From Pseudoclavibacter chungangensis (GTDB lineage: Bacteria; Actinomycetota; Actinomycetes; Actinomycetales; Microbacteriaceae): a DNA stretch of 64,000 nt. Made by a program: the position numbers and the translations under genes. Shown one piece after another: positions 1-64,000 of the stretch. Where the stretch lies: positions 186,001-250,000 of the forward strand of contig NZ_JACCFV010000001.1 in NCBI RefSeq assembly GCF_013410545.1, in the 5' to 3' direction. Under the pieces are notes generated by a model, which did no database searches, was not told the origin of the DNA, and was given only the letters and a program-made list of their open reading frames with translations. Numbering within the stretch: position 1 is the first letter of the stretch; the number at the start of each line of letters is the position of its first letter.

Positions 1-540
1 CGGCGCGTCGCCGACCGCGTGAACGGCTTCACGATCGGCCGCGGCACCGAGGAGGGCGTCACGATCGGCCCGCTCGTCGAGGACAAGGCGGTCGACAAGG
101 TCGCCGAGCTCGTCGACGACGCCGTCGCGAACGGTGCGACGCTCGTGACCGGCGGCAAGCGCGTCGAAGGACCGGGCTCGTTCTTCGAGGCCACCGTGCT
201 CTCGAATGTCACCGACGCGACGAAGATCTTCAGCGAGGAGATCTTCGGCCCCGTGCTGCCCATCATCACGTTCGCCGACGAGGACGAGGCGGTGCGGCTC
301 GCGAACGAGACCGAATACGGCCTCGTGTCGTACGTCTTCACGCAGGACTTCAAGCGCGGTCAGCGCATGATCGACCGCCTCGAGACCGGCATGATGGGCC
401 TCAACGTCGGCGTCCTCTCGAACGCCGCCGCCCCGTTCGGCGGCGTCAAGATGTCGGGCATCGGCCGCGAGGGCGGCTTCGAGGGCATCGAGGAGTACCT
501 CTACACGAAGTACACGCTCACCCCGAACCCCTACGCGTGA
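1..540 (+). CDS. Aldehyde dehydrogenase, succinate-semialdehyde type, C-terminal part (cut by window edge)
   Basis: The visible 179 residues are the C-terminal third of an NAD(P)-dependent aldehyde dehydrogenase. They include the EEIFGPVLP segment, the PFGGVKMSGIGREGG motif near the end and a short oligomerisation tail. This pattern is typical of succinate-semialdehyde dehydrogenases, which oxidise succinate semialdehyde to succinate. The nucleophilic cysteine lies upstream of base 1, so activity and substrate cannot be judged. The reading frame is open from base 1, so the start is outside the window. A second, complete relative is at 28021-29499. A strong hairpin follows 31 bases after the stop. 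Confidence 0.9.
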   Translation, partial: RRVADRVNGFTIGRGTEEGVTIGPLVEDKAVDKVAELVDDAVANGATLVTGGKRVEGPGSFFEATVLSNVTDATKIFSEEIFGPVLPIITFADEDEAVRLANETEYGLVSYVFTQDFKRGQRMIDRLETGMMGLNVGVLSNAAAPFGGVKMSGIGREGGFEGIEEYLYTKYTLTPNPYA

Positions 541-570
541 CCCGCGCCGCCGCATGACGCGGCGAGCCCA

Positions 571-603
571 CGAGTGCCCCGGACGAATCGTCCGGGGCAC
601 TCG
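571..603 (+). terminator. Intrinsic terminator-like hairpin after the aldehyde dehydrogenase
   Basis: Perfect 14-bp arms (571-584 and 590-603) enclose a 5-base loop. There is no T-tract, which is common in high-GC actinobacteria. It lies between the aldehyde dehydrogenase and the convergent MarR gene, so it could serve both. The stretch 604-707 after it is simple GC-rich sequence with nothing recognisable. Confidence 0.7.
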
Positions 604-707
604 TCGTCGCGGCACGCGTCCGCGCGGCGCGGCTCGACTCGGCTTGGTTCGGCGCGGCGCGGCTCGGCTCGATCGGGCCCGCGGCCCGGCCGCCTCGAGC
701 GATCCGG

Positions 708-1124
708 TCACGGGAGCATGCGGACGAGCAGCTCGGCGAGCGTGCGCCGGTCACCGGGCGGTAGGGTCTCGATGACCGGTCGGAGCGTCTCGTGGAGGGA
801 CGCCTCGAGTTTCGCGGCGAGCTCGTGCCCCTGCGGCGTGAGCAGCACGTCGATCGCGCGCGCGTCGTCCTCGTTGGGTGTGCGCCGCAGCAGCCCGCGC
901 CGTTCCCCGCGCGTCACGAGCCCCGACATGGTCGAGCGCTGCAGGCCGAGATAGCGGGCGAGATCGCTCATGCGCAGGCGTCGGTCGCGGAGGATCGCGA
1001 CGACGCGGAGCTGGGTGAGCGAGATGCCCGCCTCGGCGGCCAGATCGCTCAGCGTGCCCATCGTCGTGAACGCCGCCTGGCCGAGCGCGTCGACGAGTCG
1101 TTCGTCGTCGCTCGTGCTGGGCAT
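708..1124 (-). CDS. MarR family transcriptional regulator
   Basis: A 138-residue protein of normal MarR length. The central winged helix-turn-helix (about residues 35-105) contains LRMSDLARYLGLQRSTMSGLV followed by the wing RGLLRRTPNEDDARAIDVLLT, a typical MarR pattern with the acidic-Arg DDAR turn. MarR proteins are dimeric repressors released by small phenolic or oxidant ligands. It is divergently transcribed from the quinone-oxidoreductase-like gene at 1197, with 72 bp between the starts and an inverted repeat in that gap, so regulation of that neighbour and itself is the natural inference. The ligand is unknown. Confidence 0.9.
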   Translation of the reverse strand: MPSTSDDERLVDALGQAAFTTMGTLSDLAAEAGISLTQLRVVAILRDRRLRMSDLARYLGLQRSTMSGLVTRGERRGLLRRTPNEDDARAIDVLLTPQGHELAAKLEASLHETLRPVIETLPPGDRRTLAELLVRMLP

Positions 1125-1169
1125 ACGCCGACAGTACGGCGGAGTGGGACGGCGCGCGAGCTAAAGTGA

Positions 1170-1182
1170 TTCGTAATACGAA
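1170..1182. promoter_or_regulatory. Candidate MarR operator between divergent genes
   Basis: The inverted repeat TTCGT-AAT-ACGAA lies in an AT-rich patch, 15 bases before the ATG of the oxidoreductase and 46 bases before the MarR start. Size and placement fit a MarR dimer site that blocks transcription. The ribosome binding site GGAGG follows at about 1188. The assignment is inferred from symmetry and position only. Confidence 0.5.
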
Positions 1183-1196
1183 CTAATGGAGGCGTC

Positions 1197-2132
1197 ATGC
1201 AGGCAATCGTGGTCACGGCGTTCGATCGGCCCCCCGAGTGGCAGGACATCGAGGACCCCCGGCCGAATGAGGGGGAGGTCGTCGTCCGGATGATCGCCGC
1301 CGCGCTCCATCCGCGCGTCCGGTCCCAGGCGAGCGGCTCGCACTACACGAGCGAGGGCGTCCTGCCGCTCGTCCCGGGCGTCGACGGCGTCGCCCGGTTC
1401 CCCGACGGCACGACGAGGTACGTCGCCATCGGCTCGGACGTCCGCGGCTCGTTCGCCGAGCGGGTGGCCGTCGACCCGCGCGCGAGCGTCGTCCTGCCCG
1501 ACGGTGCCGATCCCGCCGAGGTCGCCGCCGCCGTCAATCCCGTCATGTCGTCCTGGGTCGCGCTCCGTCGGCGCATCACGATGCCGGCGGATGCGACCGT
1601 CCTCGTCCTCGGGGCGACCGGCATCGCCGGCGGCAGCGCGGTGCGCGTCGCGAAGCGGCTCGGCGCCGCGCACGTCGTCGCGAGCGGCCGGAACCCGGAA
1701 CGCCTCGCGGCACTCGCCGGGTACGGCGCGGACGAGACGATCCCGCTCGCGGACACGGCCCGGATCGGCGAGACGGCCGCCGAGGCGGACGTCGTGCTCG
1801 ACTACCTCTGGGGCGTGCCCGCGGCCGACACGATGCGCGCGATCGTCACCGCTCGACGCGACCGCGCCGCGCGCCTCGACTGGGTCTCGATCGGCTCGAG
1901 CGCCGGAGCCGAGTCACCGATCCCCTCCGCAGCCCTGCGCGCCTCCGGACTCACGGTCGTCGGCAGCGGCCAGGGCTCGGTGGGACGCTCGGCGTTCGTC
2001 GCCGAACTGCCCTCGATCGTCGAGGCGATCGCGGACGGGCTCACGGTGCCGGTGCGCACCGTCGGCGCCGAGGACGTCGCGAGCGCGTGGACCGACGCCG
2101 ATGCGGCGACGCGTACCGTGTTCACGTTCTGA
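1197..2132 (+). CDS. Medium-chain dehydrogenase/reductase, quinone oxidoreductase type
   Basis: A 311-residue zinc-independent MDR protein. The N-terminal GroES-like domain contains VVRMIAAALHPRVRSQASG and a VPGVDGVARF segment. The Rossmann domain has VLVLGATGIAGGSAVRVAKRLGA (about residues 138-160), the NADPH-binding loop of quinone oxidoreductase-like enzymes. The structural-zinc cysteines of alcohol dehydrogenases are absent. Such enzymes reduce quinones or activated alkenes with NADPH. It has a good GGAGG site before its ATG and is probably controlled by the divergent MarR regulator. The physiological substrate is unknown. Confidence 0.85.
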   Translation: MQAIVVTAFDRPPEWQDIEDPRPNEGEVVVRMIAAALHPRVRSQASGSHYTSEGVLPLVPGVDGVARFPDGTTRYVAIGSDVRGSFAERVAVDPRASVVLPDGADPAEVAAAVNPVMSSWVALRRRITMPADATVLVLGATGIAGGSAVRVAKRLGAAHVVASGRNPERLAALAGYGADETIPLADTARIGETAAEADVVLDYLWGVPAADTMRAIVTARRDRAARLDWVSIGSSAGAESPIPSAALRASGLTVVGSGQGSVGRSAFVAELPSIVEAIADGLTVPVRTVGAEDVASAWTDADAATRTVFTF

Positions 2133-2176
2133 GGTCGCGTCCTGCGTGACGGGCCGGCCCTGCGTGGTCGGCCGGA

Positions 2177-3004
2177 TCACGGCCCCGGTGGCGGCTGGCA
2201 CACGGGACAGCGGTAGCTCACTCGTGACTCGTCCGAGCCACGGCTCGTCGATCCGGCTCCCAGGCCGGACCCGACGCCCCCGTGCCGGTCCCGCACGATG
2301 CGGGTCCCGCAGCGCAGGCACGCGAGCCCCTCGCGGTCGTACACGAACGAGCGCCGCCCACGGCGCAGATCGCCGGTCGTCGTCCGCTCCACCCGATCGC
2401 GGTTCGCGACGATGAGCCGGTGCGCGAGATCGACGAGCGCCGCCAGATCTCCCGAGCGCGCGACCGGCGTACGCGGATCGAGGCCACGCAGGAAGCACAG
2501 CTCGTTGACGTACTCGTTGCCGAGCCCCGCGAGGGTGCGCTGATCGAGCAGCGCATCGGCGATCTCCCGCTCGGGCGCGGCCGCGAGCCGACGAACGGCC
2601 TCGTCGGCGTTCCACGAGGGCCCGAGCAGATCCGGGCCGAGATACCCGACGAGTTCCCCCTCGCGCTCCCGCGGCACGAGCTCGACGACGGGTAGGTCGA
2701 ACCCCACGGTCTCGACCCGCTCGTTCGCGAGCACGACCCGCGCCCGGTGCGCCGGGCTCGGCCAGCGCGCCCCGGGGCGCAGCACCTGCCACTCGCCGTC
2801 CATACCGAGGTGGGTGTGCAGCGTGAACGGTCCGATGCGGTGCAGCAGGTGCTTGCCGACCGCGACCACTTCGTCCACCCGCTCGCCCGCGAGCTGCACC
2901 GCGGCGAGCTTCGGCACACGCAGGTCCGCGCGCGTCAGCACGCGGCCCGCGAGCGCACGATGCAGGTGCGCCGCGACGCGGTGGACGGTGTCGCCCTCGG
3001 GCAT
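2177..3004 (-). CDS. nei: Endonuclease VIII-like DNA glycosylase/AP lyase (Fpg/Nei family)
   Basis: A 275-residue Fpg/Nei protein that excises oxidised bases and nicks the abasic site by beta/delta-elimination. The chosen start gives MPEGDTVHR, which puts the catalytic Pro2 and Glu3 at the mature N-terminus as the family requires. The catalytic lysine is probably in VVAVGKHLLHRI. The C-terminus carries a zinc finger with CLRC and CPVC pairs, separated by an unusually long Gly/Ser-rich insert (GVGSGLGAGS). MPEGDTVHR is typical of the actinobacterial Nei2 branch. It is divergent from the MFS gene at 3132, with 127 bp between them. Confidence 0.92.
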   Translation of the reverse strand: MPEGDTVHRVAAHLHRALAGRVLTRADLRVPKLAAVQLAGERVDEVVAVGKHLLHRIGPFTLHTHLGMDGEWQVLRPGARWPSPAHRARVVLANERVETVGFDLPVVELVPREREGELVGYLGPDLLGPSWNADEAVRRLAAAPEREIADALLDQRTLAGLGNEYVNELCFLRGLDPRTPVARSGDLAALVDLAHRLIVANRDRVERTTTGDLRRGRRSFVYDREGLACLRCGTRIVRDRHGGVGSGLGAGSTSRGSDESRVSYRCPVCQPPPGP

Positions 3005-3131
3005 CGATCGTGTTCCCTTCCTGGGACGGGGAGCTACCTGGTGCGCGCGGGTCCGCGCCCGGCGGGCGGCGACGCGCCACGGCCATTGTGCACGCCGTCC
3101 GGAGCCCCGAGCCGGACGTAGGCTGGCGGTC

Positions 3132-4332
3132 GTGTCCCGATCGAAGCGCCACGACGTCGCGCTCCTCACGCTCATCACGAGCGCGATGGGCGCCGGACCG
3201 CTCTTCAACTTCGGGCTCGCCGCGACGAGCGCCCTCGTCATCACGACCTTCGGCATCTCCTCGGCCGCGTTCGGCGCGATCCTCACGGTCGTGTTCGCCT
3301 CTGCCGCCGTCGCGAGCATCGCGTTCGGCTGGCTCGCCGACCGGCTCTCCCTGCGGGTGCAGTTCGTGATCCTCTTCGGCGGCGCGGCGCTCGCGCTCGT
3401 CGTATCGGGGTTCGCTCCCGACTACACCTTCCTCCTCGCGACCGCCGTGCTCGCGGGACTCTCGCAGGCCATGTCGAACCCGACGACGAACCGCACGATC
3501 CGCACCCTCGCGACCCCCGAGCAGCGCACCGGCTGGATCGGCGTCAAGCAGTCCGGCGTGCAGGCGAGCCAGCTCGTCGCGGGCATCCTCTTCCCGCCGC
3601 TCGCGCTCGTGTTCGGATGGCACGGCGCCGCGCTGTGCGTCTCGCTGCTGTGCGTCGGGCTGCTCGTCGCCACGTTCCTCGTCATCCCGGCGGCGAAGGA
3701 CGAGCCGCCGACGATCGTGCCGCTGCGGACGGGCGAGGTGCGCGTCGGCGAACTCGAACGGGCACCGTGGGGCGTCATCGTGCTCCTCAGTGCGGTGTCG
3801 TTCCTCTCCGGTTTCGGCGTGCAGGCGACGAACGCCTACCTCGCGCTGTTCGCCGTGCACGACTTCGGGTACGGCCTCGTGCTCGGCGGGGCGCTCGTCG
3901 CGACGAGCGGTCTCATCGGCGTCGCGAGCCGCGTGTGGTGGGGGCGACGGCTCGCGCGCGGTGCGCGAGCGGGTGCCCTGCTCATGCTGCTCTCGACGGG
4001 AGCGATCTGTGCCGCCGCGCTCCTCCTCCTCGCGGGGCTCCTGCACGCCTCCGTCCTGTTGTGGATCGCCGTCGCGCTCCACGGCATCTCGGTGCTCGGC
4101 GCGAACGTCGTCGTCAACGCGACCGTCATGGCGCTCGTCGGTCCCGGCCGACTCGGACGCGCCACCGGTGTGACGGCGAGCGGCATGTACGCGGGGTTCG
4201 CGACGGGCCCGTTCGTCGTCGGGGCGCTCGTCGACTCCACGGCGGGATTCACGGGCGGCTGGCTCGCCGTCGGCGCCGCCTACGTCCTGTGCCTCGCGGC
4301 CTCCGCGATCGTGCTGCGGGCGACGCGGGACC

Positions 4333-4340
<8 letters not shown>
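3132..4340 (+). CDS. MFS transporter (12-helix, drug/metabolite exporter type)
   Basis: A 402-residue integral membrane protein of the major facilitator superfamily. After a short basic N-terminus (SRSKRHD) the hydrophobic segments follow in two six-helix halves. The loop between helices 2 and 3 reads FGWLADRLSLRVQF, close to the MFS signature A. A central cytoplasmic loop near residue 195 (IPAAKDEPPTIVPLRTGEVR) separates the halves. The GTG start at 3132 is preferred because the upstream frame is antisense to nei. The substrate cannot be deduced. Its last eight bases overlap tail-to-tail with the lhr stop. Confidence 0.85.
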
Positions 4341-9573
<5,233 letters not shown>

Positions 9574-10089
9574 CCACAGCCCACCGACACGGAGCCGACG
9601 TCGCCGTGACCCGTGTGCCTGCGCCCGCGGATGCCGGGCCCGTGACCGTGTATCCGGCAGCGTGGGACGTGGCCCGCCTCGTGCTCCGGCCGCGGGACGC
9701 GGGTGATCGGCCGCGGGGGCCACGGCCGTGATTGTCGTCGGCGTCGCGGGGTGGTCGTTCGAGGGCTGGGGGCGTTGGCGTCGCGGGCGTCGGCCTCGCG
9801 GTCGATCGTGTGGAGCGGCCGTCGACGGTGTCGCCGGATGCTCGTTCGAGGCGACTGGGGGCGTGGTGATTCGGGGGCCGGAGCAGTGAGCGGGGCAGCG
9901 GTCGTCGGCGTCGCGGGGTGGGCGTTCGAGGGCCGGAGCAGTGAGCAGAACGTCCGTCGTCGGCGTCGTGGGGCGAGCCACGGGGCGCGCCCAGCACCGC
10001 TCCAGCGGGGGACGGCAGCATGGAGGCGACGTCCGGCCCCGGCACCCGGCCGCAGGGGTCTGGTGCCGGAGTCCATCGAAGGAGCACGC
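9574..10089. other. Intergenic region with degenerate direct repeats, no gene supported
   Basis: 516 bp between divergent lhr and the PspC gene. It holds an imperfect repeated motif GTCGTCGGCGTCGCGGGGTG, best seen at about 9735 and 9902, with weaker copies near 9785, 9817 and 9956. Overlapping open frames here are arginine-rich shadows. None of the intergenic palindromes found elsewhere in the window occurs here. Confidence 0.5.
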
Positions 10090-10275
10090 ATGTCGAACAA
10101 CCGCCTCGTCCGCCCCCGCCACGGCCGCATCATCGCGGGTGTCTGCCTCGGTATCGCGGAGCGCTTCAACCTGTCGCCGGGGCTCGTGCGGGTGCTCGCG
10201 GTGCTGTCGTTCCTGCTGCCCGGCCCGCAGATCCTCGTCTACATCGTGCTCTGGTTCCTGATGCCCTCGGAGTAG
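10090..10275 (+). CDS. PspC domain-only small membrane protein
   Basis: A 61-residue protein that is essentially one PspC domain. The basic start (NNRLVRPRHGRIIAGVCLGI) is followed by AERFNLSPGLVRVLAVL and one hydrophobic helix ending in LVYIVLWFLMPSE. PspC domains occur in envelope-stress responses; stand-alone copies are common in actinobacteria and their exact role is unclear. The ATG is preceded by the strong site AAGGAG at a 5-base spacing. The gene stands alone, with the first palindromic element about 155 bp downstream. Confidence 0.88.
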   Translation: MSNNRLVRPRHGRIIAGVCLGIAERFNLSPGLVRVLAVLSFLLPGPQILVYIVLWFLMPSE

Positions 10276-10430
10276 CCCCCTTGGTTCCGATCCCCTCACG
10301 GGGATGACTGCCCCCGCTCCTGCCCGGCTCTCGAAGTAGCAGCCCTCGTTCCTGCCCGCCTCTCGGGGTGGCTGCTGCGGATCTCGGCTCCCTCCGAAAC
10401 CCCGAACCTCTTCCGCGTCCTCGTCGCGCC

Positions 10431-10489
10431 GAAAAAGCCGGGTTGTTGCTACCGGGCCCGGGGCCCGGTAGCAACAACCCGGCTTTTTC
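10431..10489. repeat. Intergenic palindrome, copy 1 (29-bp perfect arms)
   Basis: Arms 10431-10459 and 10461-10489 are perfect reverse complements around a single G. The core on the plus strand is CCGGGTTGTTGCTACCGGG, with GAAAAA outside on the left and TTTTTC on the right, so each strand would form a hairpin followed by a T-run. It lies between the convergent PspC and dpp ATPase genes. Its shape is that of a bidirectional intrinsic terminator, but the sequence itself is conserved at nine sites in the window. Confidence 0.92.
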
Positions 10490-10543
10490 GAGCCGCCTCG
10501 CAGCCCGTCGAGCAGGCGACGCTTTCGCCTCGGTCGGCCGGGC

Positions 10544-10759
10544 GGATCCGGCTCCCCGCGGTGTTGAATCCAGCCGGGTGGATCCGGCTCGGTGCGGTGT
10601 TGAATGCGGCCGGGTGGATCCGGCTCGGTGCGGTGTTGAATGCGGCCGGGTGGATCCGGCTCGGTGCGGTGTTGAATGCGGCCGGGCGGATCCGGCTCGG
10701 TGCGGCGTTGAATGCGGCCGGGCGGATCCGGCTCGGTGCGGCGTCGAATCCAGCCGGGT
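10544..10759. repeat. 36-bp tandem array (6 copies)
   Basis: Six head-to-tail copies begin at GGATCCGGCT at 10544, 10580, 10616, 10652, 10688 and 10724. Units differ by a few transitions only; the last runs into palindrome copy 2. Each unit contains AGCCGGGT or a close variant followed by GGATCCGGCT, a small inverted repeat that resembles a palindrome arm with its interior removed. The open frames through it are repeat translations and not supported genes. Confidence 0.9.
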
Positions 10760-10806
10760 TGTTGCTTCTCGGCCCGGGGCCCGGTAGCAACAACCCGGCT
10801 GGATTC
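10746..10806. repeat. Intergenic palindrome, copy 2 (variant apex, no T-run)
   Basis: Outer arms of 21 bp (10746-10766 and 10786-10806) are perfect and flanked by GAATCC/GGATTC in place of A/T runs. The apex differs from copy 1 by several bases (TCTCGGCCC against ACCGGGCCC), leaving mismatches near the loop. It lies 67 bp beyond the dpp ATPase stop and abuts the 36-bp array. Confidence 0.9.
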
Positions 10807-10872
10807 GAGTTGCGATCGTGTCGGCGGCCGATGGCGGTGCCGGCTCGGAGTCCGCGCCGGACTCCGCGGCGC

Positions 10873-12993
10873 TCAGGTCGCCGGGCTCGGGCGGGTGCCG
10901 ATGCGGGGGACCGCGTCGAACAGCTCGACCGTGTAGGGGTGTCGCGGCCGATCGAAGACCTCGTCGACCGGCCCCGTCTCGACGATCCGCCCGTCCTTCA
11001 TGACCGCGATGCGATGGGTCAGGTGCTGCACGACACCCAGGTCGTGGGAGATGAACAGCATCGCGAGTCCCACCCGGGCCTGCAGCTCGACCAGCAGATC
11101 GAGCACCTGCGCCTGCGTCAGCACGTCGAGCGCCGAGACCGGTTCGTCGGCGACGAGGAGCTCGGGATCGCTCGCGAGCGCCTGCGCGATCGACACGCGC
11201 TGGCGCTGCCCACCCGACAGTCGACCCGGCCGCTCGCCGAGCAGATCCCCGTCGAGGTCGACGAGCCCGAGCAGGCGCACGGCCTCCGCGCGTCGTTCGG
11301 CCGCCGCACGTCGCGGCCCGAGCCGAAGCGGCTGATCGATCAACTGCCCGACGGTCAGGCGCGGATCGAAGCTGCCGAGCGGGTCCTGCGAGATGACCTG
11401 CACGCGTCGGCGCAACGGCCGTCGACGTCGCTCCGGGAGCGCGCTCCACGGGGCACCGAACAGCTCGACGGAGCCGGCATCGAGTCGCTGGAGGCCGAGG
11501 ACGGCACGCCCGAGCGTGCTCTTTCCCGAACCGGATTCGCCCACGACCCCGAGCGTCTCGCCCGGCGCGATCCGGATGCTCACCCCGTCGAGCGCGCGGC
11601 GCCGCGAGCCGCGCGGGCCAGGGAAGACGACGGTGGCGTCGTCGACGACGAGGAGCGGCGCGAGATCGCCAGTCGTGCCGGACGGCTTCGCGAGCGCCGC
11701 GGGAGCGGTGGTGTCGCCGCCCGAAGCGTCGGCCGCGCCATCTGAAGATCCGGCGTTCGCGCGCGCCGATGCGACTGAGCCCTTCCGAGTGTCCGACGCC
11801 TCCGGCGCACCCGCCGTTGCCGGTGCCTCCGCAGGCGCATCCGCCGTGGCCGGTGCGACCGACCCCTCTCCTCCGGTCGACCTCGTCGGTGTCTGCGCGG
11901 AAGCCGGCGCGCCCGACTCGCCGGGTACGTCCGTCGGCCGGGGGACGTTCGGCCCCTCCGCCGCGTCGATCTCCGCCGCGTCGATCTCCGCCGCGTCGAT
12001 CTCCGCCGCGTCGATCTCTGCCGAGTCGATCTCCGCAGCGTCGATCTCATCCGGCGCGACCGACAACCGCCGGCCGCGATTGTGCTCGGACGGGATCGCC
12101 GCGAGCAGCCGACGCGTGTAGGCGTCGCTCGGATTCGCGAGCACGTCCTCGACGGTGCCGGACTCCCCGACCCGTCCGTTCTGCATCACGAGCACGCGTG
12201 ACGCGAACTGCGCGACGACCGCGAGGTCGTGGGTGATGAGCAGTACGCCGCGCCCCTCGGCCGCGAGCCCGCGGAGCAGTTCGAGCACGTGGCGCTGCAC
12301 CGTGACGTCGAGCGCCGTCGTCGGCTCGTCGGCGACGAGCAGGCGCGGGTCGTTCACGATCGCCGAGGCGATGAGTGCGCGCTGGCGCAGACCACCCGAC
12401 AGCTGGTGCGCGTACTGCCGTGAACGGACCTCCGGATCGACGATGCCCGCGCGGCGCAGTGCCGCCTCGACGCGGTCGCGGCGGTCGTTCGCGGGGAGTC
12501 GTCCGAGTGCCTCGCCGACCTCGTCACCGATGCGGCGGAGCGGGTCGAGGGACGTGAGCGCGTCCTGCAGCACGAACCCCACCCGCCGTCCGCGGACGGA
12601 CCGCCACGCGCCCTCGTCGAGAGCGAGGACGTGTTCGCCCTCGAGGTCGAGGCGGTCCGCGGTCACGACGGCGCCGCTCCCCGCGAGCCCGATGAGCGAG
12701 CGGGCCGTGACCGACTTGCCGGAGCCCGAGCGCCCGACGATCGCGACGATCTCACCGGGGTGCACGTCGAACGAGACGTCGTCGACGACCAGCCGGTCGC
12801 TGCGCTCGGGGAACGTGACGGTCAGGCCGCGCACCGACACGACGGGTGCCTGCTCGTGCGCCTCGGCGCTCGTGCGCTCGTCGGCGGGAACAGCGGTCGG
12901 GTCGGCCTGCCGGTGCCCGTCCGTCACCTTCGTCGCGGCGGCCTCGGCCGTCGCTGCCGTCGCTGTCGTCGAGCTCGTCGTTCGCGTGCTCAT
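10873..12993 (-). CDS. Dipeptide/oligopeptide ABC transporter, fused double ATP-binding subunit
   Basis: A 706-residue fusion of two ABC ATPases, corresponding to DppD and DppF as one chain. The first half has Walker A GRSGSGKS near residue 87 and signature LSGGLRQRALIA. The second has GESGSGKST near residue 484 and LSGGQRQRVSIAQ. A linker of about 130 residues between them contains seven near-perfect IDAAE pentapeptides (about residues 312-342) and then Ala/Ser/Gly-rich sequence. It energises import through the two permeases upstream. The ATG at 12993 overlaps the TGA of the permease gene (ATGA), so translation is probably coupled. Confidence 0.92.
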   Translation of the reverse strand: MSTRTTSSTTATAATAEAAATKVTDGHRQADPTAVPADERTSAEAHEQAPVVSVRGLTVTFPERSDRLVVDDVSFDVHPGEIVAIVGRSGSGKSVTARSLIGLAGSGAVVTADRLDLEGEHVLALDEGAWRSVRGRRVGFVLQDALTSLDPLRRIGDEVGEALGRLPANDRRDRVEAALRRAGIVDPEVRSRQYAHQLSGGLRQRALIASAIVNDPRLLVADEPTTALDVTVQRHVLELLRGLAAEGRGVLLITHDLAVVAQFASRVLVMQNGRVGESGTVEDVLANPSDAYTRRLLAAIPSEHNRGRRLSVAPDEIDAAEIDSAEIDAAEIDAAEIDAAEIDAAEGPNVPRPTDVPGESGAPASAQTPTRSTGGEGSVAPATADAPAEAPATAGAPEASDTRKGSVASARANAGSSDGAADASGGDTTAPAALAKPSGTTGDLAPLLVVDDATVVFPGPRGSRRRALDGVSIRIAPGETLGVVGESGSGKSTLGRAVLGLQRLDAGSVELFGAPWSALPERRRRPLRRRVQVISQDPLGSFDPRLTVGQLIDQPLRLGPRRAAAERRAEAVRLLGLVDLDGDLLGERPGRLSGGQRQRVSIAQALASDPELLVADEPVSALDVLTQAQVLDLLVELQARVGLAMLFISHDLGVVQHLTHRIAVMKDGRIVETGPVDEVFDRPRHPYTVELFDAVPRIGTRPSPAT

Positions 12994-13850
12994 GCGCCCG
13001 TTCCCTTCGTGAGTCGTGCCTGGAGCGAGCGTCCGAGCACGGTGATCGAGACGACCGACAGCGCGATCGCCGTCGCGGGGAACACACTCGCCCACGGCGC
13101 CGTGCTCAGGTAACTGCGGCCCTCGGAGAGGAGCGCGCCCCACTCGGGCGTCGGCGGTGCGACGCCGAGCCCGAGGAAGCTGAGGCCCGAGGCGGACAGG
13201 ATCGACGTGCCGACGCCGATCGTCGCGAGCACGACGATCGGCCGCGCGATGTTCGGGAGCACGCGGCTCGCGACGACCCGCAGCGGGGACTCGCCGAGCA
13301 CCTTCGCCTGCTCCGCGTACCCGGAGAGCCGCGCGCTCAGCACCTGGGAGCGTACGAGACGGGCATAGCCCGCGGCCCCCGCGAGGCCGACGGCGATGAG
13401 CGTGTTGACGGGGCCGCGCCCCAGCACGGCGATGATGAGCAGCGCGAGCAGCAGTTCGGGGAACGCGAGCAGGATGTCCACGCCGCGCTGCACGAGCCGG
13501 TCGAGCCCGAACGGCAGGTACACGGACAGCAGTCCGAGGAGCGTGCCGATCAGGAGCGACAGCAGTGCCGCGCCGACGCCGATGAGCAGCGAGTAGCGTG
13601 CGCCGTGGACGACGCGCGAGGCGACGTCGCGCCCGAGGTGGTCGGTGCCGAACGGGTGTGCCGCGCTCGGCGGCTGGAACACGGAGCCGAGGACCGCCTC
13701 CTCCGGGTCGAGGTGCGTGAACAGTCCGGGCACGAGTGCCGCGGCGATGACGGCCGCGACGACGATCCCGGCGAGGATCGTCCCGACGGGGACGTTCCCG
13801 CGCAGACGCTTCGCGCGCGGAACGGCGAGCAGCGTGTCGGCGGCGCTCAT
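12990..13850 (-). CDS. Peptide ABC transporter permease (DppC-like)
   Basis: A 286-residue inner-membrane permease of the binding-protein-dependent family. It begins with one hydrophobic helix (GTILAGIVVAAVIAAALVPG), then HPFGTDHLGRDVASRVVHGA, the DppC/OppC family signature. The EAA-type cytoplasmic loop is LSGYAEQAKVLGESPLRVVA. SGLSFLGLGVAPPTPEWGAL near the end is another DppC hallmark. It pairs with the DppB-like subunit to form the channel. Start and stop both overlap neighbours by ATGA. Confidence 0.93.
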   Translation of the reverse strand: MSAADTLLAVPRAKRLRGNVPVGTILAGIVVAAVIAAALVPGLFTHLDPEEAVLGSVFQPPSAAHPFGTDHLGRDVASRVVHGARYSLLIGVGAALLSLLIGTLLGLLSVYLPFGLDRLVQRGVDILLAFPELLLALLIIAVLGRGPVNTLIAVGLAGAAGYARLVRSQVLSARLSGYAEQAKVLGESPLRVVASRVLPNIARPIVVLATIGVGTSILSASGLSFLGLGVAPPTPEWGALLSEGRSYLSTAPWASVFPATAIALSVVSITVLGRSLQARLTKGTGA

Positions 13851-14968
13851 GCGGGCACCCCGTCCCGGATGCGCGGATCGATGAGCGCGTAGCCGAGGTC
13901 GATCACGAGGTTGATGAGGGAGTAGAGCAGCGCCGAGAGGACGACGAGCCCGAGGATGAGCGGCATGTCGCGCGAGGAGATGCCGAGCAGCGTGATCTGC
14001 CCGATGCCGGGCCGCCCGAACACCGTCTCCGTGAGGATCGATCCCGTGAGGACGCCGCCGAGCATCGTGCCCGCGATCGTCGACACCGCGAGTAGCGAGT
14101 GGCGCAGCGCGTGCCGCACGCGCAGGCCGATCTCGCCGACGCCGCGCGAGCGCACGGTGAGCGCGAACGGCTGGTCGAGCGCGTGCTCGATGCCGTCGCG
14201 CATGACCTGCGAGATGATCGCCGCGAGCGGGAGCGAGAGGGCGAGCGCGGGCAGCACGAGCGACCCCGGCCCGTCCGCACCGACGACGGGGAACCAGCCC
14301 AGCCAGAAGCTGAACACGAGCAGCAGGATGATGCCGATCCAGTAGACGGGCGTGCTGAGCAGCACGAGCTCGGTGCCGGACGCGAGGAACCGGACGCCGG
14401 GCCGTGCCCCCGAAGTGAGGAGCGCCGTCACGGTCGCGATGAGGATCGCGAGCACGAAGCCCGTGAGCGCGAGCTGCAGGGTCGGCACGATCGCCTCCCC
14501 GATCACCTCGACCACGGGGGAGCGGAACGCGTAGCTCTCGCCGATGTCGCCCGTGAACGCGCGCCCGAGATAGCGCAGGTACTGCACGATGAGCGGCTGG
14601 TCGAGCCCGTACGCGGCCGTCACGACCGCACGCTGCTCCGCGTCGACGATGTTCTCGCCGCCCGAGATGATCGCGACGGGGTCGCCCGGGATCGACTTCA
14701 CGGCGATGAACGTGATCGTCGCGGCGCCCCACAGCACGAGCACGAGCTCGAGCAGTCGGCGACCGACCTGGCGCAGCACGACACCGGCGGGGGACCGGCG
14801 GCGCGCGTCGTCGGACGACGCCGTCGCCTTCCCCGTCCCCGCGGTCGGCCCGTCGGGTGACGGTCCCGGGGCCGCGGCCGTCCGTCGGGGGTCACCCGTC
14901 GTGGCGCCCGCGGCGCTCGCGGTGGGATCACCCGCCCTGGCGTCCGCACCGATATCGTGCTGCGTCAT
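13847..14968 (-). CDS. Peptide ABC transporter permease (DppB-like)
   Basis: A 373-residue permease. The first 65 residues are an Ala/Gly/Thr-rich cytoplasmic extension not usual for DppB. The conserved body starts with LRQVGRRLLELVLVLWGAATITF, then VKSIPGDPVA and YGLDQPLIVQYLRYLGRAFTGDIGES, all typical of DppB/OppB. The EAA-like loop holds ALDQPFALTVRSRGVGEIGLRV. It lies one base downstream of the binding-protein gene and four bases into the DppC gene. Confidence 0.93.
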   Translation of the reverse strand: MTQHDIGADARAGDPTASAAGATTGDPRRTAAAPGPSPDGPTAGTGKATASSDDARRRSPAGVVLRQVGRRLLELVLVLWGAATITFIAVKSIPGDPVAIISGGENIVDAEQRAVVTAAYGLDQPLIVQYLRYLGRAFTGDIGESYAFRSPVVEVIGEAIVPTLQLALTGFVLAILIATVTALLTSGARPGVRFLASGTELVLLSTPVYWIGIILLLVFSFWLGWFPVVGADGPGSLVLPALALSLPLAAIISQVMRDGIEHALDQPFALTVRSRGVGEIGLRVRHALRHSLLAVSTIAGTMLGGVLTGSILTETVFGRPGIGQITLLGISSRDMPLILGLVVLSALLYSLINLVIDLGYALIDPRIRDGVPA

Positions 14969-14969
14969 A

Positions 14970-16625
14970 TCAGCTCCCGTTCGTCAGCCAGGCGTTGTAG
15001 AACAGCGGCTTGGCGTTCGTCGCCCACGCGAGCCCCTGCAGCTCGGACGTGTGCGCGACCTGGTAGTTCGGCACGTACAGCGGCACCGAGTACGCCTGGT
15101 CGATGACCTCGCGCTGCACCTGCGTGTACAGCTCGGCGCGGCGCTCCGGCGTCGCACCGACGGCCTCGTCGAGGAGCGGGTCGAGCGTCGTGACGCGCGA
15201 ACCGTTGCCCGTGCCGACGCTCGCCGAGCCGTACACGGTGCGCAGGATGTCGGCCTCGGCACGCACGAAGAAGTACGCGATCGCGTCGTAGTCACCGGCC
15301 TCCGTGCGGGCCGACTGCGTGCCCGCGTCGACCGAGTCGAGCACGAGGTCGATGCCGATCTTGCGGTACTCCGACTGCAGCGCCTGCAGCAGGTTCGCGT
15401 TCGTTTGCCCCGTGTAGCCCTCGTCGTAGCTGAGGGTCACGGTGAGCGGCGAGCCGTTCTTCGTGCGGATGCCGTCCGCGTTGCGCTCGGTCCAGCCGGC
15501 CTCGTCGAGCAGCGTGTTCGCGCGGTCGGGCTGGTTCTTCCACGAACCGTCGGCGTCGGCGTCCGCGAACTCGGTGTGCGAGCTGAGCGGGCCGGTCGCG
15601 GTCTCGACCGTGCCGAAGAGCGTGGCCTCGATGGCCGCGTCGATGTCGACGCCCGTCTGGAACGCCTGGCGCACCTTCACGTCGTCGAACGGTGCCCGCG
15701 TCGTGTTGAGCTGCAGCGAGTAGGGCACGCCGGGGTTCTGGTACACGTCGACCGTGATCTTCTCGTTCGAGCCGAGCGTCGCGGCGTCGGCGGGCGGCAC
15801 GGAGTCGATCGCCTGCACCTGGCCGCTCTGGAGCGCGCCGAGGCGCGTCGACGACTCGGGCAGGTAGCGGTACTCGATGCCGTCGAGGTGCGCCGGGCCC
15901 GTGTGGGCGAGGTGACCGGGGCCCCAGTTGTAGTCGTCACGCTTCGTGAGCTTCGAGCCCTGTCCCGGCGCGAACGATTCGAGCGTGAAGGGGCCGGAGC
16001 CGACCGCGTTCGTGCTGAGGTCGCCGCCGCTCGTGAGGAACGCGGGCGACTGGATGCCGAGGTAGGAGAGGCTGAGCCCCTGCAGGAGCGGGGCGAACGA
16101 CTCGTCGTAGCGGATGACGACCGTCGTCGCGTCGGGCGCCTCGACGGCGGCGACGGGGCCGAGGAGCGAGCGCGCGTACGTCGAGTTGTTGGCGGGGTCG
16201 AGGACGAAGTCGAAGTTCTGCTTGACCGCGGCCGCGTCGAGCTTCTCGCCGTCCGAGAAGGTGACGTCGTCGCGCAGCGTGAACGTGTACTCGGTGTTCG
16301 CCTCGTTCACGTCCCACTCGGTCGCGAGCCACGGGTGGATCGAATTGTCGACGTCCTGCGACACGAGCGAGTCGACGACGTCGCGCGTGATCGTCGCGGT
16401 CACCGAGCTGCCGGTCAGGTGCGGGTTGATGATGTTCGTGTCGTTGCCGAGGGCGACCTGCAGGACGCCTCCCTCGACGGGCTGGCCGGCGGCCGCGTCC
16501 TCGCCTGTGGCCGTGCCGCTCGCGCAACCGGTGAGGGCGACGAGTGCGGCGAGCGCGAGCGCGGAGAACGCGACGGGGCGGGGCGGACGGTGTGATCGCC
16601 GGGCGCGATCGTGGAGCGAGGTCAC
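14970..16625 (-). CDS. Peptide ABC transporter substrate-binding lipoprotein
   Basis: A 551-residue extracytoplasmic solute-binding protein of family 5. The N-terminus RARRSHRPP is followed by a hydrophobic core and the lipobox LTGC, so it should be lipid-anchored. Mature family features include GGVLQVALGNDTNIINPHL, DNSIHPWLATEWDV and FTLRDDVTFSDGEKLDAAAV. The GTG start has a GAAAGG site about ten bases upstream. It is the first gene of the four-gene transporter operon and divergent from the M19 dipeptidase, which suggests di- or oligopeptides as ligands. Confidence 0.92.
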   Translation of the reverse strand: MTSLHDRARRSHRPPRPVAFSALALAALVALTGCASGTATGEDAAAGQPVEGGVLQVALGNDTNIINPHLTGSSVTATITRDVVDSLVSQDVDNSIHPWLATEWDVNEANTEYTFTLRDDVTFSDGEKLDAAAVKQNFDFVLDPANNSTYARSLLGPVAAVEAPDATTVVIRYDESFAPLLQGLSLSYLGIQSPAFLTSGGDLSTNAVGSGPFTLESFAPGQGSKLTKRDDYNWGPGHLAHTGPAHLDGIEYRYLPESSTRLGALQSGQVQAIDSVPPADAATLGSNEKITVDVYQNPGVPYSLQLNTTRAPFDDVKVRQAFQTGVDIDAAIEATLFGTVETATGPLSSHTEFADADADGSWKNQPDRANTLLDEAGWTERNADGIRTKNGSPLTVTLSYDEGYTGQTNANLLQALQSEYRKIGIDLVLDSVDAGTQSARTEAGDYDAIAYFFVRAEADILRTVYGSASVGTGNGSRVTTLDPLLDEAVGATPERRAELYTQVQREVIDQAYSVPLYVPNYQVAHTSELQGLAWATNAKPLFYNAWLTNGS

Positions 16626-16882
16626 CGGGACTGGCCTTTCGTTGGACGGACATCGGCGGCGACGGTCCGCGTCCCGGATCACGCCGTGCGGCTGTCGACC
16701 GGAGCGGGCGGCCCGCCGGGTCCCGCAACGATAGGGACGGGCGGGGACGCGACGGTGGCGTGCGTCGCCCCCTGAAGGCCGGTGACGGTGGCGGTCACCC
16801 GATGACGTCGCGTGACGCGGGACGCGCGCGGGCGTCCGGTGCCGCACGGCGGCGCCCGCGAGCGACGTCCTAGGCTCCCGGC

Positions 16883-18115
16883 ATGACGCAAGCGGACGAA
16901 CACGACAGGATCGCGGCCGAGGTACTCGCGCGCTCACCCGTCGTCGACGGGCACAACGACCTGCCGCTCGGCCTCCGTGCGCTCGCGCGCGGGCGGGTCG
17001 ACGGGCTCGACGGTCCGCGACCCGAGTTCCAGACCGACCTCCCGCGGCTCCGGGCCGGCGGGGTCGGGGCGCAGTTCTGGTCGGCCTACGTGTCGTCGTC
17101 GCTCCCGGAACCCGAGGCGGTCGTCGCGACGCTCGAGGAGCTCGACCTCATCGCGCGGCTCGTCGCCGCCTACCCTGACAGGCTCGCGCCGGCGTGGACG
17201 GCGGCGCAGGCACACGCGGCGATCGCGTCGGGTCGCATCGCCTCGCTCATCGGCGTCGAGGGCGGGCACAGCATCGCCGGGTCCACGGGCGTTCTCCGAT
17301 CGTTCGCGCGCCTCGGGGTGCGGTACCTGACGCTCACGCACGTCACGAACACGGCGTGGGCCGATGCTGGGACGGACGAGCCCGCGCACGGCGGCCTGAC
17401 CGACGACGGTCGCGCGCTCGTCCGCGAGCTCGGGCGCATCGGGGTCCTCGCCGATCTCTCGCACACGTCCCGCGACACGCAGCTCGCGGCGCTCGACGTC
17501 GCGACGGCGCCCGTCCTGTTCAGTCATTCGTCGTCCTTCGCCGTGACGCCGCACCCGCGGAACGTCGACGACGAGGTCGCGGCCCGCGCTGCCGCGGCCA
17601 GTGGCGTCATCCAGGTGACGTTCGTGCCCGCGTTCGTCTCGACGGCGCTGTGGCGCTGGCAGCGGGATCGCGACGCGTTCCTCGCCGAGCGCGGTGCCTC
17701 GCCGTCGTTCGACTGGCCCGCCGCACCGACGCCCGCGGAGGAGGAACGAGAGCGCACGGAGCCGCGCGCTGCCGCCGCGCGACCGGAACCGCCCGCCGCG
17801 CTCGCCGAGTGGGAAGAACGGCACCCGCGGCCGGAGGTGACGGTCGCGGATGTCGCCGATCACGTCGACCACCTGCGCGAGGTCGCAGGCGTCCGCGGCG
17901 TGGGCCTCGGCGGCGACTACGACGGGATCGACCGCCTGCCGCGCGGCCTCGAGGACGTCTCGGGCTATCCGCGACTGATCGCCGAACTCTCGCGGCGCGG
18001 CTGGAGCGCGGGTGACCTCGAACTCCTGACGGGGAAGAACGTGCTGCGCCTGCTCGGCGACGCGGAGGACGCGGCGAGCGAACCGCTGTGGCCGACACCC
18101 CCGGCGACGCGCTGA
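16883..18115 (+). CDS. Membrane dipeptidase family (peptidase M19)
   Basis: A 410-residue zinc-dependent dipeptidase related to renal dipeptidase. Metal-ligand motifs appear in order: VDGHNDLP (HxD), the glutamate in GVEGGHSIAG, LTHVTNTAWADA, the DLSHTS histidine and the FSHSS histidine. It lacks an obvious signal peptide, so cytoplasmic cleavage of imported dipeptides is likely. It is divergent from the peptide transporter operon with 257 bp between starts. An Arg/Glu/Ala-rich insert (EEERERTEPRAAAARPEPPA) lies near residues 290-310. Confidence 0.9.
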   Translation: MTQADEHDRIAAEVLARSPVVDGHNDLPLGLRALARGRVDGLDGPRPEFQTDLPRLRAGGVGAQFWSAYVSSSLPEPEAVVATLEELDLIARLVAAYPDRLAPAWTAAQAHAAIASGRIASLIGVEGGHSIAGSTGVLRSFARLGVRYLTLTHVTNTAWADAGTDEPAHGGLTDDGRALVRELGRIGVLADLSHTSRDTQLAALDVATAPVLFSHSSSFAVTPHPRNVDDEVAARAAAASGVIQVTFVPAFVSTALWRWQRDRDAFLAERGASPSFDWPAAPTPAEEERERTEPRAAAARPEPPAALAEWEERHPRPEVTVADVADHVDHLREVAGVRGVGLGGDYDGIDRLPRGLEDVSGYPRLIAELSRRGWSAGDLELLTGKNVLRLLGDAEDAASEPLWPTPPATR

Positions 18116-18210
18116 TCGGAGAGCGTCTGCCCGGGGAGCGTTCGCGAGAGGAGCGTCTGCGCGACGGCGAATTTGCGAGAGGGAGCGTCTGCGTGAGCGT
18201 CGAATCCCAA

Positions 18211-18266
18211 TCCATCCGAGTTGTTGCTACTCGGCCCGCGGCTCGGTAGCAACAACCCGGCTTTCT
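18211..18266. repeat. Intergenic palindrome, copy 3 (degenerate)
   Basis: The inner stem GTTGTTGCTAC/GTAGCAACAAC (18220-18230 and 18246-18256) is intact but the flanks and apex carry several mismatches (CGAGTT against AACCCGG). A CTTTCT run follows on the plus strand. It lies 100 bp after the dipeptidase stop. It looks like a decayed copy of the same element. Confidence 0.8.
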
Positions 18267-18344
18267 GTGCGCGTCGGGGCATCGGAACGGCAGCGCAGGG
18301 GGTGCTCGTGCGTGACCCTGAGTTCCGGAGCGACGCCGATTCAT

Positions 18345-18394
18345 CCGGGTTGTTGCTACCGGGCCCGCGGCCCGGTAGCAACAACCCGGCTTTT
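18345..18394 (+). repeat. Intergenic palindrome, copy 4 (one-sided T-run)
   Basis: Perfect 21-bp arms (18345-18365 and 18369-18389) surround a CGC loop. CTTTTT follows the right arm, but the left flank is GATTCAT with no A-run, so the terminator polarity is plus-strand only. It sits 26 bp beyond the stop of the convergent SDR. Copies 3 and 4 together fill the 300-bp gap between the dipeptidase and the SDR. Confidence 0.88.
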
Positions 18395-18415
18395 TCAGGG
18401 CGGGTGGTGTGAGGG

Positions 18416-19261
18416 CTACTTCGCGAGGTAGCCGCCGTCGACCGGGATCGACACCCCGGTGAGATAGGTCGCCGCGGGACTCGCGAGGTACGAGACCGCC
18501 CCCGCGACGTCCTGCGGCGTCGCGATGCGGCCGAGCGGGATCGCGCCCGCGACATGCGCCTCGGTCGCGGCCGGATCGGGCTGCGCGGCGACCCACTCCT
18601 CGTAGAGCGGCGTGCGGGTCATCCCCGGCGCGACCGCGTTGACACGGATGTCGTGCGGCGCGAGCTCCACCGCCATCGCTCGCGTGAACGCCAGCATGGC
18701 ACCCTTCGAGGCGCTGTACACGCCCATGGTCACGACCCCGATCTCGGCGAGACGTGAGGTGACGTTGATGATCGCCCCACCCTGTCCGCGAGCGTGCATC
18801 GCGCGGGCGGCGGCCTGGAGGCAGAGCATCGCGGCGAAGGTGTTGAGCTCGAACGTCTCGCGGATCTCGTGCTCGGGCACCTCGAGGAACGGAACCGTGT
18901 GGTCGATACCCGCGTTGTTGACGAGCACATCGAGGTGACCGTGCCGACGGACGACCTCCTCGACGAGCTCCTGCGGACCGCCCTTCGCGGCGAGATCGGC
19001 TCGGACGAACTCGACCGCCGGCCCGAGCGCCTCGGCGACGGCCGCGCCGCGGGCCTCGCTCCGTCCCGACACGACGACCGTGAATCCGTCGTCGCGCAAT
19101 CGGCGGGCGATCTCGACGCCGATGCCGGACGTCGCCCCGGTGACGAGCGCGATCCGCTGCGTGGACGCGACCGAGGCGGCAGGAACGCCGACCGGCTCGG
19201 CGCCCGGTTGTTCCGGAGCCCCGTTCGTCGCGGTGTCGAGTGCGTCGTCGTTTCGGTTCAC
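18416..19261 (-). CDS. Short-chain dehydrogenase/reductase (SDR)
   Basis: A 281-residue classical SDR. The NAD(P)-binding motif is TGATSGIG near residue 42, then NNAG, a serine in NVTSRL and the catalytic YSASKGAM. PVDGGY ends the fold as usual. The first 35 residues are a disordered extension (DTATNGAPEQPGAEPVG). GTG at 19261 is chosen because GAGGA stands 9-13 bases upstream and sequence further upstream is a simple heptamer repeat. Substrate unknown; relatives act on sugars, steroids or 3-oxoacyl compounds. The protein reads out towards the copy 3/4 palindromes. Confidence 0.88.
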   Translation of the reverse strand: MNRNDDALDTATNGAPEQPGAEPVGVPAASVASTQRIALVTGATSGIGVEIARRLRDDGFTVVVSGRSEARGAAVAEALGPAVEFVRADLAAKGGPQELVEEVVRRHGHLDVLVNNAGIDHTVPFLEVPEHEIRETFELNTFAAMLCLQAAARAMHARGQGGAIINVTSRLAEIGVVTMGVYSASKGAMLAFTRAMAVELAPHDIRVNAVAPGMTRTPLYEEWVAAQPDPAATEAHVAGAIPLGRIATPQDVAGAVSYLASPAATYLTGVSIPVDGGYLAK

Positions 19262-19279
19262 GGTTGGTCCTCGATCGTC

Positions 19280-19386
19280 GTGGTGCGTGGTGCGTGGTGC
19301 GTGGTGCGTGGTGCGTGGTGCGTGGTGCCTTGTGCGTGGTGCGTGGTGCGTGGTGCGTGGTGCGTGGGGAGTGGTGGTGCGTGGTC
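19280..19386. repeat. Heptamer tandem array GTGGTGC just upstream of the SDR
   Basis: About fourteen 7-base units of GTGGTGC with two interruptions (near 19328 and 19366) occupy the 5' region of the SDR, ending only 18 bases before its GTG start. Every frame through it is open because the unit lacks stops. A perfect simple repeat at this position is prone to slippage and changes the distance between any upstream promoter and the ribosome binding site. Confidence 0.9.
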
Positions 19387-19546
19387 GCGAGTTGTGGTGC
19401 CGGGCGTCGCGGTCCGTCCCCTGTGATTCGACCTTACGGATCGTCCGGGCCCGCCGCTCTCGACCGATTCGTCGGGGCACCGCTCGCGTCGGCCGGTATC
19501 GCCGCGCGAAGACCCCTCGACCTCTCGTGCCGGGGCAGCTGATCCG

Positions 19547-19598
19547 GCCGGGTTGTTGCTACCGGGCCCGGGGCTCGGTAGCAACAACCCGGCTTTTT
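19547..19598 (+). repeat. Intergenic palindrome, copy 5
   Basis: Arms 19547-19569 and 19571-19593 (GCCGGGTTGTTGCTACCG core) match apart from one apex base, followed on the plus strand by TTTTT. Both neighbouring genes are on the minus strand, so the T-run faces away from the MFS gene it follows. Confidence 0.88.
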
Positions 19599-19600
19599 GC

Positions 19601-19655
19601 GCAGTCGGAGCCGCAGTCGGAGCCGGAGCCGGAGCCGGAGCCGCAGCCGCAGCCT
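19601..19655. repeat. Hexamer/12-mer simple repeat (GGAGCC, GCAGCC)
   Basis: Two copies of GCAGTCGGAGCC are followed by runs of GGAGCC and GCAGCC directly beside palindrome copy 5. No gene is supported in 19262-19687; the region consists of the heptamer array, unique sequence, the palindrome and this repeat. Confidence 0.7.
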
Positions 19656-19687
19656 CGTCGGCGTCCGGTCGGCCCCGCGTCGGCCGG

Positions 19688-21120
19688 TCAGGGCTTGTTG
19701 GGCTTGCCGATCAGGGTTTCGCCGTTCGCGATGCGCAGGTGGTCGTCGCTGCCCGGGATCACGTTGCCGCGCAACGAACGGCCCGCCGTCTCCTTGAACG
19801 TGAGCACCGAGACGAGCCCGAGCACGCCAGCGACCATGAGATAGAAACCGGGGACGAGCACGTTGCCCGTCGCGTCGATGAGCCACTCGTTCACCATGCC
19901 CGAGGTACCACCGAATACCGCCGTCGAGATGTTGTAGCCGATCGCGAAGCCCGAGTAGCGCACGGCCGTCGGGAACAGCGCAGGCAGCGTCGACGAGATC
20001 GTCGCGAGCACCATGACGAGGAAGATGCCGAGGATCCCGATGCCGATCACCTGCGACCAGAGGGCGTCGATCTGGATGAGCATGACCGCGGCAGTGACAG
20101 CACGATGAACCCGATGCTCGCGACGATGAGCTGCGGCTTCCGGCCGATCCGGTCGCTCAACACGCCGAACGGCACGATCACCGCCATCATGAGCAGCTGG
20201 ATGATGACGAGCGAGAAGTTCGCCTCGGCGGCCCCGTGCCCGAGCGTCGACGAGAGGTACGTCGGCATGTACGTGAGCACGATGTAGAACGCCACGTTGA
20301 CGAGGATCACGAAGCCGATGAGCTTGAGTACCTGGAACGGGTACGTGACGATGAGTGTGCCGAGCGCCTTGAACGCGGACTCGTTCGTCGTGGTGTGCGC
20401 CGAGTCCTCGGTGAAGGTCTCGGATTCGGTGAGGTGGCGGCGCATCCACAGCGCGACGCCGCCGAGCAGGAGCGTGAGGAGGAACGGCGCGCGCCACCAG
20501 CCGGCGAGCATGCCGTCCTCGCCGAGGACGAGCGTCATGGTCGTGCACAGGATCGCGGCGGCGCTGAAACCTGCGAGCGTGCCGAACTCGAGGAACGAGC
20601 CGTACTGGCCGCGCTTGTTGTCGGGCGCGTGCTCCGACATGAACACCGCGGCGCCCGCGTACTCGCCGCCCGCCGAGAAACCCTGCACCATGCGCAGGAA
20701 CACGAGCAGGATCGGCGCGAGGTAGCCGACCTGGTCGAATGTCGGGAGCACGCCGATGAGTGCCGTCGAGAGGCTGATGACGACGATCGTGAACACGAGC
20801 ACCTTGCGGCGTCCGATGCGGTCGCCGAGCGGCCCGAGGATGATCTCGCCGAAGGGCCGGACGAGGAACGAGATCGCGAAGCCGCCGAGCGCGAGGATCG
20901 TGGGCAGCGCGCCCGACTCGTCGCCGAACGTGAAGATCAGTTGCGCGATGTAGACGACGCGGTAGCCGTACACGCCGTAGTCGAACCACTCGATCGCGTT
21001 CCCGATCGCCGAGCCGGCGACCGACTTGCGTGCGGTGCGTCGCTGCACCGGTGAGAGGTCGATGTCGCGCGTGATGGGCGGCGGCTCGTACGTGCCGGCC
21101 GAGATGTCCTTCTGACTCAT
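19688..21120 (-). pseudogene. MFS metabolite:proton symporter (ProP/ShiA-like), single-base frameshift
   Basis: The gene starts at ATG 21120 (MSQKDISAGTYEPPPI) and reads as a metabolite/H+ symporter: SAIGNAIEWFDYGVYGY, GPLGDRIGRRKVLV, and ALIGVLPTFDQVGYLAPILL. The frame breaks near 20086-20092 within CCGCGG after helix 10. Beyond that the correct sequence (AVMLIQIDALWSQVIGIGIL to the C-terminus IGKPNKP) continues in another frame. Restoring one base (CTG CCG GCG GTC ATG) joins the halves into a normal protein of about 477 residues. Its ATG overlaps the peptidase TGA. It may be a real pseudogene or a sequencing deletion. Confidence 0.85.
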
Positions 21121-22652
21121 GGTGTTGCTCCTGTCAGGGTGGCGGTCGACGCGCGCATCGGTGCGGCCGCGTCGTCGTGATGGTGGTGGGCGCTTCGGAG
21201 CGCGATGAGGGCGTAGGCGCGGGCGGCGGTGAGGAGGTCGCTCACGGCCACACGCTCGTCGGGTTGGTGTGCCTGTCCGATGACGTCGCCCGGACCCAGC
21301 ACGAGGGTCGGCACCTCGTGGTGGGCGGCGAGGAATCCGCCCTCGCACGCCGCCGTCCAGACGCCGACGTCGCCCGTCCCGCCGACCGATCGGACGACGT
21401 CGCGGACGGTCGTCACGAGGGCGGAGTCGGGGTCGGTGACGAAGCCGGGCATCGTCATCTCGACGGCGCCGGCGAGCGCGATGCGGTCCGTGCCGGGGCG
21501 GGCTCGCTCGCCGATGCGCGCCCTCGCGTCGGCGAGGAGGTCGGCGAGGATCGTCCCGGGCTCCTCACCGGGAAGATTTCGGCGGTCGACCGACAGGGTG
21601 CAGCGATCGGGCACGATCGACGTGCCGTGGCCGCCCTCGATCGTTCCGACGCTCCACGTCGCCGCACCGAGCACCTCGTGGGGTGTTCCCGCGAGGCGGG
21701 CGTGATCGGCCTCGATCGCGGCGACGACGTCGGTCGCGGCGAGGATCGCGCTCGCGCCGGACGCGGGACGCCCCGCGTGCGCGCTCGCTCCCGCGACGTC
21801 GATGCGGAGGTTCGTGGCGCCGCGACAGCCCGTGATCGTGACGAGCCCCGTGGGTTCGGCGACGAGGCACGCGCTGAAGCGGTGGCGTGGCGCGTGCGCG
21901 ATGTGGTGGAGCGCGCCGGTCGCGTCGACCTCCTCGTCGACGGTGCACACGAGCGTCATGGCGAGCTCGGGGGCACAGGCGTGCACGGCCCGCATCGCGT
22001 GCACGACAGCGGCGAGGCCGCCGCGCATGTCGGTCGTGCCGCGCCCGATGATGGTGTCGCCGTCCCGTCGCGGCTCGAACGGGTCGCCGGTCCAGCCCGG
22101 CCCGGCGGGCACGACGTCGCTGTGGCCGAGGAAGAGGACCCCGCCTGGCTCGGCGCGCGCGTCCGGCGGTTCGTCCGGGCGGGGCGCACGGCCGAAGCGC
22201 GCGACGAGGTTGGGGCGGCCGGGTGCGACCTCGTCGCGTTCGACGTCGGCGCCGGCCGCGAGGAGCGCCTCGGCGAGCACGTCGACGCACGCCGCCTCGG
22301 TGCCGCCCTAGTTCTCGCCGCCCGTGCGCACGAGCCGTTCGGTGAGTTCGGTGACGGACTCGGCGTCGATCAGGCCGAGCACGCGCGCTTCGAGCGCCTC
22401 GTCGACGACGACGGGATCGGCGGGGCGAGGCAGGTCGTCGGCCGAGGCGGGAGCGACCGCGGTCGTCGCGACGCGCGTCGCGGGCGAGGCGATGAGCGCA
22501 CGCACGGCCGCACCCGCGATCTGGCGCTGCTTGGCGGGCGCCGCGTCGGGCAGCCAGACGGCGCCCGTGACCGGCGGCGTCGCCCGTGGCCGATCGCGCT
22601 CGGCGTCGGCGGACGTCCTCGGGTCGGGCGCGGGGCGCTCGGCGGTCGTCAT
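21117..22652 (-). pseudogene. M20 metallopeptidase (ArgE/DapE family) with in-frame TAG
   Basis: The frame from ATG 22652 to TGA 21117 is continuous except for a TAG at 22310-22308. Family sequence runs straight across it: IDAESVTELTERLVRTGGEN before the stop, GGTEAACVDVLAEALLAAGA after. Where relatives have Pro or Gly the codon is TAG. Metal-binding motifs downstream are intact: FLGHSDVVPAGPGW, GRGTTDMRGG, TVDEEVDATGA and a late GQAHQPDE. The 90-residue Ala/Pro-rich N-terminal extension is unusual. The ATG overlaps the aminotransferase TGA. The downstream part alone lacks the first helix and strand, so the allele is probably inactive unless the stop is read through. Confidence 0.8.
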
Positions 22653-23878
22653 CGGACACCCCCGCGGGCGCGCTGCTCGTCGAGCGCCGTCCGCAGCCGG
22701 CGCACGCCCTCCACGATCCGCTCCGGCGTCGAGGTCGCGAACGACACACGGAGCGCGTCGCGGAACGCACCCGAGTTCGAGAAGGCGGGGCCGGGGATGA
22801 ACGCGACACCGTGCCGCAGCGCGGTCGGGAACAGCTCCTCGGTGTCGATCACCGCGTCCTCGCCGAGCAGTGTGAGCCACAGGAAGAACCCGTCCTGCGG
22901 GTCGGTCGTCGTCACGCGGTCGCCGAGCAGTTCGCGGACGGCGCGGACGAGCGCCTCCTTGCGTTCGCGGTACACGCGGCGGAGGCGTTCGACGTGCGCG
23001 TCGAGGTCGCCCTCGGCGAGGTAGTCGGCGACGACGTGCTGCATGGGCACGCTCGTGCACGTGTCCATGGCCTGTTTCGCGTTGATCGCGAGGCGGCGCA
23101 GTTCGGGCGCGAGCTGCATCCAACCGATCCGCAGCCCGGGGGCGAGGACCTTCGAGAACGTGCGCACCCGGATGATCCGCGCGTCGTCGGGGCGCAGCTC
23201 GGCGAATCCGGGCACGTGCTCGCCGTCGAAGCGGAGCGCGCCGTAGGGATCGTCGTCGATGATGACGGCGTTCCACTCGTCCGCGAGTTCGAGCAGGCGA
23301 CGACGGCGTGCCTCGCTCAGCGTCGTCCCCGACGGGTTCTGGAAGTTCGGGATCGTGTAGATCGCCTTCGGCACCTGTCCCGTGCGGGCGACGAGCTCGG
23401 GGAGGGCCTCGACGACGAGCCCGTCGGCGTCGATCGGCGCCTCGAGCACGCGTGCCTGGTAGCTGAGCGCCGTCCCGATGCCGTTCGTGTAGGTCGGCGA
23501 CTCGACGACGACGAGGTCGCCCGGATCGACGACGAGCTTGAACGCGATGTCGAGCCCCTGCATGCCGCCGGTCGTGATGAGCAGGCGATCCGGGTCGGCG
23601 TGCTCGCCGTGCCGTTCGAGGTAGGCGGCGAGCTGGGCGAGCAGTTCGGGTTCGCCCTCGGTCGCGCCGTAGTCGAATCGACCTGCGGCGGGTGCCTGGA
23701 ACAGGCGCGCGAAGTCGGCCTCGGGGATGAGTTCGGCGTTCGGAGCGCCCATCGCGAAGCGCACGATGTCGTGCCGCTGGCTCGCGAGGAGCGAGGTCGA
23801 CGAATCGATGACGGAGCCGTTCAGCTGCGTCGTGCGGTCGGCGAGGCGGGCGCGCTGCCCGGAAGCGGCGGTGAGCAC
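22649..23878 (-). CDS. PLP-dependent aminotransferase, class I/II (2-aminoadipate/valine-pyruvate-like)
   Basis: A 409-residue fold-type I aminotransferase of the LysN/MocR-related group. Landmarks are RFDYGATEGEPELLAQLAAY, TTGGMQGLDIAFKLVVDPGD, YTIPNFQNPSGTTLSEARR, the aspartate/tyrosine pair IIDDDPYGALRF and the PLP lysine in VRTFSKVLAPGLRIGW. GTG at 23878 is chosen because AGGAGG lies six bases upstream; the longer frame is Arg/Pro-rich. It is the first gene of an operon with the peptidase and MFS transporter, and divergent from a LysR regulator. The three together suggest uptake, hydrolysis and transamination of an N-substituted amino acid, which is inference. Confidence 0.88.
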   Translation of the reverse strand: MLTAASGQRARLADRTTQLNGSVIDSSTSLLASQRHDIVRFAMGAPNAELIPEADFARLFQAPAAGRFDYGATEGEPELLAQLAAYLERHGEHADPDRLLITTGGMQGLDIAFKLVVDPGDLVVVESPTYTNGIGTALSYQARVLEAPIDADGLVVEALPELVARTGQVPKAIYTIPNFQNPSGTTLSEARRRRLLELADEWNAVIIDDDPYGALRFDGEHVPGFAELRPDDARIIRVRTFSKVLAPGLRIGWMQLAPELRRLAINAKQAMDTCTSVPMQHVVADYLAEGDLDAHVERLRRVYRERKEALVRAVRELLGDRVTTTDPQDGFFLWLTLLGEDAVIDTEELFPTALRHGVAFIPGPAFSNSGAFRDALRVSFATSTPERIVEGVRRLRTALDEQRARGGVR

Positions 23879-24169
23879 GGTGGACCTCCTGGGGTCGAGG
23901 GCGATCGGATCGCGGCGTCGGGGCGTGCACGGACGACCGTGTCCGCGCACACCCGTGCGCCTCCCGTCGATGCGCGGCGCGGAGGCCGGATCGGACTCGA
24001 ACCCGGTCGACATGTCACTCCCTCGTGATGTCCCGCCGGGCGACCCGGCGTGTGATCAGGCTACGAAGACATACTCTTTCGACCAACGGGGTGCGACTGA
24101 TCTGTATTCATTAGCCCAACTTCACGGTCGGATCGATCCCGATCCGATCGGACTCGAGGGGAGCGGCGC
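23879..24169. promoter_or_regulatory. Divergent control region between aminotransferase operon and LysR gene
   Basis: 291 bp between divergent starts. The part 24058-24130 is markedly AT-richer than its surroundings (AGACATACTCTTTCGACC, TGTATTCATTAGCCC) and probably carries the promoters. LysR sites (T-N11-A) can be drawn there but none is strong enough to name. Confidence 0.45.
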
Positions 24170-25069
24170 ATGCTCGACGTCAGGCGACTCGCGCTGCTGC
24201 GCGAACTTGACGCCCGTGGCAGCCTCGCCGAGGTGTCCCGCGCACTCGGCATCTCGTCGTCCGCGATCACGCAGCAGCTCGGGAAGCCCGAGGCCGAGGC
24301 GGGCCTGCAACTGCTCGAGCCCGTCGGGAGGACGGTGCAGCTCACGCCCGCCGCGAAGCTCCTTGCGCGCCGCGCGGACGAGATCGCCGAGGTACTCGAA
24401 CGCGCCGAGGCCGAGCTCGAGCACCGCCGCAGCCGCGTCCAGGGCGTCGTGCGATTCGCCGCGTTCAGCACCTTCGCGCTGCGCTACCTTCCCGAGGTGC
24501 TGCGCCGCACGGCCGCATCGCACCCCGACGTCGTCGTCGAGTTCACGCAGGTCGAGCCGTTCGAGGAGCTCGCGGCGGTCGCGGGACGGCGCGCGGACAT
24601 CGCGGTGACCGACGAGTATCCGCGCATCCCGCGACGCGTCGAGGGTGGGATGACGCGGATCCGCCTGCTCGAGGACCCGCTGGCCGTCTACACGCCGGGT
24701 CCCGTCGACTCGATCGAGGCACTGCAGGAGCTGCAGTGGGTGCTCGAGCCCGAGGGGAGCGACGCGTGCACGTGGGCGCACCGCGTGTGCCGTGAGGCGG
24801 GCTTCGAGCCGCGGCTCCGATTCGAGTCGCCCGACCTGCGCGTGCACCACGCGCTCGTCGCGGCGGGCGAGGCGGCCGCGTTCCTGCCCTCGATGGTGTT
24901 CAGCGGACCGTGGGCATCGCTCGCGGAGCCCGCCCATCGATTCGCGTGGCCGATCGAGGACGACGGCGAACTGCATCGCGACGTCTACGCCGTCACGCGT
25001 CGGGGTGGCGAGTTGCGTCCCGCGGTCGGCGCCGTGCTGCAGCACCTGCGTGACGTCACGGGCGACTGA
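24170..25069 (+). CDS. LysR family transcriptional regulator
   Basis: A 299-residue LysR-type regulator. The N-terminal winged helix is MLDVRRLALLRELDARGSLAEVSRALGISSSAITQQL in two stretches, followed by the linker helix (RRADEIAEVLERAEAELEHR) and the periplasmic-binding-like effector domain starting at VVRFAAFSTFALRYLPEVLR. It is divergent from the aminotransferase/M20/MFS operon and is the likely activator of it, with the amino-acid derivative as possible inducer. ATG has GGGGAGCGGCGC upstream, a weak site. Confidence 0.92.
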   Translation: MLDVRRLALLRELDARGSLAEVSRALGISSSAITQQLGKPEAEAGLQLLEPVGRTVQLTPAAKLLARRADEIAEVLERAEAELEHRRSRVQGVVRFAAFSTFALRYLPEVLRRTAASHPDVVVEFTQVEPFEELAAVAGRRADIAVTDEYPRIPRRVEGGMTRIRLLEDPLAVYTPGPVDSIEALQELQWVLEPEGSDACTWAHRVCREAGFEPRLRFESPDLRVHHALVAAGEAAAFLPSMVFSGPWASLAEPAHRFAWPIEDDGELHRDVYAVTRRGGELRPAVGAVLQHLRDVTGD

Positions 25070-25112
25070 TCACGGCCAGGTGTCGCACGCCCCGTGCGAC
25101 ATGTTCCGTGAC
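25070..25112. terminator. Hairpin between convergent LysR and esterase genes
   Basis: TGTCGCACG (25081-25089) and CGTGCGACA (25093-25101) form a perfect 9-bp stem with a 3-base loop. Outer complementarity (CACGG/CCGTG) may extend it. No T-run. It is suitably placed for both gene ends, but function is inferred. Confidence 0.5.
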
Positions 25113-25163
25113 CTGTCGTCGAGACGCGCCGCTCGGCCGGGCGTCGAGATGCGCGCGGCGCGA

Positions 25164-25868
25164 TCAGACGCAGACGGCGTCGAGCAGCTCGGCGGCGGCC
25201 GCGAGCTCGGCGTTCGTCAGCTCGTGACCGATCGCGGGCTCGACGATCACCTCGGGCGTCGTGTGGGCCTCGAGCCACTGCTCCGTGAATTCGACGGCCG
25301 CGGCCGGGATGACGGGGTCGAGCGCGCCGCGCCCCCACAGGATGCGCGGACGCCGCTCCGCGAGCACGGCATCACCCGGCAGCGGCGCGGGCACGACGAG
25401 GCCCGAGAAGAGGACGGTGGTCGCCACCCGCTCGGGTGCGAGTCGGAGGGCCTGCATCGCCACGATGCCGCCCTGCGAGAAGCCGACGAACGCGAGGCTC
25501 GACGGCGTGACGCCCTCGGCCGCGAGGATCCCGTCGATGCGCGCGAGCACGTCGGTCGCGGCCTGTGTCGCTCCTTCGTCGACGTCGGCGCGGGCCGCGT
25601 CGTGCTCGGCGCCCGCACCGGCCCCGAGCACCGTTCCGTCGCTCGCGAAGCGCAGCGGGAACCACGCGGCACCCGGGATCGGCTCCGGTGCGGCCAGCGG
25701 CGCCCGCAGCGACAGGAACACGGGGCGCGTCCCGAGCCGGTCGGTGATCGCGTGCACATCGGCGTCGTCCGAGCCGAATCCGTGCAGGACGACGACGAGC
25801 GGTCGACCGTCGACGGCGGAAAGGGGCTCGGAGCTCCGCTGCAGCGCGGTCGCGGGCGTGTCAGGCAT
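25164..25868 (-). CDS. Phospholipase/carboxylesterase family alpha/beta hydrolase
   Basis: A 234-residue alpha/beta hydrolase of the PF02230 type. After PLVVVLHGFGSDDADVHAI the nucleophile elbow is GFSQGG, the family-typical GxSxGG. The aspartate is in WGRGALDPVIPAAA and the late histidine in IGHELTNAEL. These enzymes hydrolyse short acyl or lysophospholipid esters. The size equals the family norm. The gene is divergent from the NUDIX-like gene, 72 bp apart. Confidence 0.88.
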   Translation of the reverse strand: MPDTPATALQRSSEPLSAVDGRPLVVVLHGFGSDDADVHAITDRLGTRPVFLSLRAPLAAPEPIPGAAWFPLRFASDGTVLGAGAGAEHDAARADVDEGATQAATDVLARIDGILAAEGVTPSSLAFVGFSQGGIVAMQALRLAPERVATTVLFSGLVVPAPLPGDAVLAERRPRILWGRGALDPVIPAAAVEFTEQWLEAHTTPEVIVEPAIGHELTNAELAAAAELLDAVCV

Positions 25869-25940
25869 TGCGCCACTGTATCGGGCGCAGCTTGCCCGGT
25901 TCCCGCCCCGTGTTCATGCGGGGTACGACAGAATGAGCGC

Positions 25941-26483
25941 ATGACGGTGCGTACCCCCGATCCGGATTCCAGTTGGCTCGGCGACGACGAGCTCGAACTC
26001 ATCCGTCGGCGTGTGCCGATGCTCTACGTGGAGGCGGTGCCGCTGCGCGTCGACGGCGAGGGCCGCGTCGAGCACATCGGCACGCTGCTGCGCGCCGATC
26101 CGACGGGCGTGCTCACGCGCACGTTCGTGACGGGGCGCGTCAACTACGGCGAGGGGGTGCGCGATGCACTCATGCGCCACCTCGAGAAGGACCTCGGCGC
26201 GATGGTGTTCCCGCAGCTCCCGCCGTCGCTCACGCCGTTCACGATCGCGGAGTACTCGCCGTTTCCCGGCTCCCCGCTCCACGACGACCGGCAGCACGCG
26301 GTGGCGCTCGTGTACGCGGTGCCCGTGTCGGGGGACTGCAATCCGCGTCAGGACGCGCTCGAGGTGTCGTGGCTGACGCCGAAGGAGGCGCTCGACCCCG
26401 ACCTGCTCGACGAGATGGAGGGCGGCCGCGGGGCGCTCATGCGTGCCGCGATCAGCCACCTGGGTGCCTACCCGCGCACGTGA
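25941..26483 (+). CDS. NUDIX hydrolase-like DUF4916 protein
   Basis: A 180-residue actinobacterial protein resembling the DUF4916 branch of the NUDIX fold. It begins SSWLGDDELELIRRRVPMLYVEAVPLR, then TGVLTRTFVTGRVNYGEGVRDALMRHLEKDLGAMVFP. This occupies the Nudix-box position but lacks the canonical REUxEE glutamates, so hydrolase activity is uncertain. The end QDALEVSWLTPKEAL resembles the Nudix C-terminal strand. ATG at 25941 follows directly on a short AT-containing leader (GTACGACAGAATGAGC). Function unknown. Confidence 0.8.
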   Translation: MTVRTPDPDSSWLGDDELELIRRRVPMLYVEAVPLRVDGEGRVEHIGTLLRADPTGVLTRTFVTGRVNYGEGVRDALMRHLEKDLGAMVFPQLPPSLTPFTIAEYSPFPGSPLHDDRQHAVALVYAVPVSGDCNPRQDALEVSWLTPKEALDPDLLDEMEGGRGALMRAAISHLGAYPRT

Positions 26484-26543
26484 GGCACGTCCGCCGCGCG
26501 TGAGGCCCACCGGACGCGAGGGCCGGGCCCCGAAGCGACGCGC

Positions 26544-26701
26544 GGCTCCGGCGTCGAGGAGACGCATGGCTCCGGCGTCGAGGAGACGCACGGCTCGGCG
26601 TCGACGAGACGCATGGCTCCGGCGTCGAGGAGACGCATGGCTTCGGCGTCGAGGAGACGCATGGCTCCGGCGTCGACGAGACGCACGGCTCGGCGTCGAG
26701 C
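26544..26701. repeat. 24-bp tandem array (about 6.6 copies)
   Basis: Units GGCTCCGGCGTCGAGGAGAC plus GCAT/GCAC start at 26544, 26568, 26592 (23 bases), 26615, 26639, 26663 and 26687. The array begins 60 bases after the DUF4916 stop and ends about 20 bases before palindrome copy 6. Reverse-strand frames give an LLDAGAMR peptide repeat with no gene-like context. Confidence 0.88.
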
Positions 26702-26722
26702 ATTACCTGAGCCCGGTGCATC

Positions 26723-26773
26723 CAGCCGGGTTGTTGCTACCCGGCCCGGGGCCCGGTAGCAACAACCCGGCTG
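26723..26773. repeat. Intergenic palindrome, copy 6 (no T-run)
   Basis: Arms 26723-26747 and 26749-26773 (CAGCCGGGTTGTTGCTACCC and complement) match except for one apex position. It lacks the A/T flanks of copies 1, 8 and 9. It lies between the convergent DUF4916 and ald genes. Confidence 0.88.
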
Positions 26774-26795
26774 AATGCGGCTCGGCTCCGCGCAA

Positions 26796-26893
26796 GACCG
26801 GCGTCAGACCGGCTTCGGGCCGGCGTCAGACCGGCTTCGGGCCGGGTCCGGACCGGCTCCGGACCGGTTCCGGACCGGCGTCAGACCGGCGTC
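26796..26893. repeat. Short tandem repeats running into the ald stop codon
   Basis: Two copies of a 22-base unit (AGACCGGCTTCGGGCCGGCG plus TC) are followed by 11- to 12-base units of TCCGGACCGG type. The last unit GGCGTCAGACCGGCGTC covers the TGA and the last codons of ald, so the array has grown up to or into the coding end. Confidence 0.75.
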
Positions 26894-27978
26894 GACGCGA
26901 GGTCGTCGAACGCCGCCGCGACACCCGCGTGCACGATCCGGCCGTCGCGCACGTTGACGCCCTGCGCGATCGCCCCGTCCGCGTCGATCGCCGCCTCGGG
27001 CCCGAGATCGGCGAGCCGCAGCACGTACGGCAGCGTCGCGTTCGTGAGCGCCCGCGTCGACGTCTGCGGCACGGCGCCGGGCATGTTCGCGACGCAGTAG
27101 TGCCGGATGCCGTCGACCTCGAACGTCGGCTCCTCGTAGGTCGTCGGGTGCGAGGTCTCGAACGCCCCACCCTGATCGATCGCGACGTCGATGAGCAGCG
27201 CATCGGGCTTGAGGAGTCCGAGCTGCGCGCGGCGCACGACCTTCGGGGCCGCGCGACCAGGCACGAGCACGGCGCCGACGATGACGTCCGCCTGGCGCAT
27301 TTCCGATTCGAGCGTGAGCGCATCGGAGACGAGCACGCGCGCACGTCCCTCGAAGATGCCGTCGAGCTGACGGATGCGCTGCGCGGAGGTGTCGAGGATC
27401 GTCACCTCGGCCTGCATGCCGAGCGCGAGGAGCGCGGCCTGCGTCCCCACCGCGCCGCCACCGATGACGAGTACGCGGCTCGGCGCGACACCCGGCGCGC
27501 CGCCGATGAGCACGCCCTGCCCGCCCGCGGGCCGCATGAGGTGGGCGGCCGCCGCGTGCGCCGCGAGACGGCCGGCGATCTCGCTCATGGGGGTGAGGAG
27601 TGGGAGTCCGGTCTGGTCCTGCACGGTCTCGTAGGCGATCGCGAGCGTGCCCGCCGCGAGCAGCGCCTCGGTGAGCGGCCGGTCCGCCGCGAGGTGCAGG
27701 TAGGTGAACAGCGTGAGGTCGTCGCGCAGGAACCCGTACTCCGACTCGATCGGCTCCTTCACCTTCACGAGCAGCTCGGCGCGCGCCCACGCCGTGGCCT
27801 GGTCGGCGAGTTCGGCGCCCGCATCGACGTACCTGTCGTCGGTGAAACCGGCGCCGTCGCCGGCTCCGGCCTCGACGAACACGGTGTGGCCGTGGGCCAC
27901 GAGCTCGTGGACGCCGGCGGGGGTGAGGCCCACGCGGGCCTCCTGGGGTTTGATCTCCTTGACGACGGAGATGCGCAT
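26881..27978 (-). CDS. ald: Alanine dehydrogenase
   Basis: A 365-residue NAD-dependent L-alanine dehydrogenase (alanine + NAD to pyruvate + ammonia + NADH), of normal length. It starts MRISVVKEIKPQEARVGLTP with the family KExKxxExRV pattern. The substrate-binding KVKEPIESEYGFLRDDLTLFTYLHLA follows, and the Rossmann motif is VIGGGAVGTQAALLALGMQA near residue 175. TSHPTTYEEPTF and HYCVANMPGAVPQTSTRALT are further hallmarks. It is the last gene of the transaminase/dehydrogenase run, 42 bp after it. There it can regenerate pyruvate and release ammonia. Confidence 0.95.
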   Translation of the reverse strand: MRISVVKEIKPQEARVGLTPAGVHELVAHGHTVFVEAGAGDGAGFTDDRYVDAGAELADQATAWARAELLVKVKEPIESEYGFLRDDLTLFTYLHLAADRPLTEALLAAGTLAIAYETVQDQTGLPLLTPMSEIAGRLAAHAAAAHLMRPAGGQGVLIGGAPGVAPSRVLVIGGGAVGTQAALLALGMQAEVTILDTSAQRIRQLDGIFEGRARVLVSDALTLESEMRQADVIVGAVLVPGRAAPKVVRRAQLGLLKPDALLIDVAIDQGGAFETSHPTTYEEPTFEVDGIRHYCVANMPGAVPQTSTRALTNATLPYVLRLADLGPEAAIDADGAIAQGVNVRDGRIVHAGVAAAFDDLASTPV

Positions 27979-28020
27979 GGTCGTGCCTTTCGTGTGCGTG
28001 GGGTGGGTGGTCGGACGGGA

Positions 28021-29499
28021 TCAGGCCGATGGTCTGCGGGCGATGTTGTAGAAGCGGATCGACTCGTACTCCTCGACCCCCTCGGCGCCGCCCTCGCGGC
28101 CGAGGCCCGATTGCTTGACGCCGCCGAACGGCGCGGCCGCGTTGGAGGGGACGCCCTGGTTGATGCCGACGAGTCCGGTCTCGAGGCGGTCGGCGACGTC
28201 GAGTGCGCGGTCGAGGGACTCGGTGAACACGTAGCCCGCGAGGCCGAACTCGGTCGCGTTCGCGCGTTCGATCGCCTCCTGCTCGCTCGTGAACTTCTGG
28301 ATCGCGGCGACGGGACCGAAGATCTCCTCGTTCGCGACGTCGGCGTCCGCGGGCACGCCCTCGATGAGCGTCGGGGCGAAGAAGTGCCCGGGCCCGTCGA
28401 CCGCCACGCCGCCCGTCCGGAGGCGCGCACCGCGCTCGACGGCGTCCGCGGTGAGGGCCGTCATGTGTTCGACCGCGCGCGCGTCGATGAGCGGACCGAG
28501 GCCGATGCCCTCGGCGAGCCCCGCGCCGACGGCGACGCCCGCGAGGCGTTCGGTGAGTGCATCGGTGAAGTCGCGCGCGATGCCCGACTGCACGTAGATG
28601 CGGTTCGCGGCGATGCAGGACTGGCCGCCGTTGCGCATCTTCGCGGCGAACGCGCCGTCGACGGCACGTTCGAGGTCGGCGTCGTCGAACACGATGAGGG
28701 GCGCGTTGCCACCGAGCTCCATCGAGGTGCGCAGGACGCGGTCGGCGGCGATGCCGAGGAGCGTGCGGCCGACGGGCGTCGATCCCGTGAACGACACCTT
28801 CCGGACGCGCTCGTCGCGCAGCACGGCCTCGCTGAACGCGCTCGACGAGGACGTCGTGACGACCTGCACGAGCTCGGCAGGGACGCCCGCGCGGCGTGCG
28901 AGGTCGACGGCGAGGTACGTCGTGAGCGGGGTCGCGGTCGCGGGCTTCACGAGCGCGGCGCAGCCCGCCGCGATCGCGGGCGCGATCTTGCGCGTCGCCA
29001 TCGCGAGCGGGAAGTTCCAGGGCGTGATGAGCACGGCGAGCCCGACCGGGGCGCGGCGGGTGAGGATGCGCGCATCGCCCTTGGGGGCGTCGCGGTAGCC
29101 GCCGCCGGGGCGGACGGCCTCCTCCGCGTACCAGCGCACGAAGTCGCTGCCGTACGCCACCTCGGCGCGCGCCTCCGCGAGCGGCTTACCCATCTCGCGG
29201 GTGATGAGGTGCGCGAGGTCCTCGCCGTACGCGACGAGCAGCTCGTACCAGGCGTGCAGCACGTCGGCGCGCTCGCGGGGGGAGGTGCGCGCCCACGCGG
29301 TGCCGGCGCGATCGGCGGTGCCGAGCACGTCGAGCGTCGCGGGCACGTCGAGGTCGGGGACGGTCGCGATGCGCTCGCCCGTCGCGGGGTCGTCGACGGG
29401 GATGCCGTCGGCACCGAGCCCGAGGTCGGCGACGACACGGTCGGCGCGCGCGAGGCTCCCGGCGTCGTGCGCGGTGGGCGTGGTCGTCGTCGAGCTCAT
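28021..29499 (-). CDS. gabD: NAD(P)-dependent succinate-semialdehyde dehydrogenase
   Basis: A 492-residue complete aldehyde dehydrogenase. Seen in order are ITPWNFPLAMATRKIAPAIA, FTGSTPVGRTLLGIAADRVL, the catalytic glutamate in MELGGNAPLIVFD, the nucleophile Cys in NGGQSCIAANRIYV and the C-terminal PFGGVKQSGLGREGG. These match the succinate-semialdehyde dehydrogenase subgroup. Its ATG overlaps the TGA of the upstream transaminase (ATGA), so they are translationally coupled. It would oxidise the semialdehyde made by that enzyme. Confidence 0.92.
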   Translation of the reverse strand: MSSTTTTPTAHDAGSLARADRVVADLGLGADGIPVDDPATGERIATVPDLDVPATLDVLGTADRAGTAWARTSPRERADVLHAWYELLVAYGEDLAHLITREMGKPLAEARAEVAYGSDFVRWYAEEAVRPGGGYRDAPKGDARILTRRAPVGLAVLITPWNFPLAMATRKIAPAIAAGCAALVKPATATPLTTYLAVDLARRAGVPAELVQVVTTSSSSAFSEAVLRDERVRKVSFTGSTPVGRTLLGIAADRVLRTSMELGGNAPLIVFDDADLERAVDGAFAAKMRNGGQSCIAANRIYVQSGIARDFTDALTERLAGVAVGAGLAEGIGLGPLIDARAVEHMTALTADAVERGARLRTGGVAVDGPGHFFAPTLIEGVPADADVANEEIFGPVAAIQKFTSEQEAIERANATEFGLAGYVFTESLDRALDVADRLETGLVGINQGVPSNAAAPFGGVKQSGLGREGGAEGVEEYESIRFYNIARRPSA

Positions 29500-30791
29500 C
29501 GCTGCTCCTCCGACGCGACGACCTCGTCGATGGCGCGGACGAAGGCGCGCACCTCGTCGTCGCTCGTGACGAACGGCGGGCTGATCTGCAGGGTGTTGCC
29601 GCGCAGGGGGCGCGTGATGTAGCCGAGGTCGACGAGCGCGTCGGTCACGCGGTCGTTCGCGATCTCGGGGACGAGCTGGACGCCGCCGAGGAACCCCGCG
29701 ACGCGGACCTCGGCGACCCCGGGTCGACGTGCGGCGAGCGTGTCGAGCTCGTCGCGCAGCAGCGCCTCGAGTTCGACGACGCGCGGCAGCAGGCGTTCCT
29801 CGTCGAGCAGGTCGAGGTGCCGGAGGGCGACCGCGGCGGCCGTCGCGTGCCCCGCGTAGGTGGAGCCGAAGCGCAGCACGGGCGTGTCTGGGGAGTCGAC
29901 GTAGAACGGCTGCCAGATGCGCGGGTGCACGAAGACGCCCCCGAGGGGCAGGTAGCCGGACGTGACGCCCTTCGCGAAGGTCACGAGATCCGGCTCGAGG
30001 CCGTAGCGCTCGGAGGCGAACATCGTCCCGGTGCGCCCGAAACCGGTGATGACCTCGTCGACGATCAGGAGGATGTCGTTCTCGCGGCAGATGGTCGAGA
30101 TCGCCTCGAGGTAGCCGGGGGCCGGCGGATTCATGCCGCCCGTGCCCTGGATCGGCTCGGTGACGATCGCGGCGATCCGCTCGGGGCCGATCTCCGCGAT
30201 CTGCCTGGCGAGGAGCTCGGGGTCGTCGGCGCTGACGAGCGCCGTCTCGGGCACGAGCGACTCGGTGCCGAGCCCCTCGCGGTTGAACGGGAGGCCCGCG
30301 ATCGACGTCCCGAAGGCGTGCAGCCCGTGGTAGGCGTGCTCGCGGCTCACGATGATCGTCTTCTCGGGGCGTCCCTCGCGCTGCCAGTGGCGGCGCGCGA
30401 GCTTGCAGGCGACGTCGATCGCGTCCGATCCGCCCGAGCCGAAGATGACCTTCGGGTCGTCGATCGGGGCGATGTCGGCGAGCCGTTCGGCGAGGGCGAG
30501 TGCCTTGTCGTTCGCGAAGCGCGCGAACACGTGGTACTGCTCGAGGCGGTTCATCTGCTCGAACGCGGCCTGCGCGAGTGCGGGGTGCGCGTGTCCGACG
30601 TTCGCGTGCCAGAGGCCCGCCGTTCCGTCGTAGAGGCGCTGCCCGTCGACGGTCGTGACGAACGAGCCATCGCCGCGGTCGATCACGATCTGGCGGCCGA
30701 GGACGCTCGGCACGTGGGCCTGGGCGGGCCAGAGCGCGGGACCCGTGAGGATCTCGGGCTGCGCGGTCGCGGTGGAGAGGGGAGACGTCAT
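29496..30791 (-). CDS. Class III aminotransferase, omega-amino acid:pyruvate type
   Basis: A 431-residue PLP enzyme of the ornithine/GABA aminotransferase family. It has YDGTAGLWHANVGHAHPALA, the phosphate-binding GSGGSDAIDVACKLAR, EHAYHGLHAFG, the DEVITGFGRTG aspartate and the PLP lysine in TFAKGVTSGYLPLGGVFV. The features lean to the pyruvate-dependent omega-transaminases rather than to GabT. It sits with a semialdehyde dehydrogenase and alanine dehydrogenase, so a GABA or beta-alanine role with pyruvate as acceptor is likely. The start is 167 bp downstream of the LysR stop, with inverted repeats between. Confidence 0.9.
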   Translation of the reverse strand: MTSPLSTATAQPEILTGPALWPAQAHVPSVLGRQIVIDRGDGSFVTTVDGQRLYDGTAGLWHANVGHAHPALAQAAFEQMNRLEQYHVFARFANDKALALAERLADIAPIDDPKVIFGSGGSDAIDVACKLARRHWQREGRPEKTIIVSREHAYHGLHAFGTSIAGLPFNREGLGTESLVPETALVSADDPELLARQIAEIGPERIAAIVTEPIQGTGGMNPPAPGYLEAISTICRENDILLIVDEVITGFGRTGTMFASERYGLEPDLVTFAKGVTSGYLPLGGVFVHPRIWQPFYVDSPDTPVLRFGSTYAGHATAAAVALRHLDLLDEERLLPRVVELEALLRDELDTLAARRPGVAEVRVAGFLGGVQLVPEIANDRVTDALVDLGYITRPLRGNTLQISPPFVTSDDEVRAFVRAIDEVVASEEQR

Positions 30792-30860
30792 CGGCTTGCT
30801 CCTTCCGGGCGGTCCGGTCGCGGTGCGGCCGGGGGCGTGCGTCGGTGCACGGCCAGCACC

Positions 30861-30921
30861 CTCACGCTACGACGCATCCATGCGTGAGGAGAAGTGACAC
30901 TTCCTGACCATGATCTGTCAC
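30861..30921. promoter_or_regulatory. Two inverted repeats upstream of the transaminase operon
   Basis: CTCACGC (30861) and GCGTGAG (30882) form a 7-bp inverted repeat with 14 bases between. Just beyond, GTGACA (30894) and TGTCAC (30916) form a second with 16 bases between. Both lie 70-130 bases before the transaminase start in the least GC-rich part of the gap. They are candidate sites for the LysR regulator encoded upstream. Confidence 0.5.
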
Positions 30922-30958
30922 TCGAACTGACGTGTCGTTGGTGCCTCGCGCGCGCCGG

Positions 30959-31843
30959 TCAGCGAGCGAGCTGCGCCGCGATCGCCTCCCGCACGGCGAC
31001 GAGGCCCGGCGCGTGCTCGGCGCCGGAACGCGCGAGGAACAGGATGCTGCGGTGCTGATCGCGCGGCAGCAACCTGCTCGGGCGGAGCTCGGCGGCCGCC
31101 TCGCGGAGCACCATCTCCGGCAGGAAGGCGGCGGCGAGCCCACGCTGCACGAGCCGGAGGTGGAAGAGCATGTCGCTCGACTCGTAGGCGACGATCGGCT
31201 CGAAGCCGAGCCCGCGGCACGTCCGGATCGCCCACTCGGCGGACCCCGTCGTCCGCGGCTCGAGCACCCAGCGGACGTCGCGGAGCCGTTCGACGTCGCC
31301 GTCGAGATCCGGGTCGGGAAGGTAGCCGCGCACCGGGTCGCGTCCGATGACGGTCGTGTGCAGTCCGAGCGCGGTCGCGCTCGGCGAGCCGGGGTACGCG
31401 TCCGCGACGACCGCGTCGACCTGCCGCGCGAGGAGCTGCGTCGGGCTGTCGTCGGGCTCGACGAGGCGCACGCGCACGTCGAGGTCGGGGTAGTCGATCG
31501 CGAGCGCGGCGAGCGCCTCGGGCAGGACGCTGCGGCTGACCGACGCGAACGCCCCGAGCTGGACGCGTCCGCGTGCCCGCTCGTGCGACGAGACGAGATC
31601 GGCCTCGGCGCGTTCGACGGCGGCGAGGATCGTCTCGGTGTTGCGCACGAGCTCCTCGCCCGCGGCCGTGAGTCGGACGCCGCGCCCGACGCGTTCGAAG
31701 AGCGTCACGCCGGTCTCGCGTTCGAGTTGCGCGAGCTGCTGGGACACGGCGGAGTGCGTGTAGTTGCGCTCGCGCGCGGCGGCCGACATGCTCCCGCGCA
31801 GCTTCAGCTCGCGCAGGAGCATGAGCCGGTGGAGGTCGAGCAC
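30959..31843 (-). CDS. LysR family transcriptional regulator
   Basis: A 294-residue LysR-type protein. The helix-turn-helix is MLDLHRLMLLRELKLRGSMS then AAARERNYTHSAVSQQLAQLERETGVTLF, followed by LTAAGEELVRNTETIL and an effector domain (RVQLGAFASVSRSVLPEAL). Unlike most LysR regulators it is co-directional with its likely target, lying just before the transaminase gene. It is divergent from the pirin gene, 65 bp apart. GABA-responsive GabR is of a different family, so the inducer is not known. Confidence 0.9.
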   Translation of the reverse strand: MLDLHRLMLLRELKLRGSMSAAARERNYTHSAVSQQLAQLERETGVTLFERVGRGVRLTAAGEELVRNTETILAAVERAEADLVSSHERARGRVQLGAFASVSRSVLPEALAALAIDYPDLDVRVRLVEPDDSPTQLLARQVDAVVADAYPGSPSATALGLHTTVIGRDPVRGYLPDPDLDGDVERLRDVRWVLEPRTTGSAEWAIRTCRGLGFEPIVAYESSDMLFHLRLVQRGLAAAFLPEMVLREAAAELRPSRLLPRDQHRSILFLARSGAEHAPGLVAVREAIAAQLAR

Positions 31844-31908
31844 GTCCGCAGCCTATCCGGGGCGGTCCGGCGCAGGATGCGCGCGGGCCTGGGCCCTACG
31901 CTTGCGAC

Positions 31909-33028
31909 ATGAGCGACCTCGACGTGCACCCCGTCGAGCAGGTCATCGATCCTGCCGACGCTCGGCCGTGCGAGGGGCCCGAACTGCTCGCGCCCCGCGA
32001 GGTGCCGCTCGGCGGGCCGCGCGCGATGCCCGTGCTGCGGGCGCTGCCGAATCGGCCGCGGCACCTCATCGGTGCGTGGTGCTTCGTCGACGTGTACGGG
32101 CCGGTCGACGTCGGCGCGGGGCCAGGCATGGTCGTGCCACCGCACCCGCACACCGGCCTGCAGACCGTGTCGTGGATCGTGCGCGGCGAGGTCGAGCACC
32201 GCGATTCCATCGGCTCGCACGCGACGGTGCGGCCGGGCGGGGTCGGGCTCATGACGGCGGGTCGCGGCATCGCGCACTCGGAGTCGACACCCGACGAGCA
32301 CGGGCCGGTGCTCCACGGGGCCCAATTGTGGATCGCGCTCCCGCGCCACGTGTGGCGCGGGGCACCCGACTTCGAGGCACCGCACCCGCTGCCGCGCGCG
32401 ACGTTCGCGGCGTCGTCCGCACCGAGGGCGGACGACTCGGCGACGGTGAGCGCGGCGTCCATGGCGAGCGACGAACCGGGCGTGCGCGCCGTCGCGGGCG
32501 AGGACGGTGTCTCGCTCGTCGCGACGGTTCTCGTCGGACGGTTCGCCGGGGTCGTGGCCCCCACGACCGTCCATTCGCCGCTCGTCGGGGTCGGCCTGCA
32601 CGCGGACGGTTGCCTCGACGCCGAGCTGCGCCTCGACACGGCGTTCGAGCACGGCGTCGTCGCGCTCGGCGAGGGGGTCCGCGTCGACAACCTCGACGTG
32701 CCCGTCGGCGGTATCGCGTACCTGCCGGCCGGCACCGGCTCGGTGCTGCTGACGACGCGGGGAGCCGCCGACGCGATGCTCATCGGCGGCGAACCCTTCG
32801 ACGAACGCGTCGTCATGTTCTGGAACTTCGTCGCACCCTCGCACGATGACGTCCTCGAGGCGCGCCGCCCGGGAGCACGAGCGTTCCGCGCAGCGCAGCG
32901 CCGACGCGCGCCCGCGATTCGGCGTCGTCGACGACGAACGCGCCGCGTTGCCCGCGCCCGCCCTCCCCATCGTGCGGCTGCGCCCGCGCGGCCGACTCGC
33001 CGACGACCACGGCCCGTCGACCGGCTGA
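31909..33028 (+). pseudogene. Pirin family protein with a C-terminal frameshift
   Basis: The bicupin pirin fold is clear: ALPNRPRHLIGAWCFVDVYG, metal ligands in PPHPHTGLQTVSW, HRDSIG and GRGIAHSE, then the second cupin to MFWNFVAPSHDDVLEAR. After about 32861-32873 the reading frame turns into an Arg-rich tail. The expected pirin ending (REHERSAQRSADARPRFGVV, then PALPIVRLRPRGRLA) continues in the next frame and stops at 33028. Adding one G (CGC GCC CGG GAG) repairs it. Without repair the frame runs to 33123. Pirins act as quercetinase-like or redox regulatory proteins. Real lesion or sequence error cannot be told apart here. Confidence 0.82.
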
Positions 33029-33171
33029 ACGCGGCACACGGTGCCGCACCGCTCCGGGACATTCCGGAATCCGATGCCGCTCGTCGTCCGCGCCCGCGAC
33101 GGGCCCCGCGCTCGGTACGCTGATCGGCGGTCCTCCGCGCGGGCGGTCGACCTTCGAGCGCGGAGGAACGC

Positions 33172-34497
33172 ATGCCCATCTGGACCCTGCACGGCGACGG
33201 TCGCACCGTCGCACCCGGCGCCGTCGTCGCACCCGGTGAGCGGCTCTCGTGGCCCGCGACCATCGCGATGGGCGTGCAGCACGTCGTCGCGATGTTCGGC
33301 GCCACGTTCCTCGTGCCCGTCCTCACCGGGTTCCCCGTCGCGACGACGCTGCTGTTCTCGGGCGTCGGCACGCTCCTGTTCCTCCTCATCACGCGCAACC
33401 GCCTGCCCAGCTATCTCGGCTCGAGCTTCGCGTTCATCGCGCCCATCACGGCGGCGACGGCGCAGGCGGGCACCGGTTCCGCCCTCCTCGGTGTCGTCGC
33501 GGTCGGTGTGCTGCTCGCGATCGTCGGCTTCGTCGTCCAGTTCGCGGGCCTGCGCTGGGTCGACGCGCTCATGCCGCCCGTCGTGGCGGGTGCGATCGTC
33601 GCGCTCATCGGCTTCAACCTCGCCCCCACGGCCTGGACGAACTTCCAGCGGGCACCCGTCACGGCGACGGTCACGCTCGCGTCGATCATCCTCGCGAGCG
33701 TCGTGTTCCGCGGCTTCCTCGGCCGCATCTCGATCTTCGTCGGCGTCGTCATCGGCTACGTCGTCGCGCTCCTGCGCGGTGAGATCGACTACTCGAGCGT
33801 CGCGGACGCCGCGTGGTTCGGGCTGCCGCAGTTCCACCTGCCGGATGTCACGACGCCCGGCACGTGGGGTGCGGTCGCGATGTTCCTGCCCGTCGTGCTC
33901 GTGCTCGTCGCCGAGAACGTCGGACACGTGCGGGGCGTCGCGACGATGACGGATCCGAAGGTCAACGAGACGACGGGGCGTGCGCTCATCGCCGACGGCG
34001 CGGCGACGACGCTCGCGGGCATGTTCGGTGGTTCGGGCACGACGACGTACGGCGAGAACATCGGCGTCATGGCCGCGACGCGCGTGTACTCGACCGCGGT
34101 GTATTGGGTCGCGGGTATCGCGGCGATCCTCCTCAGCCTCTCGCCGAAGATCGGTGCGATCTTCAACTCGATCCCGCTCGGCGTGCTGGGTGGCGCGACC
34201 ACCGCGCTGTACGGGCTCATCGGCATCATCGGCATCAAGATCTGGGTCGACAACCGAGTGGACTTCTCGCGCCCCGTGAACCAGTACACGGGGGCCGTGG
34301 CGCTCGTCATCGGTATCGCTGGCTTCTCGATGCAGCTCCCCGGTTTCGAGCTCGGCGGCATCGTCCTCGGCTCGGCCGCGGCCCTGCTCATCTACCACCT
34401 CGGCAACCTCATCGCGCGCGCCCGCCGCACGGGTGCCGACGACGGCGGCGAGATCGCGCCGGTCGGCCAGCTCGGCGGCGACCACCAGGAGGACTGA
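33172..34497 (+). CDS. uraA: Uracil/xanthine permease, NCS2 family
   Basis: A 441-residue NCS2 nucleobase:cation symporter of the UraA subgroup. The N-terminal segment SWPATIAMGVQHVVAMFGATFLVPVLTGF and LGSSFAFIAPI are typical. The substrate-site motif is LVAENVGHVRGVA (Glu and His), and the second half-motif is GGSGTTTYGENIGVMAATRV. Fourteen hydrophobic segments are expected. A clear GGAGG site precedes the ATG. Uracil is the likeliest substrate; xanthine cannot be excluded. Confidence 0.92.
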   Translation: MPIWTLHGDGRTVAPGAVVAPGERLSWPATIAMGVQHVVAMFGATFLVPVLTGFPVATTLLFSGVGTLLFLLITRNRLPSYLGSSFAFIAPITAATAQAGTGSALLGVVAVGVLLAIVGFVVQFAGLRWVDALMPPVVAGAIVALIGFNLAPTAWTNFQRAPVTATVTLASIILASVVFRGFLGRISIFVGVVIGYVVALLRGEIDYSSVADAAWFGLPQFHLPDVTTPGTWGAVAMFLPVVLVLVAENVGHVRGVATMTDPKVNETTGRALIADGAATTLAGMFGGSGTTTYGENIGVMAATRVYSTAVYWVAGIAAILLSLSPKIGAIFNSIPLGVLGGATTALYGLIGIIGIKIWVDNRVDFSRPVNQYTGAVALVIGIAGFSMQLPGFELGGIVLGSAAALLIYHLGNLIARARRTGADDGGEIAPVGQLGGDHQED

Positions 34498-34611
34498 GTC
34501 GAGGGCCGCGACGGGGATCGGTCCCGCGTCCGGTCCCGCGCCGAGGGGATCGGTCTCGCGACGCGGAAACGGATTCAGGCGCAGCGCGGCCGCGCGGGCG
34601 AGACTGCGGGC

Positions 34612-36663
34612 ATGAGCAACCGTCTCGCGAACGCGACCTCGCCGTACCTGCGTCAGCACGCCGACAATCCGGTCGACTGGCTGCCGTGGGGTGAGGAGGC
34701 GTTCGAGCGGGCGCGTGAACGCGATGTGCCGCTGTTCGTGAGCATCGGCTACTCGGCCTGTCACTGGTGCCACGTCATGGCGCATGAGTCGTTCGAGGAT
34801 CCGGGGGTCGCCGCCTATCTGAACGAGCACTTCGTCCCCGTGAAGGTCGACCGCGAGGAGCGCCCCGACGTCGACGCCGTCTACCTCCAGGCGACGCAGG
34901 CGCTCACGGGGCAGGCGGGCTGGCCGATGAGCGTCTTCACGACGCCCGACGGCGCACCGATCTTCGCGGGCACCTACTTCCCGCCGAGGCGCCAGGGGCG
35001 CGTCCCCTCGTTCGGCGAGGTGTGCACGGCGATCGCCGGCGCCTGGCGGAACGATCGTGGCGACACCGCACGGCGGGCCGAGGCGATCGCGCAGGCGCTC
35101 GCGGCCGCGACGGGGCCGCTCCCGCCCGCCGAGATCGACGCCGCGGCGGCGATCGCCGAGATCCGCACGAACACCGACCCCGTCCACGGCGGATTCGGCG
35201 GCGCACCCAAGTTCCCGCAGGCCACCGCCCTCGACGCGCTCCTCGCGGCGGGCGACGCGGCCTCGGTCGAGCTCGCGTTCGAGGCGCTCGGCGCGATGGC
35301 GCGCGGCGGGATCCACGACCAGCTCGGTGGCGGTTTCGCGCGCTACGCGGTCGACGACGCGTGGATCGTGCCCCACTTCGAGAAGATGCTCGTCGACAAC
35401 GCGCTCCTGCTCGCGAGCGCCACGCGCGCGTGGGCGCTCGCCCGAGCGGGCGGGGACCCGCGCGCACACGTCTTCGAACGGGCCGCCCGCGGCATCGTCA
35501 CCTGGCTCGAGACCGTCGCGCGCACCGCCGAGGGCGCGTTCGCGGCGAGCACCGATGCCGACTCGCGCGACGCCGACGGTGCGCTCCGCGAGGGCGCGTT
35601 CTTCGTGTGGCGCAGGGTGCAACTCGACGATGTGCTCGGCGAGGATGCCGCGGACGCGGCCGCCGTCTTCGGCGTGACCGACGCGGGCACCTTCGAACGC
35701 GGTGCCTCGACCCTGCGCCGACTCGACCCCGCCGACGATCCCGTCGACCCGGCCTGGTTCGAGTCCGTGCGCGCGAGGCTCGCGGCGTCACGCGCGGAGC
35801 GCACACCGCCCGCCCGCGACGACAAGGTCGTCACGGCCTGGAACGGCCACACCATCGACGCGCTCGTGCAGGCCGGCCTCGCGTTCGGCGAGCCGACGTG
35901 GATCGACGCGGCCGCGACCGCCGCGCGATTCCTGCGTGACGTGCACCTCGTCGACGGCCTCCCGCGCCGCGTCTCGATCGACGGCGTCGTGGGCGACGCC
36001 CCCGGGGTCGCGGAGGACGCCGGAGCCCTCGCGGCCGGATTCGCACGGCTCGGCGCCGCGACGGGCGATGCCGCGTGGCTCGAGCTCGCCCGCGAGCTGC
36101 TCGCCCGAGCCGACGGGGCGTTCGGCCTCGAGGACGGCGGCTACGCCGACGCGCGAGCGGATGCCTCGCCCATCGCCGCGCGCGCACGCGAGCTGAGCGA
36201 CGATCCCGCTCCGAGCGGCACGTCGACCCTCATCGATGCCGCCCGACTCGTCGCGGCGCTCACCGACGACCGCGCCCTCGCGGATCGCGCCGCGCTCGCC
36301 GCCGAGACGCGCAGCGGCCTCGTCGCGCGTGCGCCGATGGCCGTCGGCCGCGCGGTTCGAGACGCACTCGAGGACGCCCGCGAGGAGGGCGCGCTGCCCG
36401 GCCCGCCGCCCGCCCAGCTCGTCGTCGTCCACTCGCCGGGCGACCGCGCCGCCGCGCTCGCGCTCGCCGCGGTCGGTGCGCGCAGTGCGCCTCCGGGCTC
36501 CGCCGTCGTCGTCGCGAGCGACGGGACGACCCGGTTCGGCACCCTCCTGGCAGGCAGACACCCGCTCGACGGGCGTCCGACGGCGTTCGTGTGCCGGGGG
36601 ACGACGTGCTCGCTCCCCGTCACGAGCGAGGTCGAGCTCGCGGCACTGCTCGCGGCGGAGTGA
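34612..36663 (+). CDS. Thioredoxin-domain/DUF255 protein, YyaL (SSP411) family
   Basis: A 683-residue protein of the YyaL family. The N-terminal thioredoxin-like domain starts [20 protein letters not shown] and carries the CHWC redox-type motif in [19 protein letters not shown] six-hairpin glycosidase-like alpha/alpha toroid follows ([64 protein letters not shown]). These motifs and order match the family closely. The biochemical function of the family is unestablished. 114 bp of GC-rich spacer separate it from uraA. Confidence 0.92.
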
Positions 36664-36852
36664 TGCGCCTCGCGGAGTCAGCGGCGGAATCGGACGTGGC
36701 GGTGTCGAGTCGGGTTCCGGCCTCGGTTCCCGCGTCCGCGTCCGCGTCGAGGAAGCACGGGCCACGCGACTCTGGCGACCGGCGCGCTGTGAGGGATCGA
36801 GCGATCCGTTCCCGGAGCGCGATCCACGAGCCGGTGTCGACCGGCACGGACG

Positions 36853-36892
36853 CCGAGGGGCCGACCACGGTGGTGGGTGGTCGGCCCCTCGG
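36853..36892. terminator. Intrinsic terminator-like hairpin between convergent genes
   Basis: Perfect 16-bp arms CCGAGGGGCCGACCAC (36853-36868) and its complement (36877-36892) with an 8-base loop. It lies 31 bases beyond the HdeD-like stop and 190 beyond the YyaL stop. Sequence-wise it is unrelated to the palindrome family. The rest of 36664-36923 holds nothing recognisable. Confidence 0.75.
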
Positions 36893-36923
36893 GTGCGATG
36901 TCGCCTCGCGGCGTGCGGTGACG

Positions 36924-37514
36924 TCAGCTCGCGGTGCGGATGCGGATCGCGCGCACGACGTTCAGCACACCGAGGACGATGAGTGCGATCGCGAAGAACC
37001 ACCAGAGCGCGACCGCGCCCCACAGCGGGCTGCTGACGAGCGAGAACCCGGCGAGGATCGACACGATCGCGTAGACGACCGTGAACACCTTGGACGGGGA
37101 CTCGCCGATCGAGAAGAGCGTGACGAATCCCTCGACGAGCCAGAGCACGCCGACGAGGATCGCCACGAACACCGTGAGGAACGCCGCCGTCTGCTGCAGG
37201 GACGTGAACGCGTAGATGCCGGCGACGAGGAACAGCACGCCCAGCAGCACCGTCGCGACGCGGCCGCCCGTGCCGAGATGCTTCGAGATGAGGCCGAGGA
37301 CGATGTAGACGATTCCGGCGACCACGGCGTACGCCGCGATGATCGCGGTGACCGCGACGATCGCTTTCTCGGGCCATGCGAGCAGCACGATGCCGCCGAT
37401 GATCGCGACGATGCCGGAGATCAGCAGTGTGTTGCGGACGCCCTTCGCGAGCGCCTCGAGCGGTCGTGCGAACGGTGAGGTTTCGGAGGTGGTGGGAAGT
37501 TCGGTGTCGGACAT
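36924..37514 (-). CDS. HdeD family (DUF308) membrane protein
   Basis: A 196-residue membrane protein with about six hydrophobic helices in three similar pairs, as in HdeD/DUF308. Examples are NTLLISGIVAIIGGIVLLAW, AVTAIIAAYAVVAGIVYIVL and VLGVLFLVAGIYAF. The pattern of a Trp-Pro after helix 1 (LAWPEKAIVAVTAI) is typical. E. coli HdeD is linked to acid resistance; function here is unknown. ATG at 37514 is chosen because the longer frame upstream is antisense-like. Confidence 0.85.
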   Translation of the reverse strand: MSDTELPTTSETSPFARPLEALAKGVRNTLLISGIVAIIGGIVLLAWPEKAIVAVTAIIAAYAVVAGIVYIVLGLISKHLGTGGRVATVLLGVLFLVAGIYAFTSLQQTAAFLTVFVAILVGVLWLVEGFVTLFSIGESPSKVFTVVYAIVSILAGFSLVSSPLWGAVALWWFFAIALIVLGVLNVVRAIRIRTAS

Positions 37515-37929
37515 GATGCGGCCCTTCGTCGTGTCGATGGTCCTTGGGGGAGTGCCGATTCGAGCGTATTCAGCACGTGGGCCGGACGGTGACGAGGTTG
37601 CGTCGCGTATCCGGGCGTGACGTCCCCTAGGGTACCGCTCGGACGGTTTTGGTGGCTCGGGGTGGGCTCCGAATCCGCGGGGCCACGGTGATCGTCGAGG
37701 CGCGTGCGGCCCGTCCGGCGACGCCGTTCTGTGCGTCGAGTGCGTCGGGTCCAGTTCCGGTCGCGTGTGCGTCGCGCGCATCGGTTCCGTCCTGGCCGCC
37801 CCGTTCATCCCGTGCGTCGTGTTCGTGCTGGCCGTCCGGTGCTTCGATTCAGGCCGAATCGCGTCCGCACCGGCCGTGTCCGTCCGGTGGGTGGCGCACG
37901 ATGTCGCGGCGTGGGGGCACAATCGACGC
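37515..37929. other. Divergent intergenic region without recognisable elements
   Basis: 415 bp between the divergent HdeD-like and EVE genes. It should hold both promoters; an AT-richer patch lies at about 37540-37575 (CGATTCGAGCGTATTCAGC). No palindrome of the repeated family, no tandem array and no supported short gene was found. Confidence 0.4.
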
Positions 37930-38460
37930 ATGGCCATCCGGTACTGGCTCGTCGTGCAGCCGCTCGATCGTGCCCGCGAGCTCGTCGCGGGCGGATTCGT
38001 GCAGGTGCCGTGGGGGCTCCGCGAGGGGGTCGCCGACATGGGCGAGTCCGACGGTGTCGTGCTCTACAGCCCGCGCGAGCACAATCCCGACGGTGAGCCG
38101 CTGCGCGCGTTCGTACAGGCCGGGCGGGTTCTCGACACCGAGCCGGTGCAGTGGGGCGGGCGCGGGAGCTCGCCGTGGCGCCGTCGCGTCGAATGGATGC
38201 GCGATGCCCGCGTCGCACCCGTGCGGCCGCTGCGCGAGCTGCTCGACCTCACGCGCGACGACCGATACTGGGGCGAGCGACTGCGCAACGGGTGGCTCGA
38301 GATCACGCGACGCGACTTCATCGTCGTCGAGGACGCCGTGCGACGCCCGGCCCCCGAGCCCAGCGCGCTCGGCATGGGGTTCCTGCGCGAGACGGGATTC
38401 GGGTCCACGGCGCTCGAGTACGGCGACCTCGACGCGCTGGACGGCGACGAGTTCCGTTGA
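37930..38460 (+). CDS. EVE domain (PUA-like) protein, UPF0310 type
   Basis: A 176-residue protein consisting of an EVE domain. It begins AIRYWLVVQPLDRARELVAGG, then GLREGVADMGESDGVVLYSP, RAFVQAGRVLD and a C-terminal MGFLRETGFG. EVE domains are related to YTH/PUA modules that recognise modified bases in nucleic acid and occur in restriction or RNA-modification contexts. No restriction genes are adjacent, so the role is open. The neighbouring gene downstream is trpF. Confidence 0.85.
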   Translation: MAIRYWLVVQPLDRARELVAGGFVQVPWGLREGVADMGESDGVVLYSPREHNPDGEPLRAFVQAGRVLDTEPVQWGGRGSSPWRRRVEWMRDARVAPVRPLRELLDLTRDDRYWGERLRNGWLEITRRDFIVVEDAVRRPAPEPSALGMGFLRETGFGSTALEYGDLDALDGDEFR

Positions 38461-38755
38461 CGGGTGGTCCTGCCGACGTGGTCCGGAGGTGGTTCCGGCG
38501 AGGCGCCGTCGCGGCGGAAGGTGGGGCCTGAGACGGACGGTGGTCGTGCCTCGGACAGACGAGCGGCCGGGGCGGGCGAAAGCCGGGCCGGGCGAGGGCA
38601 CAGGCCGGACGAGGGGCATGCCTTGGGCGGATGAGGGCGTGCCGGGGTGCGGGTACGCTCGGCGTGCCGGAGCACGGACCGCGCTCCCGCACGAGGACGC
38701 GCGGCGACCAACGATCCGCGCGCGCGTGACCCATGCGATCGGGAGGACAGCGACG

Positions 38756-39373
38756 ATGTACGTCAAGGTGTGCGGGCTCGACACGGTCGAGAACGCGCGC
38801 GTCGCGATCGAGGCCGGGGCGGACGCGATCGGGGTCGTCATGAACACGGGCAGCCCCCGGGCGCGCACGTACGACGAGGCGCTCGCGATCGTCGACAAGG
38901 CACGGGGGCGAGCGGAGACGGTGCTCGTCGTGAACGACCTGCCCGCGGACGAGGCGGCCGCGATCGCGACGCGTCTCGGGGTCGACATCCTCCAGTTGCA
39001 CGGGCCCGCGTACGGGCCCGCCGAGTTCGCTGCCGCGCGCGGGATCGCGCCGCGCGTGTGGCGCGCGACGTCGCTTGCGGACGAGCCCGACCTCCACGTC
39101 GGCGCGCTGGGGGAGGAGGCGATCCTGCTGGATGCCCCGAGCCCGGGTTCGGGTGCACGCTGGGACGTCGCGGCGCTCGACGCAAACCGTCCCGACGGCC
39201 GTTGGCTTCTTGCGGGCGGGCTCGACCCCGACACCGTCGGCGACGCGATCGCGGCGGCGGCGCCGTGGGGCGTGGACGTCTCGAGCGGCGTCGAGTCGGC
39301 GAAGGGCGTGAAGGACCCGCACCGGATCCGCGTATTCGTCGAAGCGGCACGAGCCGCCGCGAACCCCAAGTAG
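38756..39373 (+). CDS. trpF: Phosphoribosylanthranilate isomerase
   Basis: A 205-residue TIM-barrel TrpF that converts phosphoribosylanthranilate to CdRP in tryptophan synthesis. The general base Cys is in YVKVCGLDT, the SPR motif in NTGSPRAR, QLHGPAYGP follows, the catalytic Asp is in AILLDAPSPGSGARWD, and the phosphate site is LAGGLDPDTV and VDVSSGVESAKGVKD. GGAGG precedes the ATG by nine bases. It stands alone: no other trp gene is in the window. In actinobacteria the step is often done by bifunctional PriA, so a dedicated enzyme, or a TrpF-like enzyme with another substrate, are both possible. Confidence 0.88.
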   Translation: MYVKVCGLDTVENARVAIEAGADAIGVVMNTGSPRARTYDEALAIVDKARGRAETVLVVNDLPADEAAAIATRLGVDILQLHGPAYGPAEFAAARGIAPRVWRATSLADEPDLHVGALGEEAILLDAPSPGSGARWDVAALDANRPDGRWLLAGGLDPDTVGDAIAAAAPWGVDVSSGVESAKGVKDPHRIRVFVEAARAAANPK

Positions 39374-39411
39374 ATCGACCCCGCCCCCACATCGATGGGC
39401 CGGACGTGCAC

Positions 39412-39515
39412 CGACGGCCCCTGCGCCGACGGCCCCTGCGCCGACGGCCCCTGCGCCGACGGTCTCCACGCCGACGGCCCGGCACCGACGGTCCCCACAC
39501 CGACGGCCCCCGCAC
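39412..39515. repeat. 15-bp tandem array (4 copies plus degenerate ones)
   Basis: CGACGGCCCCTGCGC is repeated at 39412, 39427 and 39442. A diverged copy follows at 39457, and then loosely related CGACGGYCCC-type units to about 39515. It begins 39 bases after the trpF stop. The gap 39374-39839 holds this array, then unique sequence, then palindrome copy 7, and no supported gene. Confidence 0.8.
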
Positions 39516-39645
39516 CGCGCGGTGTCCTCCCGGTGATGTCGCACTGGGGTGCCGGCCGCAGCCATCACCTCCCGCTCGAGAGCACCTTGCGGCGCCGCCG
39601 GTCGCGCGCGACCGGTGCGGCCCGATCGAGCGCTCCCTGGCCGAC

Positions 39646-39700
39646 AAAAAGCCGGGTTGTTGCTACCGGGCCGCGGGCCCGGTAGCAACAACCCGGCTTT
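39646..39700. repeat. Intergenic palindrome, copy 7
   Basis: Arms 39648-39672 and 39676-39700 are perfect (25 bp) around a GCG loop. AAAAA stands on the left; CTTTCTTC follows on the right. It lies between the co-directional trpF and GNAT genes, 270 bp after trpF. Confidence 0.9.
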
Positions 39701-39839
39701 CTTCGGACGTCCCGTTCGCCTCCGGCCGGACGGCCGTCGTCACCACTCGATGTCCGCTCGATGTCTGCTGGTACGGGAAAGCGGACCGGGGACGATGGAG
39801 GTGGGTAGGACGATGGCGGCGGGAAGGGATGATGGAGGC

Positions 39840-40307
39840 ATGATCGAACTTCGCGCCGTTCGTCCCGCCGATGCCCAGGACCTGGTCGACGTGCAGAACG
39901 CGATCCATCGCGCGGGACTCCGTCCGAGCCCGGTCGACCTGTCGCTCGTCCACGAGCGGTACCTCGATGGGGAGCACGCGATCGCCTGCACCGTCGCAGT
40001 TCGTGACGGGCGGGTCATCGGGTTCCAGTCGCTCAAGCGCGCCTGGTCCGGCAATCCGCACGGCGCACCCGAGGGCTGGGGCATCATCGGGACGCACATC
40101 CGTCCCGAATCCGGCCGGACGGGCATCGGTCGGCGGCTCTTCGCCGTCACGAGGGCGGCCGCGGAATCCGCCGGGCTGGCGCACATCGAGGCGGCCATCG
40201 GTGCCGACAACGAGCCCGCCCTCGCCTACTACGCGGCCATGGGATTCGTTCCCGACCGACACGACGACCTCAGCCGCTATCGCCTCGATCTCCGGGGTCG
40301 CCGCTGA
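39840..40307 (+). CDS. GNAT family N-acetyltransferase
   Basis: A 155-residue single GNAT domain. It starts MIELRAVRPADAQDLVDVQN. The acetyl-CoA loop is in IRPESGRTGIGRRLFAVTR (R/Q-x-x-G-x-G/A type), and EAAIGADNEPALAYYAAMGF matches the late motif with the N-x-x-A-x-x-Y-Y helix. The substrate is unknown. The ATG at 39840 has GATGGAGGC upstream; an in-frame ATG lies 15 codons before but would add a Gly/Arg/Asp-rich leader. It is isolated between palindrome copies 7 and 8. Confidence 0.88.
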   Translation: MIELRAVRPADAQDLVDVQNAIHRAGLRPSPVDLSLVHERYLDGEHAIACTVAVRDGRVIGFQSLKRAWSGNPHGAPEGWGIIGTHIRPESGRTGIGRRLFAVTRAAAESAGLAHIEAAIGADNEPALAYYAAMGFVPDRHDDLSRYRLDLRGRR

Positions 40308-40337
40308 GAGTTTCGGCCCGGCATCGGCGACGCGCAC

Positions 40338-40398
40338 CGAAAAAGCCGGGTTGTTGCTACCGGGCCCCGGGCCCGGTAGCAACAACCCGGCTTTTTCG
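40338..40398. repeat. Intergenic palindrome, copy 8 (30-bp perfect arms)
   Basis: The longest copy: arms 40338-40367 and 40369-40398 are perfect around one C, with CGAAAAA and TTTTTCG ends. It begins 30 bases after the GNAT stop and lies between convergent genes, the ideal setting for a two-way terminator. Confidence 0.93.
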
Positions 40399-40462
40399 CG
40401 GTGTCGCGTGCCGCGCAGCACGCGTGCAACCGTGCCGCGTGCGGAACCCTGCCGCGTTCGTC

Positions 40463-40588
40463 GCGTGCGCCGCCTTCAGCGCTTGCGCCGCTTTCGTCGC
40501 GTGCGCCGTCTTCGTCGCGTGTGTTGCCTTCAGCGCGTGCGCCGTCTTCGTCGCGTGCGCCGCTTTCGTCGGGTGGGCTGCGTTCAGC
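40463..40588. repeat. 18-bp tandem array (7 copies)
   Basis: Seven units of GCGTGCGCCGYCTTCGTC or the GCC-TTC-AGC variant run from 40463 to 40588, with a degenerate eighth up to the ornithine-cyclodeaminase-family stop at 40610. It lies just beyond palindrome copy 8. The plus-strand frame would read as an Ala-Cys-Ala-Phe hexapeptide repeat with no plausible gene structure. Confidence 0.85.
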
Positions 40589-40609
40589 GCCTTCGCCGCG
40601 CTGTGGCCG

Positions 40610-41614
40610 TCAGCGGTCCGCGGCGAAGGCTCGACGGCCCGAGCGGCCGATCCCGCCCGTCGACGCGACACGTGCACGGTCGCCGGGGCGCTGGAACGCC
40701 TCGACCGCGATCACGAGGTCCTCCCACGCCATGCCGACCGACTTGAACACGATCGGTCGGTCCGCTGCGGGCGTCACCTCGCCGCGCACGAGCTCGCGAA
40801 GACCGATGAGCGCGTCCGGATCGAGCGAGCCCTCCGCGACCGCCTGCACGACGTCGCCCGCCTCCCGAAGCGCCGCCTCGCGCTCCTCGACGATCACCGT
40901 CGATCGGCCGAGCAGGGTGCCGTCGAGTTCGCGGACATCCGGCTCGTGCGAGCCGATCGCGAGTACGAGCGCGCCCGGGCGGACGAGCGAGCCGTCGAAG
41001 AGCGGCTCGTCGGCGCTCGTCGCGGTGACGACGATGTCGGCTTCGGGCAGCGCCGAGCCGATCGCCATCGCCTGGCTGATGCGCGCCTGCATGCCCTGCT
41101 CGACGACCCACGCCGCGAGGCCCTCGGACTTGTACGGATCACGTGCCGCGACGACGACGTGCTCGATCGGTCGCAGTGCGCGGATCGTCTCGATGTGGGC
41201 CTTCGCCTGCGGGCCCGAGCCGAACACGAGGAGGCGCGCCGCGTGGCGTGGTGCGAGCGCGTCGACGGCGGCACCGGATACGGCGGCCGTGCGCCTCGTC
41301 GTGAGCGCCGAACCGTCGAGCAGTGCGACGGGCGCGAGCGTCGCCGCGTCCATGAGCAGGTAGCTCGCCTGGATGCGTGGCAGGCTGCGAGTCGGGTTGT
41401 TCGGCGCGACGGACGCGATCTTCGTCCCCACGAAGCCGAGGCCCTCCGAGGGCATGATGAGCAGGTGTCCGTGTTCGACGGGCACGACGCCGCGGGGTGC
41501 GTCGCCGGCGGGGTCGAGGCCGTCGCGCAGGGCGCGCTGGATCGCCTCCACCGCGATGGCCGGCGTGATCGCGCGGAAGATCTGTTCGCTCGTGATGTAG
41601 GGCAGAGTGGTCAT
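40610..41614 (-). CDS. Ornithine cyclodeaminase/mu-crystallin family protein (probable imino acid reductase)
   Basis: A 334-residue protein. After ISEQIFRAITPAIA-type N-terminal sequence come GVVPVEHGHLLIMPS, GTKIASVAPNNPTRSLPRIQ and the Rossmann motif LLVFGSGPQAKAHIETI near residue 129. IVVTATSADEPLFDG and the C-terminal VFKSVGMAWEDLV are family marks. Members include ornithine cyclodeaminase, ketimine reductase and delta1-pyrroline-2-carboxylate reductase (LhpI) of hydroxyproline pathways. Its start overlaps the stop of a proline-racemase-family gene by ATGA, which favours the pyrroline-2-carboxylate reductase reading. The exact substrate is inferred. Confidence 0.82.
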   Translation of the reverse strand: MTTLPYITSEQIFRAITPAIAVEAIQRALRDGLDPAGDAPRGVVPVEHGHLLIMPSEGLGFVGTKIASVAPNNPTRSLPRIQASYLLMDAATLAPVALLDGSALTTRRTAAVSGAAVDALAPRHAARLLVFGSGPQAKAHIETIRALRPIEHVVVAARDPYKSEGLAAWVVEQGMQARISQAMAIGSALPEADIVVTATSADEPLFDGSLVRPGALVLAIGSHEPDVRELDGTLLGRSTVIVEEREAALREAGDVVQAVAEGSLDPDALIGLRELVRGEVTPAADRPIVFKSVGMAWEDLVIAVEAFQRPGDRARVASTGGIGRSGRRAFAADR

Positions 41615-42657
41615 CGCAGTGTGAATCCTGTTCCGAGTTCGTCGTTGGTGCGGAGGAGGAAGAGGTGCTCGCCGGTCCGGTGCGCGGTGCCGCGCACGAT
41701 CGGGAGCACGGTGCCCGGTTCCGGGCCATCCGCGGCGGTCGCCGTGAACGTCGAACCGACGATGGAGTCGTGCCGCAGCACGCCTCCGGGCGCGAGGACA
41801 CCGCGTTCACGCAGGACGGCCGTGCGGGCCGCGGTGCCGGAGCCGCACGGGGAGCGGTCGGCCTGCCCGTCGGCGAACACCACGAGATTGCGCTGGTGCG
41901 GGTTGCCCGGCGTGCCGCCGAGGTCGTCGACGAGGATCGTGCCGTACACGCCCGACAGACGGTCGTCGCTCGCGAAGCGCGCCGCCGGGTGCGAGTCGAG
42001 TGCCCACTTGATCTCGCGCCCGATCGCGACGAGATCGGCGTAGTGCTCGGGGGTGACCGCGAGGCCGAGGTCGCCCGCCGAGACCTGCGCGTAGATCGCG
42101 CCGCCGTACGACAGGTCGGCGAGCACGCGTCCGCGCGACGTCTCGACGGGGACGTCGAGCGCGAGCACCGAGGAGGCGACGTTGACGAAGCCGATGCCGA
42201 CCGTCTCGCCCCCGCGACGCTCGACGCGGGCGACCACGCGCCCGGAGGGCACATCGATCGTCACGTCGAACTCGCCGTCGTCGGGCGCCGCGACGACGCC
42301 CTCCTCGACCGCCCACGCGCCGAGCGCGATCGTGCCGTGCCCGCACGCGGTCGAGTAGCCGTCCTTGTGCCAGAACACGACACCGAAGTCGGCCCCGTCG
42401 TCGTCGGGGGGGACGAGGAACCCGCCGTACATGTCGGCGTGGCCGCGGGGCTCCTGCACGAGCAGGCGACGGAAGCGGTCGATGCCGTGGCCGCCCGCCT
42501 CGAGGTCGGCGATCGCGGTCATGCGCCGGTCGGCGACGCTCGTCCCGTCGATGGCCGGGACGCCCGAGCCCTCGCCCGTCCGGACGATCCGGAACGGTTC
42601 ACCGCCCGTGTGGAAGTCCACGGTGCTCACGCGAACGGCGTCCTCGGGCTGCGTCAC
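41611..42657 (-). CDS. Proline racemase family enzyme (hydroxyproline epimerase or 3-hydroxyproline dehydratase)
   Basis: A 348-residue enzyme starting at GTG 42657, six bases after GAGGAG. The N-terminal VDFHTGGEPFRIV resembles proline racemases and 3-hydroxyproline dehydratases. Two catalytic thiols are present: Cys105 in STACGHGTIA and Cys271 in DRSPCGSGTAAR. In known trans-3-hydroxyproline dehydratases the second is Thr, so epimerase or racemase chemistry is expected from the residues, while the coupled reductase gene suggests the dehydratase pathway. It is divergent from the GntR regulator with 182 bp between. Confidence 0.85.
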   Translation of the reverse strand: MTQPEDAVRVSTVDFHTGGEPFRIVRTGEGSGVPAIDGTSVADRRMTAIADLEAGGHGIDRFRRLLVQEPRGHADMYGGFLVPPDDDGADFGVVFWHKDGYSTACGHGTIALGAWAVEEGVVAAPDDGEFDVTIDVPSGRVVARVERRGGETVGIGFVNVASSVLALDVPVETSRGRVLADLSYGGAIYAQVSAGDLGLAVTPEHYADLVAIGREIKWALDSHPAARFASDDRLSGVYGTILVDDLGGTPGNPHQRNLVVFADGQADRSPCGSGTAARTAVLRERGVLAPGGVLRHDSIVGSTFTATAADGPEPGTVLPIVRGTAHRTGEHLFLLRTNDELGTGFTLR

Positions 42658-42773
42658 GTCGACTCCTCGTGGTCGGTGGGTGCCCCAACCGTACCGTCGA
42701 GTGCTGCGACGCGTCTCACCGGCGTCGCGCCGTGACCCGCGGCGGATCCGCAGCTTCCCGCGCACGGGCGGGC

Positions 42774-42790
42774 CGATAAGATGTGGCACG
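42774..42790. promoter_or_regulatory. Candidate GntR operator / promoter of the regulator gene
   Basis: GATAAGATGTGGCACGC lies 50-66 bases before the GntR ATG. TAAGAT is a plausible -10. ATGTGGCAC resembles the motif found before livK (44391) and before the oxidoreductase operon (49808). Regulatory role is inferred from similarity and position. Confidence 0.4.
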
Positions 42791-42839
42791 CTTCTCGGCG
42801 GCCCCCGGCGCCGAGCCGATCGCGACCCGCGGAGGAGAC

Positions 42840-43514
42840 ATGTCGAGTGATCCGGCGTTCGGCCCGGCAGCTCCGGCGATGAGCCTCCGGGAATCCATCG
42901 AGCGCTCCGTCTCCGCCGCGATCGTCGCGGGCACCGTCCCGCCGGGCGAGCTGTTGAGCGTGCCCACGCTCGCGGTCCAGTTCCAGGTGTCCGCGACGCC
43001 CGTGCGCGAGGCCATGCTCAACCTGCAGAAGCTCGGCTTCGTCGAGCCGGTGCGCAACAAGGGCTTCCGGGTCACTGCGGTCTCGATGCCCGAACTCGCG
43101 GACATCGTCGAGGTGCGTCGCATGCTCGAGGTACCCGTCGTCGGGGAGCTCGCCGACGACTATCCGATCGAGGACGACGCGCGCCTGCGCGAGCTCGCCG
43201 ACCGCATCGTGGACGCGGCCGAGCGCGCCGACCTCCCGGCGTACCTCGAGGCGGACATCGAGTTCCACACCCTGCTGCTGAGTCGGCACGGGAACGCGCG
43301 GCTCGTCGCGATCGTCGTGGGGCTGCGTCGGCAGACGCGCCTCACGGGGCTCAGCGGCATGCAGGGATCGGCCGAGCTGCAGGAGTCGGCGGAGGAGCAC
43401 GGCCGCCTGCTCGACCTGCTCGCGGCGGGTGATCGCGCGGGTGCCGAGGCGCTCGTGCACCGGCACATCGGGCACGTGCTCGGCTGGTGGGCGGGGAATC
43501 CCGAGGTGCACTGA
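42840..43514 (+). CDS. GntR family regulator (FCD subfamily)
   Basis: A 224-residue regulator. The winged helix has SLRESIERSVSAAIVAGTVP, then SVPTLAVQFQVSATPVREAM and LQKLGFVEPVRNKGFRV. The FCD effector domain follows with the metal/ligand-binding Asp/His pattern (EVRRMLEVPVVGEL, EADIEFHTLLLSRHGNARL, EEHGRLLDLLAAGDRAGAEA, HRHIGHVLGW). ATG 42840 is chosen because GGAGGAGAC directly precedes it. It is divergent from the racemase/reductase pair and upstream of the transport and catabolic operons. It is the likely pathway regulator, with hydroxyproline or an intermediate as ligand. Confidence 0.92.
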   Translation: MSSDPAFGPAAPAMSLRESIERSVSAAIVAGTVPPGELLSVPTLAVQFQVSATPVREAMLNLQKLGFVEPVRNKGFRVTAVSMPELADIVEVRRMLEVPVVGELADDYPIEDDARLRELADRIVDAAERADLPAYLEADIEFHTLLLSRHGNARLVAIVVGLRRQTRLTGLSGMQGSAELQESAEEHGRLLDLLAAGDRAGAEALVHRHIGHVLGWWAGNPEVH

Positions 43515-43659
43515 GCCCGGATGGTGTGGTCGGAACGGTGGGCGCGAATGCGGCCGCCCGGTGCCCTCGCGGGCGCTCGAAGTCCGACCCGCTTCTCGTA
43601 CACGCATCCCACAGGACCGTGGGGCATGCTCTGCGCGACCATGCTCGACGGAGGTGCTC

Positions 43660-44190
43660 ATGCACGCAACGACCGGTCGCCCGCTCCTCCCCGGTGAGCC
43701 GGGCGCCCCGGGACCGGGTCGCCGCGCGATCGTCCTCACGCGGACGCTGCCGCTCGGCCCCGGCCGACTCTGGACGTATCTCGCGACGCCCGACGGGCTC
43801 GAGGAGTGGATCGGCACGTACGAGGGGGACCCCACGAGCGGGCAGGTCCGCTTCCGCATGACGGCGGAGGGCCCCGAGGCCGACTGGACCCCGCTGCACA
43901 TCAACGTGTGCCGGCCCGAGGCGCTGCTCGACGTCGCGTTCGCGATCGGTGACGACCGGTGGGACATCGGCCTCGCGCTCGACGGCGACGACGACGGCAC
44001 CGAGCTGCACTTCTCGCACTGCAGCGACGACGTCGCGGGCCTCGCCGAGGTCGGTGCGGGGTGGGAGTTCTACCTCGACCGGCTCGATGCGGTGACGAGC
44101 GGCGCACCGGTCGAGGACCTCGATTTCGGCGACTACGACGTGCTCGTCGCCGCCTACGATCGCCTCCTCGACGGCATGACCGTGCGGTAG
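43660..44190 (+). CDS. SRPBCC (START-like) family protein
   Basis: A 176-residue protein of the SRPBCC/AHSA1 fold. It contains RAIVLTRTLPLGPGRLWTYLATPDGLEEWIGTYEG, then DDGTELHFSHC and a C-terminal helix WEFYLDRLDAVTSG. Such proteins bind hydrophobic ligands; no catalytic function is assigned. ATG is preceded by GGAGGTGCTC-type sequence (ACGGAGGTGCTC). It lies between the GntR gene and the transporter, 145 bp after the former. Link to the pathway is unclear. Confidence 0.8.
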   Translation: MHATTGRPLLPGEPGAPGPGRRAIVLTRTLPLGPGRLWTYLATPDGLEEWIGTYEGDPTSGQVRFRMTAEGPEADWTPLHINVCRPEALLDVAFAIGDDRWDIGLALDGDDDGTELHFSHCSDDVAGLAEVGAGWEFYLDRLDAVTSGAPVEDLDFGDYDVLVAAYDRLLDGMTVR

Positions 44191-44289
44191 TCCGCGGGTC
44201 GACATCCGGCCGAGCGGGTGCGTCATCGCAGTGGGTCGTCGGCCGCTGCGCCGCGTCGGGCCGCGGAGACGGCCCGCGTCGGCTTCGCT

Positions 44290-44312
44290 CGATTCGATTC
44301 GATTCGATTCGA
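44290..44312. repeat. Pentamer repeat (CGATT)4
   Basis: Four perfect GATTC units lie in the gap between the SRPBCC and livK genes, about 80 bases before the predicted regulatory site. Slippage-prone simple sequence; no other feature is recognised in 44191-44380. Confidence 0.7.
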
Positions 44313-44390
44313 CACGCACGGTTGCCGCCGCCACGGGTTACGAACGTGTTGCGGCTCGCCGACGGTCTTCCCCGAGCACCCGACGATCAG

Positions 44391-44404
44391 TAATGTGTGA
44401 CACC
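44391..44404. promoter_or_regulatory. Candidate operator before livK
   Basis: TAATGTGTGACACC contains the palindrome GTGT-G-ACAC, 52-65 bases before the livK ATG. Nearly the same string stands before the oxidoreductase operon at 49808. Shared control by the nearby GntR regulator is proposed. Confidence 0.5.
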
Positions 44405-44455
44405 TCAACGCTGACGACGATGTCGGCACCAACCTCATCGTTGGAGGAATGGCAC

Positions 44456-45643
44456 ATGTCCACACGTTCCACGCGCCGCTCGAGCTGGCGCACCGTCTTC
44501 GCCCCGATCGCCCTCGCGGCGACCGCGGTCCTCACGCTCGCGGGGTGCTCCGGCGGCCTCGCGGGAGGCGGCGACGCCGCGTCCGAGGACGGCCCGATCA
44601 AGCTCGGCATGGCCGCGCCGTTCTCGGGCTCCGAGTCGGCGTTCGGCCCGTACATGCAGAACGGCGCGCAGCTCGCGATCGACGAGATCAACGCGGCCGG
44701 CGGTGTGCTCGGTCGGCAGCTCGAACTCGTCACGGCGGACGACGCGTGCGACGCGACGAGCGCCACGGCCGCTGCGAACAAGCTCGTGACCGACGGCATC
44801 GTCGCCTCGGTCGGCGGCTACTGCTCCGGCGCGACGCTCCCGACGCTCCCGATCTTCGAGGCAGCGAACATCCCCATGGTCATCCCCGCCGCGAACTCGA
44901 ACGAGCTCGTCAAGGCCGGCCTGAACAACGTGTTCCTCATCAACGGCACGGGCACGCAGCAGGCCGAGGCGGCCATCAAGTACGCCGCGAAGGAGGGCCT
45001 GACCAACATCGCCCTCCTCGACGACAACACCGACTACGCGAAGGACCTCGCGAACTCGGTCGCCTCGCAGGCCGCCGACGGCGGTGTCACGGTGGTCCTG
45101 CAGGACTCCGTCAACGCGGGTGAGTCGGACTACGCCGCGGCCGTCAACAAGATCGTCTCCTCGGGAGCGCAGCTCCTCTACTGGACGGGCTACTACCAGG
45201 AGGGCGGCCTCATCGTCTCGCAGCTCAAGGCGGCGGGCTACACCGGCCAGATCATGGTCGGCGACGGCTCGGTCGACGCGAAGTTCGCCGAGATCGCGGG
45301 CCCGGCTGCCGACGGCGTGCTCGGCACGTTCACCCAGACGCCCGACATGCTCGAGGGCGCCGAGACGTGGATCAGCGACTACACGGAGAAGTTCGGTGCC
45401 GCGCCCGGCCCGTACTCGACCCAGAGCTACGACGCCGTGCGCGTCGTCGCCGAGGCCATCACGAACGCCGGGACGACCGACGGTGAGGCGGTCATCACCG
45501 CGCTCGAGGGGCTGAAGGACTTCCCGATCTTCTCCGGCTCGCTCACGTTCTCGCCCGAGCACACGCTCACCGAGGGCGGCTTCGCGATCGTGACGGTCGG
45601 CCCCGACGGCACGTTCGTGCTCAAGGACGACCTCAAGAGCTAG
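44456..45643 (+). CDS. livK: Branched-chain-type ABC transporter substrate-binding lipoprotein
   Basis: A 395-residue periplasmic-binding protein type I. The signal peptide ends in the lipobox LTLAGC (Cys near residue 34), so it is lipid-anchored. The mature part starts with IKLGMAAPFSGSESAFGPYMQNGAQLAIDEINAAGGVLG, in two stretches typical of LivK. IPMVIPAANSNELVK and AALLDDNTDYAKDL-like sequence follow. GGAGG lies nine bases before the ATG. It opens a five-gene liv operon embedded in the hydroxyproline cluster. The ligand may be hydroxyproline or proline betaine-like, not leucine; this is inference. Confidence 0.92.
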   Translation: MSTRSTRRSSWRTVFAPIALAATAVLTLAGCSGGLAGGGDAASEDGPIKLGMAAPFSGSESAFGPYMQNGAQLAIDEINAAGGVLGRQLELVTADDACDATSATAAANKLVTDGIVASVGGYCSGATLPTLPIFEAANIPMVIPAANSNELVKAGLNNVFLINGTGTQQAEAAIKYAAKEGLTNIALLDDNTDYAKDLANSVASQAADGGVTVVLQDSVNAGESDYAAAVNKIVSSGAQLLYWTGYYQEGGLIVSQLKAAGYTGQIMVGDGSVDAKFAEIAGPAADGVLGTFTQTPDMLEGAETWISDYTEKFGAAPGPYSTQSYDAVRVVAEAITNAGTTDGEAVITALEGLKDFPIFSGSLTFSPEHTLTEGGFAIVTVGPDGTFVLKDDLKS

Positions 45644-45711
45644 CGGCGCAGGGGCGGGCGGCACACGCCTCCCGCCCCTCGCACGCGGCACGGCGCCCCG
45701 AAGGGAAGCGG

Positions 45712-46602
45712 ATGCTCCAACTCGTCATCGACGGCCTGTTCGTCGGATCGTTCTACGCACTCGTCGCGCTCGGCTACAGCATGGTGTACGGCATCATCAA
45801 GCTGCTCAACTTCGCGCACGGCGACATCTACATGGTCGGTGCGTTCACCGGCCTCGTGGTCTTCTCGACCGTCTCCGGACTCGCGGGCGGCGGCATCCTG
45901 TCGATCCTGCTCGTCATGCTCATCGCGATGATCTTCACGGGTCTGCTCGGGGTCGGCATCGAACGCATCGCCTACCGGCCGCTGCGGAAGTCGCCGCGGC
46001 TCGCGGTGCTCATCACGGCGGTCGGCATGTCGTTCATCCTCGAATACGGCGTGCGCCAGATCTTCGGCCCCAACCCGCAGGTCTACGGCGCGCGGCTCGA
46101 GGGCGCGACGCTCTCGTTCCTCGACGCCCGCATCACGCTGCCGCAGATCGTGCTCATGGTCGTCGCGGCGGCGCTCATGGTCGTCCTCAACCTCTACATC
46201 ATGCGCTCGCGGGACGGACGCGCCATGCGCGCGATCGCCCTCGACCCACAGGGTGCGCAGCTCATGGGCGTCAACGTCGACAAGGTCATCTCGCGCACCT
46301 TCTTCATCGGCTCCGCGCTCGCGGGCGCGGCCGGCGTCATGGCGGGCGCCTACTACGGCTCGATCGACTTCCTCATGGGCTTCGTGATCGGCCTGAAGGC
46401 GTTCACCGCGGCCGTCATCGGCGGCATCGGCAACCTCTACGGTGCGATGCTCGGCGGCATCGTGCTCGGCCTGCTCGAGGCGTTCGGTACGCACTGGCTC
46501 GGTGGCCAGTGGCGCGACGTGTTCTCGTTCGCGTGCCTCATCCTGTTCCTGTCCTTCCGGCCCACCGGCATCCTCGGTGCGCGCGTCGTCGAGCGGATGT
46601 GA
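45712..46602 (+). CDS. livH: Branched-chain-type ABC transporter permease LivH
   Basis: A 296-residue permease. QLVIDGLFVGSFYALVALGYSMVYGIIKLLNFAHGD spans the N-terminus in two hallmark stretches. The cytoplasmic loop is RAIALDPQGAQLMGVNVDKV, and FTAAVIGGIGNLYGAMLGGI is the late signature. It forms the membrane channel with LivM. It follows livK by 68 bp and precedes livM by 4 bp. Start ATG has AAGGGAAGCGG upstream. Confidence 0.94.
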   Translation: MLQLVIDGLFVGSFYALVALGYSMVYGIIKLLNFAHGDIYMVGAFTGLVVFSTVSGLAGGGILSILLVMLIAMIFTGLLGVGIERIAYRPLRKSPRLAVLITAVGMSFILEYGVRQIFGPNPQVYGARLEGATLSFLDARITLPQIVLMVVAAALMVVLNLYIMRSRDGRAMRAIALDPQGAQLMGVNVDKVISRTFFIGSALAGAAGVMAGAYYGSIDFLMGFVIGLKAFTAAVIGGIGNLYGAMLGGIVLGLLEAFGTHWLGGQWRDVFSFACLILFLSFRPTGILGARVVERM

Positions 46603-46606
46603 TCGC

Positions 46607-47764
46607 ATGACCAGCACAACGGGCGACCGCATCCAGGCGCCGCGTCCCATCCACCCACGGCCCGAGCCGCGCTCGGGGCTCCTCTACCCACCGCGCTTCA
46701 TGGCGCTGCTCGGGCTCGTCGTGTTCCTCGTCGCGCTCGTGCTGCCGTTCGTGAACGCATCGCAGTACATGATGTCGATCGGCACGCAGGCACTCATCTA
46801 CATCATGCTCGCGATGGGCCTCAACATCGTCGTCGGCTACGCCGGCCTGCTCGACCTCGGGTACTACGCGTTCTTCGCCGTCGGTGCGTACACGGCGGGC
46901 GTGTTCAACACGGCCCTGCACGTGCCACTCATCTGGACCGTCCCGATGGTGATCATCGCGTGCATCGCGGCGGGGCTCATCATCGGCGGCCCGACGCTGC
47001 GATTGCGCAGCGACTACCTCGCGATCGTGACGCTCGGGTTCGGCGAGATCATCCGCCTCACGGCGAACAACCTCGAGGTCACGGGCGGCCCGTCGGGGAT
47101 CTCCGGCATCTCGACGTTCGAGTTCTTCGGGTGGTCGTTCCGCGACGGGCTGGAGATCGCGGGCATCGAGTTCCCCGGCTACGTGCTCCTCTACTACTTC
47201 TGCCTCGTCGTCGGTGGTGTGCTCGCGGTCGTGGCGGCCTCGCGCCTCGGTCGCGGCAAGCTCGGCCGTGCGTGGCGGGCGATCAAGGACGACGAGGACG
47301 CCGCCGAGGCGATGGGCATCAACACCTATACGACGAAGCTCAAGGCGTACGTGCTTGGTGCCGTGTTCGGTGGCCTCGCGGGCATCCTCATGGGGGCGCA
47401 CCAGACGGCCGTCAGCCCGACGTCGTTCGTGTTCCTCAACTCGGCGCTCCTGCTCATGGCGGTCGTGCTCGGCGGGATGGGGTCGATCCCCGGCGTCATC
47501 ATCGGCGCGCTCGTCATCTCGCTCCTGCCGGAGCTCCTGCGCGAGGTCGCCGAGTGGCGGTTCCTCGTGTTCGGTGTGCTGCTCGTCGTCATGATGATCT
47601 TCCGCCCGGCGGGCGTGTGGCCCTCGACCGCGGTCCTGCCGTTCCTGAAGTTCCGCGCGCCCGGCCAGAAGCCGTCGCCGCGTGACGGGTTCGGTGACCA
47701 CGACGAGGATCCGGCGACCGCGCCGGCCGACGAGAACATCGACAAGTCGAAGGAGCAGGCATGA
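46607..47764 (+). CDS. livM: Branched-chain-type ABC transporter permease LivM
   Basis: A 385-residue permease. The conserved core is ALIYIMLAMGLNIVVGYAGLLDLGYYAFFAVGAYTAG. LRLRSDYLAIVTLGFGEIIRL, the EAA loop RAIKDDEDAAEAMGINTY and VVLGGMGSIPGVIIGALVI are characteristic. The first 40 residues are cytoplasmic and Pro/Arg-rich. The last four bases overlap the livG start (ATGA). Confidence 0.94.
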   Translation: MTSTTGDRIQAPRPIHPRPEPRSGLLYPPRFMALLGLVVFLVALVLPFVNASQYMMSIGTQALIYIMLAMGLNIVVGYAGLLDLGYYAFFAVGAYTAGVFNTALHVPLIWTVPMVIIACIAAGLIIGGPTLRLRSDYLAIVTLGFGEIIRLTANNLEVTGGPSGISGISTFEFFGWSFRDGLEIAGIEFPGYVLLYYFCLVVGGVLAVVAASRLGRGKLGRAWRAIKDDEDAAEAMGINTYTTKLKAYVLGAVFGGLAGILMGAHQTAVSPTSFVFLNSALLLMAVVLGGMGSIPGVIIGALVISLLPELLREVAEWRFLVFGVLLVVMMIFRPAGVWPSTAVLPFLKFRAPGQKPSPRDGFGDHDEDPATAPADENIDKSKEQA

Positions 47765-48912
47765 GCGACACGACGTCCGCCACCCCGGGCGCCCCGCTTT
47801 CGGGCACCTCGCCGATCGACGTCCCGGGCACCGAGACGATCGCGATCAACGCGGCCCGGTTCCGGGAGGGGCGCGGTGGGCAGCTGCCGCTGCTGTCGGT
47901 CAAGGACCTCCGCCTGCACTTCGGCGGCGTGAAGGCCGTCGACGGGCTCACCTTCGATGCGTACGCGGGCGAGATCATCTCGGTCATCGGCCCGAACGGC
48001 GCGGGCAAGACGAGCGCCTTCAACTGCATCACCGGGTTCTACCGTCCGACCTCGGGCAGCATCGAGTTCGACGGCGAGAGCATCATGCGCAAGCTGCCGT
48101 CCACGATCACGCGTCGTGGCCTCGCGCGCACGTTCCAGAACGTGCGCATGTTCAAGGAGATGACGGTCATCGACAACGTGAAGACCGGCATGCACGGGCA
48201 CGTCGGGCAGAACGTGTTCGACGCGATGCTCCACACGCCGAGGTACCGGCGCGCCGAGCGTCAGTGCCTCGACGACGCGCGCGGCTGGCTCGACTTCACG
48301 GGGTACTCGCTCGACGACGATCTGCTCGCCTCGCAATTGCCCTACGGCGAGCAGCGTCGCGTCGAGATCGCCCGCGCGCTCGCGAGCCGGCCGAAGCTCC
48401 TGCTGCTCGACGAGCCGGCGGCGGGCCTCAACCACAACGAGAAGCAGGACCTCATCGCGCTCATCCGGCGCATCCGCGATCTCGGCGTGGGGGTCGTGCT
48501 CATCGAGCACGACATGGGCCTCGTCATGGACATCTCGGAGCGCATCGTCGTGCTCAACTTCGGTCGCGAGATCGCGGACGGCACGCCCGAGGAGGTGCGC
48601 GACGACCCGCGGGTCATCGAGGCCTATCTCGGCGCCGAGGACGACGAGGACGACGAGGCGGTGGACGGGACGGCCGGTTCGGCGGCGCCGGCGGTCGAGG
48701 AGGTCGTGGTCATCGAGAAGGCGGTCGTGCCCGTGGTCGACGCGGACGGGACGCCCGTGGACGTCGTCGTCGAGGAGGTCGTCGTCGAGGACGTCGTCGT
48801 GACGGACGAGAAGCTGCCGGGCGACGACCCGGGGGCCGTGCCCCCGACCGTCGACGGCGCGGACACCGTCGACGAGGTCGACGGGAACGGGAACGGGGAG
48901 GCGCGCGCATGA
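47761..48912 (+). CDS. livG: Branched-chain-type ABC transporter ATPase LivG, with acidic tail
   Basis: A 383-residue ATPase; LivG is usually about 255-290. Walker A is GPNGAGKTSAFN near residue 79, the long inserted loop EMTVIDNVKTGMHG is LivG-typical, the signature is LPYGEQRRVEIARAL and Walker B is LLLLDEPAAGLNHNEK. About 35 residues precede the domain. After the LivG end (IEAYLGAEDDEDDE) there is a tail of roughly 90 residues rich in Val, Glu and Asp. It shows repeated EEVVV/EDVVV stretches, shared by no standard LivG. The tail precedes the ATGA overlap with livF. Confidence 0.92.
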   Translation: MSDTTSATPGAPLSGTSPIDVPGTETIAINAARFREGRGGQLPLLSVKDLRLHFGGVKAVDGLTFDAYAGEIISVIGPNGAGKTSAFNCITGFYRPTSGSIEFDGESIMRKLPSTITRRGLARTFQNVRMFKEMTVIDNVKTGMHGHVGQNVFDAMLHTPRYRRAERQCLDDARGWLDFTGYSLDDDLLASQLPYGEQRRVEIARALASRPKLLLLDEPAAGLNHNEKQDLIALIRRIRDLGVGVVLIEHDMGLVMDISERIVVLNFGREIADGTPEEVRDDPRVIEAYLGAEDDEDDEAVDGTAGSAAPAVEEVVVIEKAVVPVVDADGTPVDVVVEEVVVEDVVVTDEKLPGDDPGAVPPTVDGADTVDEVDGNGNGEARA

Positions 48913-49619
48913 GCATCGAACTGGAACTCACGGACGTCGACCTGTTCTACGGTCGCGTGCACGCGCTCCAGGGGCTGTCGTTCAGCGTCGGTGAGGGCGA
49001 GGTCGTCTCGCTCCTCGGCAACAACGGTGCGGGCAAGACGTCGACGCTGTCGATGCTGTCGGGCCTGTACCGCGCGAAGTCGGGCTCGATCACGTGGCGC
49101 GGGGCCGACATCACGCAGGCGAAACCGTGGGATCTCGTCGAGAAGGGGCTCATCCACGTGCCCGAGGGACGGCGCATCTTCTCGACCATGACGGTGCACG
49201 AGAACCTGCAGCTCGGCGGCTACCAGGTGAAGGACAAGGCGCTCATCGCGAAGCGCATCGAGGAGTCGTACGAGCTCATGCCTCGGCTCTTCGAGCGGCG
49301 CAATCAGCAGGGCGGCACCCTCTCGGGTGGTGAGCAGCAGATGGTCGCGATCGCTCGTGCCTACGTCGGGGGGCCGCAGCTCCTGTTGCTCGACGAACCG
49401 TCGATGGGGCTCGCGCCGCTCGTCGTGAAGCAGGTGATGGAGCTCATCTCGTCGATCAGCGCGCAGGGCACGACGATCCTGCTCGTCGAGCAGAACGCGC
49501 GGGCCGCGCTCAAGGTCGCGGACCGTGCGTACGTGATCGAGTCGGGCAAGGTGACGATCTCGGGGACGGCGGCCGAGCTGTCGAAGGACCGAGCGATCAT
49601 CGAGGCCTACCTCGGCTGA
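48909..49619 (+). CDS. livF: Branched-chain-type ABC transporter ATPase LivF
   Basis: A 236-residue ATPase of standard length. Walker A is GNNGAGKTSTLSM, then the LivF-specific HVPEGRRIFSTMTVHENL, the signature LSGGEQQMVAIARAY and Walker B LLLLDEPSMGLAPLVV. It completes the liv operon (K, H, M, G, F) and dimerises with LivG. Palindrome copy 9 stands 86 bases downstream. Confidence 0.95.
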   Translation: MSIELELTDVDLFYGRVHALQGLSFSVGEGEVVSLLGNNGAGKTSTLSMLSGLYRAKSGSITWRGADITQAKPWDLVEKGLIHVPEGRRIFSTMTVHENLQLGGYQVKDKALIAKRIEESYELMPRLFERRNQQGGTLSGGEQQMVAIARAYVGGPQLLLLDEPSMGLAPLVVKQVMELISSISAQGTTILLVEQNARAALKVADRAYVIESGKVTISGTAAELSKDRAIIEAYLG

Positions 49620-49705
49620 GCTCGAGCCGAGGTGCGGTCCGGACCTGCCCGTCCGGGCCGAGCTCGATCCCCGGCCGGGTTGACCGGCGACGGTCAGCGG
49701 CCACG

Positions 49706-49762
49706 AAAAAGCCGGGTTGTTGCTACCGGGCCCGCGGCCCGGTAGCAACAACCCGGCTTTTT
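49706..49762. repeat. Intergenic palindrome, copy 9
   Basis: Arms 49706-49732 and 49736-49762 are perfect (27 bp, AAAAA/TTTTT included) around a CGC loop. It separates the co-directional liv operon from the oxidoreductase operon and is the best-placed terminator for livF. Confidence 0.92.
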
Positions 49763-49806
49763 GTGCGGAGGGCCCGCGAGGGTTGAGGCGTGCGGGGCCC
49801 GATTGA

Positions 49807-49823
49807 TAGTGTGTGACATATTA
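49807..49823. promoter_or_regulatory. Candidate operator/promoter before the oxidoreductase operon
   Basis: TAGTGTGTGACATATTA is AT-rich against its surroundings and shares TGTGTGACA with the site before livK. TATTAC may be part of a -10. It ends 32 bases before the GTG start. Confidence 0.5.
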
Positions 49824-49854
49824 CTTGGCTCGAGGGTTGGGACGGAGGTCGATC

Positions 49855-51177
49855 GTGGACGTTGCGGGCATGAATCCGGCGTCGGTGAACGCAGCCTCGG
49901 CGAACGCGGTCTCGGTGGGTGCGGCATCGGCGAGTGATGCCTCGGTGGGCGCGGCGTCGGTGAACGCGGCCTCGATGCATGGCGCATCGATGGACGGCGC
50001 CGACGTGATCGTCGTCGGTGCCGGCATCGTCGGTGCCGCGTGCGCGCTCGCACTTGCCGATCGCGGCGTCCGCGTCACCCTCCTCGACCGCGGCACCGCG
50101 GGCGGTGGCACCACGTCGCACGGCGAGGGCAACCTCCTCGTGTCCGACAAGGGGCCCGGCGCCGAGCTCGTCCTCGCCCAGCGCTCCGCCGAGCTGTGGC
50201 CGGACCTCGGGGCACGCGCGGCCGACGAACTCGGCCCCGACTTCCCGAGCATCGAGTACGACCCGAAGGGCGGCCTCGTCGTCGCGACGACGCGGGCCGG
50301 GCACGAGGCACTCGAGCGCTTCGCGGCGGGACAGCGCGGCGCGGGCGTCGACGCGAGGCCCGTCGACCACGCCCGCATCCGCGCGCTCGAACCGTGGCTC
50401 ACCCCCGAGGTGACGGGCGCGGTCTGGTACCCCGAGGACGCACAGGTGCAGCCGGCGATCGCGACCGACGCCCTCGTCGCGCTCGCCCGCCGCGCGGGCG
50501 TCCGACTCGTCGAGGGATGCGAGGTGCAGGGCGCGATCGTCCGCACGGACGGCCGCCTCGGCGGCGTCCGCACCTCGCGCGGTGGATTCCGCGCCGATGC
50601 CGTCGTCGTCGCGGCCGGACCCTGGTCGGGCACCGTCGCCGCATCGCTCGGCGCGCCGATCCCCGTCGCACCGCGGCGCGGGGTCGTGCTCGTCACCGCG
50701 CGCATGCCGAAGCGCGTGCACCACAAGGTCTACGACGCCGACTACGTCGGCGCGGTCGGTTCGGGCGACGCCACGCTGCAGACGTCGAGCGTCGTCGAAT
50801 CGACCGAGTCGGGCACCGTGCTCATCGGCTCGAGCCGCGAGCAGATCGGCTTCGACGACCGCATGCGCCCCGCCGTCCTCAGCCAGGTCGCCGCGAAGGC
50901 ACTTCGCCTGTTCCCGTTCCTCGCCACGACGGCCGTCATGCGCAGCTACTCGGGGTTCCGCCCGTTCATGCCCGATCACCTGCCCGTCATCGGGCCGGAT
51001 CCGCGCCTCGACGGGCTGTGGCACGCGACCGGCCACGAGGGCGCCGGCATCGGCCTGTGCCTCGCCACGGGCGAACTGCTCGCGGAACGCATGACCGGGA
51101 CGACGCCCACGACGGACCCCGCGCCGTTCGATCTCGACCGCCCGACACTCGCGGACCGCCTCGGGATCGCGGCATGA
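49855..51177 (+). CDS. FAD-dependent amino acid dehydrogenase, DAO family (D-hydroxyproline dehydrogenase catalytic subunit)
   Basis: A 440-residue glycine/D-amino-acid oxidase-like flavoprotein. The dinucleotide motif is VIVVGAGIVGAACALALADRG from residue 52, then GTTSHGEGNLLVSDKGPG and a C-terminal SGFRPFMPDHLPVIGPDP and GHEGAGIGLCLATGELLAE. The GTG start follows GGAGG by six bases. Residues 6-50 are a 15-base-periodic extension (ASVNA, ASVGA, ASMDG type) absent from relatives. It is followed by overlapping genes for a small [2Fe-2S] protein and an FAD/BFD protein, the arrangement of hetero-oligomeric D-hydroxyproline dehydrogenases and HcnABC. Confidence 0.88.
   Translation: MDVAGMNPASVNAASANAVSVGAASASDASVGAASVNAASMHGASMDGADVIVVGAGIVGAACALALADRGVRVTLLDRGTAGGGTTSHGEGNLLVSDKGPGAELVLAQRSAELWPDLGARAADELGPDFPSIEYDPKGGLVVATTRAGHEALERFAAGQRGAGVDARPVDHARIRALEPWLTPEVTGAVWYPEDAQVQPAIATDALVALARRAGVRLVEGCEVQGAIVRTDGRLGGVRTSRGGFRADAVVVAAGPWSGTVAASLGAPIPVAPRRGVVLVTARMPKRVHHKVYDADYVGAVGSGDATLQTSSVVESTESGTVLIGSSREQIGFDDRMRPAVLSQVAAKALRLFPFLATTAVMRSYSGFRPFMPDHLPVIGPDPRLDGLWHATGHEGAGIGLCLATGELLAERMTGTTPTTDPAPFDLDRPTLADRLGIAA
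49870..49994 (+). repeat. 15-bp tandem array inside the 5' end of the dehydrogenase gene
   Basis: About eight imperfect 15-base units (GCCTCGGTGAACGCG and variants) encode five-residue repeats. They start 15 bases after the GTG and end just before the FAD-binding strand. The array lies about 110 bases from palindrome copy 9. Confidence 0.75.
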
Positions 51178-51626
51178 CCGCCCGCATGCTCCCCGCGGAG
51201 GCCGACGGCATCGGCCGTGGCCACGAGCGGCCCGTGCGCATCGTCGTCGACGGCGAGGAGGTCGTGGGCACGCTCGGCCAGTCGGTCGCGGGCGTCCTGC
51301 TCGCGAACGACCGCATCGCGTGGCGCACGACCGCGCGCGACGGCTCTCCGCGCGGGCTCTTCTGCGGCATCGGCGTGTGTTTCGACTGCCTCGTCGAGGT
51401 CGACGGTGTCCCCGACGTGCGCGCCTGCCAGCGTCGGGCGCGCGAGGGGGCCCGGGTGCGGACGACCCCCGCGGACGCCGAGCCGCCCGGGGACGCCGAG
51501 CTGCCCGCGGACGCCGAGCCGCTCGCGGACGCCGAGCCGCTCGCGGCCGCGGCGAGCGAGTGCCCGAACGTCCCCGACGCGCCCGCCGGCGCAACCGAGG
51601 AGTCCGGAACGGAGGCGAGCTCGTGA
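51174..51626 (+). CDS. Small [2Fe-2S] subunit of amino acid dehydrogenase (HcnA/LhpF-like)
   Basis: A 150-residue ferredoxin-like protein. It reads RPVRIVVDGEEVVGTLGQSVAGVLLANDRI, then the cluster cysteines C64, C69, C72 and C85 in GLFCGIGVCFDCLVEV and VRACQRR. These proteins are the small electron-transfer subunit of HcnABC-type dehydrogenases. A tail after residue 97 is made of 15-base repeats (ADAEPL, ADAELP type). Start and stop overlap both neighbours (ATGA and GTGA). Confidence 0.88.
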   Translation: MTARMLPAEADGIGRGHERPVRIVVDGEEVVGTLGQSVAGVLLANDRIAWRTTARDGSPRGLFCGIGVCFDCLVEVDGVPDVRACQRRAREGARVRTTPADAEPPGDAELPADAEPLADAEPLAAAASECPNVPDAPAGATEESGTEASS

Positions 51627-53200
51627 CCGGCGCCGAACGCACGACGGGCCGCAGGGTCGCCGTCGTCGGGGGCGGCCCGGCCGGACTCGCGGCGGCCGTC
51701 GCCGCGGCGAACGCCGGGGCGCACGTCACGCTCGTCGAGTCGAGCGACGTCCTCGGCGGCCAGTACTGGCGCCATCTGCCGGCTGAGCGCCCGAGCGCGA
51801 GCGAGGGCCGCCTGCACCACGACTTCGACACGTTCCGCGCGCTCGAACGGCGCGTGCGCGGCGACGAGCGCATCCGCGTGCTCGACGAGGCGAGCGTCTG
51901 GACCGTCGAGCCGGGTGATGCGGCACCCGTCCTGCACGTCGTCCGGGGCCCCGTCGACGGCGCCGATCGACCGCGGCTCGTGATCGGCGCCGATGCCGTC
52001 GTCGTCGCGACCGGCGCACACGATCGCACCCTTCCCTTCCCCGGCTGGGAGCTGCCGGGCGTCACGACGGGGGGTGCCGCGCAGGCCTTCGCGAAGGGCG
52101 AGCGCCTCGCGCTCGGCGACCGCGTCGTCGTCGCTGGGGCGGGGCCGTTCCTGCTCGCCGTCGCCTCCTCGCTCGCCGCCGTCGGATCGACCGTGCTCGG
52201 CGTGCACGAGGCGAGTCGCGTGCCGAGGCTCGCGGCGGGCTGGCTCCCGGAGCCGTGGCAGCTCGTCGGCGCCCCGACGAAGCTCCTCGAGCTCGTCGGC
52301 TACGTCGCCGGGCAGGTGCGCCACCGGATCCCCTACGAAACCGGCAGCGCCGTCGTCGCCGCCCACGGCGAGGGCCGCGTCGAACGGGTGACGATCGCGA
52401 AGGTCGACGCGCGCTGGCGGCCCGTCCCAGGCACGGAACGCGACGTCGCGTGCGACGCCGTGTGCGTCTCGCACGGATTCACCCCGCGGCTCGAGGTGGC
52501 CCTCGCGGCGGGCTGTCGCGTCGGCTCCGCGGGCGGCATCGACGCCGACGCGCGCCAGGCCGCCGCGCCCGGCGTGTTCGTCGCGGGCGAGGCGACGGGC
52601 GTCGGCGGTGTCGACCTCGCGCTCGCCGAGGGCCGCATCGCGGGGCACTGCGCCGCGGGCGGCGGCATCGACGACGACGCGCTCGCCCGCGCGGTCGCGG
52701 CACGTGCGACCTTCGGCCGCTTCGCCCGCCGCATCGAGGCCGCCCACGGCATCCCCGCCCTCCGTCCGGAGGATGCGGCCGCCACCGCACGATCCGATGC
52801 CGCCCCCGCTGCCGCACGATCCGAGGACGGGGCCGCCACCGCACGATCCGGGGCCGCCGACGATGCGCGCGAGAACACGTGCGCCGGGACGGCGCCCGAC
52901 GGCTGGGCACAGTGGCTGCACGACGACACGATCGTGTGCCGATGCGAGGAGGTCCGCTACGGCGAACTGCGCAGGACGGCCCGCGCGAGCGGCGCGAGCG
53001 GCCTGCGCGCCCTCAAGCTCTCGACGCGCGCCGGGCTGGGCATCTGCCAGGGCCGCATCTGCGGTCGAAGCGTCGAACAACTGCTCGACGCATCCGTCCC
53101 GGGCGGACTCCGCGACGGCGTCACGACCGACCGGCGCCCGCTGCAGACCCCGATCCGGCTCGGCGAACTCGCAGAGCCACCCGTCACCGACCCCGGCTGA
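51623..53200 (+). CDS. FAD/NAD(P)-binding oxidoreductase with BFD-like [2Fe-2S] domain (HcnB/LhpE-like)
   Basis: A 525-residue flavoprotein. The FAD motif is VAVVGGGPAGLAAAVAAANAGA near residue 11; ESSDVLGGQYW and DAVVVATGAHDRTLPFPGWELPG follow, the latter typical of this group. The second nucleotide motif is VVVAGAGPFLLAVASSL. The C-terminal BFD-like domain binds [2Fe-2S] with VCRCEEV and CQGRICG. Between them (about residues 375-415) sits an Ala/Arg/Ser repeat (ATARSDAA, AAARSEDG). It overlaps the small subunit by GTGA. Together the three form the presumed membrane-linked dehydrogenase that oxidises D-hydroxyproline. Confidence 0.9.
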   Translation: MTGAERTTGRRVAVVGGGPAGLAAAVAAANAGAHVTLVESSDVLGGQYWRHLPAERPSASEGRLHHDFDTFRALERRVRGDERIRVLDEASVWTVEPGDAAPVLHVVRGPVDGADRPRLVIGADAVVVATGAHDRTLPFPGWELPGVTTGGAAQAFAKGERLALGDRVVVAGAGPFLLAVASSLAAVGSTVLGVHEASRVPRLAAGWLPEPWQLVGAPTKLLELVGYVAGQVRHRIPYETGSAVVAAHGEGRVERVTIAKVDARWRPVPGTERDVACDAVCVSHGFTPRLEVALAAGCRVGSAGGIDADARQAAAPGVFVAGEATGVGGVDLALAEGRIAGHCAAGGGIDDDALARAVAARATFGRFARRIEAAHGIPALRPEDAAATARSDAAPAAARSEDGAATARSGAADDARENTCAGTAPDGWAQWLHDDTIVCRCEEVRYGELRRTARASGASGLRALKLSTRAGLGICQGRICGRSVEQLLDASVPGGLRDGVTTDRRPLQTPIRLGELAEPPVTDPG

Positions 53201-53276
53201 GGACACGGACCGTCCGCGGCCCCGACCACCCACGACACAACCCACCGCGCCATGCGCACCCACCGGAAGGACCACC

Positions 53277-54218
53277 ATGACCGAGCACCTCGACCTCGGC
53301 GGCGTCGTCGTCGCCACCGCCCTGCCCTACCGTGAGGACTCCGGCGCCCCCGCGGGCCTCGCGGTCGACTACGAGCGCTACGCCGAGCACTGCCGCTGGC
53401 TCATCGACAACGGCTGCCGTGGCGTCGGCCCCAACGGCTCGCTCGGCGAGTACTCGTCGCTCACGGACGAGGAGCGCCGCCGCGTCGTGCAGGTCGCGGT
53501 CGAGGCGGTCGGCGACCGCGGCATCGTCATCGCGGGCGTCCACGCGCCCGGGTGGCACCAGGCCCAGCACTGGGCGCGGCTCGCGAAGGAGGACGGCGCC
53601 GACGGCGTGCTCTGCCTTCCCCCGACGATGTACCGCTCGGCACCGGACGACATCGTGACGCACTACGAGAAGGTCGCCGAGATCGGCCTCCCGATCATGA
53701 TCTACAACAACCCCTTCGACACGAAGGTCGATCTGACGCCGGACCTCGTCGCGCGGATCGCCCGGATCCCCAAGGTCGTCGCGGTCAAGGAGTTCTCCGG
53801 CGACGTGCGCCGTGCGTTCGAGATCGAGGAGCAGTGCGCCGCGGCCGGGACGACGATCGACGTCATCGCGGGCGCCGACGACGTCCTGTTCGAGCTCATG
53901 GTGGACGGCGCGACCGGCTGGTTCGCGGGCTACCCGAACGTGTTCCCGCGCGAGGCCGTCGCGATCTACGACGCGATGGTCGAGGGTCGCTACGACGAGG
54001 CGCGCGACATCTACCGTCGCCTCATCGGTGCGTTCCGCTGGGATTCGCGCCCCGAGTTCGTGCAGGCCATCAAGCTCGGTATGGACATGGCGGGACGCTA
54101 CGGCGGCCCGTGCCGTCCGCCGCGCGCCGCGCTGTCGGAGCCCATGGCTGCGCAGATCCGCGAGGAGACGCAGCGCGCGCTCGACGCGGTCGCCGAGCTG
54201 TCCGTCCGCAGCGTCTGA
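53277..54218 (+). CDS. DapA-family lyase/deaminase (probable pyrroline-4-hydroxy-2-carboxylate deaminase)
   Basis: A 313-residue class I aldolase-fold enzyme. The Schiff-base lysine is K171 in VVAVKEFSGD and the catalytic tyrosine is Y143 in IMIYNNPF. The GPNGSLGEYSSLT segment replaces the GTTGE pocket of true DapA and resembles deaminases of the hydroxyproline route. These convert delta1-pyrroline-4-hydroxy-2-carboxylate to 2-oxoglutarate semialdehyde and ammonia. GGAAGG precedes the ATG. The position after the dehydrogenase genes and before the epimerase supports the assignment; DapA itself is less likely here. Confidence 0.85.
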   Translation: MTEHLDLGGVVVATALPYREDSGAPAGLAVDYERYAEHCRWLIDNGCRGVGPNGSLGEYSSLTDEERRRVVQVAVEAVGDRGIVIAGVHAPGWHQAQHWARLAKEDGADGVLCLPPTMYRSAPDDIVTHYEKVAEIGLPIMIYNNPFDTKVDLTPDLVARIARIPKVVAVKEFSGDVRRAFEIEEQCAAAGTTIDVIAGADDVLFELMVDGATGWFAGYPNVFPREAVAIYDAMVEGRYDEARDIYRRLIGAFRWDSRPEFVQAIKLGMDMAGRYGGPCRPPRAALSEPMAAQIREETQRALDAVAELSVRSV

Positions 54219-54228
54219 CGCTCCCACC

Positions 54229-55230
54229 ATGCAGTCCAGCAGGGCGATCCACGCGTTCGACTCGCACACCGAGGGGATGCCGACGCGCGTCGTGACCGGC
54301 GGCGTCGGCGTCGTCCCCGGCGCGACGATGAACGAGCGACGCCTGTACGCGATCGAGCACCTCGACGAGCTGCGGCGCTTCCTCGTGACCGAACCGCGCG
54401 GCCACGCCGCGATGTCGGGCACGATCCTGCAACCGCCGACGCGTCCCGACGCCGATTGGGGCGTGCTCTACATCGAGGTGTCCGGATTCCTGCCGATGTG
54501 CGGCCACGGCACGATCGGCACGGCGACGGTGCTCGTCGAGACGGGCATGGTCGAGGTGCACGAGCCCGAGACCGTGATCCGGCTCGACACGCCCGCGGGG
54601 CTCGTCGTCGCGCGCGTCGCGGTCGAGGGCGGCCGTGCGACGAGCGTGACGATCGAGAACGTGCCCTCGTTCTGCGAGCGACTCGACGCGGTCGTCGAGG
54701 TGCCCGGCCTCGGCACCGTGCCCTACGCGCTCGCGTTCGGCGGCAACTACTACGCGATGGTCGAGCTCGACGACGTGGGGTTGCCGTTCGACCGGGCCCG
54801 CAAGGACGACATCCTCGCCGCGGGGCTCGCGATCATGGCCGCGATCAACGAGCAGGACCCGCCGCACCACCCCGTCATCGACGGCGTCGACCACGTGCAC
54901 CACGTCGAGTTCATCGCACCGGGCTCGACGGCACGCCACTCGAGGCACGCGATGGCGATCCACCCGGGCTGGTTCGACCGCTCGCCGTGCGGGACGGGCA
55001 CCTCGGCGCGCATGGCCGAACTGCACGCGCGCGGCAAGCTGCCGCTCGACACCGACTTCGTGAACGAGTCGTTCATCGGCACCTCGTTCACGGGTCGGCT
55101 CGTCGCCGAGACCACTGTCGGCGACATCGCGGCGGTGCTCCCCACCATCACGGGGCGTGCCTGGATCACCGCGGACGCGACGTACCTGCTCGACCCGAGC
55201 GATCCGTTCCCGGCGGGGTTCGAGTTCTAG
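54229..55230 (+). CDS. 4-hydroxyproline 2-epimerase (proline racemase family)
   Basis: A 333-residue enzyme. It begins IHAFDSHTEGMPTRVVTGG, where HTEGxPTRV is the pattern of hydroxyproline 2-epimerases. Both catalytic thiols are present: Cys91 in LPMCGHGTIG and Cys254 in DRSPCGTGTSAR. It would interconvert trans-4-hydroxy-L-proline and cis-4-hydroxy-D-proline, the substrate of the dehydrogenase encoded just upstream. It lies ten bases after the DapA-family gene with a weak ribosome site, suggesting coupling. Confidence 0.88.
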   Translation: MQSSRAIHAFDSHTEGMPTRVVTGGVGVVPGATMNERRLYAIEHLDELRRFLVTEPRGHAAMSGTILQPPTRPDADWGVLYIEVSGFLPMCGHGTIGTATVLVETGMVEVHEPETVIRLDTPAGLVVARVAVEGGRATSVTIENVPSFCERLDAVVEVPGLGTVPYALAFGGNYYAMVELDDVGLPFDRARKDDILAAGLAIMAAINEQDPPHHPVIDGVDHVHHVEFIAPGSTARHSRHAMAIHPGWFDRSPCGTGTSARMAELHARGKLPLDTDFVNESFIGTSFTGRLVAETTVGDIAAVLPTITGRAWITADATYLLDPSDPFPAGFEF

Positions 55231-55357
55231 GCCGGGCCACGGCGCGGCCTGGCAGGCTGGTCGGGAGGCGCATCGCGCGTCCCGACCGCCACCGGCCCCG
55301 CACACCGAACCGGGCCCGGACACCGGCCCGCCAAGACCACCGAAGGAGACACATCAC

Positions 55358-56881
55358 GTGACCGACACCGCACCGGCCCCCGAGCGCACGAGCCCCGAGG
55401 AGGTCGAGCGCATCCTCGCGGCCGCAGCGGCCGCCGCCCCGGCATGGGGCGCGACCTCGCCCACCGAACGCGCCGAGGCGCTCATCCGCATCGCCGACCG
55501 ACTCGACGAGCACGCCGGTGAACTCGTCCCGATCGCCCAGCTCGAGACGGGGCTCTCCGAGGCGCGCCTCACGGGCGAGCTCAAGCGCACGAGCGTGCAA
55601 TTGCGGTTGTTCGCCGAGGTCGTTCGCGACGGCGCCTACCTCGACGCGCGGCTCGACGCGGCCGACCCCGACTTCGTGCTCGGGCCGCGGCCCGACGTGC
55701 GTCGCGTGCTCGAGCCGGTCGGTGTCGCCGTGAACTTCGCCGCCTCGAACTTCCCGTTCGCGTTCTCCGTCGCGGGCGGCGACTCGGCCGCGGCACTCGC
55801 GGCCGGGTGCCCCGTGATCCTCAAGGGCCACTCCGGACACCCGCGGCTCTCGGTCGCGACGACGCGCGTCGTGCGCGAGGCGCTCGCCGAGGTCGGTGCG
55901 CCCGACGGCGTGTTCGAGCTCGTGCTCGGGCAGGAGGCCGGGACGACGGTGCTCGACGACGACCGCGTCGACGTCGGCACGTTCACCGGCTCGATCCACG
56001 TCGGCCGCCTGCTCGCCGATCGAGCCGCCGCCCGCCCGCGGCCGATCAACTTCTTCGGCGAGCTCGGCAGCGTCAACCCCGTGTTCGTGACCGCCGCGGC
56101 GATCGAGGAGCGCGCGGAGGCGCTGGCGGAGGGCTTCGTGACCTCCGTCTCGGGCTCGGCGGGGCAGCTCTGCACGAAGCCCGGCTTCCTCTGGGTGCCC
56201 GCGGGCGCGCCCGCCGAGGAGCTGCTCGGTCGCGTCGCGGCCGCGGCCGCGGGCGTCGACGAGCACCGGCTGCTCAACCCGTCGATCGGACGCTCGTACC
56301 GGCAGCGTCGCCTCGACGTGATCGGCGACGAGGGCGTGCGGATCGTGTTCGAGGGCGAGGTCCGCGTCGACGACGACGAGCAGACATGGGCGACCCCGAC
56401 GATCGTGCGCACGACGCCCGAGGCACTCGAACGCGCGGGGGAGCGACTGCTCGACGAGGTGTTCGGGCCGCTCTCGATCGTCGTCGAGTACGAGCCGGGG
56501 ACGGACCTCGCGGCCCGACTCGAGGCGCTCTACGTGGGCAACCTGACGGGCACGATCCAGGCCGCGGACGGTGAGGAGACGCCCGAGCTCGCGGCGCTCG
56601 TCACCGCCCTCGCGCGCAAGACGGGGCGCGTGCTGTTCGGTGGCTGGCCGACGGGCGTGGCCGTGACGCCCGCGATGCAGCACGGTGGCCCCTACCCGGC
56701 GACCTCGAACGACTCGTCGACCTCGGTCGGCACGTCGTCGATCGCGCGCTTCCTGCGCGGTGTCGCCTACCAGAACGCCCCGCAGTGGGCGCTGCCCGCA
56801 CCGCTCCAGGACGCGAACCCGTGGGGCGTGCCGCAGCACGTCGCGCCCGCGGGCGAGTCGGCGGGCTGGGGGCGCGACTGA
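55358..56881 (+). CDS. Aldehyde dehydrogenase, 2-oxoglutarate semialdehyde type
   Basis: A 507-residue aldehyde dehydrogenase starting at GTG 55358, nine bases after AAGGAG. Motifs are VAVNFAASNFPFAFSVAGGD, ILKGHSGHPRLS, FTGSIHVGRLL, the glutamate in FGELGSVNPVFVT, and the nucleophilic Cys in GSAGQLCTKPGFLWV. ASNFPFAFSVAGGD and GELGSxNP are typical of 2-oxoglutarate semialdehyde dehydrogenases. It would make 2-oxoglutarate as the last step of hydroxyproline breakdown. A terminator-like hairpin follows. Confidence 0.9.
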   Translation: MTDTAPAPERTSPEEVERILAAAAAAAPAWGATSPTERAEALIRIADRLDEHAGELVPIAQLETGLSEARLTGELKRTSVQLRLFAEVVRDGAYLDARLDAADPDFVLGPRPDVRRVLEPVGVAVNFAASNFPFAFSVAGGDSAAALAAGCPVILKGHSGHPRLSVATTRVVREALAEVGAPDGVFELVLGQEAGTTVLDDDRVDVGTFTGSIHVGRLLADRAAARPRPINFFGELGSVNPVFVTAAAIEERAEALAEGFVTSVSGSAGQLCTKPGFLWVPAGAPAEELLGRVAAAAAGVDEHRLLNPSIGRSYRQRRLDVIGDEGVRIVFEGEVRVDDDEQTWATPTIVRTTPEALERAGERLLDEVFGPLSIVVEYEPGTDLAARLEALYVGNLTGTIQAADGEETPELAALVTALARKTGRVLFGGWPTGVAVTPAMQHGGPYPATSNDSSTSVGTSSIARFLRGVAYQNAPQWALPAPLQDANPWGVPQHVAPAGESAGWGRD

Positions 56882-56909
56882 TCGAAGCCGCCTCGGTGGG
56901 TGTTCGGGT

Positions 56910-56943
56910 GACGGGCTGGGCGGCGGATGCCGCCCCGCCCGTC
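56910..56943. terminator. Terminator-like hairpin at the end of the hydroxyproline operon
   Basis: Fifteen-base arms (56910-56924 and 56929-56943) match with one mismatch around a 4-base loop. It lies between the convergent aldehyde dehydrogenase and alpha/beta hydrolase stops. No T-run. Confidence 0.65.
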
Positions 56944-56968
56944 GCGTCGTCGAGCGGTCGTCCCGGCG

Positions 56969-57745
56969 TCAGCCAGGATTCCCGAGGCGCTCGCTCGCGA
57001 ACGACTCGATCGCCTGCGCGATCGCCGCGGGGTGCGTCACGTGGCCCGTGTGGGCAGCGCCCTCGATGACGGTGCCGGTCGCGTCGGGCAGCACCTCGAG
57101 CCACCGCGGCGCGCCGAGCCGGTGGCGCCCCGCGGTCTCCGAGCCGTGCAGCACGAGGACGGGGACGGTCACATCTGCGGGATCGAACGGCCACCGCAGC
57201 GCGGGGTCGTCCGGCCGGAACGTCAGCTCGCCGAGTTCGCGTTCGAGTGCCGCGCTCCAGTCGTGGAAGCGCTCGCGCTGCGATGCGCTCAGCCGTTCCC
57301 AGGCGCCCTCACCCATCGCGTGGCGGACGAAGCGTTCGCCCGCCGCGCGCACGAGCGCGGGGTCGTCGCTGCGCGCGAGGGGCGCATCGGGCCACTCCTC
57401 GAGCCACGGCAGCGGTGCCTCGTAGACGACGACGGCACGCACGAGCTCGGGGTCGAGCGCCGTCGCCATGAGCGCGAGCACACCGCCCATGCTGTGGCCG
57501 AGGAGGACGGTGGGTCCGTCGAGGAGCGACCGCAGATCGGCCACGTGCTCGCCGATCGAGGCGGGCGCCTCCGCGGGGTCGAACGAGCGGCCGTAACCGC
57601 GCCGGTCGTAGGCGACCGTCCGCCAGTTCGGCAGCGCGTCGCGCAGACGACGGAAGCTGCGCCCAGTGTCCATCGAGCCGTGGGCGATGAGGATCGTGCC
57701 GCGCGCGGGCGATGCGCTCGGGTCGCGGACATCGGCGTCGGGCAC
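56969..57745 (-). CDS. Alpha/beta hydrolase
   Basis: A 258-residue alpha/beta hydrolase. The oxyanion strand is ILIAHGSMDTGRSF, then TVAYDRRGYGRSFDP, the nucleophile elbow GHSMGG, the acidic residue region VLVLHGSETAGRHR and the histidine in EGAAHTGHVTHP. GTG 57745 is chosen because GGAGGG stands four bases upstream. The substrate cannot be deduced. It is divergent from the PEP-enzyme gene, 170 bp apart. Confidence 0.87.
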   Translation of the reverse strand: MPDADVRDPSASPARGTILIAHGSMDTGRSFRRLRDALPNWRTVAYDRRGYGRSFDPAEAPASIGEHVADLRSLLDGPTVLLGHSMGGVLALMATALDPELVRAVVVYEAPLPWLEEWPDAPLARSDDPALVRAAGERFVRHAMGEGAWERLSASQRERFHDWSAALERELGELTFRPDDPALRWPFDPADVTVPVLVLHGSETAGRHRLGAPRWLEVLPDATGTVIEGAAHTGHVTHPAAIAQAIESFASERLGNPG

Positions 57746-57915
57746 GGGTCCCTCCGTTCGTGGTGTGGGTCGGCGTCGAGGATATCGCCGACCCGCCGGA
57801 ACACTCATCGATCGGTCGGCTCCCACTCGTGCGGACGACCGGAAGCGGGTCTATCGTGGTGCGGCATCGGGCGAGCCGCGCGCGGAGCCACGCGGTCCGT
57901 CGGTGAGGAGGAACG

Positions 57916-60906
57916 ATGCACGAGGAGTCGGCGACACCCGGGCGGGCGACGGCGAGCGGACCCACGGACGTGGCTGGCTCGGTGCCCCCGAGACCAGGGT
58001 TCGTTCGAGATCTGCGCACCTGTCGGACCTGGGACCTCGCCGAGGTCGGTGGCAAGGCCGTCGGCCTTGGCGAACTCGCCGCCGCGGGGGCACCGGTCGC
58101 GGAGGGGGTCGTCGTGACGACCGCGGCCTACCGAGCGGCGATCGAGCCCGTTCGGTCTCGGCTCGAGGCCCTCCTGTCCGAACTCGAGCGGACCGAGGCG
58201 CAGACGCCCGGCCCGGCGCGGCCCGAGGCGAAGCGGCCCGAGCCGGAAACGCCCGAACCGGCGCGGCCCGAGGCGAACCGGCCCGACTGCGATGCACACG
58301 GGGGCGGCCCGCCCGCAGATCGCACGCGACGAACGACCGGACCGACGGTCGGGGCGACGAGCCCCGCGTCCGCGACAGCGGATCGCATCCGACACCTCGT
58401 CCTCGACGCCGCCGTCCCACCCGCGCTGACCGCCGAGCTCTCGGTCGCGGTGGAGCGGCTCGGCGGCCCCTTCGCCGTCCGCTCCTCGGCCACGGCCGAG
58501 GACCTCGCCGACGCGAGCTTCGCCGGGCAGCAGGACACGTTCCTGGGCGTGGACGCGGCCGACGTGCCGAACGCGGTCCGGCGCTGCTGGGCGTCCCTGT
58601 GGACCGACCGGGCGATCGACTACCGGCGCCGACACGGCATCGACCCGAACGACGTGTCGCTCGCCGTGGTCGTCCAACGCCTCGTGCCCGCGGTGGCCGC
58701 CGGCGTCGTGTTCACCGCCGATCCGTCGACGGGACGACGCGACCGCAGTGTCGTCTCGGCGGCGTGGGGGCTCGGGGAGGCCGTCGTCTCGGCACAGGTG
58801 CAGACCGACGACCTCGTGGTCGGTGACGGCCGCGTCCTCGACCGCCGGACGGGCGACAAGGTCGTCCGGACGGTTCGCACCGGCGACGGCACGGCGCTCG
58901 AACCGGTGCCGGACGACCGGCGACGGGCTCCGGTGCTGAGCGATGCCCGGGCACTCGAACTGGTGGCCCTGGCCGAGCGCGTCGCCCGCGACCGCGGCCG
59001 ACCCCAGGACATCGAATGGGCACTCGACGGCTCGGGCCGCATCGTGCTCGTGCAGGCACGCCCCATCACCGCGCTCCCACCCGCACCCGGCCCCGTCCCG
59101 ACGACGTGGCCCGTGCACGAGCGTGGCACGATGTACGTTCGCGCATCGATCGTCGAGCAGATGCCCACGCCCCTGAGCCCGCTCTTCGCCGACCTCGTCG
59201 CGACGGCCGTCCCCGAGGGCCTGCGACGCATGATCGCCGATTCCACGGGACGCCTCGACGTCATCGAACCCGACGGGATGACGTTCCCCACCGTGAACGG
59301 CTACGCCTACTACGCCTACACGGCCGCCCAGCTGTGGCGCATGATGGCGCTGCTCCCCGCCGTGCTGCGAACCACACGATCCGCGCGGACGACGCCCGAC
59401 CCGCCGGGTGTCGAGCGCTGGCGGACGGTCGCGCACCCCGCCTATGCGGCCGTCGCCGCGCGCGCGAACGAGACCGATCCCGCGACGCAGGACGCCCGCG
59501 CGCTCGTGGCGCTCGTCGACGAGCTCGTGCTCGCCTGCTGCGAGTACTACGCCTCGGTGCAGGAGGTGCTGCCCTCGGTCGCCATGGCCGAGAACCTGTT
59601 CACGTGGTTCGTGCGGGCGGTCGGGAGGCCCGGTGACCCCGCGCCCGACGTCTTCCTGCTCGGCGGGGACTCGGCACCGATCCGGGCGGAGCGCGACCTC
59701 TTCGAACTCGCCCGCTGGGTGCGCGGCCACGACGACCTCCGCCGGGTCGTCGCGGCGGGCGACGCGCTCCCGCCTGACGGCGCCCGACCCGAGGGGGTGA
59801 GCGCCGAGGACTGGGCGGCCTTCACGGAACGCTTCCGGGCCCACCTCGCGCGCTACGGGCACGCGGTGTTCGACCTCGACCTCATGAACCCGGTCGCGGC
59901 GGACGATCCCGCGCCCGTCCTCGACTCGCTCCGGTACTCCGTGCGCGGTGGGGGACAGGACCCACGCGAGCGTCGCGAACACCTGCGATCCGTCGCCGAC
60001 GAGGCCGCCGAGACCGTCCGACGGCGGTTGCGGCCGATGCTGCGGCGACCCTTCGATCGGTACCTCGAACGCGCGCGACGACTCGGCCCGGTGCGTGAGG
60101 ACGCACTGGCCGACGTCGGACTCGCCTGGCTCGCCGCCCGCCGCGCGCTGCGGACCCTCGGGCAGCGACTCACCGAGGCGGGAGCGATCGTGGAGCCCGA
60201 CGACGTGTACTGGCTCCGCCGCGACGAACTCGCGCGGGCGGCGGCCGATCTCGATGCGGGCCGCACCCCACCCGAACGGCACGCACTCGTCGCGGAGCGT
60301 CGGACCGTCTGGCGCGGCCAGGCGCTCGCGACGCCGCCGGGGATCCTGCCCGACCACTCGATCTGGCACGTGTTCGATCGCGTGATGCCCACGGTCGGTA
60401 CCGATGACGGCGCGACACTGCGCGGCACGGCGTCGAGCGGTGGTATCGTGACCGCGACCGCCCGGGTCGTGCACGGTCCCGCCGACTTCGCCGCGCTCCT
60501 GCCCGGAGAGGTGCTCGTCGCCGCCATCACGACACCCGCCTGGACGCCGCTGTTCGCGCGCGCGGCGGGCGTCGTGACCGATGTCGGCGGGCCGCTCAGC
60601 CACTCCTCGATCGTCGCTCGCGAGTACGGTGTCCCCGCCGTCCTCGGGACGGGAACGGCCACCTCACGGATCCGGACGGGGGACCGCATCACCGTCGACG
60701 GGCGGAGCGGGTCGGTGTCGTGGGCGTCGGACGAGGAGTCCGTTCCGGCATCGTCCGAGGAACGTGTCGGTGACGCGGCGGCGACGTCCGTCGATCCGAC
60801 CACGCGACGTCGACGTGCGGTGCTCGTGGTCGCCGGTGGCGTGCTCGCGGCGGGGGCCCTCATCGGGATCGTCGCCGCCGTGCGTTCCGCGTCGCGGCCG
60901 CGCTGA
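57916..60906 (+). CDS. PEP-synthase/rifampicin phosphotransferase-like enzyme with C-terminal membrane anchor
   Basis: A 996-residue protein with the RPH/PEP-synthase domain order. The ATP-grasp part shows VGGKAVGLGELAAAGAPV, GPFAVRSSATAEDLADASFAGQQDTFL and DIEWALDGSGRIVLVQARPI. A central domain starts near residue 400. The swivelling phosphohistidine domain has His896 in GGPLSHSSIVAREYGVPAVLG. Residues 94-155 are a Pro/Arg/Glu repeat insert (ARPEAKRPE type) inside the ATP-grasp half. After the His domain an RRRR stretch and a single hydrophobic helix (969-989) follow, which known RPH enzymes lack. RPH phosphorylates rifamycins; the true substrate is open. Confidence 0.85.
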   Translation: MHEESATPGRATASGPTDVAGSVPPRPGFVRDLRTCRTWDLAEVGGKAVGLGELAAAGAPVAEGVVVTTAAYRAAIEPVRSRLEALLSELERTEAQTPGPARPEAKRPEPETPEPARPEANRPDCDAHGGGPPADRTRRTTGPTVGATSPASATADRIRHLVLDAAVPPALTAELSVAVERLGGPFAVRSSATAEDLADASFAGQQDTFLGVDAADVPNAVRRCWASLWTDRAIDYRRRHGIDPNDVSLAVVVQRLVPAVAAGVVFTADPSTGRRDRSVVSAAWGLGEAVVSAQVQTDDLVVGDGRVLDRRTGDKVVRTVRTGDGTALEPVPDDRRRAPVLSDARALELVALAERVARDRGRPQDIEWALDGSGRIVLVQARPITALPPAPGPVPTTWPVHERGTMYVRASIVEQMPTPLSPLFADLVATAVPEGLRRMIADSTGRLDVIEPDGMTFPTVNGYAYYAYTAAQLWRMMALLPAVLRTTRSARTTPDPPGVERWRTVAHPAYAAVAARANETDPATQDARALVALVDELVLACCEYYASVQEVLPSVAMAENLFTWFVRAVGRPGDPAPDVFLLGGDSAPIRAERDLFELARWVRGHDDLRRVVAAGDALPPDGARPEGVSAEDWAAFTERFRAHLARYGHAVFDLDLMNPVAADDPAPVLDSLRYSVRGGGQDPRERREHLRSVADEAAETVRRRLRPMLRRPFDRYLERARRLGPVREDALADVGLAWLAARRALRTLGQRLTEAGAIVEPDDVYWLRRDELARAAADLDAGRTPPERHALVAERRTVWRGQALATPPGILPDHSIWHVFDRVMPTVGTDDGATLRGTASSGGIVTATARVVHGPADFAALLPGEVLVAAITTPAWTPLFARAAGVVTDVGGPLSHSSIVAREYGVPAVLGTGTATSRIRTGDRITVDGRSGSVSWASDEESVPASSEERVGDAAATSVDPTTRRRRAVLVVAGGVLAAGALIGIVAAVRSASRPR

Positions 60907-60932
60907 CGGAAGCGCGGCCGAACCGCGCACGG

Positions 60933-62153
60933 TCATCGGCCGAGCAGGTCCTCGTCGCTCGTGCGCACGTCGACACCCGGCGCGAACCGGTACGGCGCCG
61001 CGACGATGAGCTCACCGAGGTGACGCCGCAGGCGGCTGATCTCGGCCCGCACCGTGACGTCGTGCTCCGGTGTGCCGTACATGATCGCGCTCAACTCCGG
61101 CGCCGTGAGGCCCGCCGGGTGCTGCGCGAGCAGCACGAGGATCTCGCCCTGCCGCGGCGTCACGAACGCGCGACGCCGGTGCCCCGCCGAATCGAGCACG
61201 ATCGTCGTGCCCTGCGGTCCCGGGCGCAGGGCCACGCTCGCGAGGCCGGGCGTCCCGAGCCCCGCCGTACCGGACACCGCGACCGCGAGCCAGCCGTCGC
61301 CGAGCCGCTCGACCTCGACGTCGCCGAGCGGGGGAAGCCACGTCGGCCCGGGCGTGAGACCGTCGGGCAGGGTGATGCGTGCGCGGACGTCGACCTCGTT
61401 CGCCTCGGCGACCCAACCGGCCTCGTCGACGACGGCCCAGGGACCCGCGACACCGCGGGTCGCCGCGAAGGCGGCCGCCCGCAGCGCACCCAGGTGGGTC
61501 CGGTGCGCGAGGCCGAGTTCGAGCCCGGCCGTACGCGCGAGGGAGGACACGAGCGACAGGAGCGCCGGGTGGCCGTGGTCGAGTTCGGCCGACAGGTCGA
61601 TCGCCCCGAGCACCGCGCCCGTGCGCGGATCCCGGACAGGCGCGGCCGCACAGCTCCACCCGTGCTGTTCGACGAGGAAGTGCTCGGCACCGTGCACCTG
61701 CACGGGGCGACGCGTCGCGAGCGCCGTGCCGATCGCGTTCGTCCCCATGTGCGTCTCGTTCCACAGCGCACCGGAGCGGAAGCCGATACCGTCCGCGAGC
61801 GTGCGCAGGCGACCCGCCGACTCCCGCGCGAGCACGCGACCCTCCGCGTCGCTCACGACGACGAGCGCGTCGAAGCCCTCGACGAGCGGCTCGACGTGCG
61901 GCATGAGGCGGGGCAGCAGCTCGACGAGCTCGGACGGGTCGGACTTCCGCACGCGCGATTGTGCGACGGGGCCGCGGCGGTCGGGCCGCAGGCCGCGCGT
62001 GCGAAGGCGCTGCCACGACTCGGCGATGATCGGTCGCGGATGCGCGGGCGCCTGCCGACCCGCGAACGTCGCCTCGTGGATCCGCTCGAGGAGCGACTCG
62101 TACGCCGAACGCCCGTCGCCCACGACGAGCGCGGGCTCGACGTCATCGCTCAC
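60933..62153 (-). CDS. GAF domain-containing helix-turn-helix regulator
   Basis: A 406-residue regulator. The N-terminal part resembles AcoR-type activators: PIIAESWQRLRTRGLRPD, then a GAF domain with GFRSGALWNETHMGTNAIGTALATRRPVQVHGAEHF and CAAAPVRDPRTGAVLGAIDLS. It lacks the AAA+ sigma-54 domain. The C-terminus is a winged helix of a different type (FVTPRQGEILVLLAQHPAGLT and RAEISRLRRHLGELI). GTG 62153 follows GGAGG by six bases. Its divergent partner is an acetoin/diacetyl reductase, which it probably regulates. Confidence 0.87.
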   Translation of the reverse strand: MSDDVEPALVVGDGRSAYESLLERIHEATFAGRQAPAHPRPIIAESWQRLRTRGLRPDRRGPVAQSRVRKSDPSELVELLPRLMPHVEPLVEGFDALVVVSDAEGRVLARESAGRLRTLADGIGFRSGALWNETHMGTNAIGTALATRRPVQVHGAEHFLVEQHGWSCAAAPVRDPRTGAVLGAIDLSAELDHGHPALLSLVSSLARTAGLELGLAHRTHLGALRAAAFAATRGVAGPWAVVDEAGWVAEANEVDVRARITLPDGLTPGPTWLPPLGDVEVERLGDGWLAVAVSGTAGLGTPGLASVALRPGPQGTTIVLDSAGHRRRAFVTPRQGEILVLLAQHPAGLTAPELSAIMYGTPEHDVTVRAEISRLRRHLGELIVAAPYRFAPGVDVRTSDEDLLGR

Positions 62154-62395
62154 GTGCAACCTCCGGAGTGCGTTCGGTTCGCCGACACCAGTCAAGCACT
62201 GCGCGGCCCCGCCCGCGAGTCCCGCGTGCAAGACGTTGCGGAGGGTTGCTCGCGCCGCGCGCCCCGCCGTTCCGGGCCGCGTCCGGGCCGTCGGGTCACG
62301 TCGCCGCCACGGGCCCCGGATCGGACTACCGTCGGCAACGTCCGGCGCTCCACGAGGGCGCCGTGAACACGACAGCAACGAAGCAAGGAGCAGGA

Positions 62396-63178
62396 ATGTC
62401 GGACACACGCGTCGCACTCGTCACCGGATCGGGTCAGGGTATCGGCCGGGGCATCGCCCTCAAGCTGGCGTCGGACGGATTCGACATCGCCGTCGCCGAC
62501 CTCCCCTTCCAGGAGGAGAAGGCCGCGGGCGTCGTGAAGGAGATCGAGGCGCTCGGCCGCAAGGCGTTCTTCACGCCCGTCGACGTGAGCGACAAGACCC
62601 AGATCGAGGCAGCCGTCGCGGCGACCGTCGACACGCTCGGTGGCTTCGACGTCATCGTCAACAACGCCGGCATCGCGCAGATCAAGCCGTTCCTCGACAT
62701 CACCGAGGAGGACCTCGACAAGATCTTCAAGATCAACGTCAACTCGGTCGTCTTCGGCACGCAGGCCGCCGCGAAGTCGTTCATCGAGCGTGGCGTCAAG
62801 GGCCGCATCATCTCGGCCGCGTCGATCGCGTCCATCAAGGGCTTCCCCATCCTCGGCGCCTACTCGGCCTCGAAGTTCGCGGTGCGCGGCTTCACGCAGG
62901 TCGCGGCGCAGGAGCTCGCGCCCAAGGGCATCACGGTCAACGCCTACGCCCCCGGCATCGTCGGTACGGGCATGTGGGACCTCATCGACAAGGAGCTCTC
63001 GAAGATCAACGGCAAGCCCGTCGGTCAGAACCTCAAGGAGAACGTGGACTCGATCGCGCTCGGTCGCATCGAGACGCCGGACGACGTCGCGGGTGTCGTG
63101 TCGTTCTTCGCGAGCGAGAACGCCGACTACGTCACGGGCCAGGTGCTGCTCGTCGACGGCGGCATGCTTTACAACTGA
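62396..63178 (+). CDS. Acetoin/diacetyl reductase (2,3-butanediol dehydrogenase, SDR family)
   Basis: A 260-residue SDR of the BudC group. TGSGQGIGRGIALKLASDGF is the cofactor site, VNNAGIAQIKPFLDIT matches acetoin reductases, the catalytic residues are the serine in ISAASIAS and YSASKFAVRGFTQ. QNLKENVDSIALGRIETPDDVAG is the BudC-like C-terminal segment. It interconverts diacetyl, acetoin and 2,3-butanediol with NADH. AAGGAG lies eight bases before the ATG. The 242-bp gap to the divergent GAF regulator holds both promoters. Confidence 0.9.
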   Translation: MSDTRVALVTGSGQGIGRGIALKLASDGFDIAVADLPFQEEKAAGVVKEIEALGRKAFFTPVDVSDKTQIEAAVAATVDTLGGFDVIVNNAGIAQIKPFLDITEEDLDKIFKINVNSVVFGTQAAAKSFIERGVKGRIISAASIASIKGFPILGAYSASKFAVRGFTQVAAQELAPKGITVNAYAPGIVGTGMWDLIDKELSKINGKPVGQNLKENVDSIALGRIETPDDVAGVVSFFASENADYVTGQVLLVDGGMLYN

Positions 63179-63210
63179 TCGTCGCGCCCGGCACGACCCG
63201 GGCACGCACA

Positions 63211-63252
63211 CGACGGCGGCCCACCCGAAGCTGAGCGGGTGGCCCGCCGTCG
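63211..63252. terminator. Terminator-like hairpin between convergent reductase and aldolase genes
   Basis: CGACGGCGGCCCACCC (63211-63226) pairs with 63237-63252 with one mismatch and a 10-base loop. It lies 32 bases after the reductase stop and 14 bases beyond the aldolase stop. The palindrome family is absent here. Confidence 0.7.
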
Positions 63253-63265
63253 TCGTGTCGAAGGC

Positions 63266-64000
63266 TCAGGCGGGCTGCGATGCCGCGTCGCGGGCGGCCG
63301 CCACGAGTTCGTCGACGAACGCGGGCGTCGTGTCCCACGCGCACAGGAACCGGGCCATGCCCTCGGCCCCCGGCCAGTCGTGGAACGCGAAGCGCTCGTG
63401 CAGCGCGAGCCGGACGGCGTCGGGCAGCACGGGGAAGACGCCGTTCGCCTGCACCGCGAGCGGGAGCGCCACGCCGGGGATCGTCGCGAGGCCCGCAGCG
63501 AGCCGCTGCGCCATCGCGTTCGCGTCACCCGCGCAGCGCAGCCAGAGGTCGTCGTCGAGGAGCGCGAGCAACTGGGCCGAGAGGTAGCGGGCCTTCGAGG
63601 CGAGCTGCAGGTCGATCTTCTGCAGGTACTCGATCCCGGGTGCCGCATCCGGATCGAGCACGACGATCGCCTCCGCGCCGAGCGCACCGTTCTTCGTGCC
63701 ACCGAGGCTCAGGACGTCGACGCCGACGTCGCGCGTGAGTGCCGCGAGCGGCACGTCGAAGAACGCGGCCGCGTTCGCGAGCCGTGAGCCGTCGACGTGC
63801 ACGCGCAGCCCGTGCTCGTGCGCGATGCCGGTGAGGGCGGCGAGCTCGTCGGGGGAGTATGCGGTGCCGAGCTCGGTCGATTCCGTGAGGCTCACGACGG
63901 CGGGCAGCGCCGTGTGCACGTCGTGGCGGCCGCGGAGCACCGCGAGGACGTCGTCGGGCCGCAGCTTGCCGTCCGCCGTCGGGACGTCGATGAGCTTGAG
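63266..64000 (-). CDS. Threonine aldolase family protein, C-terminal two thirds (cut by window edge)
   Basis: A PLP enzyme of the low-specificity L-threonine aldolase / beta-eliminating lyase family. The frame stays open to base 64000 (LKLIDVPTADGKLRPDDVL), so the N-terminus lies outside. Visible are SLTESTELGTAYSPDELAAL, HVDGSRLANAAAF (the PLP-stacking aspartate) and the PLP lysine in DVLSLGGTKNGALGAEAI. It cleaves threonine to glycine and acetaldehyde. It is convergent with the acetoin reductase. Confidence 0.9.
   Translation of the reverse strand, partial: LKLIDVPTADGKLRPDDVLAVLRGRHDVHTALPAVVSLTESTELGTAYSPDELAALTGIAHEHGLRVHVDGSRLANAAAFFDVPLAALTRDVGVDVLSLGGTKNGALGAEAIVVLDPDAAPGIEYLQKIDLQLASKARYLSAQLLALLDDDLWLRCAGDANAMAQRLAAGLATIPGVALPLAVQANGVFPVLPDAVRLALHERFAFHDWPGAEGMARFLCAWDTTPAFVDELVAAARDAASQPA

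Follow-up and report, generated by a model that had tools for sequence, protein, structure and literature searches.

A private family of 57-bp palindromes dispersed beyond gene ends in a Pseudoclavibacter genome

The 3.99-Mb, high-GC genome of Pseudoclavibacter chungangensis, positioned by its guaB gene beside Pseudoclavibacter in the Microbacteriaceae, contains 74 copies of a long palindrome, and this family is private to the genome among all genomes searched. We regard the copies, with moderate confidence, as lineage-specific, short, non-autonomous dispersed palindromes that are REP- or MITE-like, with no dedicated transposase in sight, and many of which act as bidirectional intrinsic terminators. 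Each full copy is built from an end, GCCGG, GTTGTTGCTACCGGGCC, three central nucleotides and the mirror image of this arrangement. Full copies are exactly 57 bp long and one has 56 bp; the centre is a fixed 3 nt in 73 of the 74 copies, the short-centre copy being the 56-bp member.

In the window, the whole stretch of 64,000 nucleotides analyzed here, a search allowing up to 3 mismatches found 18 matches to the arm GTTGTTGCTACCGGG that formed nine pairs, each with an offset of exactly 22 bp, compared to a mean of 0.75 and a maximum of 3 matches in the shuffled window. These pairs correspond to the nine palindromes of the original prediction, listed below; no strand is assigned to them.

10432..10488, copy 1: 57-bp palindrome with T/T ends
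10748..10804, copy 2: 57-bp palindrome with GGAT/GGAT ends and 3 arm changes
18210..18266, copy 3: 57-bp palindrome with GGAT/T ends and 3 arm changes, in a convergent gap
18339..18395, copy 4: 57-bp palindrome with one T end, in the same convergent gap as copy 3
19542..19598, copy 5: 57-bp palindrome with one T end, located 3′ of a minus-strand gene whose sugar-transporter match is below threshold
26720..26776, copy 6: 57-bp palindrome without a T run, separating a DUF4916/NUDIX gene from an alanine-dehydrogenase-family gene convergent to it
39646..39702, copy 7: 57-bp palindrome with T/T ends, 3′ of a PRAI-domain gene
40340..40396, copy 8: 57-bp palindrome with T/T ends, flanked by an acetyltransferase gene and an ornithine-cyclodeaminase-family gene that converge on it
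49706..49762, copy 9: 57-bp palindrome with T/T ends, 3′ of an ABC-transporter ATPase gene

All nine copies are intergenic and each has the 3′ end of a predicted gene on one or both sides, as had been claimed, with copies 1 and 2 resting mainly on the right-hand gene and the gene to the left of copy 1 being a weak 61-aa call. The predicted stems with 3-nt loops were reproduced by folding (energies between −37.6 and −73.3 kcal/mol when 25 flanking nt on either side are included), and so was the distribution of A/T runs: a T run is present on neither side in two copies (10748 and 26720), on one side in three and on both sides in four. The decay of the arms had been described as limited to copies 2, 3, and 6; this holds for these three, but copy 5 also carries a single arm change, at which pairing is kept as G-U. 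In copies 3 and 4, changes are present in the foot of the stem. The original prediction did not mention the two types of ends, the exact length of 57 bp, the number of copies in the genome or the second family of the sister species, all described here.

The core reaches far beyond the window. A genome-wide search with up to 3 mismatches returned 73 copies versus none for a reversed-pattern control, to which the 56-bp copy is added. The 20-mer arm, again with up to 3 mismatches, had 74 + 75 matches in the genome (control, 1 + 3), of which the copies explain 74 + 74, and all 71 + 71 matches of the exact degenerate 15-mer were explained by palindrome copies. Six core k-mers did not occur outside the copies in 513 kb of this genome. 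A DNA-uptake signal was rejected as an identity, since the arm was not found alone. The palindrome was found neither in 397 other genomes of the taxonomic family nor in 395 other genomes of the phylum, and the exact palindrome had no match in a genome contig collection from which its own genome had been removed. An origin from phages or plasmids was likewise rejected: phages gave no match, and plasmids gave two weak partial matches in Neorhizobium (E 0.1). Two 17-mer matches in viral contigs were single arms without a hairpin.

Two outcomes that would have spoken against the original prediction, a core confined to the window and random placement inside genes, did not occur. Of the 73 copies examined, none falls inside a predicted gene, and one overlaps a gene end by one base. 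Sixty-three of the 73 are located beyond a gene 3′ end; 32 occupy convergent, 31 tandem, and 10 divergent gaps, and some of the ten are probably classed as divergent through gaps left by the gene caller. Among intergenic regions of at least 60 bp in the examined stretches of this genome, 29 of 67 gaps with a copy were convergent, compared to 36 of 214 without one (odds ratio 3.8, p 2e-5). An identity as rRNA or tRNA terminators was rejected, as a tRNA gene was present in just 6 of 51 genome stretches and not in the window, rRNA was absent from the 14 stretches scanned, and no Rfam family was found in the window.

The palindrome ends are of two types, either TTTTT-like, which resemble terminators, or TGGAT-like. 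T-ended are 100 of the 146 ends, and the terminal T itself is kept in 97%. The end type covaries across the stem: 43 copies have T/T ends (34.1 expected) and 15 have GGAT/GGAT ends (6.2 expected). Within the stem, changes were paired in 43 cells versus 21.5 in shuffles, and none of 500 shuffles reached this value. The borders at 57 bp are sharp, with information falling to background within about 3 bases, and the masked flanks contained nothing common to the family.

Several of these features are those of intrinsic terminators. The T-ended copies combine a stable, G+C-rich hairpin with a T run just 3′ of genes, an arrangement that by its symmetry would be able to work in two directions. Three of the palindromes accounted for 18 of the 19 terminator-like matches in a 14-kb part of the window, each of them scoring in three nested registers and on both strands, compared to 2.1 matches in shuffles. 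A T/T copy was the sole perfect hairpin of its gap in 40 of 43 cases, and a second hairpin was present in the gap for 5 of 15 GGAT/GGAT copies (p 0.02, uncorrected). T runs were only weakly tied to the side facing a gene end (69/95 versus 31/51, p 0.19), and the paired test in the 31 tandem gaps was not significant (p 0.14). Judged from these sequence features, the copies would terminate transcription as follows. When the polymerase exits a gene, a G+C-rich hairpin with as many as 27 or 28 pairs would fold in the RNA and the U run would release the polymerase; copies with AAAAA...TTTTT ends could thus be intrinsic terminators in both directions. Copies with TGGAT ends would keep the hairpin without a U run and may be weak terminators or only stabilizers of 3′ ends.

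The same observations could be explained by ordinary terminators whose sequences converged through gene conversion, or through selection favoring a single effective hairpin, with no transposition involved. The placement of the copies and their T runs suit terminators, the arms covary, and in 28 of 80 relatives a hairpin with a different sequence occurs within 200 nt 3′ of guaB, where this genome has a copy (in the other 52, which include the six closest, no perfect 9-bp hairpin was found there). We nevertheless consider this explanation rather unlikely. The flanks offer no common sequence that conversion could use, and neighboring copies are no more alike than distant ones, which also led us to reject local copying. 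The TGGAT copies retain the exact outer border despite having no T run. Finally, the other intergenic hairpins in 513 kb, apart from the short-centre copy, share no common sequence of such a kind, and therefore termination needs no such sequence.

As put forward in the original prediction, an element that was copied, dispersed and came to serve as terminator remains the best reading, given 74 copies and none of 73 in genes, but the link to REPs and RAYTs that came with it has to be given up. According to PMC3733652, REPs are short dispersed intergenic palindromes, mostly 3′ of genes in convergent and tandem gaps, and in these respects the 57-bp family resembles them. An identity as classical REP/BIME elements, with movement by a RAYT (IS200-type) transposase, is nonetheless very improbable. 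The Y1 transposase domain PF01797 was absent from this genome, while the control search was positive in 5 of 14 genomes. REP palindromes measure 20 to 40 bp and are marked at one end by GTAG or CGTC; the family studied here is longer and mirror-symmetric, its ends are alike (A..T) with GTAG confined to the interior of the arm, the centre is fixed and no arm was detected separately from the palindromes. CGTC-type REPs have been reported to lack a dedicated transposase (PMC3733652).

With palindromic MITEs the family shares non-autonomy, fixed borders and inverted arms; it differs in that its arms meet at the centre and in that no longer relative was detected. The arm search of the genome found no longer element with the same ends as a candidate parent IS, and the mover may have other ends. 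No clear target duplication was seen: flanking repeats of 2 bp occurred at 11 copies (5.5 expected), of 4 bp at 2 (0.47 expected), and of 5 bp at none. The family was probably spread by copying, although no relative close enough to provide an empty site for it was found; a search for orthologues of the flanking genes in 799 kb of four relatives gave 3 matches, all to one query. The preferred reading of a copied element would imply that the palindrome spread to about 74 intergenic places and that copies were tolerated mainly 3′ of genes, above all between convergent genes. A postulated trans-acting spreading factor may have recognized the near-invariant GTTGTTGCT.

This outer arm shows 1 change among 146 arms, and 56 of the 73 copies have unchanged 15-nt arms. 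Only 1 of 25 arm changes falls in the outer 9 of the 15 positions (p 4e-9), the rest being in the inner arm; with the recurrent position 13 left out, the ratio is 1 of 12 (p 1e-4). Such a distribution would also be expected if a lineage-specific protein recognized GTTGTTGCT in the DNA or in the RNA hairpin and selection kept the site, with proposed roles in 3′-end processing, factor-aided termination or the separation of convergent genes. An invariant core could also be left by a recent burst in which copying errors were uneven, the many unchanged arms suggest that selection may have had little time to act, and there is no candidate protein. We consider a selected binding site unlikely.

A second family bears on this question. 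Five sister species have a different palindrome family, with the core TTGTGGTCGTCA, at places of a similar kind: none of its 30 sites is in a predicted gene and 15 are convergent, and 3′ of folD it is present in some species and absent in others. Its stem shows compensatory changes. The core TTGTGGTCG is constant and changes in the outer stem come in pairs, also at one orthologous place in four sister species, which favors a binding site, but the sites were selected by this core and its constancy is partly built in. Homology of the two families was rejected, since neither model picks up the copies of the other; the best hit of the sister-family model in 513 kb of this genome was not significant (E 0.24). 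Against 67 same-genus and other sources, the model of the 57-bp family detected one other hairpin (L176:9927-9976, E 5.7e-5, a rough value) and a weaker one at L164 (E 0.017), and against 80 guaB loci its best match (L128, E 0.0039) had little likeness to the core. A tentative idea, to which we give a low probability, is that the genus uses lineage-specific "dialects" of one gene-end palindrome, a fixed-length hairpin with a near-invariant core of 9 to 12 nt (GTTGTTGCT here, TTGTGGTCG in the sisters) that would be read by a co-changing factor and would mark and close convergent transcription units, with turnover of whole families between sister species.

Terminators with a conserved sequence are also formed by the DNA-uptake sequences of Neisseria and Pasteurellaceae, described in PMC1852404 as hairpins with A and T tails that are enriched tail to tail. 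The 57-bp family shares these properties; it differs in its number of about 74 copies versus generally at least 1000 motif sites and in a stem at least twice as long. From intrinsic terminators in general it is set apart by its one common sequence, its exact outer border and the TGGAT subtype.

Short dispersed palindromes are usually linked to RAYT transposases or to DNA uptake. The 57-bp family lacks the features that define REPs and those that define DNA-uptake sequences, and suits neither link, and it is present in 1 of 398 genomes of its taxonomic family. It offers a clean case for asking by what route a palindrome with no visible transposase spreads, and how much of a genome's terminators one copied sequence can supply.

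The 64-kb window is part of a single 3,985,007-bp contig (positions 186001-250000) and has a GC content of 72.5%. A 15-nt arm gave 18 matches in it (0.75 in shuffles). They formed nine pairs, head to head and always offset by 22 bp, and confirmed all nine palindromes of the original prediction at their places. When the search for the core was extended to the whole genome of Pseudoclavibacter chungangensis, as had been suggested, 73 palindromes with at most three mismatches were found, compared to none with the reversed pattern; a further copy at 3691158, whose centre is one base shorter, brings the total to 74. A required 8-nt arm itemised 72 of the 73 full-length copies, on which all statistics below are based, the 73rd at 987228 having one mismatch in that arm. 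All genome-wide arm matches belonged to copies, save one extra 20-mer match (≤3 mismatches; 1 and 3 in the controls). Copies were most crowded in a 60-kb stretch (196 to 253 kb, lying largely within the window), where ten were counted; across 2000 random placements, the maximum averaged 5 and reached 8 at most. These palindromes, here termed family A, are a real genome-wide set of 57-bp elements that is private to the P. chungangensis genome among those searched.

With 51 stretches fetched around the copies outside the window, 513 kb (71.1% GC), window included, were available for analysis. All 73 copies aligned without gaps over 57 columns. Each starts with a 5-nt end followed by GCCGG and the arm GTTGTTGCTACCGGGCC; three bases form the centre, and the second half mirrors the first. 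Just beyond 57 bp, the information content fell to background. The outermost T was conserved in 97% of the 146 ends. Two kinds of end occurred, T-rich (TTTTT 59, TTTCT 24, and minor forms) and TGGAT (29, plus related forms); intermediates one step away, for example TTGAT and TTTAT, were also present. The two ends of a copy agreed more often than when ends were redealt (T-rich at both ends, 43 versus 34.1; GGAT at both ends, 15 versus 6.2). Stem pairing held in 94.9% of the cells of 57 distinct rows, and double-sided changes numbered 43; shuffles gave 21.5, and none of 500 reached 43. According to the tool's warning, related sequences can also produce such an excess. Only one of 25 arm changes lay in the outer nine positions, and 13 were at position 13. 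This position was altered in 13 of 146 arms (C in 12, T in 1), mostly giving a C-C or G-G mismatch, and the change was matched on both sides in one copy only.

Masked 600-bp flanks had nothing in common family-wide. The matches seen were one paralogous gene segment, neighbouring family A copies, scattered short matches, and tandem-repeat sequence by five copies. The diverged repeats shared by the flanks of these five (20806, 1803234, 1853589, 3198740, and 3336824) are probably a repeat-rich gene family missed by the gene caller.

Gene prediction by a simple codon-usage caller placed none of the copies inside a gene; a single one overlaps a predicted gene end by one base. The gaps were convergent in 32, tandem in 31, and divergent in 10 cases. 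When only gaps ≥60 bp long in these stretches were counted, convergent ones made up 29 of 67 with a copy versus 36 of 214 without (odds ratio 3.8), and divergent ones 9 of 67 versus 71 of 214 (odds ratio 0.31). The nearest gene 3′ end was at a median distance of 64 bp for the 63 copies having one. Some of the ten divergent copies adjoin tandem-repeat sequence in which genes were probably missed. A TPP riboswitch lies ~180 bp from the divergent-gap copy 456615 (positions 4223-4315 of fetched stretch L023). Four gaps carried two copies each, and a fifth pair, 2.7 kb apart, probably encloses an uncalled gene.

Of 19 terminator-like matches in a 14-kb test region (2.1 in shuffles), 18 came from three family A palindromes, each counted on both strands in three nested registers. 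Of the 43 copies T-rich at both ends, 40 were the sole perfect hairpin (≥9 bp) in their gap, and 5 of the 15 copies with GGAT at both ends had another hairpin in the same gap (p 0.02, uncorrected). A family A copy lies 68 nt past guaB in P. chungangensis; in 80 guaB loci from named records, the nearest being Pseudoclavibacter with 84% protein identity, a hairpin of unrelated sequence was present within 200 nt of the stop codon in 28 and none in 52, including the six closest. Weighed against these terminator-like matches and sole hairpins is a weak side bias: sides that face a gene end had T runs only mildly more often (69 of 95 versus 31 of 51, p 0.19), and a paired test of the 31 tandem gaps did not reach significance (p 0.14). 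Termination is therefore likely for the T-ended copies, which are probably bidirectional terminators.

Features that point towards mobility are the exact borders, the unrelated flanks, the shared sequence, the presence of two copies in a single gap, and the restriction to one genome. The palindrome was absent from nine same-genus genomes, where single arms were at background level, and from 397 other genomes of the taxonomic family and 395 of the phylum, two overlapping sets with some incomplete genomes. A RAYT/IS200-like transposase had been proposed as a check, and a Y1 domain search found none encoded in the genome. The arms enclosed no longer element genome-wide, no target duplication stood out at the copies, and copies lying close together resembled each other no more than those far apart. 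A family A copy follows both instances of a 1.6-kb duplicated gene segment (86% identity), but at different distances and with unrelated spacers. Any mover would act in trans. Of the predicted REP- or MITE-like element adopted as a terminator, the behaviour and the probable terminator role of T-ended copies held up, and the defining features of a REP or MITE did not.

REPs are reported to lie mainly 3′ of genes and in convergent or unidirectional gaps, with CGTC-type REPs lacking a dedicated transposase (PMC3733652). Uptake-sequence hairpins of Neisseria are over-represented tail to tail, and a terminator function has been argued for them (PMC1852404). RepRanger uses the T tail to tell REPs from terminators (PMC12306157), a line that family A crosses. 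In a search reaching subscription journals only in small part, we found no description of the arms of this family or of the second family treated below, nor any palindrome or terminator family described for Pseudoclavibacter, Microbacteriaceae, or actinobacteria.

Relatives carried other palindromes. In a 7.5-kb Naasia sp. locus, a long palindrome with the core GGCGGGAAGTGACC occurs twice (about 4490-4545, beginning at the guaB stop codon, and 5583-5646) and is possibly another lineage-specific family. Palindromes with GCGAAAGCGACAG or nearly so lie 3′ of guaB at similar positions in six loci of Curtobacterium and a Microbacteriaceae bacterium (L086, L089, L095, L102, L103, and L111). In the same-genus genome G009, a palindrome with 28-bp arms past folD (L200:2449-2515) is unlike family A and the second family. 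An imperfect intergenic hairpin of G004 (L176:9927-9976), whose core GTTGTTGTTCCCGG resembles that of family A, was the top match of the family A model in the same-genus sequence searched (rough E value 5.7e-5) and could be a link between the families.

The second family, family B, came to light at the end of the folD gene in relatives. Its 21-nt arm (≤3 mismatches) gave 22, 20, 18, 22, and 10 matches in the same-genus genomes G002, G007, G004, G001, and G006, one in P. chungangensis, between 0 and 4 in each of the four remaining genomes, and 0 or 1 per control count; not all matches are palindromes, and some resemble chance hits or hits in coding sequence. Together, 35 stretches (34 new) and earlier loci provided 39 rows, which reduce to 30 distinct two-armed sites, 28 of them with an 11-nt centre. 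The constancy of the core TGGTCGTCA is partly built in, as the sites were chosen by it; a plant-promoter paper containing this core is to all appearance a chance match. No site lay in a predicted gene, and 15 were convergent, 11 tandem, 2 divergent, and 2 at edges. With 25 of the 30 sites aligned, the outer stem showed paired changes, with 43 double-sided cells; shuffles gave 25.7, and none of 500 came to 43. Run against 799 kb from four relatives, the family B model found six sites at E <0.01. One site is common to G001, G004, G006, and G002, with both flanks aligned and arms whose differences are mostly paired. At the folD 3′ end, the palindrome is present in G001 and G002 and absent from G004 and G006, the flanks being 96% and 92% identical between G004 and G001 and 92% and 86% between G006 and G002; gain and loss look alike here because the missing stretch exceeds the palindrome. 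As neither model finds the other family, the likeness of the two is one of design and placement rather than of demonstrated sequence descent. Sister species thus bear another palindrome family of the same design as family A, a discovery that adds to the original observation.
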